From a virus: 24,468 nt of DNA. Made by a program: the position numbers and the translations under genes. A model generated the notes under the pieces. The model ran no database searches. It was not told where the DNA came from and was given only the letters and a program-made list of their open reading frames with translations. Of this stretch, positions 1 through 24,468 are shown piece after piece; positions within the stretch are counted from its first letter, which is position 1, and every line of letters begins with the position of its first letter. The DNA lies in the IMG/VR virus record IMGVR_UViG_3300020478_000063, positions 1 through 24,468 of that record; one strand, 5' to 3'.

Positions 1-18
1 ATTTGGTTAAAATAATTG

Positions 19-47
19 TTGACATTAATTGTAGAATATCGTAAACT
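19..47 (+). promoter_or_regulatory. sigma70-type phage promoter
   Basis: TTGACA at 19-24 and TAAACT at 42-47 with a 17-nt spacer. The -35 box is perfect and the -10 box matches 4 of 6. It lies 20 nt upstream of the first gene, whose start has a good AGGAG site. The same -35 and spacer recur at the other promoters of this class in the window. Confidence 0.55.
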
Positions 48-67
48 AAAAGTAACTAGGAGAAATT

Positions 68-262
68 ATGTTGCATAAAATTAGTGAAATGTGCGATTTA
101 ATTGATGTAATACACAATAAGTCTAAAACATTAAGAGAAGCAAAGTACGGTGAATCAAAAGAAACAAAAGCAGAACTTGATTACCGTGTTGCCGACATTC
201 AAGCTATGTGTAGACAAATTGCTCACGACCGTCAAACGTATGTGAAGCGAGAATCTGTATAA
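68..262 (+). CDS. hypothetical 64-residue protein
   Basis: A small, charged, soluble protein of 64 residues with no membrane segment or motif I recognise. The start is supported by an AGGAG Shine-Dalgarno site (58-62) and by the promoter just upstream. Its last 31 nt overlap the 3' end of the convergent minus-strand gene, so transcripts from the two promoters would be antisense to each other at their tails. The sequence alternates helix-forming charged residues and has a single Cys-containing C-terminal stretch (MCRQIAHDRQ). Function unknown. Confidence 0.65.
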   Translation: MLHKISEMCDLIDVIHNKSKTLREAKYGESKETKAELDYRVADIQAMCRQIAHDRQTYVKRESV

Positions 263-642
263 GACTTATTTGTACTTAAAGAAATAAAATCACGCAAAAA
301 AATAAAATGTTTGCTAAGAGAGTCAAACAACTCGTGATTTAATGTAGTTATTTGATTATAGCTAGACCTACCTATACGTATAATATAATCACTATCCCCA
401 TACTCCGGAAAAACTCCAGAAACAAAAAGACACGTATCACCTAGTTCTTTAGCATTACGTGATTTATGAATAGTTAAGTAAGATTCAGCAAATGATTTTT
501 TAGGTAAGAAGTCAGACTTATCAAGATGGTCTGCTAGTAACATTACAACATAGCATTCTATGTCATTCGGTAAAGTAAGTCCCGTGCTTTCTTGAGTTTC
601 CCGAACTACCTCAAAGAAAGCCGTTTGATATACGTCCCTCAT
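232..642 (-). CDS. hypothetical protein, minus-strand late gene
   Basis: A 136-residue soluble protein read from the minus strand; no plus-strand frame competes across 263-760. The frame can be extended to a TTG at 672, but I choose ATG at 642 because a T4-late type core (TAAATA, minus strand 653 to 648) ends exactly 5 nt before it, the geometry seen at several other genes here. No Shine-Dalgarno site is visible, so the mRNA may be leaderless. The protein mixes an acidic helical N-terminal half (PNDIECYVVMLLADHLDKSD) with a C-terminal half containing RIGRSSYNQI and a hydrophobic FIFLRDFISL helix. It converges with the upstream gene, overlapping 31 nt. I do not recognise the family; it reads as a real, compositionally normal gene. 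Confidence 0.65.
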   Translation of the reverse strand: MRDVYQTAFFEVVRETQESTGLTLPNDIECYVVMLLADHLDKSDFLPKKSFAESYLTIHKSRNAKELGDTCLFVSGVFPEYGDSDYIIRIGRSSYNQITTLNHELFDSLSKHFIFLRDFISLSTNKSYTDSRFTYV

Positions 643-647
643 AACTA

Positions 648-655
648 TATTTACC
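648..655 (-). promoter_or_regulatory. T4-like late promoter (minus strand)
   Basis: On the minus strand the sequence is GGTAAATA, followed by 5 nt (tagtt) and ATG. TAAATA matches the 3' part of the T4 late box TATAAATA. Its position predicts a transcript beginning at or next to the start codon at 642. Confidence 0.5.
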
Positions 656-718
656 GGATTTTGGACAACCAAGGTACTAAACCACTGAATTTATTAGATT
701 TAATCGAAACCTAATTCG

Positions 719-747
719 TTGACTTTCAGTCTAAGATTTGTTATAAT
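719..747 (+). promoter_or_regulatory. sigma70-type phage promoter
   Basis: TTGACT at 719-724, a 17-nt spacer and a perfect TATAAT at 742-747, followed by TATAGTA. It drives the metallopeptidase gene starting at 773. The predicted leader is about 19 nt and carries a GAGG ribosome-binding site. Confidence 0.75.
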
Positions 748-772
748 TATAGTATAACATGAGGTGAAAATT

Positions 773-1249
773 ATGCAAATAAAATGCACAGGCGGGACAA
801 AAAACCAAAAAACGTATGGTAAATCTATCGCACTTTTTTCTGCTGGTAAACTCATGCACAAAAATTTAATCGAGAATCTTAAACTACATATAAAGTTCTC
901 AAATACTTTATTTGCTAACGAAGGAAATCTTGGTAATATCATGTGGGAAGATGACAACTATAAACCACGTGAATTTGTCATGGAAATTGACACTACTGTA
1001 AGACTTCGTAGAATCCTCGAAAGCATAGCTCACGAAATGGTACATTTGAAGCAATTTGCCAAGGGCGAAATGCGGGATATGATGACAGCTGATAAAACTG
1101 AATGGCTGGGTCAATCAATGCATTCTCGAAGCTTGGATTATTACGATTTACCCTGGGAAATTGAAGCACATGGGCGTGAAGTAGGGCTATTTGTACGATG
1201 GGCTGAAGCTCATAAGCTCGGAAAACGCAGGTGGACGTGGGATCGATAA
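773..1249 (+). CDS. putative zinc metallopeptidase (HExxH)
   Basis: A 158-residue protein carrying the zinc-metallopeptidase signature HEMVH at about residues 87-91, with a downstream acidic segment PWEIEAHGRE (about 127-136) that could supply the third metal ligand. The layout resembles small SprT-like or phage single-domain metalloproteases, but I cannot fix the family. It probably acts in the cytoplasm, since no signal peptide is present. I use ATG at 773 rather than an in-frame GTG at 764 because GAGG at 761-764 is then correctly spaced. It is transcribed from the promoter at 719-747 and is followed 9 nt later by a ClpP-like protease, giving two adjacent proteolysis genes, though the second also has its own late promoter. 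Confidence 0.75.
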   Translation: MQIKCTGGTKNQKTYGKSIALFSAGKLMHKNLIENLKLHIKFSNTLFANEGNLGNIMWEDDNYKPREFVMEIDTTVRLRRILESIAHEMVHLKQFAKGEMRDMMTADKTEWLGQSMHSRSLDYYDLPWEIEAHGREVGLFVRWAEAHKLGKRRWTWDR

Positions 1250-1252
1250 ATA
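1244..1252 (+). promoter_or_regulatory. T4-like late promoter overlapping a stop codon
   Basis: CGATAAATA. The TAA at 1247-1249 is also the stop codon of the metallopeptidase gene. The core ends 6 nt before the ATG at 1259 and there is no Shine-Dalgarno site between, predicting a near-leaderless mRNA. Confidence 0.6.
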
Positions 1253-1258
1253 CAGTAT

Positions 1259-1825
1259 ATGAGCACCAAGAAGATAGAGGACTTTACAGCCGCAGATCGA
1301 ATCGATATAAAACTTCTGGAAAACAACTGTCATTATTTGACAGGTGAGCTAGGAGAGGAAAATATCGGTGAAACGATCAAATGGTTGCTTTTTGAAAATC
1401 TAGAAAAGAAGCCGAAAAAAACTCTAACACTTTACATAAATTCAATAGGTGGAGATTTATATCAATCATTTGGACTCATTGACGTTATGCGTGATTCCTA
1501 TCATCATATTTCTACAGTTGGTATTGGTTCTGTAATGAGTGCGGCACTTCTTATTTTTGCAACAGGTACAAGCGGTAAACGATATATTGGTAAAAATACA
1601 GGAATTATGAATCACCAACATAGTGATGCCGTTGATGCCAAAATGCATGATATGAAAGCCCAGATGAAAGAGAATAACAACTGTGAACAGAGATGTTTCC
1701 AAATTCTTAGAGATGCTACAGGATATTCACTTGCAGAAGTTCGAAAAAAATTCAATAACCCTTCAGACCAATACTTTACAGCTAAACAAATGGTAGATCT
1801 TAAGTTAGCTGACCACATTTTATAG
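1259..1825 (+). CDS. clpP: ClpP-like serine protease
   Basis: A 188-residue protein that follows the ClpP fold through its whole length. The YINSIGG block (59-65) matches the ClpP oxyanion strand, S94 in GSVMSA is the expected nucleophile, H119 in MNHQ the catalytic histidine, and D170 in NPSDQYF the acid, so the Ser-His-Asp triad is intact. No propeptide is evident and the length is close to mature bacterial ClpP. In the cell ClpP forms a tetradecameric chamber fed by a Clp ATPase; here a host ATPase would be needed as none is seen. Phage ClpP homologues are known in marine myoviruses and could serve host takeover or head processing; the role here is inference. Translation must start without a visible ribosome-binding site, directly downstream of a late promoter. 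Confidence 0.88.
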   Translation: MSTKKIEDFTAADRIDIKLLENNCHYLTGELGEENIGETIKWLLFENLEKKPKKTLTLYINSIGGDLYQSFGLIDVMRDSYHHISTVGIGSVMSAALLIFATGTSGKRYIGKNTGIMNHQHSDAVDAKMHDMKAQMKENNNCEQRCFQILRDATGYSLAEVRKKFNNPSDQYFTAKQMVDLKLADHIL

Positions 1826-1835
1826 ACTTTTTCGG

Positions 1836-1864
1836 TTGACAAACCGTTTTGTAGATGTTATTAT
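1836..1864 (+). promoter_or_regulatory. sigma70-type phage promoter
   Basis: Perfect TTGACA at 1836-1841, a 17-nt spacer, TATTAT at 1859-1864, then ATAGTA. It lies in the 71-nt gap before the gene at 1897. The predicted leader is about 26 nt with GAGAGG as ribosome-binding site. Confidence 0.8.
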
Positions 1865-1896
1865 AGTAATATAATAATTAGGCAAGAGAGGCTAAA

Positions 1897-2622
1897 ATGG
1901 TACGCAAACAAAAAATCGAAGAACCAACATTTCCAACACAAGATGTAGTTGCATCGGCGTTTGCGGCACATAGGATCAATAAAGGTTACTTTAGAGAAAC
2001 TAGACGTTTCTCGACCGAAGGTATGGATACTCTTTTTTCTAATAAAGAAATGCTTACATATCAGTTTTCAGAAAAGCAATATCGTCAGCCTGATTTTAAA
2101 AAATTTAGGATACTTAAAAAAGATAAAGACCTAGCCAAAGAAGCTATAGATTGGTTACATAAAGAAAATGCTCTTAATATTATTGCTGGCAATCTAACTG
2201 ACTTCATGGATTCTTTAATGAAGTGCATTTCAACTGATAACTTAACTAAAAATAATTTTGGTACTGTAGCAGTACTACCAAAAGTGTACTTTGAAAATTC
2301 AAAAAAGAAAACTCTTAAAAAAGAGTTAAAAAATTCGTTTAGTGAAAGCAGACATATTGGCAAAGTTAAAGAAGCCATAACAGGAATGTTTACACTTCAC
2401 GAAATTCGATTTATTGATAAATTTGCTTGTCATGTATGTAATGGCAATATGGACGGAAACCTTGTAAGTTTCTTTAAAAACTTTGATCAAACACAAGTTT
2501 TACCTAAAGAAGGTACAACCTTTCATATTAAAGCAAAAGTTAAACGCCATGGGGATAACTTTATAACAAAGTTTCCGGAAACTCAGTTAAATTATGTTAG
2601 ATTTAAGGTTGACAATAAATAA
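1897..2622 (+). CDS. conserved hypothetical protein, 241 residues
   Basis: A basic, soluble 241-residue protein. The N-terminal half is lysine- and arginine-rich with predicted helices. Around residues 178-183 there is a CHVC pair (FACHVCNGN), and the C-terminal 40 residues (KAKVKRHGDNFITKF followed by TQLNYVRF) look like the end of a small beta-barrel, as found in nucleic-acid-binding proteins. This is a shape impression only; I do not recognise the family. It is expressed from the promoter at 1836-1864, shared in type with the ligase promoter, which would fit an early or middle DNA-metabolism role. Its last codons encode Val-Asp-Asn-Lys because the -35 box of the next promoter is embedded in them. 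Confidence 0.75.
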   Translation: MVRKQKIEEPTFPTQDVVASAFAAHRINKGYFRETRRFSTEGMDTLFSNKEMLTYQFSEKQYRQPDFKKFRILKKDKDLAKEAIDWLHKENALNIIAGNLTDFMDSLMKCISTDNLTKNNFGTVAVLPKVYFENSKKKTLKKELKNSFSESRHIGKVKEAITGMFTLHEIRFIDKFACHVCNGNMDGNLVSFFKNFDQTQVLPKEGTTFHIKAKVKRHGDNFITKFPETQLNYVRFKVDNK

Positions 2623-2637
2623 AATAGAGCTTATAGT
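2609..2637 (+). promoter_or_regulatory. sigma70-type promoter embedded in a gene end
   Basis: TTGACA at 2609-2614 lies inside the last codons of the upstream gene; after a 17-nt spacer the -10 is TATAGT at 2632-2637. It should drive the operon that contains the ribosomal protein bS21 gene. Confidence 0.7.
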
Positions 2638-2699
2638 ATAAAGATGTTCACAATAAAGAAAATAAAAAGTACTTTTACACAGACAGGAGTGATAAAATC

Positions 2700-2924
2700 A
2701 TGGCAGAAGAATCAACCTATAAAGTACCAGAATATATTGCGTTTGACGACGCACTTGAAGAAGATGATTGGGGACTTATTATCAATGCAAGTGGTGAACT
2801 TAAAGGAATTTATGTCCCTAAGGGGTGTGAAAATGACGAACCGCCCGAAGCAATTGTCGGGATTTGTGAAACTTATTTCGGAGTGGACTTTGATGAAGAA
2901 GATTTATTCCGAACAATACATTAG
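2700..2924 (+). CDS. conserved hypothetical acidic protein
   Basis: A 74-residue, strongly acidic protein (DDALEEDDWG near the N-terminus, DFDEEDLF at the C-terminus) with a central beta-rich segment containing LKGIYVPKG. It has the look of a small conserved marine-phage protein, but no function is known to me. AGGAG at 2685-2689 precedes the ATG by about ten nt, acceptable though long. An overlapping frame opening at 2644 has less plausible composition and is rejected. The gene ends 12 nt before the bS21 gene and is probably co-transcribed with it from 2609-2637. Confidence 0.75.
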   Translation: MAEESTYKVPEYIAFDDALEEDDWGLIINASGELKGIYVPKGCENDEPPEAIVGICETYFGVDFDEEDLFRTIH

Positions 2925-2936
2925 AATAGGAGGAGT

Positions 2937-3134
2937 ATGGAAGTAATCGTTCGAAACAATAACGTAGAAAAGGCATTACGTGTTTTGAAAAAGAAGATCA
3001 AGAAAGAAGGTCTTATGACAGAATTACGTGAACGTCAGTACTATGTTAAACCTAGTGAAAAACGAAGGCTTGCGAAAAAACGTGGCATTAAACGTGTTGC
3101 GAAAGAACGAGCCAAACGTGAAGCAATGATGTAG
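2937..3134 (+). CDS. rpsU: ribosomal protein bS21
   Basis: A 65-residue basic protein matching bacterial ribosomal protein bS21 over its full length: the N-terminal beta strand [13 protein letters not shown], the central helix with [15 protein letters not shown], and the lysine/arginine-rich C-terminal helix. bS21 is the last small-subunit protein to join, sits near the 3' end of 16S rRNA, and affects translation initiation. Phage copies are known from pelagiphages and other marine phages and are thought to replace or supplement host S21 so that ribosomes favour phage mRNA; that role is inference here. A full AGGAGG site lies only 3 nt before the ATG, the strongest but most tightly spaced ribosome-binding site in the region. 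The gene sits early in the operon starting at 2609-2637. Confidence 0.93.
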
Positions 3135-3139
3135 ATTAA

Positions 3140-3625
3140 ATGAAACTCTTCAAAGATAATGTTGATAAATTCTTTAAGTGGGTTAAAGGTACAGAGTTAG
3201 TTGAATTAAACGATATAGATCCTAGCGAAGATCCAGTACGCCCTGAACTTGACGTTGAATGGCGTACAAGTTATGGACGTAAAATTTACGGCTTAAAGTA
3301 TGAAGACAATATAGAAGGGATTATTTGTATAGCATATACAAACGATATCCCTCATAGTGTTAAAGAATTAGATTTAATGAGTCAGAATGCACACTTACAA
3401 GGAAATGTTAATACTGTAGTTGCATACACAGTATGGTCACGTAAAAGAGGTGCAGGTAGAGAAATAATTGAAAAAGCTAAAGACTTTGTTAAAACTAATC
3501 CTGATATTAAAAAATTAGTGACACTTTCGCCACTTACTCCAGTTGCAACTCACTTTCATATACGAAATGGAGCAAAACAAATTTCACTTAACCCTACTAC
3601 ACAAAATTTCGAATATGAATTATGA
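3140..3625 (+). CDS. GNAT-like acetyltransferase
   Basis: A 161-residue protein whose C-terminal two thirds resemble the GNAT fold: a beta strand leading into SRKRGAGREIIEKA (about residues 100-113), which fits the acetyl-CoA pyrophosphate loop (R/Q-x-x-G-x-G/A) and following helix, and the strand-helix TLSPLTPVATHFHIRNGA near the C-terminus, typical of GNAT motif B. The first 30 residues are a separate helical extension. Such proteins transfer an acyl group to an amine; the substrate is unknown. The gene follows bS21 by 5 nt without a clear ribosome-binding site, so it may be translated by re-initiation. Its end overlaps the next gene by 11 nt. Confidence 0.65.
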   Translation: MKLFKDNVDKFFKWVKGTELVELNDIDPSEDPVRPELDVEWRTSYGRKIYGLKYEDNIEGIICIAYTNDIPHSVKELDLMSQNAHLQGNVNTVVAYTVWSRKRGAGREIIEKAKDFVKTNPDIKKLVTLSPLTPVATHFHIRNGAKQISLNPTTQNFEYEL

Positions 3626-3860
3626 GTTTCATGATTATAGACCAAAAAAACCAGAACCCGATATTGGTGGTTGGCCATTCTGGATTTTACCTGTTAATGA
3701 AGCAAACGGATATATAATTAGAATGGTGCTAATTTTAATTGTACTACCACTATTATTTTTAGGATATTTGTTAACACCAACAACAACATTTCTTTATTGG
3801 ATTATATTTGATTTAATAGAATATATTAAAATTAAAAACAAGAAAGGGTTTTTACCATGA
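3615..3860 (+). CDS. small membrane protein
   Basis: An 81-residue protein with a proline-rich N-terminus and one long or two short hydrophobic helices (about residues 36-54 and 57-74), then a basic tail. It should sit in the inner membrane. The frame extends upstream to 3543, but that would overlap the GNAT gene by over 80 nt, so ATG at 3615 (11-nt overlap) is preferred. Its stop overlaps the next start (ATGA, 3857-3860), indicating translational coupling. Function unknown. Confidence 0.65.
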   Translation: MNYEFHDYRPKKPEPDIGGWPFWILPVNEANGYIIRMVLILIVLPLLFLGYLLTPTTTFLYWIIFDLIEYIKIKNKKGFLP

Positions 3861-4102
3861 GTCAATTGACATCATCTTGGAGTGAAAAAGCAGACGTTAC
3901 TAATACAGATACAGAACAAACTGTAACTGGCGAAGTTCACCAGTTTAAACCTGAAGCATTTTTAAGTGTGGTTTTAAATAAAGCAGTTAAATTAGATTTA
4001 AAATTTAGTCCACGTCATCAACTTTATATAGGAAATAAGGGCGGAATGGAATTTACGTCTAAAGGTCCAGAAGAGTATATACATAATGAAACTAGACGAT
4101 AA
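3857..4102 (+). CDS. hypothetical 81-residue protein
   Basis: A soluble protein of 81 residues, polar N-terminus (SSWSEKADVTNTDTEQ) followed by a short beta-type segment (KLDLKFSPRHQLYIGNKGG). No family recognised. It is coupled to the preceding membrane protein by an ATGA overlap and overlaps the following 2OG oxygenase gene by 17 nt, so all three are probably made together. Confidence 0.6.
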   Translation: MSQLTSSWSEKADVTNTDTEQTVTGEVHQFKPEAFLSVVLNKAVKLDLKFSPRHQLYIGNKGGMEFTSKGPEEYIHNETRR

Positions 4103-4589
4103 AATTCATGTATTAGAAAATTTTATATCGCTTGATCAATTAAAACGTATTCGTACAACAATTGAAAATGGTGGCTGGAAACCGCATCAAAGTACACACG
4201 AAGGCAATGAATTTTTAAATATGGATGTTACTAACGATCCTTATTATAATACCGAACTTTTTAATCACATTAAAGAAAAAATTAATCCAGACCTTAAACT
4301 AGGAAGAGTATATTTTAACGGACAATACTTTGGACAAGATGGTTCTTTTCATATTGACGATGACGAAGAAAAAAATAAAACTGTAATAATATATACTAAT
4401 AAAGTTTATTCATGGGGGTGGGGTGGATTTACAGAATTTATAAATCCAGAAGAAGGAGAACATAAACTTATTGCTCCTATTCTTTACAGAGCAGTATACT
4501 TTCCTGCTAATATATTACATAAGGCATACGCATTTGCACATCAAGATTGTCCTATGCGTACATCATTAAACTTTAAACTTGAAGGCTAA
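4086..4589 (+). CDS. 2OG-Fe(II) oxygenase
   Basis: A 167-residue protein with the double-stranded beta-helix signature of 2-oxoglutarate/Fe(II) oxygenases: the HxD pair H89-I-D91, a distal histidine H145 in NILHKAYAF, and R158 in MRTSLNF positioned to bind the 2OG carboxylate. The central block with GWGGFTEF matches the 'GG.l.f' strand of prolyl-hydroxylase-like enzymes. It would hydroxylate a protein, nucleic acid or small-molecule substrate using O2 and 2OG; the substrate is unknown. It overlaps the preceding gene by 17 nt and is one of six proteins in the window with the complete motif. Confidence 0.82.
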   Translation: MKLDDKIHVLENFISLDQLKRIRTTIENGGWKPHQSTHEGNEFLNMDVTNDPYYNTELFNHIKEKINPDLKLGRVYFNGQYFGQDGSFHIDDDEEKNKTVIIYTNKVYSWGWGGFTEFINPEEGEHKLIAPILYRAVYFPANILHKAYAFAHQDCPMRTSLNFKLEG

Positions 4590-4590
4590 T

Positions 4591-4875
4591 ATGGACATTA
4601 AAGAAACAATAGCAAATATGAAAAGTATTCCAACAGAGGATGACTTAATTAAAACTTTACAGATGCAAGTAGCGACAGTTACATTTTTAAAATTAGATGG
4701 TGATGAAAGAATAATGACTTGTACTAAAAGTCTTAAAATTATTCCAGAAGCTAATCATCCTAAAACAGATAAAAAGGCTAAAGAAGGTAATGTTAATGTA
4801 TGGGATTTAAACGCAAAAGGCTGGAGATCGTTTAAATACGATAGAGTAAAGAAAGTCGAAATTAATGAAGCCTAA
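4591..4875 (+). CDS. WYL_2/Sm-like SH3-barrel protein
   Basis: A 94-residue protein that fits the small beta-barrel family annotated as WYL_2 (DUF2693) in phages: a helical N-terminus, the strands VTFLKLDGDERIMTCT, and the C-terminal block VWDLNAKGWRSFKYDRV. Members are widespread in T4-like marine phages and are thought to bind nucleic acid or nucleotides, with no proven function. A TTG-initiated extension to 4579 exists, but ATG at 4591 has a GAAGG site 5 nt upstream. It overlaps the dCMP deaminase start by 11 nt. Confidence 0.75.
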   Translation: MDIKETIANMKSIPTEDDLIKTLQMQVATVTFLKLDGDERIMTCTKSLKIIPEANHPKTDKKAKEGNVNVWDLNAKGWRSFKYDRVKKVEINEA

Positions 4876-5293
4876 ATTTATCGATGCATATATGGATGTT
4901 GCTGAACGTTTTGGAAAACTATCAACTGCTAGAAGATTAAACGTTGGTGCTATTATTGTAAAAGATAACAGAATTATAAGTATAGGGTATAATGGTATGC
5001 CAAGCGGTTGGGATAATAATTGTGAGAATACATTAGATAACGGACAATTAAAATCAAAACCAGAAGTACTTCATGCAGAATCAAATGCAATTGCCAAACT
5101 AGCAAGGTCAAATGAAAGTGGAGAAGATTCTACGTTATTCATTACACATAGCCCTTGTTTAGAATGTTCCAAACTAATTTATCAAAGTGGTATTATTACA
5201 GTTTACTATAAAAACGAATATCGATCACAAGACGGACTAGACTTTCTTAAAAAAAGTAATATTAACGTACATTGTGTAGATGCTAATGGATAA
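4865..5293 (+). CDS. dCMP deaminase family protein
   Basis: A 142-residue zinc-dependent cytidine/deoxycytidylate deaminase. H70-A-E72 gives the first zinc ligand and proton-shuttle glutamate, and PCLEC (C98, C101) the two cysteine ligands. The N-terminal VGAIIVKDNRIISIGYNGMP is typical of dCMP deaminases such as T4 gene cd. The enzyme converts dCMP to dUMP, feeding thymidylate synthesis and AT-rich phage DNA replication. It overlaps the neighbours on both sides (11 and 14 nt), so it belongs to the operon that starts with bS21. Confidence 0.9.
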   Translation: MKPKFIDAYMDVAERFGKLSTARRLNVGAIIVKDNRIISIGYNGMPSGWDNNCENTLDNGQLKSKPEVLHAESNAIAKLARSNESGEDSTLFITHSPCLECSKLIYQSGIITVYYKNEYRSQDGLDFLKKSNINVHCVDANG

Positions 5294-5510
5294 ATTTTTT
5301 GCCATACATGACATCTTAAAAAAACATCCATCAGTTAGTAAATATACAGTAATTTTTGTATTAAGAGAAATGATACGAAAAGGACTAGCCAAATCACCAG
5401 TAGACGCATTACAAAAATTGGACGATCAATCAGTTGATCTCACAAAACTGTTCGAGGAAGAAGAAGCAGAAATAAGTACAACTGATGAAGAAGATAAAAA
5501 AGACCCGTAA
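5280..5510 (+). CDS. hypothetical 76-residue protein
   Basis: A small helical protein ending in a very acidic tail (FEEEEAEISTTDEEDKKD). The N-terminal half (HDILKKHPSVSKYTVIFVLREMI) could form a helix-turn-helix-like bundle, but no family is recognised. The start may be ATG 5280 or ATG 5286; neither has a clear ribosome-binding site, and both lie inside the end of the deaminase gene, suggesting coupled translation. It overlaps the next gene by 26 nt. Confidence 0.6.
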   Translation: MLMDKFFAIHDILKKHPSVSKYTVIFVLREMIRKGLAKSPVDALQKLDDQSVDLTKLFEEEEAEISTTDEEDKKDP

Positions 5511-5673
5511 AGACTTTTCAGGTGACTTAATTAGAATTAACATTCTAAAACAGGAAATTGAGTTGTATAAAACAATGATTCGTGATCATGATACTGGACA
5601 TATTCATACAACTATACGTTTCCTGCAAGAAAGAGTTCATCATTTAGAAGGTCACCCTGAATTTCAGGAGTAG
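5485..5673 (+). CDS. conserved hypothetical helical protein
   Basis: A 62-residue, highly helical protein. The core (IELYKTMIRDHDTGHIHTTI, then LQERVHHLE) resembles a short conserved protein I associate with T4-like marine phages, characterised by the DHDTGHIHTTI signature; its function is not known. It starts inside the acidic tail of the previous gene and ends 1 nt before the next ATG, so it is part of the same translation chain. Confidence 0.65.
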   Translation: MKKIKKTRKDFSGDLIRINILKQEIELYKTMIRDHDTGHIHTTIRFLQERVHHLEGHPEFQE

Positions 5674-5674
5674 T

Positions 5675-5956
5675 ATGTATTGGTACATAGTTTTTATATT
5701 TTACTTAAATGGAGCATCAAATATGGCACCTCCTAAATATACAGAGTATAAACAGGAATTTCTAAATAGATGGGATTGCAATCTTCATTTAAAAGAAAAG
5801 AAACCAGGACTAGTTCAAGGTTTATTAAATATGTTTCCAAACGTTGATAAAACTCGTTCTCGTTTACTTTGTATTAATCAACAGCAATTAAAGAAATTAC
5901 AAGAGTCAAGTGATAGGTTACGATATAGAAAATATATTAAATATGTGCCAGCATAG
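5675..5956 (+). CDS. hypothetical protein ending inside a tRNA gene
   Basis: A 93-residue protein with a hydrophobic N-terminus (YWYIVFIFYL) and a basic C-terminal half (KKLQESSDRLRYRKYIKY). AGGAG sits 4 nt before ATG 5675; an internal ATG at 5723 would remove the hydrophobic segment and is possible. The last 10 nt, including the TAG stop (5954-5956), lie within the tRNA-Thr gene, so processing of the tRNA cuts the 3' end off this mRNA. Family unknown. Confidence 0.6.
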   Translation: MYWYIVFIFYLNGASNMAPPKYTEYKQEFLNRWDCNLHLKEKKPGLVQGLLNMFPNVDKTRSRLLCINQQQLKKLQESSDRLRYRKYIKYVPA

Positions 5957-6022
5957 CTCAGTTGGTAGAGCAATGGTTTTGTAAACCATAGGTCCCGGGT
6001 TCGAATCCTGGTGCTGGCTCCA
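5947..6022 (+). tRNA. tRNA-Thr (anticodon TGT)
   Basis: A full cloverleaf: acceptor GCCAGCA (5947-5953) pairs with TGCTGGC (6012-6018); D stem GCTC/GAGC; anticodon stem ATGGT/ACCAT with loop TTTGTAA giving anticodon TGT (5980-5982), which reads ACA; T arm CCGGG-TTCGAAT-CCTGG. The CCA end is encoded (6020-6022). ACA is a common threonine codon in this AT-rich genome, so the gene plausibly supplements the host pool. Confidence 0.96.
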
Positions 6023-6039
6023 CAATAAGGAGATTATAT

Positions 6040-6219
6040 ATGAAAAAACTATTTAGAGTATATGATTCAAAAACACGTAAACACGAACCTGAATACTTCG
6101 AAGATAAAGTCGAAGCTAAAAAGTTTCGTAATGAACTAAACGAGAAAGCTAAAGCTAAAGCTCGTTATGTAATTAATAGAGGCGAAGACCACCTAATGGG
6201 TGCGTCGACAAGTAGATGA
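6040..6219 (+). CDS. small basic protein, 59 residues
   Basis: A 59-residue, lysine/arginine-rich protein following the tRNA. AAGGAG (6027-6032) sits 7 nt before ATG 6040, an excellent site. The sequence (MKKLFRVYDSKTRKHEPEYF, then a charged helix with KVEAKKF and NEKAKAKARY) looks like a short beta-hairpin plus long helix. No family recognised. Its TGA stop overlaps the start of the next micro-gene (ATGA, 6216-6219). Confidence 0.6.
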   Translation: MKKLFRVYDSKTRKHEPEYFEDKVEAKKFRNELNEKAKAKARYVINRGEDHLMGASTSR

Positions 6220-6308
6220 GCGATTGGGAAATATTTAGGAAAGCTATTATTGGCATAATGCAGATAATTGGTATAATTTATATCATGGGGGTTTTAGCAA
6301 AGATATGA
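6216..6308 (+). CDS. 30-residue membrane micropeptide
   Basis: An open frame of 30 codons, starting in an ATGA overlap with the preceding gene and ending in an ATGA overlap with the next one (6305-6308). The product is a short amphipathic N-terminus (MSDWEIFRKA) followed by one hydrophobic helix (IIGIMQIIGIIYIMGVLA), a typical single-pass membrane micropeptide. The perfect double overlap, and the fact that it fills an otherwise 85-nt gap exactly, argue that it is translated. It could be a holin-like, regulatory or anchoring peptide; this cannot be told from sequence. Confidence 0.5.
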   Translation: MSDWEIFRKAIIGIMQIIGIIYIMGVLAKI

Positions 6309-7102
6309 CTGAAGAATTTTATTTAAAACATAAAGATAAGTCTTGGGAACTACCTAAGTTTCCAGATGATGATATAGATGAAACTTCTGCTTCTCAAGTC
6401 GTTAATTGGATTTTTAATGAAATGAAAGCTGGCAACATAGGGTGGTTAGAAGTAAATCTTTTAAACGTTAAAGGAGGTGACTTTATACAGATAGGTTATC
6501 ATCATATGGGACAAATAGAAACACAAGTATTAGATCATAGAAACTTGTATAAGCCACAAAGTAACAATGTTTCTGAATGCTTTATGGTTAAAGATAAAGA
6601 ATGGGTTCCTGAGACTTGTACTCATACCGCGAATATTGAAGCATTTTGGCGACAAGATTTTCCTTTATCATCCTGGAATAAAATTCGCTTTGTTAAAATA
6701 GACCCCCATGGTTCTCTTAATATTCAAGAAGATCATATACAAGAAGTTCCATTAATTACTACTGAAGATTTTAGTAGTCATCCTTTTCATCTAATTTGTT
6801 CTATGAAGGAACCAGGGAAAAAATGTAAATTAATAGTTGAAGACTTTGGTGAATTACCACTCAAAGAAGGAAAAATATATCTACTTAATCCATATCGTAA
6901 ATATGTAATGGTTAATACATCAGAAACTGAACCGAGTATCCGCATACAACTTGAAGGAGTCCCAGGAAACAGATTTGGTGAATTTCTTAATTGTCTTACT
7001 AGGTCATTTTTTGAAATAGAAGGAAGACTAGGAAAAGATTATCTACGACAATTTAAACAACTTGATCAAAGAAAAGGTCCTGTCAGCGTAATGGATTACT
7101 AA
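6305..7102 (+). CDS. hypothetical protein, possible degenerate cupin
   Basis: A 265-residue protein. Residues 123-220 recall the aspartyl/asparaginyl hydroxylase-like cupin: KIRFVKIDPHGSLNIQEDH, then a beta strand, then LKEGKIYLLNPYRKYVMVNTS and SIRIQLEG, where the family normally has a jelly-roll with histidines. However, no clear HxD pair is present, so if related it may be inactive or a scaffold. This is a low-certainty fold guess. The gene starts in an ATGA overlap and ends in a TAATG overlap with a 2OG oxygenase, so the products of 6040-8186 are likely made in step. Confidence 0.55.
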   Translation: MTEEFYLKHKDKSWELPKFPDDDIDETSASQVVNWIFNEMKAGNIGWLEVNLLNVKGGDFIQIGYHHMGQIETQVLDHRNLYKPQSNNVSECFMVKDKEWVPETCTHTANIEAFWRQDFPLSSWNKIRFVKIDPHGSLNIQEDHIQEVPLITTEDFSSHPFHLICSMKEPGKKCKLIVEDFGELPLKEGKIYLLNPYRKYVMVNTSETEPSIRIQLEGVPGNRFGEFLNCLTRSFFEIEGRLGKDYLRQFKQLDQRKGPVSVMDY

Positions 7103-7605
7103 TGATAAAAGTAAAAAAAAACTTTTTGGATGAATCATTAATAACTGACATATCGCACTATGTAAAGGATAAACTTTATAACTACGAAGCAGTTTGGACT
7201 ACAGGACATAGTTGGCAACAAGAAATAATAGTCGAAGGATCTAATGCTGTTAATATGTTAGCTATTTCCGAATTTGATGACACTTTAAAAAATGCTTATT
7301 TAGATTACGACCCTTCCTTTAAAGATCGCAAATTTCAATTTAACATTATGTTTTGGAACAGATTAAGTGCAATTAACTGGCATAATGATTCAAATTACAT
7401 ATCTAGCACAATATATTTAAACAAAGAGTGGAACACGCTCGACGGCGGTCTTTTCCTTTATCGTCAAGCAAATAACTTACTAGCAATCGAACCCGAGTTT
7501 AATAAAATGATTATCGATTACGATAAAACATTTCATGCTGTTTCAATGGTATCACCATGGACTAAAGAAACTAGAGTAACACTACAAACAAGGATCTTAG
7601 AATAA
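7102..7605 (+). CDS. 2OG-Fe(II) oxygenase
   Basis: A 167-residue 2-oxoglutarate/Fe(II) oxygenase. The metal triad is H94-N-D96 (INWHND) and H145 (TFHAVSMV), and R158 (TRVTLQ) is the expected 2OG-binding arginine. The segment SSTIYLNKEWNTLDGGLFLY is the typical strand pair between the HxD motif and the distal His in prolyl-hydroxylase-like enzymes. Substrate unknown. It shares one base with both neighbours (TAATG at 7100-7104 and again at 7603-7607) and is followed directly by a second oxygenase. Confidence 0.87.
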   Translation: MIKVKKNFLDESLITDISHYVKDKLYNYEAVWTTGHSWQQEIIVEGSNAVNMLAISEFDDTLKNAYLDYDPSFKDRKFQFNIMFWNRLSAINWHNDSNYISSTIYLNKEWNTLDGGLFLYRQANNLLAIEPEFNKMIIDYDKTFHAVSMVSPWTKETRVTLQTRILE

Positions 7606-8186
7606 TGTTTTGGATTAATTCAAGTGCAAACAATGGATGGTTTTTTCATTTTGTAAAAAATGTATTTGATGAAAAGATACTGAACGAGCTAGAAGATCAC
7701 GTAAAGACTCATAATTTATTAGCCCCAGCTAAATTTGTTTCCGAAAAAACAGATGACGATCCTGATATTAGAGTAACTGAGGTAGCTTGGATTGATACTA
7801 GAACTAATCCAAACTTATATAGTGCATTATCTATGGCTATCAATAAAGCTAATAATGAATATTTTGATTTTCATCTTACATACTTAGAAACTCTCCAATA
7901 TAGTGTTTATCCACCAGGTGGACATTATAAATGTCATACAGATGCCGCATTAAAAGGACCAAATTGTGATTCAAGAAAATTATCTTTTTCGGTTGGATTA
8001 AATGATCCAGAAGAATATGAGGGTGGAGAACTTGAAATATGGACAGGTGGCGATAATAAACTTGTAAAACTAAAAAAATTTGAAATGGTTTTATTTCCTT
8101 CATGGATACCTCATCAAGTTAATCCAGTTAAAAAGGGTACTCGAAAGTCGTTAGTTGGATGGGTACATGGTCCTGATTTCAGATAA
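7605..8186 (+). CDS. 2OG-Fe(II) oxygenase, prolyl 4-hydroxylase-like
   Basis: A 193-residue oxygenase of the prolyl 4-hydroxylase (PKHD-like) group. YPPGGHYKCHTD contains H111-x-D113, FPSWIPHQVNPV carries distal H170, and R180 in GTRKSLVGWVHGP is placed to bind 2OG. SVGLND followed by YEGGELEIW is the hallmark mid-section. It should hydroxylate a protein or small-molecule substrate in the host cytoplasm. Last gene of a chain joined by 1-4 nt overlaps; a promoter follows immediately. Confidence 0.92.
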   Translation: MFWINSSANNGWFFHFVKNVFDEKILNELEDHVKTHNLLAPAKFVSEKTDDDPDIRVTEVAWIDTRTNPNLYSALSMAINKANNEYFDFHLTYLETLQYSVYPPGGHYKCHTDAALKGPNCDSRKLSFSVGLNDPEEYEGGELEIWTGGDNKLVKLKKFEMVLFPSWIPHQVNPVKKGTRKSLVGWVHGPDFR

Positions 8187-8201
8187 TTGGTGGACTAGAG
8201 G

Positions 8202-8230
8202 TTGACAAAGCTAAAGTAATATAGTATTAT
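8202..8230 (+). promoter_or_regulatory. sigma70-type phage promoter
   Basis: Perfect TTGACA at 8202-8207, a 17-nt spacer, TATTAT at 8225-8230, then AGTAAAAC. It drives the winged-helix-like gene at 8286. The predicted leader of about 49 nt holds two inverted repeats. Confidence 0.8.
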
Positions 8231-8243
8231 AGTAAAACTTGAA

Positions 8244-8273
8244 TGACAGTATTACCTGTCACTTATTAATAAG
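8244..8273 (+). repeat. two inverted repeats in a 5' leader
   Basis: TGACAG (8244-8249) and CTGTCA (8256-8261) form a 6-bp hairpin or operator half-sites separated by 6 nt. It is directly followed by the 12-bp perfect palindrome CTTATTAATAAG (8262-8273). Both lie between the promoter and the ribosome-binding site of a putative DNA-binding protein gene. Confidence 0.5.
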
Positions 8274-8285
8274 AGGAGGTTTCAA

Positions 8286-8534
8286 ATGAAACGAACAATT
8301 CAAGACTCAGTTCTTCAAGCTCTAAAGAGCGGACAAGAACTAACTAGCTCACAAATCGCTAGTAAATTTGGCGCAGGCAATCCGCAGTCAGTGATTCAAA
8401 GCCTTCGTTTTTCTGGTCATGCAGTATATCTGAATACCAAAAAGAACGGAACTAGGAAGTACAGACTTGGAACGCCGAGCAGAGCAGTTGTAGCCGCTGG
8501 TTACAAAGCACTTGCTTCTACGTCAGTTAACTAA
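8286..8534 (+). CDS. putative winged-helix DNA-binding protein
   Basis: An 82-residue protein. Residues 4-55 fit a small winged-helix/HTH domain: helix 1 (IQDSVLQALKSG), the turn and recognition segment LTSSQIASKFGAGNPQSVIQSLRFSG, and a beta wing (AVYLNTKKNGTRKYRLG), then a short flexible tail. Similar small HTH proteins are common in marine T4-like phages. Start supported by GAGGAGG at 8273-8279. It is a monocistronic unit: own strong promoter, leader with palindromes, and a strong terminator 24 nt after the stop, the only isolated unit of this kind in the window. Autoregulation through the palindromes is an inference. Confidence 0.72.
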   Translation: MKRTIQDSVLQALKSGQELTSSQIASKFGAGNPQSVIQSLRFSGHAVYLNTKKNGTRKYRLGTPSRAVVAAGYKALASTSVN

Positions 8535-8558
8535 AATTTCTAGTTAATTCAATCCTAA

Positions 8559-8594
8559 AAATGGGCGGCACCTAAGGGTGTTGTCCATTTTTTT
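8559..8594 (+). terminator. rho-independent terminator
   Basis: A 14-bp stem with a few G-T pairs (AAATGGGCGGCACC 8559-8572 against GGTGTTGTCCATTT 8577-8590), loop TAAG, then a T run to 8594. It closes the winged-helix transcription unit and is the only textbook terminator I find. Confidence 0.9.
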
Positions 8595-8598
8595 ATGA

Positions 8599-8606
8599 AG
8601 TAAATA
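8599..8606 (+). promoter_or_regulatory. T4-like late promoter
   Basis: AGTAAATA, located just after the terminator T run and ending 6 nt before the ATG at 8613; no Shine-Dalgarno site. This would restart transcription behind the terminator late in infection. Confidence 0.5.
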
Positions 8607-8612
8607 GTAATA

Positions 8613-8771
8613 ATGAAGTACGTTTTATCGCTGTTTTTAATATTAGTTCTTACAAGTTGCAACTCGGTTAGAAATTGTAATGTAAAGCCGGGTGTTGAAA
8701 TGCGAGGAAACGCAAATATAGATTTATTGAAAGATGCAGTACCACGAGCAACCGTTAAATGCCCATTTTAA
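8613..8771 (+). CDS. small lipoprotein, 52 residues
   Basis: A 52-residue open frame with a classic lipoprotein signal: MK, a hydrophobic core (YVLSLFLILVL) and the lipobox LTSC, with Cys16 as the lipidation site. The mature part is about 37 residues with two further cysteines and ends CPF. It should be anchored in the periplasmic leaflet of a membrane after export. Rz1-type spanin subunits have this size and build, but no partner gene is overlapped, so that is only one possibility. It starts at a late-promoter core and overlaps the SET-domain gene by 38 nt in another frame. Confidence 0.6.
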   Translation: MKYVLSLFLILVLTSCNSVRNCNVKPGVEMRGNANIDLLKDAVPRATVKCPF

Positions 8772-9243
8772 AAAACTTTGGTATAAGAAAAAATCCAAAG
8801 TTCATGGTACTGGCCTATTCGCTAGTAGAAAAATTAAAAAAGGCACAACTATAATAGAATACATAGGCGAAAAGGTTAAAAAGAAAATTGGTTATAAACG
8901 AGCTGACAAACACCTTCCTAAAGTATGGATATTCGAATTAAGTCATCATTATCTTATTGATGGTAAATTTCCCAGAAACCACGCAAGACTAATTAATCAT
9001 TCATGTGATCCAAATTGTGATATAAAAATTAAAAAAGATCATATTTGGATATATGCAAAAAAAGATATTAATAAAAATAAAGAATTAAATTATAACTACG
9101 GTTATGACTATGAGCGTGATGATGTGCTTGATCATCCTTGTAAGTGTGGCTCACCAAAATGTATAGGATATATTGTAGATAAAAGTGAGTGGCCTAAACT
9201 TAAAAAGTATTTGACAAAATCCAAAAAAGAGCATACAGTATAA
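8734..9243 (+). CDS. SET-domain lysine methyltransferase
   Basis: A 169-residue protein with a complete SET domain: KVHGTGLFA (23-30) is the S-adenosylmethionine-binding GxG motif, RLINHSCDPNC (85-95) the NHxC..N motif, ELNYNYGYDYE (117-127) the catalytic tyrosine motif, and a post-SET zinc cluster CKCGSPKC (136-143) completed by C95. All elements of an active SAM-dependent protein lysine methyltransferase are present. The target, host or phage protein, is unknown. ATG 8734 lies within the upstream lipoprotein gene, with only a weak GAAAG site. Its stop is 2 nt before the tRNA-Arg gene. Composition resembles its neighbours. Confidence 0.9.
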   Translation: MQYHEQPLNAHFKKLWYKKKSKVHGTGLFASRKIKKGTTIIEYIGEKVKKKIGYKRADKHLPKVWIFELSHHYLIDGKFPRNHARLINHSCDPNCDIKIKKDHIWIYAKKDINKNKELNYNYGYDYERDDVLDHPCKCGSPKCIGYIVDKSEWPKLKKYLTKSKKEHTV

Positions 9244-9245
9244 AA

Positions 9246-9322
9246 GGACCCGTAGCTCAGTTGGATAGAGCGTTAGTTTGCGGAACTAAAGGCCAGGAGT
9301 TCGAATCTCTTCGGGTCCACCA
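9246..9322 (+). tRNA. tRNA-Arg (anticodon GCG)
   Basis: Full cloverleaf: acceptor GGACCCG (9246-9252) with CGGGTCC (9312-9318); D stem GCTC/GAGC; anticodon stem TTAGT/ACTAA, loop TTGCGGA, anticodon GCG (9280-9282); T arm AGGAG-TTCGAAT-CTCTT; encoded CCA (9320-9322). It would read CGC and CGU. Bacterial CGN boxes usually use ACG (edited to ICG), so an encoded GCG is unusual. Confidence 0.94.
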
Positions 9323-9373
9323 GAGTAAATACCTTTGAACAAAGAAACATATAATTAGGAAAGATGTAACATA

Positions 9374-9574
9374 ATGGTAAAATTAATATTGATACCGCTG
9401 ATGGCTATAGCTATAGTCGGATGTTCCCAAATTCCAAAAGAACCAGCAATTTCTTTTGGTAAAAAATGTGATGTAACTGAAGATGGAACTTTAATATCAA
9501 GTTCTGTATGGATTTACAACAAAGATGTTGGGTTGAGAGCTACTGAAGAAGCTTGTCCAAAAGAAAAAGAATAA
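9374..9574 (+). CDS. putative lipoprotein, 66 residues
   Basis: A 66-residue protein with an export signal and lipobox: MVK, hydrophobic LILIPLMAIAIVGC with Cys17 lipidated. The mature part is hydrophilic with two more cysteines that could form a disulfide in the periplasm. A TAAATA core at 9326-9331, right after the tRNA, could be a late promoter giving a leader of about 37 nt; the AGGA at 9357-9360 is 13 nt from the ATG, and an in-between ATG-TAA lies at 9364-9369. Function unknown; possibly envelope-directed (exclusion or lysis). Confidence 0.65.
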   Translation: MVKLILIPLMAIAIVGCSQIPKEPAISFGKKCDVTEDGTLISSSVWIYNKDVGLRATEEACPKEKE

Positions 9575-9581
9575 AAAGAGG

Positions 9582-9610
9582 TTGACATCTTGTTGCCAAA
9601 ATGTTATACT
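9582..9610 (+). promoter_or_regulatory. sigma70-type phage promoter
   Basis: Perfect TTGACA at 9582-9587, a 17-nt spacer and TATACT at 9605-9610, then ATAAGTA. Drives the DNA ligase gene. Confidence 0.8.
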
Positions 9611-9642
9611 ATAAGTATAAAATTTAATAAAAGAGGCACAAT

Positions 9643-10974
9643 ATGAGAACCCAACCACAGGCAATAATCGAAAAATTAGAAGCAGACAATTCACGTCTTT
9701 CTAAAGAAGCAATCCTGCTTGACGCAATGAACGAAGGACTAGATGAGTTCTTTGAAGGCGTAAGAATGTGTTTAGATCCTTTATACACATTTGGCGTTAA
9801 AAAAGTCCCTACCAAAGATACTGTTATTTCAGCCCAAGGCTGTGATTGGAAAGTATTTAAAGAATTAGCTGAAAAACTTAAAAACAGAGAACTTACAGGC
9901 CATGCGGCACGTGATGCAATTAATCTTGTAATGAGTTCAGCAACCGCAGAACAATGGAATGGATTCTATCGTAGAATTCTTATTAAAGATTTACGTTGTG
10001 GTGTAAGTGAAAAAACTGTAAACAATGTTGCTAAGAAAAATGGATTTGAAAAATATAGTGTACCTGTATTTACTTGTCAACTAGCACAAGACTCTGCAAA
10101 ACACGAAAAGAAACTTACTGGTAGAAAAATGCTAGAAGTTAAACTAGACGGTGTAAGAGTTTTGACTATTGTTCGTAAAGACGGTAATATTGAACAGTTT
10201 AGTAGAAACGGAAAACAGTTTATAAACTTTCAACATATTATTGACGAAATTCAAACTGTCGTTAAAAAATCTCCACCGCCATATGATTTAGTTTTGGATG
10301 GAGAAGTGATGAGCGACAATTTCCAAGACTTAATGAAACAAGTTCATCGTAAAAGTAATGTTACGGCTAAAGATGCCATTTTACATCTTTTCGATTTTAT
10401 TCCATTAAAAGACTTTTTGGAAGGTGGTTGGGATAAACCACAAGAACAACGAACACTAATGTTAAAGCATTGGTATGACACTAATAAAGACGCCTTAGAG
10501 CACGTACAAGTGCTGGATCACGAAATAGTAGACCTAGAGACCCATGAAGGACAGAAAACGTACACAGACGTAAACAAAGCGGCTGTAGACGGTGGTTATG
10601 AAGGTATTATGATCAAAGATCTAAATGCACCGTACGAATGTAAACGATCTGTACATTGGTTAAAGCTAAAACCATTTATTGAAGTAACTTTAAAAGTAGT
10701 TGCTGTTGAAGAAGGTACCGGACGTAACAAAGGACGTTTGGGTGCTATCATAGTAGAAGGAGAAGACGATGGACACACTTATCACCTTAACTGTGGAAGC
10801 GGTTTCACTGACAGTGAACGTGATAGCTTCTGGGCTAGCCGTGATAAGCTCATTGGTGTTTTAGTTGAGATTAGAGCAGACGCCCGTACAAAATCACAAG
10901 ATTCAAATACTTATAGCTTAAGATTTCCTAGATTTAAATGCTTTAGAGGCTTTGAATCGAACGAAAAAATCTAA
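9643..10974 (+). CDS. ATP-dependent DNA ligase (T4 gp30-like)
   Basis: A 443-residue ATP-dependent DNA ligase. The adenylated lysine is K167 in motif I (EVKLDGVR), with motif III LVLDGE (216-221), motif IV EGIMIKD (320-326) and motif V WLKLKP (339-344), followed by a C-terminal OB-fold domain. Residues 1-160 form the helical DNA-binding domain, as in T4 ligase (487 residues), so this is a slightly shortened but complete enzyme. It seals nicks between Okazaki fragments during phage DNA replication using ATP. Start supported by an AGAGG site. It has its own promoter, pointing to early or middle expression. Confidence 0.96.
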   Translation: MRTQPQAIIEKLEADNSRLSKEAILLDAMNEGLDEFFEGVRMCLDPLYTFGVKKVPTKDTVISAQGCDWKVFKELAEKLKNRELTGHAARDAINLVMSSATAEQWNGFYRRILIKDLRCGVSEKTVNNVAKKNGFEKYSVPVFTCQLAQDSAKHEKKLTGRKMLEVKLDGVRVLTIVRKDGNIEQFSRNGKQFINFQHIIDEIQTVVKKSPPPYDLVLDGEVMSDNFQDLMKQVHRKSNVTAKDAILHLFDFIPLKDFLEGGWDKPQEQRTLMLKHWYDTNKDALEHVQVLDHEIVDLETHEGQKTYTDVNKAAVDGGYEGIMIKDLNAPYECKRSVHWLKLKPFIEVTLKVVAVEEGTGRNKGRLGAIIVEGEDDGHTYHLNCGSGFTDSERDSFWASRDKLIGVLVEIRADARTKSQDSNTYSLRFPRFKCFRGFESNEKI

Positions 10975-10992
10975 ATATTAATTCACTTTTGC

Positions 10993-11020
10993 TTGACTTT
11001 TAATTTTCTTGCTATATAAT
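10993..11020 (+). promoter_or_regulatory. sigma70-type phage promoter
   Basis: TTGACT at 10993-10998, a 16-nt spacer and perfect TATAAT at 11015-11020. It precedes the GTG-initiated gene at 11057. A TAAATA core at 10972-10977, overlapping the ligase stop codon region, may add late transcription. Confidence 0.65.
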
Positions 11021-11056
11021 AGCTAATGCATCGGTATATCTTAAGGAGAAAGTAAG

Positions 11057-12361
11057 GTGGCACGAAGAATAGCTCTTAAGGGAACATCCCGAAAGAAAAA
11101 AGCTAGAGCTTCTCGAGTTTCACGTAGTAAACTTACTGAACCAGATTTGTCAAATGGTCTCAGTATGCCAATCGAGAAATTTTGGCAGGCAAAACATCAT
11201 GCGATGGACTTTTATCGCATGGATTATAAGAGTTCACATTTTAAAACGTGGATTCTTGACTATTGTAAAGAGCATAAAGATTATAAAAAGAAAAGCAAAG
11301 CCATTGCTAAGAACCCTGAATGGCGTTTTAATTGCACAACCGGTTCTTTATGTAGATTGTTAAATAGAGGTATGCCTGATATACATCCAGACACACAGGC
11401 ATATATAGATAAGATGCCGGGATTAATGGGAAAAGCAAAGCCGGCAACAGAATGGGTCCATAAACAACTAGATGAATTGTTTGTTGATGGTGAAAAAGTG
11501 ATAGAAAAGAAAGAAAAAGAAAAGAAAGTAAAAGAAGTAGGAGGTCCAAAGCCAACTATACAAGAACGTATTCAAGCACAAACATATTTGCAATTAGACG
11601 CAATAGATACTTGGCTTGAAACTTGGGTTAACGATCCTCATAAATTTAACCCTAAAGGTTTTAATTTTCCAAAGCATTTTCTAGATGTTAAAACAACACA
11701 AGCTCATGCTAGAAAAATGAAGGAATTTTATGCTGACGAAATAGCTGAATTAAATGAATTGTTAAATCCTTTAAGCAAAAAAGAATTAGCTAAACTGCCT
11801 GAAAAGGAACAAGACTGGCATCTGCAATTAATAGAAGCTTATGCTTGTTATGATAAAAAAGGCTTACAACGTCGATTTGAAGGATTTCAGAATTTTATGG
11901 GTGCATTAGAAGTAGTTATTGATACAGCTAAAGCTAACCGTAAAACACGCAAACGAGCACCACGAAGTAAAGAAAAGATAGTATCTAAACTAAAATATGC
12001 ACGTCAAGATAATAAATTCCAATTAGCTAGTATTAATCCGATTGATATTATAGGGTGTGAAGAACTATGGGTGTTTAATGTTAAAACACGCAAAATAGGA
12101 AGATATATGGCAAGTAGTCTTGATCCGATGCATTTAGAACGTGAAGGAACAGGATTAAGTGTTAAAGGTACAACTATTACAGGATTTAATGCAGAAACAT
12201 CAGTACAAAAGACACTTAGAAAGCCAGAAGAAAAACTTAAAGAATTTAAAGAATCGGGTAAAATTAAACTGCGTACATTTTTAGACAATATTAATGCTGT
12301 TGATATTAAGCTAAATGGTAGAATTAATACCGATACTATTATTCTTAAGGCTGTAAGATAA
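11057..12361 (+). CDS. conserved hypothetical protein, 434 residues
   Basis: A 434-residue soluble protein starting at GTG with AAGGAG 8 nt upstream. The N-terminus is very basic (RKKKARASRVSRSK), a Lys/Glu-rich linker lies near residues 150-163, helices follow, and the C-terminal third is a beta-rich domain (DIIGCEELWVFNVKTRKIGR to the end) preceded by a basic RKTRKRAPRSK patch. The two basic patches suggest nucleic-acid contact. I do not recognise the family; its position between ligase and the first structural gene does not settle the role. Strong promoter upstream, no in-frame disruption. Confidence 0.75.
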   Translation: MARRIALKGTSRKKKARASRVSRSKLTEPDLSNGLSMPIEKFWQAKHHAMDFYRMDYKSSHFKTWILDYCKEHKDYKKKSKAIAKNPEWRFNCTTGSLCRLLNRGMPDIHPDTQAYIDKMPGLMGKAKPATEWVHKQLDELFVDGEKVIEKKEKEKKVKEVGGPKPTIQERIQAQTYLQLDAIDTWLETWVNDPHKFNPKGFNFPKHFLDVKTTQAHARKMKEFYADEIAELNELLNPLSKKELAKLPEKEQDWHLQLIEAYACYDKKGLQRRFEGFQNFMGALEVVIDTAKANRKTRKRAPRSKEKIVSKLKYARQDNKFQLASINPIDIIGCEELWVFNVKTRKIGRYMASSLDPMHLEREGTGLSVKGTTITGFNAETSVQKTLRKPEEKLKEFKESGKIKLRTFLDNINAVDIKLNGRINTDTIILKAVR

Positions 12362-12364
12362 ATA
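12357..12364 (+). promoter_or_regulatory. T4-like late promoter overlapping a stop codon
   Basis: GATAAATA, using the TAA stop of the upstream gene (12359-12361). The core ends exactly 5 nt before ATG 12370 with no Shine-Dalgarno site, predicting a leaderless late mRNA. Confidence 0.65.
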
Positions 12365-12369
12365 CTAGT

Positions 12370-13491
12370 ATGAGCACTAATGATATCAATGATTCAGAAA
12401 TTCTAGCAGTAAAAAACGGTCTTTTACAACTAGGTGAAGCAATCGAAACTATTGCTAATAGAGAATTGCCAGCACCTGAGATTCCTAACAGAAGTCTTAG
12501 TGGTGACAAGATCCAAGGTGGTAAAATTGCACAGTTTTCTAGTGCAGGTATTCGCGACGAAGCAACTAAACAGACTATTGTTGTAAAAGATGATGGGCTA
12601 TACGTTGATAACGTAGATGTTGCTACACTAGTCGGAGATATTGCTGTAGAAAACGATCTTAACGTAGGCGGTACTATTACTGCTACTAAAATAGAAGTAG
12701 ATGAATTAAAAGCAGATGTTAGAAACGAACGTACGAGCCCATTAGAGTTTGTTTGTTCAGTTGATCATGCACCATATGGAAAAGGTTTATTATGGACAGG
12801 ATATGATCATACCAAGCAATTAGTAATGCAAGGTAATCCAGATCGTATTTGGTCTAGTGAACATTTTGATCTACATACTGGTCATGAATATAAAATCGGA
12901 AATATCACAGTATTAAGTGCAACAGAACTAGGCCCGGATATAGTAAAATCAAGTTTAACTGAAGTAGGCACATTACGTAATCTTAAAACTGAAGGCAGTC
13001 TTACAATCGATCAGTTCGTCTTTTATAACGGAGACGAAATGCGATTTGGTATTGGAACAGAACTAGGCAATGGACAATTAAGTGTCGGCAGTAACGAAGT
13101 AGAATTCGTTGTTGATCCAGAATATGATTCAGTCAATGTAGGAGCATATACTACAAGTGATATGAACCTAATTACTGATAATCAAACAAGAATTAAGATT
13201 CGTTCTAACAATAGAATTGAAATAGGATCAGATAGTGATTCTATCACAACAGTTAAAGGAAAATTAGGAGTAGGAGTTAATAATCCTGACGTATGTTTCA
13301 GCACCTCCGGTCCAGTGAAATTTGAAAATAAAAAATTTGAAGTCGGAGTTGAACCACCAAGCAATGGAATCTACGTTAAAGGTGATATAGTTTGGAATCA
13401 AGAGCCAAGACCAACGGGATATGTTGGTTGGATTTGTATTAAAAACGGAACACCTGGGGATTGGAAACCATTTGGTGTTATAGAGGGATAA
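12370..13491 (+). CDS. tail fibre-like structural protein
   Basis: A 373-residue virion protein. It begins with a helical segment (about 1-35), then beta-rich repeats rich in Gly, Asn and Asp with phrases typical of phage fibres (VENDLNVGGTITATKIEVDE; KGKLGVGVNNP), and ends with a small terminal domain, TGYVGWICIKNGTPGDWKPF, seen at the tips of many marine-phage fibre and adhesin proteins. It probably forms a trimeric beta fibre involved in attachment. Late promoter at 12357-12364 fits. The exact fibre type cannot be told from this stretch. Confidence 0.8.
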   Translation: MSTNDINDSEILAVKNGLLQLGEAIETIANRELPAPEIPNRSLSGDKIQGGKIAQFSSAGIRDEATKQTIVVKDDGLYVDNVDVATLVGDIAVENDLNVGGTITATKIEVDELKADVRNERTSPLEFVCSVDHAPYGKGLLWTGYDHTKQLVMQGNPDRIWSSEHFDLHTGHEYKIGNITVLSATELGPDIVKSSLTEVGTLRNLKTEGSLTIDQFVFYNGDEMRFGIGTELGNGQLSVGSNEVEFVVDPEYDSVNVGAYTTSDMNLITDNQTRIKIRSNNRIEIGSDSDSITTVKGKLGVGVNNPDVCFSTSGPVKFENKKFEVGVEPPSNGIYVKGDIVWNQEPRPTGYVGWICIKNGTPGDWKPFGVIEG

Positions 13492-13495
13492 CACA

Positions 13496-13834
13496 ATGAA
13501 ACTACATCTTAAGACCAAATTTTGGTCATGGGCAGGCAGAGTTTTCCCATTAACTGCACTATTATTATTAATTTTACTCATAACATTCGATGCCACACAA
13601 GCAATCGATTATGTTCTAATTGGAATTGCTACAATATCTGGAACTATTGCGTTCTTTTGGTTCTGGTGGGTTATTGATGCTATTCATAACCTAAATAAAT
13701 TTTTCACAGATAGTTATGCTAGGTTTGGAGATATTCAAGATCATCTACGTGAAATTAAAAGAGACGTAGTTGAAGTAAAAGACAATCATAAACACGACCT
13801 AGACGTAATTAAAAAATCTAAAAGAAAGAAGTAA
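13496..13834 (+). CDS. two-helix membrane protein with coiled-coil tail
   Basis: A 112-residue protein: short basic N-terminus, two transmembrane helices (about residues 14-31 and 40-62; FPLTALLLLILLITF and TISGTIAFFWFWWVI), then a charged amphipathic tail (DHLREIKRDVVEVKDNHKHD) likely to form a coiled coil in the cytoplasm. Comparable small proteins occur beside structural genes in marine T4-like phages. Topology is compatible with a holin, but this is not shown. GAGG site 8 nt before ATG. It follows the fibre gene by 4 nt. Confidence 0.7.
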   Translation: MKLHLKTKFWSWAGRVFPLTALLLLILLITFDATQAIDYVLIGIATISGTIAFFWFWWVIDAIHNLNKFFTDSYARFGDIQDHLREIKRDVVEVKDNHKHDLDVIKKSKRKK

Positions 13835-13835
13835 T

Positions 13836-14270
13836 ATGAAAAAACTAGTAATGGTACTTTTGTGCCTCATGATATCCGCGCCAGTATACGCAAATAACTG
13901 GAAAAATTATATTACTGCTCCTGATAAAGTAGTAGATCCTACAACTATATTCTCAAGCAAGACTGATTTCTTTCAGCATATGGCTTGGTGGAATGCTACA
14001 GAGATTCCACACACTATGACTACCTATATGGATACTGATAAAAACGGAAGTATTGATGAAGTATGGGGATTTAATATTTTAAAAGAATTTAAATTGCCTG
14101 ATTGTAACTTAAATTCTGAACCAGAAGAAAAGAAAGGCACAATAACATTTTCAACGTGTCATTCTAATCAAATGCAAGAGCCATATTTTTATATTATAGA
14201 ATCTAAAGGATGGATATGCCACTTATGTCCGCTTCTATATATGAAAGAAGAAACAATTAGAATACTTTAA
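13836..14270 (+). CDS. exported protein with EF-hand-like loop
   Basis: A 144-residue protein with a cleavable signal peptide (MKKLVMVLLCLMISAPVYA, cut after Ala19). The mature part contains DTDKNGSIDEVW near residues 67-78, matching the calcium-binding EF-hand/dockerin loop at positions 1, 3, 5, 6, 8 and 9 but lacking the acidic residue at position 12. Four cysteines in the C-terminal half could form disulfides in the periplasm. It starts 1 nt after the previous stop and its own stop abuts the stop of the opposite-strand fibre gene with no spacer. Function unknown; possibly acts on the host envelope. Confidence 0.7.
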   Translation: MKKLVMVLLCLMISAPVYANNWKNYITAPDKVVDPTTIFSSKTDFFQHMAWWNATEIPHTMTTYMDTDKNGSIDEVWGFNILKEFKLPDCNLNSEPEEKKGTITFSTCHSNQMQEPYFYIIESKGWICHLCPLLYMKEETIRIL

Positions 14271-17200
14271 TTAACTATAACATCTAACACGAACAAATCC
14301 AACGATACGACCCGGACTACCTTCGCCGAACGAAGGTTTCCAAGGAGATTTATCAATACATCCGGTAGGACTTACGTTAGTTCCGTTAGTATACGAACCT
14401 TGGCCGCCTCCAACACGAGCGCCTATAGTGCAAGTTGCTTCTACAATAGAAGTTCCGTTTAATCGAATCCACGACTCTTGACCAGGTTGTGCTGTACCTG
14501 TATTTTCATTTCCGCCATAGCCGCCTGCTTGTAGAGTAAGTTGATAACTATTACCACTTAATGCCGTTAAGTCACCAGCAGTAAAAATATAAGTTCCAGT
14601 CTTACCATCACCAGGAGGTCCAGAATTGTTATTATCATATTGAGCACCTCCACCGGCTACAACATCATATTCTATTTTTGTAGTAGTAACAGGCATACTA
14701 ATCGTAGAACTACCAGGACTATTTTCACCTGCCCCAACTAGATTAAATTCTTGTAAATATGATCCACTCCCACCACTAGGAGCACTCCATTCTGGAGCAT
14801 TACCGGCACCATTTGCAGTAAGTACGTGGTCTGCTAAACCAATGGGTAAACGTGCATATTTTGTCCCATCAAAGTAAATTAAATCACCTTCTGTTGTTCC
14901 TGTATCTGTCTCTTCTTTTTCAGTATCAAAATCTGTAGCAGTATTATAAATGTCGTCAACTGTTTTATTAAGATGACCATGTAATGCTAAAAACTCTTGC
15001 CACTTACTAGTAGGTGGATTAAAGTCTGCATGATCTGGATCAAGTTCATTTGACGGAGCAGGATCGTGAATTTGAGTTTTAAAATCAATTAATAAAGCGG
15101 CTGTATCTGCAAAGACAGATGTTATCAAAAGACCTTGAACGCCTGATGGTACTATTCCTTTTTTCCTTTTCTTATATTTTTTCTTTCCGCCTTCAACTGT
15201 AACCTTATGCTCATCACCAATCCAAAGAGAATTATCAGAAAGAAATAAATGTCTAACCTTGTATTCGGCACTACCTAAATCATACACCGAATCAACACTT
15301 GGAATTATATGTCCTGACATGGTACCACGTATGTTAGGCAAAGTTGCATTAACACCATCAACCATTAATGACGAATCATCTGCAAATACACTTCCTTTTA
15401 AATCACTAGTAGAACTTCCGGCAATTTGTGTGTTAACCCAACTCTGTAACGCTACAGTTCCAGTTGCATCTGGAAATGTTATAGTTCTATCTGCTGTTGG
15501 GTCTGTAACTGTTAAGGTTGTCTCATAGTCATTGGAAGTTGCACCTTCAAACTTAAGATCTACATTTTCACCTAATTCTAATGTATCATTAGTTAGAACC
15601 ATTGACCTTTTATTTCCACCACTATTTCCAACATGAAACCAAAGTTGTCCTTTTTCACTCGGCGATGATGCATACTCAATATTCCCTCGTATAAAACCAT
15701 AAATTGTGCTGTTACCGGCAGAATCATAACCATGCCATTGAATAGTACCAAGCCAATCGCCGTCAGCACCAATTTGATTGCCGTTTGCGCCTGCAGAATT
15801 TAAAACAATGGTTGGTCCGCTGGCAAAACTAGGTGCGGATGTTTGATTAAGTACCATGTATCCATAACTATTATTTGGCCAATCATCTGATATATTGATC
15901 TTTGATCCTAGATCAATACGGCTATTTGCGCCTAGTCCTATATTACCTGTATTTGTAATATTATTATCTTGTGCATCTAATTCGCCACCTAGTTGTGGTG
16001 TAGTATCATTTACAATATTTGTACTTCCTGTAATTGTAAGATTACCTTCGGCGTCAGTAGCCGTTGTAACAGATCCTGCTCCAACAAACTTAACTGACTC
16101 TCCACTATTAATTGTGCGTATAGTTGAATCATCTGCGGCAATTTGTAATATGTTTGTAAGGTTTGCTTGTAAATTACCTGCACCGTCATCTCTTAAAATT
16201 GTACTACCTAAATGAAGACTTGTACCATCTAAATATAAATCTCTAAATTTATGTGTTGAACTTCCTAAATCGTAAGCAATATTTGTATCTGGAATTATAT
16301 GTCCTGTTACAGTACCACTAATACTATTTGAAGTTACTATAGGATTACCATTAATTTCGCCACCAGTTGAATCAACTGTAATTTTACCTGTACCTGTAAT
16401 AGTAACTCTTTCCTTAGGTGGACCACCAGTAGGATGTGTATAAATTGCAAGAGTATCTGTTAATGTAGCTGTACCTACATACCGCCCTATAATAACATTA
16501 CCATCTCCAGTAGTTACATCACCACCAGCTTGGTTTCCTACGAATGTATTGTAATCAGCTGAAGTAAGTTTAACACCTGCTTGATAACCTACAAAAACAT
16601 TATGTTCTCCATCTACAATTACCTTAGCTGATTCATAACCAATTGCTGTATTATTCTTTTGTTCTGAAATATTTGGCTGGCCAACCATTGAATAACTACC
16701 AATTGCAACATTACTATTTTGTGTGGCGCCACCAGTCCCTTTAGAATTTTGTAAAGCATTATATCCCATAGCAACATTATCATTGGAGTTATCAGTTAAA
16801 CCATATCCAGCAAAATATCCTATAATAATATTCTGTGAATGATCGGATCCTGATCCTGCATACGGACCAATAAATATATCTCGATATGGTGTATCGGTTA
16901 TTTGGCCATTTCCACCTGCATTTTTTCCTATAGCAATACTAGTAGTCCAATTTGAAGTTGTTGCCGCATCTTTACCTATAATGACATTCTCAGCACCAGT
17001 TGTAAAATTAGTACCTGCATTAAGGCCAAGTAAAACATTATCGTCTCCGCTTGTTATAGCATTACCCGAACCTACACCTATTATAACATTATTATTTGCG
17101 GCATTTAAAGTTCCTGTTGTAGTGTCACCTATTTTAATACTATTTGTAAAATTAGTAACGTTGGCAAGTGCATCTGATAATTCGTTTAAGCTTCTTGCAC

Positions 17201-17789
17201 CTGCATATTCGGCAGTAGCAACACCACCTGATGTATATGCTCCAAAGCCTGTACTATCAAGGGTAGTTGTTAATTCAGGGTCAGTATACAATGAAAAAGT
17301 AGTGCCAGTTAAAATGTTCATGTAATACTCATTACCATTAAGCTGGGTCATTCCAACTACATCTGTAATAGTAACTGGAGTTCCTTCTGTAAAGTTATGA
17401 GCATTTGTCGTTTGAACAACTGCTGGATTGGCTTGTGTAATACTAGTAATTGACTTACTAACACCGCCTACTAATGATGAAATTGTTAATTGATTAGCAT
17501 TATCACGTACAATGTTCATATTAGTACCGGCAACAAGAACTATATCCTGATCGACACTATTAACATCAGTTAATCTAAGGGTAGTAGTTGATACTGGAAC
17601 TTCTAGCTGGTAATTAACGTCTATTTTAAACGAATCTGTAGCCGCAGAAGCACCAGTCCACGCCACTCCTGCACCCCTGCTTATGCTAAGAGTATCAGTT
17701 ACGGCATCTGCTTCAATAGTGTGTTCTAAGGTTACACCGTCTGTAGAGTATAATTTAATATATCTAAAAAAATCGTAAACTGCTGTCAT
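14271..17789 (-). CDS. large tail fibre / adhesin
   Basis: A 1172-residue minus-strand fibre protein. Residues 1-110 form a T4-like beta N-terminal section; 230-440 hold eight or more 'N-V-x-I/L/V-G' turns; two paralogous blocks (about 496-530 and 826-860) share GHIIP, YDLGS and a hydrophobic strand; 760-782 carries the common fibre motif TITFPDATGTVAL; 866-880 is very basic (GGKKKYKKRKKG); and the C-terminal 150 residues are glycine-rich (VVAGGGAQ, LQAGGYGG, VGGGQGSY), like T4-type gp38 receptor-binding adhesins. ATG 17789 has an AGGG site 9-12 nt upstream. It probably binds the host surface. Late promoter at 17815-17822. Confidence 0.9.
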   Translation of the reverse strand: MTAVYDFFRYIKLYSTDGVTLEHTIEADAVTDTLSISRGAGVAWTGASAATDSFKIDVNYQLEVPVSTTTLRLTDVNSVDQDIVLVAGTNMNIVRDNANQLTISSLVGGVSKSITSITQANPAVVQTTNAHNFTEGTPVTITDVVGMTQLNGNEYYMNILTGTTFSLYTDPELTTTLDSTGFGAYTSGGVATAEYAGARSLNELSDALANVTNFTNSIKIGDTTTGTLNAANNNVIIGVGSGNAITSGDDNVLLGLNAGTNFTTGAENVIIGKDAATTSNWTTSIAIGKNAGGNGQITDTPYRDIFIGPYAGSGSDHSQNIIIGYFAGYGLTDNSNDNVAMGYNALQNSKGTGGATQNSNVAIGSYSMVGQPNISEQKNNTAIGYESAKVIVDGEHNVFVGYQAGVKLTSADYNTFVGNQAGGDVTTGDGNVIIGRYVGTATLTDTLAIYTHPTGGPPKERVTITGTGKITVDSTGGEINGNPIVTSNSISGTVTGHIIPDTNIAYDLGSSTHKFRDLYLDGTSLHLGSTILRDDGAGNLQANLTNILQIAADDSTIRTINSGESVKFVGAGSVTTATDAEGNLTITGSTNIVNDTTPQLGGELDAQDNNITNTGNIGLGANSRIDLGSKINISDDWPNNSYGYMVLNQTSAPSFASGPTIVLNSAGANGNQIGADGDWLGTIQWHGYDSAGNSTIYGFIRGNIEYASSPSEKGQLWFHVGNSGGNKRSMVLTNDTLELGENVDLKFEGATSNDYETTLTVTDPTADRTITFPDATGTVALQSWVNTQIAGSSTSDLKGSVFADDSSLMVDGVNATLPNIRGTMSGHIIPSVDSVYDLGSAEYKVRHLFLSDNSLWIGDEHKVTVEGGKKKYKKRKKGIVPSGVQGLLITSVFADTAALLIDFKTQIHDPAPSNELDPDHADFNPPTSKWQEFLALHGHLNKTVDDIYNTATDFDTEKEETDTGTTEGDLIYFDGTKYARLPIGLADHVLTANGAGNAPEWSAPSGGSGSYLQEFNLVGAGENSPGSSTISMPVTTTKIEYDVVAGGGAQYDNNNSGPPGDGKTGTYIFTAGDLTALSGNSYQLTLQAGGYGGNENTGTAQPGQESWIRLNGTSIVEATCTIGARVGGGQGSYTNGTNVSPTGCIDKSPWKPSFGEGSPGRIVGFVRVRCYS
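16470..17102 (-). repeat. YadA-head-like repeats within the fibre gene
   Basis: Residues 230-440 of the fibre contain repeats of about 20-35 residues built around NVIIG, NVLLG, SIAIG, NIIIG, NVAMG, NVAIG, NTAIG, NVFVG and NTFVG, each followed by a small residue pair such as NAG or YxA. This is the pattern of left-handed beta-roll heads in trimeric adhesins (YadA-like). Repeat number could change by recombination. Confidence 0.7.
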
Positions 17790-17814
17790 TCGTATTTGTC
17801 CCTATCGTTATACA

Positions 17815-17827
17815 TATTTATTAAATA
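17815..17827. promoter_or_regulatory. divergent T4-like late promoter pair
   Basis: The near-palindrome TATTTATTAAATA supplies a late core to both strands: ATTAAATA on the plus strand, 5 nt before ATG 17833, and AATAAATA on the minus strand, about 25 nt before the fibre ATG at 17789. The two cores overlap by one or two bases, so both cannot be occupied at once. Confidence 0.55.
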
Positions 17828-17832
17828 TTGTC

Positions 17833-18426
17833 ATGCTTGTAATTGGCAACGGTGAAAGTAGAAAAGATATTGATATCAACAAATATGGTAGTATAAAGGT
17901 TGGTTGTAACGCAATTTTTAGAGACTTTTATGTAAATCATTTAATTTGTTGTGACCGCCGTATGGTTACCGAAGCACAACAAGAACGTAATTATGGTGCT
18001 ATCTATACTAGACCCGATTGGAGAGATGAATTTAAATTATGTGGGCTAGTTCCACAACTTCCTTATAAGGGCGATACAAGACCAGACGATCCTTGGCATT
18101 GGGGTAGCGGACCTTATGCAGTATTATTAGGAACATCAATAGCCAATAGATTTAGTTCTGGAAATCCTGAAATATCAATGATTGGTTTTGACTTATATTC
18201 AGAAACTAAAACTGTTAATAACATATATAAAGGAACAGAAAATTATGAAGCTACAGAATCAAGACCTATAGATCCTAGTTATTGGATTTATCAAATTGAC
18301 AAAGTATTTGAAAATTTTCCTGACACTACATTTTATTATTACAATAATAAGCCATGGCCAACTAAACAAACAAATGTATGTAACAAAATGGTAATTGAGT
18401 TTGATATAGATAATGAGACCACCTGA
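17833..18426 (+). CDS. glycosyltransferase-like (MptE/sialyltransferase-like)
   Basis: A 197-residue protein opening with LVIGNGESRKDID, a glycine-rich nucleotide-binding loop, followed by VGCNAIFRDF and LICCDRRMV. This order is seen in MptE-like and sialyltransferase-like (GT42/DUF115-type) sugar-nucleotide enzymes. The middle has the block GSGPYAVLLGTSIANRF and the strand ISMIGFDLYSE, also typical. The donor and acceptor are unknown. Starts leaderless from a late core back to back with the tail fibre gene and overlaps the next oxygenase gene by 14 nt, suggesting that both act in one pathway. Confidence 0.6.
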   Translation: MLVIGNGESRKDIDINKYGSIKVGCNAIFRDFYVNHLICCDRRMVTEAQQERNYGAIYTRPDWRDEFKLCGLVPQLPYKGDTRPDDPWHWGSGPYAVLLGTSIANRFSSGNPEISMIGFDLYSETKTVNNIYKGTENYEATESRPIDPSYWIYQIDKVFENFPDTTFYYYNNKPWPTKQTNVCNKMVIEFDIDNETT

Positions 18427-19063
18427 TCCAAAACATTTAGCGGCATTTCCAACATTAATATCTCAATGGGATATTATAGGACATCCTTGCGAAAATGTTG
18501 CAGTTCAAATGATTAACGAATGCGATAATGTTGGACATCATAGATTAGTCCAAGGTGGCAGAAGTAGTTATATTACAGGCAATGAACAATTCTTAAGTGA
18601 TAAACGATTAGTAGACTTATGGAAAACAATACAATCATGCTGTGATACATATTGTGAAGAAGCAGGAATAGATTATACTCTTATATCAACAAGTTGGTTT
18701 AATACTATGGAAGAAGGTAATTCAGTTGGAACTCATAGACACGAACGAAGTGTAATTAGTGGAGCATACTATCCTTATTGTGAAGAAGAAAGCGGACCAT
18801 TAATGTTAGAAAGTCCTTTACAACCATTACGAATGAACGATTGTATTATAAAACCTACATACTACAGTAGATATGATTTAGATATACAGACACGTACTGG
18901 CTTATTAGTAATATTCCCTAGTTGGTTAAGACATTATGTTGCACCAAATCCTAGTAAGAAAAGATACGTAATAAGTTTTAATACAATTCGAAATGCTGAT
19001 AGAGGATATATGCGAACAGTAAAAGATTATAGAACGGAAAGACATGAAGGCGACAATACCTGA
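18413..19063 (+). CDS. 2OG-Fe(II) oxygenase, TIGR02466-like (copy A)
   Basis: A 216-residue oxygenase. SWFNTMEEGN precedes THRHERSVISGAYYPY, with H108 and H110 as the candidate ligand pair (HxH rather than HxD); FPSWLRHYVAPN gives distal H174 and KKRYVISFN gives R184 for 2OG. This is the pattern of the TIGR02466 family of putative 2OG-Fe(II) oxygenases common in marine bacteria and phages. Substrate unknown. It is translationally coupled on both sides (14-nt and 20-nt overlaps) and shares most motifs with the next gene. Confidence 0.82.
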   Translation: MRPPDPKHLAAFPTLISQWDIIGHPCENVAVQMINECDNVGHHRLVQGGRSSYITGNEQFLSDKRLVDLWKTIQSCCDTYCEEAGIDYTLISTSWFNTMEEGNSVGTHRHERSVISGAYYPYCEEESGPLMLESPLQPLRMNDCIIKPTYYSRYDLDIQTRTGLLVIFPSWLRHYVAPNPSKKRYVISFNTIRNADRGYMRTVKDYRTERHEGDNT

Positions 19064-19691
19064 AGGACAATTCCGTAAAGCGGATTATTCATTATTTCCA
19101 ACACTAGTACAAGTATGGAATTTAGAAAACCATTCTGATCAAAAATTAGTAGTTGATACTATTGAAAGTTTTCAAGATGAAGTTTTAATGAAATGGCCAG
19201 TTGATATTGGCAAAGGTAAAACGAGTAGTAGATATTTTGATGTTGTTAGTAAAACCCATAAAACAGCAAACTTTTTAGACCGTGAAGAATTTAAAACATT
19301 AAAACAAGATATTCAAAATTGTGTAGATGAATTTTGTATTACGTGTGGATTAGATAAAGTTACTATTGCTAAAAGTTGGTTTAATATACAAGAAGAAGAT
19401 GGACACGTAAACGAGCATAGGCATGAATTAAGTATTGTAAGCGGTGCATATTATCCTTATTGCGATAAAGATAGTGCTCCAATTGTTTTTACAAGTCCGA
19501 TACTAGGACCAAAGATGTCTGAAATACACAATAACGCAACTGAATTTACTTCTGATAAAATGGAATTTACACCAAGAACCGGAATGCTTGTTTTATTTCC
19601 TAGTTGGTTATATCATAGAAGTTTATATAATAAAACCAATAAACGGTTAACAATTAGTTTCAACACACACCATATTCAGGTTGACAATTAA
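19044..19691 (+). CDS. 2OG-Fe(II) oxygenase, TIGR02466-like (copy B)
   Basis: A 215-residue paralogue of the preceding protein: KSWFNIQEEDG, NEHRHELSIVSGAYYPYC (H125, H127), LFPSWLYHRSL (H191) and NKRLTISFNTH (R201), with the same order and spacing. The two share conserved blocks such as SGAYYPYC but differ elsewhere, so the duplication is old. It may have a different substrate or form a heterodimer with copy A. Its final codons encode Val-Asp-Asn because the -35 box of the QueD promoter lies there. Confidence 0.82.
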   Translation: MKATIPEGQFRKADYSLFPTLVQVWNLENHSDQKLVVDTIESFQDEVLMKWPVDIGKGKTSSRYFDVVSKTHKTANFLDREEFKTLKQDIQNCVDEFCITCGLDKVTIAKSWFNIQEEDGHVNEHRHELSIVSGAYYPYCDKDSAPIVFTSPILGPKMSEIHNNATEFTSDKMEFTPRTGMLVLFPSWLYHRSLYNKTNKRLTISFNTHHIQVDN

Positions 19692-19709
19692 ACTTAATTG
19701 TTATATACT
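19681..19709 (+). promoter_or_regulatory. sigma70-type promoter embedded in a gene end
   Basis: TTGACA at 19681-19686 within the last codons of the oxygenase gene, a 17-nt spacer and TATACT at 19704-19709. The expected start is near 19716, giving a leader of about 57 nt for the QueD-like gene. Confidence 0.7.
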
Positions 19710-19716
19710 ATTACAA

Positions 19717-19776
19717 ATGAGGACTATAACGTCGACCCTCTTAAAATACTCCGCCGTTTTAAAGGAGAAGAAATGA
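19717..19776 (+). CDS. possible 19-codon leader peptide
   Basis: An ATG at 19717, within a base of the predicted transcription start, opens a 19-codon frame (MRTITSTLLKYSAVLKEKK) that ends in an ATGA overlap with the QueD-like start at 19773. It has no ribosome-binding site. The leader could be a coupled leader peptide or simply untranslated; evidence is positional only. Confidence 0.2.
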   Translation: MRTITSTLLKYSAVLKEKK

Positions 19777-20219
19777 AATATAAAAGTACAAAAACATACG
19801 GTAACGAAAGAGGCTTTAGTTGTGCGTTTAGACAAGCAGAAGCAACTCACAGTCATTGTTCATTAATTCATGGATACAGTTTAGGATTTCGTTTTGAATT
19901 TGAAGCAATTGAATTAGACGATAAAAATTGGGTTTATGACTTTGGCAATTGTAAATGGATCAAACAATATTTAGAAGATAATTTTGATCATAAATTTGCA
20001 GTTGATAAAAATGATCCTAATGTAGAAGACTTTATGGATTTAGATAAAAAAGGACTTGCAAAAGTAATCCTAATGGATGGTGTTGGTTGTGAAAAATTTG
20101 CAGAACACGTTTATAACTATGTAGGCCCATTAGTTGAAGAAGATACCGGCGGTCGTGTAAGACTTTCACTTGTTGAAGTTTTTGAACACGGTAGTAATAG
20201 TGCAATAGTGGAAAATTAA
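19773..20219 (+). CDS. QueD / 6-pyruvoyltetrahydropterin synthase-like
   Basis: A 148-residue member of the QueD/PTPS superfamily: C29 precedes LIHGYS (family LHGH), VYDFG and FDHKF match the conserved DFG and L/FDH motifs, and a C-terminal VEVFEH matches the substrate-binding glutamate strand. QueD makes 6-carboxy-tetrahydropterin for 7-deazaguanine (queuosine, preQ0) synthesis. Here the usual zinc ligands are altered: the family's A-H-R position is A-F-R (F19) and HGH is HGY (33-35), while ATHSHC offers H26 and H28. ATG 19773 has AAGGAG 6 nt upstream; an in-frame TTG at 19698 is not used. Other deazaguanine genes are not in the window, so the pathway is uncertain. Confidence 0.78.
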   Translation: MKYKSTKTYGNERGFSCAFRQAEATHSHCSLIHGYSLGFRFEFEAIELDDKNWVYDFGNCKWIKQYLEDNFDHKFAVDKNDPNVEDFMDLDKKGLAKVILMDGVGCEKFAEHVYNYVGPLVEEDTGGRVRLSLVEVFEHGSNSAIVEN

Positions 20220-20747
20220 ATGCGTGAAAAATTTTGGGAAGAACTAAACGAAGCTCGTAGTAAAAATGAAGTTAAACATTGGAATAATGTTTTTCCAGAA
20301 GCAGACACAATAGACTTCCCAACATTATTAGCTCATAATCAATATGAGTCACGAATTACTAATAACGATACAGTAATGACTCAATACGCAAGTAATATGA
20401 GTAATGTGCAAAGCAATTCTACAATTAGACCTTTCTATACAGAATTTGTGAATAATTATAAAGTAGTTGATACAGAAACTATCTATAATGCAAGTTTATT
20501 TTGGAGTTTCTCAGATCGTCATCATTCAATCTTCATGCACCGAGACCCTGAAAGTGTATTATTAATACAAGGATATGGCGAAGTTGCTTATGCAATATCA
20601 GATGAGTTAGGCACTGAAAACAAACTATTTCATGTAAAAACAGGTGATGCCTTTTTTCTTCCTAGATTAACTGCACATAAATCTATTCCATTAGAACCAA
20701 GAGTTACATTAAGTATCGGTGCAATTCCTTCTAAGCCAGCATTATAA
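20220..20747 (+). CDS. cupin / 2OG-Fe(II) oxygenase-like protein
   Basis: A 175-residue protein with a C-terminal jelly roll: HHSIFMHRDPESV contains H107-R-D109 (HxD), the strand VLLIQGYGEVAYAI follows, then KTGDAFFLPRLTAHKSI (GD before the turn, distal H153), and R161 in EPRVTLSIG. This resembles JmjC- or cupin-type oxygenases, with the facial triad intact. The N-terminal 65 residues are helical and unassigned. It begins immediately after the QueD-like stop (TAAATG) and so is coupled to it. Substrate unknown. Confidence 0.68.
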   Translation: MREKFWEELNEARSKNEVKHWNNVFPEADTIDFPTLLAHNQYESRITNNDTVMTQYASNMSNVQSNSTIRPFYTEFVNNYKVVDTETIYNASLFWSFSDRHHSIFMHRDPESVLLIQGYGEVAYAISDELGTENKLFHVKTGDAFFLPRLTAHKSIPLEPRVTLSIGAIPSKPAL

Positions 20748-20757
20748 GGAGAAGTAC

Positions 20758-21459
20758 ATGACTAATTATGTTGTATGCTTAAAGCATGGCGACAAATATA
20801 GTGCAGAATATGTTAACGTATTGCACAATATGGTTTCAAGGAATTTAACTATACCTTTTAACTTTGCTGTCTTTACAGAAAACGCACATGGCATAAAACC
20901 TGGAATAGAAATTTATCCCCTTCCAGCAATACCTGATGTACAAGGTTGGTGGTATAAGCCAATGTTTTTTAATCCTGGCTTACCTGTTAAAGGTACAATT
21001 CTCTACATTGATCTAGATGTAATCATATTTAAAAATATGGACAAGTTGTTTACTTACAATCCTGGGCAATTTTGCGTCATTCGTGACTTTAATAGAATTG
21101 TTCAATCAAATTGGGATCGAATGAATTCAAGTGTTATTCGTTTTAACACAGGACAACATAGTCAAGTATACGAACGGTTTATGGAAAATCCAAAATACCA
21201 TTCAGCAAGGTATCACGGAGACCAAGATTGGTTATTTGCTAATGTTAAATCGGATTTCTGTTTTTGGCCTGATGAATGGATCCAAAGTTATAAATGGGAA
21301 ATGCGAGGCAAACCCGAAATGTCTAGAGTTACTGGAAAACGAAATTTTAAAGAACCTGGAACACCAAATATCTTACGTGAAACGTGTATTGCTGTTTTTC
21401 ACGGTGACCCAAATCCAAAAGATTCCATAGATCCTTGGTGTTCCGAAAATTGGTATTAA
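20758..21459 (+). CDS. glycosyltransferase (GT-A, DxD)
   Basis: A 233-residue protein resembling GT-A glycosyltransferases: Rossmann-like N-terminal strand (TNYVVCLKHGDKYS), VQGWWYKPMFF, then LYIDLDVIIF with the metal-binding D85-L-D87 and, downstream, YHGDQDWLF and VFHGDPNP, as in GT8-like enzymes. It would transfer a sugar from a nucleotide donor; acceptor unknown. ATG 20758 has AAGGAG 7 nt upstream (the upstream ATG at 20719 lies inside the previous gene). Last gene of the cassette that starts beside the tail fibre. Confidence 0.78.
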   Translation: MTNYVVCLKHGDKYSAEYVNVLHNMVSRNLTIPFNFAVFTENAHGIKPGIEIYPLPAIPDVQGWWYKPMFFNPGLPVKGTILYIDLDVIIFKNMDKLFTYNPGQFCVIRDFNRIVQSNWDRMNSSVIRFNTGQHSQVYERFMENPKYHSARYHGDQDWLFANVKSDFCFWPDEWIQSYKWEMRGKPEMSRVTGKRNFKEPGTPNILRETCIAVFHGDPNPKDSIDPWCSENWY

Positions 21460-21465
21460 CATTGG

Positions 21466-21494
21466 TTGACTTATAAACCAAATTCTGCTATATT
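21466..21494 (+). promoter_or_regulatory. sigma70-type promoter at the start codon
   Basis: TTGACT at 21466-21471, a 17-nt spacer and TATATT at 21489-21494, followed by ATAGTATG. The expected start (about 21500) coincides with the ATG at 21500, so this promoter also predicts a leaderless mRNA. Confidence 0.7.
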
Positions 21495-21499
21495 ATAGT

Positions 21500-22159
21500 A
21501 TGAAAAAAATATTTAAAAGTAATAAATTAAAATACTTTATATGGATACTGATAGCAATATCATCATGTATTATATCTTTCGGTTTTGGAACTTTTAAACC
21601 AAACTATTATATTATAGATAAAATAACTGAACGTGTTGAGATAGAACAATCTAAAATAGCAGTTAAATTAGGGCTACATGAACCAGAATTTGTTTATACC
21701 GATAAAAAGAGCTTTGTTGAGGCTGTAAGGAAATGTGTTAATTACATTAATTTTACAACACCTCATAGCCTACGAGTCCCATCTTTAATAATAGAAGCTC
21801 AAGCAGGATTAGAATCAGGCTGGGGAACAAGTAGATTTGCAATAGAAGGAAATGCACTATTTGGCGTTAGAACTTGGGATCCTAAAGTTCCACAAATAAA
21901 ACCTAAAGATATTCCAAATGCCGACTTTGGTGTCAAAGTCTATAAAACAAAATGTTTATCAATTCAAGATTATGTTGACTTGTTAAATAGTCATCCAGCA
22001 TACGAAGATTTTAGAAATTTAAGAATGGATATGGTTGACGCAGGAATTTACGATTATAATAAATTAATTGATACACTAGATCTATTTTCAACAAATCCTG
22101 ATTATACTAAATTGTTAAAAGCAACTGTAGAAAAATTAAAGGTTATAACTGCAAACTAA
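21500..22159 (+). CDS. Bax-like glucosaminidase, probable endolysin
   Basis: A 219-residue protein: basic N-terminus and one transmembrane segment (residues 11-30), a linker, then a glucosaminidase (Bax/FlgJ-like) domain from about 90. The block AQAGLESGWGTSRFAIEGN carries catalytic E105 and matches E. coli Bax closely; LFGVRTW follows. It should cleave peptidoglycan on the periplasmic side while tethered to the membrane, as a signal-anchor endolysin or a cell-wall-opening enzyme. No other Met gives a plausible start. The absence of a ribosome-binding site, plus the promoter placement, implies leaderless translation. Followed by two membrane/secretory-type small genes. Confidence 0.8.
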   Translation: MKKIFKSNKLKYFIWILIAISSCIISFGFGTFKPNYYIIDKITERVEIEQSKIAVKLGLHEPEFVYTDKKSFVEAVRKCVNYINFTTPHSLRVPSLIIEAQAGLESGWGTSRFAIEGNALFGVRTWDPKVPQIKPKDIPNADFGVKVYKTKCLSIQDYVDLLNSHPAYEDFRNLRMDMVDAGIYDYNKLIDTLDLFSTNPDYTKLLKATVEKLKVITAN

Positions 22160-22162
22160 ATA
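22155..22162 (+). promoter_or_regulatory. T4-like late promoter overlapping a stop codon
   Basis: ACTAAATA, using the TAA stop of the glucosaminidase gene (22157-22159), 6 nt before ATG 22169. No Shine-Dalgarno site between. Confidence 0.5.
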
Positions 22163-22168
22163 TAATAA

Positions 22169-22435
22169 ATGAAAAATATATTAAAATGGCATAAAGGACG
22201 AATAGACTGGTTTAAAAGAAAAACTGGTATTTCGGATTATGGATTATTATGGTACACATTTTTTAAAGGTGTACTAATAGGTATAATAATTATGCTATTA
22301 TCAGGTTGTACTGGAACACAAACAAAACCTACATTAGGCGGAGTTGGAAAAGCACTTAATTGTATGTTTCAACCAGATGATGAATGGTGTATTAAAGAAC
22401 GAGAAAGACAAAAAGGTGAAGACGAATGGAAATAA
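22169..22435 (+). CDS. membrane protein or lipoprotein, 88 residues
   Basis: An 88-residue protein with a basic N-terminal 25 residues, one hydrophobic helix (about 28-45, KGVLIGIIIMLL) and LLSGC, a lipobox-like ending at Cys47. The N-region is long for a lipoprotein signal, so it may instead be a single-pass anchor. The tail is hydrophilic (DDEWCIKERERQKGEDEW). Position behind a peptidoglycan hydrolase suggests a lysis function such as a spanin or holin, but no hallmark is present. It overlaps the next gene by 10 nt. Confidence 0.6.
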   Translation: MKNILKWHKGRIDWFKRKTGISDYGLLWYTFFKGVLIGIIIMLLSGCTGTQTKPTLGGVGKALNCMFQPDDEWCIKERERQKGEDEWK

Positions 22436-22629
22436 AACGTTCATATGGTATGGGGAAATCATTAGCTAATATCATGAGACTATCAGGAACTTTATCCACA
22501 GAAGATCATGCAATTGTTGAACCTGTAGCAAAAACCGGCCTTAAACAGAGTAGATTAAAACAAAAAACTCTTATACCACCGTTTTGCGACCCTAATGGCA
22601 AGGGTAAAAAAGTCAATATTACTATCTAA
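22426..22629 (+). CDS. hypothetical 67-residue protein
   Basis: A basic, soluble protein (RSYGMGKSLANIMRLSG; TGLKQSRLKQKTLIPPF). No signal or membrane segment. It starts in the 3' end of the preceding gene, so is probably coupled to it. No family recognised. Confidence 0.5.
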   Translation: MEIKRSYGMGKSLANIMRLSGTLSTEDHAIVEPVAKTGLKQSRLKQKTLIPPFCDPNGKGKKVNITI

Positions 22630-22641
22630 TATTAAAAAACA

Positions 22642-22649
22642 ACTAAATA
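22642..22649 (+). promoter_or_regulatory. T4-like late promoter
   Basis: ACTAAATA, about 35 nt upstream of ATG 22684. Unlike the leaderless cases, the transcript would have a normal leader with GAGGAG as ribosome-binding site. Confidence 0.5.
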
Positions 22650-22683
22650 TATACTAGACTACCATTTCGAGGAGACCCATCTA

Positions 22684-22983
22684 ATGTTTAAATGGCTTAA
22701 AGAAGTCTTTTTTGGAGAAATTCAAAAACCAAAGATTATAGAGGAAAAACGTGACCCATCAGCTTCTATTGATAATCACGTAACTCATTGGTCTAAGAAA
22801 ACAATGACACCTCAAAAACCTTTTGGAAAGAAAGTTTCAAAAAAAGCAAAATCACATACTAAAGCCCAACTTTCTAAAATGACTAAAAAAGATTTAGAAG
22901 CTTTAGGAAGAAAGCACGGTATTGAATTGGACCGTAGACTTGTTAAATCGAAGTTAGTCGATCAACTACACAAAGCATTGTAA
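22684..22983 (+). CDS. SAP/HeH-like domain protein
   Basis: A 99-residue basic protein. The C-terminal 42 residues (AQLSKMTKKDLEALGRKHGI followed by DRRLVKSKLVDQL) fit the two-helix SAP/HeH (Rho-N-like) DNA-binding domain found in phage proteins. The N-terminal half is a hydrophobic helix (MFKWLKEVFFGEIQ) and a lysine-rich linker. It may bind DNA or membranes during packaging or assembly; not proven. Start supported by GAGGAG 9-14 nt before ATG. Confidence 0.65.
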   Translation: MFKWLKEVFFGEIQKPKIIEEKRDPSASIDNHVTHWSKKTMTPQKPFGKKVSKKAKSHTKAQLSKMTKKDLEALGRKHGIELDRRLVKSKLVDQLHKAL

Positions 22984-22994
22984 GGAGTATTATT

Positions 22995-23159
22995 ATGTTT
23001 GAATGGATCAAAGAACGTTTTGAAGAACGCACATCATGGAATGGTATTATCATTGGTGGTGCGGCGTTATTAGTTATTCTCGGCATTGTACCGTTTAATA
23101 GTGTTATACTATGGGGTGCTCTTGCATGGGGCGTTTATAATATTTGGAAATCAGAATAA
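22995..23159 (+). CDS. small membrane protein, 54 residues
   Basis: A 54-residue open frame with AAGGAG 8 nt before ATG 22995. A charged N-terminus (MFEWIKERFEERTSWN) precedes two hydrophobic helices (GIIIGGAALLVILGIVPF and VILWGALAWGVYNIW). Typical of a short bitopic or hairpin membrane protein. It shares the WIKE/WLKE N-terminal motif with the preceding gene product, which may indicate a common ancestor or a shared targeting helix. Possible holin-like role is speculative. Confidence 0.65.
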   Translation: MFEWIKERFEERTSWNGIIIGGAALLVILGIVPFNSVILWGALAWGVYNIWKSE

Positions 23160-23186
23160 TTTTCAATTACAATTTAGATTAGTGTG

Positions 23187-23216
23187 GATCGACATCATAG
23201 TTTAGTGATGTCGATC
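23187..23216. other. hairpin at a convergent junction
   Basis: A perfect 11-bp stem, GATCGACATCA (23187-23197) and TGATGTCGATC (23206-23216), loop TAGTTTAG. The minus-strand gene's TGA stop sits in the left arm. Neither side has a T run, so termination is uncertain; it may stabilise both 3' ends. Confidence 0.6.
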
Positions 23217-23482
23217 ATACTATCTACTCTTAAGTTCAATCTTTTACGTTGTTCGACCCCTCGTTTTTGAGCAAATCTTTTAGGATCACATTTAGGGCAA
23301 ACGTGCGAATAATCGTCGCATAGCCTTTTAGGGTCTATACGGCCTTTATCTCTAGTGAATTCTTCACTACAATTATCACATTTAAATATTACTAAGGTCT
23401 TTTTACGTTTATAAGGATGGTGTTCGCCCTTTATACCTTTACGCATAAAGTATTGAATCGTTTGTTCTGTTCTTATAAACAT
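23195..23482 (-). CDS. zinc-ribbon protein, minus-strand late gene
   Basis: A 95-residue basic protein with two CxxC pairs: CDNC (about 35-38) and CPKC (62-65), consistent with a zinc ribbon. RFAQKRGVEQRKR after the second pair is strongly basic, so nucleic-acid binding is likely. HNH-type endonucleases sometimes have such modules, but the catalytic His motif is missing, so I do not call a nuclease. The family appears conserved in marine T4-like phages. TATAAATA on the minus strand ends exactly 5 nt before ATG 23482. Confidence 0.7.
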   Translation of the reverse strand: MFIRTEQTIQYFMRKGIKGEHHPYKRKKTLVIFKCDNCSEEFTRDKGRIDPKRLCDDYSHVCPKCDPKRFAQKRGVEQRKRLNLRVDSMIDITKL

Positions 23483-23487
23483 AAAAG

Positions 23488-23495
23488 TATTTATA
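23488..23495 (-). promoter_or_regulatory. T4 late promoter, exact consensus (minus strand)
   Basis: TATAAATA on the minus strand, identical to the T4 late consensus, then 5 nt (ctttt) and ATG 23482. No Shine-Dalgarno site can fit, so the mRNA is predicted leaderless. Confidence 0.75.
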
Positions 23496-23522
23496 GAATT
23501 ACATTAGGATCCTAGACTTATT

Positions 23523-23530
23523 GATAAATA
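23523..23530 (+). promoter_or_regulatory. T4-like late promoter
   Basis: GATAAATA, about 20 nt upstream of ATG 23551. Leader carries AAGGA as ribosome-binding site. Should drive the Fe-S protein gene and the structural gene after it. Confidence 0.6.
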
Positions 23531-23550
23531 TATAGGACAAAGGAAAAATT

Positions 23551-23874
23551 ATGGCAATAGTAACATTGACAGATTCAGCAAAAACCCAGCTAAATTATAT
23601 GTTAGCTACGAATAAGAAGCCGATTGTACGTCTATCAATGAAAGGCGGAGGTTGTGCTGGAATGCAATATGATTGGAGTTTATCCGATAGTGTGGAAGAA
23701 AAAGACGAAGTTATTAATTTAGATAATGGAAAATTTGTTATAGATTCTTTAAGTCAAATGTACTTAATAGGATCAACTATAAATTATAAAGAAGAATTAC
23801 AAGGATCATTTTTTGATATTCAAAACCCGGCAACTACATCAAGTTGTGGTTGCGGTGAATCCGTAGGATTTTAG
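23551..23874 (+). CDS. A-type Fe-S carrier (HesB/IscA-like)
   Basis: A 107-residue protein of the HesB/IscA/ErpA family. The three ligands are present: C35 in GGGCAGMQY and C99, C101 in SSCGCG, at the standard distance. Family length is usual. Such proteins accept or carry [2Fe-2S] or [4Fe-4S] clusters for transfer to target enzymes. Marine phages often carry one next to structural genes. Whether it serves host cofactor assembly or a phage protein is unknown. It ends 2 nt before the next gene and shares its late promoter. Confidence 0.9.
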   Translation: MAIVTLTDSAKTQLNYMLATNKKPIVRLSMKGGGCAGMQYDWSLSDSVEEKDEVINLDNGKFVIDSLSQMYLIGSTINYKEELQGSFFDIQNPATTSSCGCGESVGF

Positions 23875-23876
23875 TA

Positions 23877-24468
23877 ATGGCTAAACAAAATGTTAATATA
23901 GGTGTAGAAGGTAACGACGGTACTGGTGATAGTATACGTGAGGCGTTTCGTAAAGCTAATGAGAACTTTACAGAGCTTTATGCTGTCTTTGGACAAGGCG
24001 GGCAAATATCTTTTAGATCATTAAGTGATGTTCCAGATCAATTAGGAGCATATAAAGTACCACAATCAAATGCCGCCGGCGACCAAATACTAATGAAAAG
24101 TATTGTTGGTGGTTTAGGTATTACTATTGATTCATTAAATGACGAACAAATTAAAATTAGTAATACTGGAACTATTATTAGTACAGACATTACTCCTGCA
24201 TTAGGCGGACCATTAAATGCGGCTAACCAAGCTATTGCTAATCCAAATATTTCTTCCGCGGCTGTAACTGCTCTAAACGTAGCACATGGTACAACATTTA
24301 CATTAGACGATTTAGTTATTACACGTGGCTATGCTGACAGTAGATATTTACGTTCAGCAGGCGGACCAGGAAGTGCTGGCCAAGTTAGAGTACGTAATGA
24401 ACCACCAAATGCTAATTCTTATACATTTACTATTGAGTCATTTTCGAATGGTGATATTATTGCAACTA
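23877..24468 (+). CDS. phage structural (tail fibre-like) protein, partial
   Basis: An open frame of 197 codons that runs off the window. The N-terminal VEGNDGTGDSIREAFRKANE and LYAVFGQGGQISF are a signature shared by marine T4-like virion fibre/baseplate proteins; DLVITRGYADSRYL is also typical of fibre domains. Gly-, Asn- and Thr-rich beta sequence follows. It is probably a tail fibre or baseplate-attached protein. It is made from the late promoter at 23523 after the Fe-S protein. Confidence 0.8.
   Translation, partial: MAKQNVNIGVEGNDGTGDSIREAFRKANENFTELYAVFGQGGQISFRSLSDVPDQLGAYKVPQSNAAGDQILMKSIVGGLGITIDSLNDEQIKISNTGTIISTDITPALGGPLNAANQAIANPNISSAAVTALNVAHGTTFTLDDLVITRGYADSRYLRSAGGPGSAGQVRVRNEPPNANSYTFTIESFSNGDIIAT

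Follow-up and report, generated by a model that had tools for sequence, protein, structure and literature searches.

Late-type promoter boxes set at start codons point to leaderless late mRNAs in aquatic T4-related viruses

In a viral record of 24,468 bases, analysed here over its whole length and called the window, four genes start exactly five nucleotides behind a TAAATA box and lack a Shine–Dalgarno (SD) site. These N5 boxes are very probably T4-type late promoters that are recognised by a sigma factor of the gp55 family and set transcription to start (+1) at the A of the start codon, which would yield true leaderless late mRNAs. The placement appears to be widespread in T4-related aquatic viruses and was not observed in any of the classic T4-type phages compared here.

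In T4 the late box occupies positions −13 to −6 (PMC1524935); with the order TAAATA-N5-ATG, +1 would accordingly fall on the A of AUG. A gp55-family sigma factor together with the host RNA polymerase would read the N5 boxes, and the resulting mRNA would begin with 5′-AUG, carry no ribosome-binding leader and be translated on host ribosomes. Other late genes would use the same box 15–32 nt upstream and receive a leader with an SD site. A possible advantage might lie in SD-independent late translation or in the avoidance of competition with leadered host mRNA. From the features described below we infer the start site itself, leaderless translation and any such advantage.

Boxes and gene starts in the window

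An earlier note on this DNA had listed seven gene starts with TAAATA, five or six nucleotides and ATG, and had taken all of them for late promoters that would start transcription at the ATG or 1–2 nt before it. All seven are present, with boxes at 653–648 (minus strand), 1247, 8601, 12359, 17822, 22157 and 23493–23488 (minus strand), and the claimed lack of an SD site was borne out, as 0/7 starts have an SD-like sequence. TAAATA-N5/6-ATG occurs eight times in the window as against 2.29 ± 1.60 times in dinucleotide shuffles, of which one in 100 reaches eight; bare TAAATA is under-represented (40 versus 58 expected). The motif is thus commoner than in shuffled sequence, as the note's reading implies, and the pattern extends to relatives. 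Seven of the eight matches lie at starts of genes (ORFs). The eighth, an N5 match at 11361..11374 on the plus strand, is internal to the gene 11057–12361 and was judged a chance match; a hidden internal start was rejected because the site is kept in close relatives only and is absent from most homologue entries. At the called starts, which derive from a simple longest-ORF tiling and not from a trained gene finder, spacings (d, from TAAATA to ATG) of 4–6 nt hold eight cases, counting the internal match at 11372, where the background is 0.22 at each spacing (internal match included, Poisson p = 5e-7).

Four starts have the N5 spacing and are predicted to be leaderless. The first, ATG 642 on the minus strand (box to start codon 640..653), belongs to a 136-aa gene (232–642) with a divergent upstream neighbour; its homologues have a box at d = 4–6 in three loci (L015, L016, L021) and on gp23-side contigs. 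The second is preceded by the box GATAAATAC (12359..12372, plus strand) and opens a tail-fibre/structural gene (12370–13491). At the third (17822..17835, plus strand), ATG 17833 of a 197-aa gene, the upstream neighbour is again divergent: a late box on the minus strand (17815..17820), 25 nt before ATG 17789 of a 1172-aa gene and thus of the leadered kind, lies one base from the box at 17822, and TATTTATTAAATA is conserved in relatives. The fourth, with the box TATAAATAC (23480..23493, minus strand), precedes ATG 23482 of a 95-aa Cys-rich gene (23195–23482). Two further leadered boxes of late type are located on the plus strand, namely ATAAATA 22 nt before ATG 2644 (2616..2621) and a box 20 nt before ATG 23551 of an Fe-S biosynthesis protein (PF01521; 23525..23530).

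The three N6 starts, all on the plus strand, are weak candidates and are not conserved. The box GATAAATA (1247..1261) stands before ATG 1259 of a ClpP-like protease gene (PF00574), whose homologues in L015, L016, L020, L021 and L025 have the box farther upstream, as in leadered genes. The remaining two precede lipoprotein-like ORFs: the site of the 52-aa ORF at 8613 (8601..8615) recurs in L009, a 98% identical contig, and once in L014 only, and that of the 88-aa ORF at 22169 (22157..22171) recurs only in L009. Since conservation among the window sites is found at the N5 ones only, pooling both spacings was rejected. The proposal that transcription starts at the AUG thus gains strong comparative support for the N5 sites, while it is weak for the N6 sites with their poorer, unconserved boxes.

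Three of the plus-strand boxes share their TAA with the stop codon of the upstream gene, as had been noticed before; the overlap is exact (1247–1249, 12359–12361 and 22157–22159). The stop therefore precedes the ATG by 8–9 nt at 1259, 12370 and 22169, an arrangement from which SD-less starts might be translated by reinitiation instead of as leaderless mRNAs. Such an origin is highly improbable, as 642, 17833 and 23482 face divergent neighbours and have no adjacent same-strand upstream gene to feed them ribosomes.

Spacing and conservation in two viral lineages

A scan with the protein of gene 11057–12361 found 80 viral loci (35–98% identical). The window is a fragment without a sigma gene of its own, which lies beyond its reach; long relatives encode a gp55-type late sigma factor (phrog_12791, E~1e-73; PDB gp55 7d7c, E = 6e-6; found in G001, G012, G022, G028 and G029). 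They also carry diverged counterparts of T4 proteins, among them gp23, the major capsid protein, and the window is therefore assigned to a deep clade of the T4 superfamily. The second lineage comprises HTVC008M, Mosig and Melnitz, cultured phages of Pelagibacter and OM43 (pelagic phages in the following); HTVC008M has matches to 39 T4 proteins, and these are much stronger than those of the window clade. T4, KVP40 and four cyanophages (Syn9, S-PM2, P-SSM2 and P-HM1) served as control genomes.

In both the clade and the pelagic phages the distance from TAAATA to ATG peaks sharply at 5 nt, followed by low counts at 7–14 nt and a second hump at 15–32 nt, where most starts have an SD site. When every gene family is counted a single time at each spacing, the box stands at d = 5 in 33 families of the clade over a background of 4.6 (p = 8e-18) and in 16 of the pelagic phages over 1.6 (p = 3e-11); in the six controls there are five over 3.9, which is not significant. 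These collapsed counts are safer than the per-site Poisson and Fisher tests, here and below, which assume an independence that related genomes do not have. All six controls have the hump at about 15–32 nt without an N5 peak, and a general habit of the T4 family was therefore rejected. Furthermore, ATAAATA at d = 4–6 ranks first of 21 heptamers of the same composition (permutations) in 11/11 genomes with the peak and in 0/6 controls. This ranking required ATAAATA together with gene starts, since the plain pattern TAAATAN{4,6}ATG against its reversed form is too noisy per genome; Sinorhizobium phage phiM12 and Stenotrophomonas phage DLP6 have no pattern matches and are uninformative.

The box is kept at individual genes as well. 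Among homologue entries, the counts of which include related contigs, it occurs at d = 4–6 in 47/47 for the fibre gene at 12370, in 44/49 for the 95-aa gene at 23482, down to distant relatives, and in 51/52 for an 82-aa gene beside gp23. For the gene at 17833 it is present in 31/42 entries from clade genomes and window-region loci; gp23-side contigs contribute 26 entries that are more distant and have no box at d = 4–6. In pelagic-type phages the tail-tube family phrog_45 contributes 42 entries with a box at this distance, 40 of them environmental. Fifteen nonredundant proteins of the fibre family keep the box with a varying spacer. Upstream bases and spacer also vary around the box in nonredundant sets of 8–37 proteins; as these sets were chosen for d = 5, they speak to drift of the flanks and not to retention of the box. 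The four N5 sites of the window are supported by this conservation as putative promoters. The predicted leaderless sets include superoxide dismutases of the Fe/Mn and the Cu/Zn type.

Coincidence in AT-rich DNA, aided by the reuse of TAA stops, may account for the match at 11361 and plausibly for the three N6 sites. As a general explanation it is scarcely credible: it fails to explain the 33 and 16 gene families or the conserved boxes, the equally AT-rich T4 genome has no peak, and at the N5 sites it is already contradicted. It could also be argued that the late promoters are real and transcripts start elsewhere, or that translation truly begins at codons farther downstream, either of which would give leadered mRNAs. 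The distance from a late box to its start could vary by at least one base, and a few homologues have the box at d = 7–8, which would leave a leader of 2–3 nt. Against this, the peak at d = 5 is sharp with low counts beyond it, homologous proteins begin at the same residue as the predicted leaderless ATGs, and the N5 sites of HTVC008M coincide with independently annotated starts of the genes for the tape measure, tail tube cap, baseplate wedge and DNA end protector; leadered transcripts are thus unlikely. In distant relatives d = 4 is as favoured as d = 5, so initiation at the A of AUG would need one base of start-site flexibility. Counted against initiation at the N5 start codons were these spacings of 4 and of 7–8 nt, the unconserved N6 sites, the lack of a sigma gene in the window fragment and the undetected gp33 (see below).

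Sequence signs of a promoter

An AT-rich translation-initiation signal in place of the SD site, not a promoter, would also stand directly before the ATG of SD-less genes, as the N5 element does. The box, however, occurs with the same lineage-specific flanks 15–32 nt upstream of SD-bearing starts: the signature is G−13 A−12 with C/T−5 in the clade and T−13 A−12 G−5 in the pelagic phages. A at −12 is found in 57–77% of boxes at gene starts versus 26% of all TAAATA. T4-type late promoters lack a conserved −35 element. In the profile, which extends over part of the −35 region, −19 to −14 shows no strong conservation, and the flanks drift out to 32 nt before the ATG.

In addition, the base at −1 is C or T at 53/54 d = 5 starts of the clade and 19/20 of the pelagic phages, as against 43–52% elsewhere (d = 5 versus SD starts, p = 2e-17 and 1e-5); the Y(−1)A(+1) pair is as expected of an initiator, whereas ordinary starts prefer A at −1. 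Start codons at d = 4–6 in the clade are almost exclusively ATG (92 ATG, no GTG, 2 TTG), whereas leadered boxes have 191 ATG, 14 GTG and 22 TTG (p = 2e-4); this bias does not reach significance in the pelagic set, which is smaller. SD sites accompany 4/92 starts at d = 4–6 versus 123/191 at leadered boxes (p = 1e-24). Shared signature, pyrimidine at −1, nearly exclusive ATG and absent SD point to promoters over translation elements. Together with the missing peak of permuted A/T heptamers of equal composition, they make a translation signal distinctly improbable. That the N5 elements are T4-type late promoters is strongly supported by their sequence and by the sigma factor encoded in relatives.

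Ribosomal protein bS21, significance and known systems

As the earlier note had stated, the window contains a gene for bS21 (65 aa; 2937..3134, plus strand; PF01165, E = 4.5e-17). It has a strong SD site (AGGAGG) and sits behind the leadered late box at 2616..2621, from which a transcript would run into it. The argument for altered initiation that the note had drawn from this gene was not established. Among cultured phages bS21 is carried by 3/3 with the N5 peak and by 0/6 without it, but in several relatives of 160–210 kb (G038–G040, clade records that may be incomplete) leaderless boxes are present and bS21 was undetected. A strict link is not upheld, and the tie between bS21 and the leaderless boxes is suggestive only. 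It is conceivable, though rather doubtful, that a large group of aquatic phages of the T4 superfamily shift part of their late expression to leaderless mRNAs and that their own late co-transcribed bS21 tunes host ribosomes to SD-independent initiation at 5′-AUG, a coupled takeover of transcription and translation.

Studies of leaderless mRNA usually treat it as an exception in E. coli or as a trait of a small number of bacterial phyla. In the present case an entire phage group, with cultured viruses of SAR11 and OM43 among its members, seems to have made leaderlessness part of its late programme, apparently by relocation of a known promoter. The leaderless late genes could then be read simply from the genome sequence; it would also become testable why phages carry bS21, and start-codon annotation in very common aquatic viruses would be aided.

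Among the closest known systems is the late transcription of T4 (gp55/gp33/gp45), whose promoters (TATAAATA at −13 to −6) have the same core and stand before late structural genes. The window clade resembles it in the gp55-family sigma factor of its relatives and in a TATAAATA-like box with a TAAATA core, and it differs in that T4, KVP40 and the cyanophages place their boxes about 15–32 nt upstream without a peak at N5. Furthermore, gp33 (PF16805) is found in T4, KVP40, Syn9 and HTVC008M but was undetected in clade records, the protein being small and the clade strongly diverged; the sliding clamp gp45 is annotated in HTVC008M and Mosig. A prior report of leaderless late mRNA in T4-like phages or cyanophages was not found in the open-access papers searched, which is not proof of absence. 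Phage bS21 was described as expressed with late structural genes and was proposed to favour phage mRNA (Chen et al. 2022; PMC9723584); the main text of that paper mentions neither promoters nor leaderless mRNA.

Middle and late genes of the Thermus phage phiYS40 are expressed as leaderless mRNA, and during infection IF2 rises and IF3 falls (PMC3594737). The likeness consists in leaderless middle and late phage genes; a gp55-type box is not reported there, whereas in the viruses described here phage bS21 is sometimes present. In Deinococcus-Thermus a −10 element at a fixed spacing adjacent to the ORF gives leaderless mRNA (PMC12340547). There the cellular housekeeping sigma factor and a TANNNT element are used, whereas here the box would belong to a phage late sigma factor, in viruses of other hosts.

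Divergent late boxes at 17815-17827

Two divergent late boxes, separated by one base, are located at 17815-17827 (TATTTATTAAATA). The leadered box serves the 1172-aa gene, which starts at 17789 on the minus strand, and the leaderless box serves the 197-aa gene starting at 17833 on the plus strand. This pair is kept in relatives and presumably offers room for a single polymerase at once.

Late boxes and bS21 genes in related viruses

A box-to-ATG distance of 7-8 nt without a Shine-Dalgarno site was found in homologues of the 197-aa gene (loci L018 and L020) and of the Cys-rich 95-aa gene starting at 23482 (L034 and L178), pointing to leaders of 2-3 nt or a shifted start site. Leaderless-type late boxes also precede phage-encoded superoxide dismutase genes, both Fe/Mn and Cu/Zn (L083:14792-15352, L030:20501-21049). 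Several records of the window's clade, G005, G008, G009 and G011, carry two bS21 genes each (loci L016, L021, L022, L025).

Further genes of the window

2OG-Fe(II) oxygenase and JmjC-like proteins are clustered within 24 kb (4086-4589, 7102-8186, 18413-19691 and 20220-20747). In addition, the window encodes a PTPS-like protein (19698-20219), an Fe-S biosynthesis protein (23551-23874), a phage-encoded SET-domain protein (8734-9243; PF00856, E=2.5e-23) as well as tRNA-Thr(TGT) (5947-6022) and tRNA-Arg(GCG) (9246-9322).
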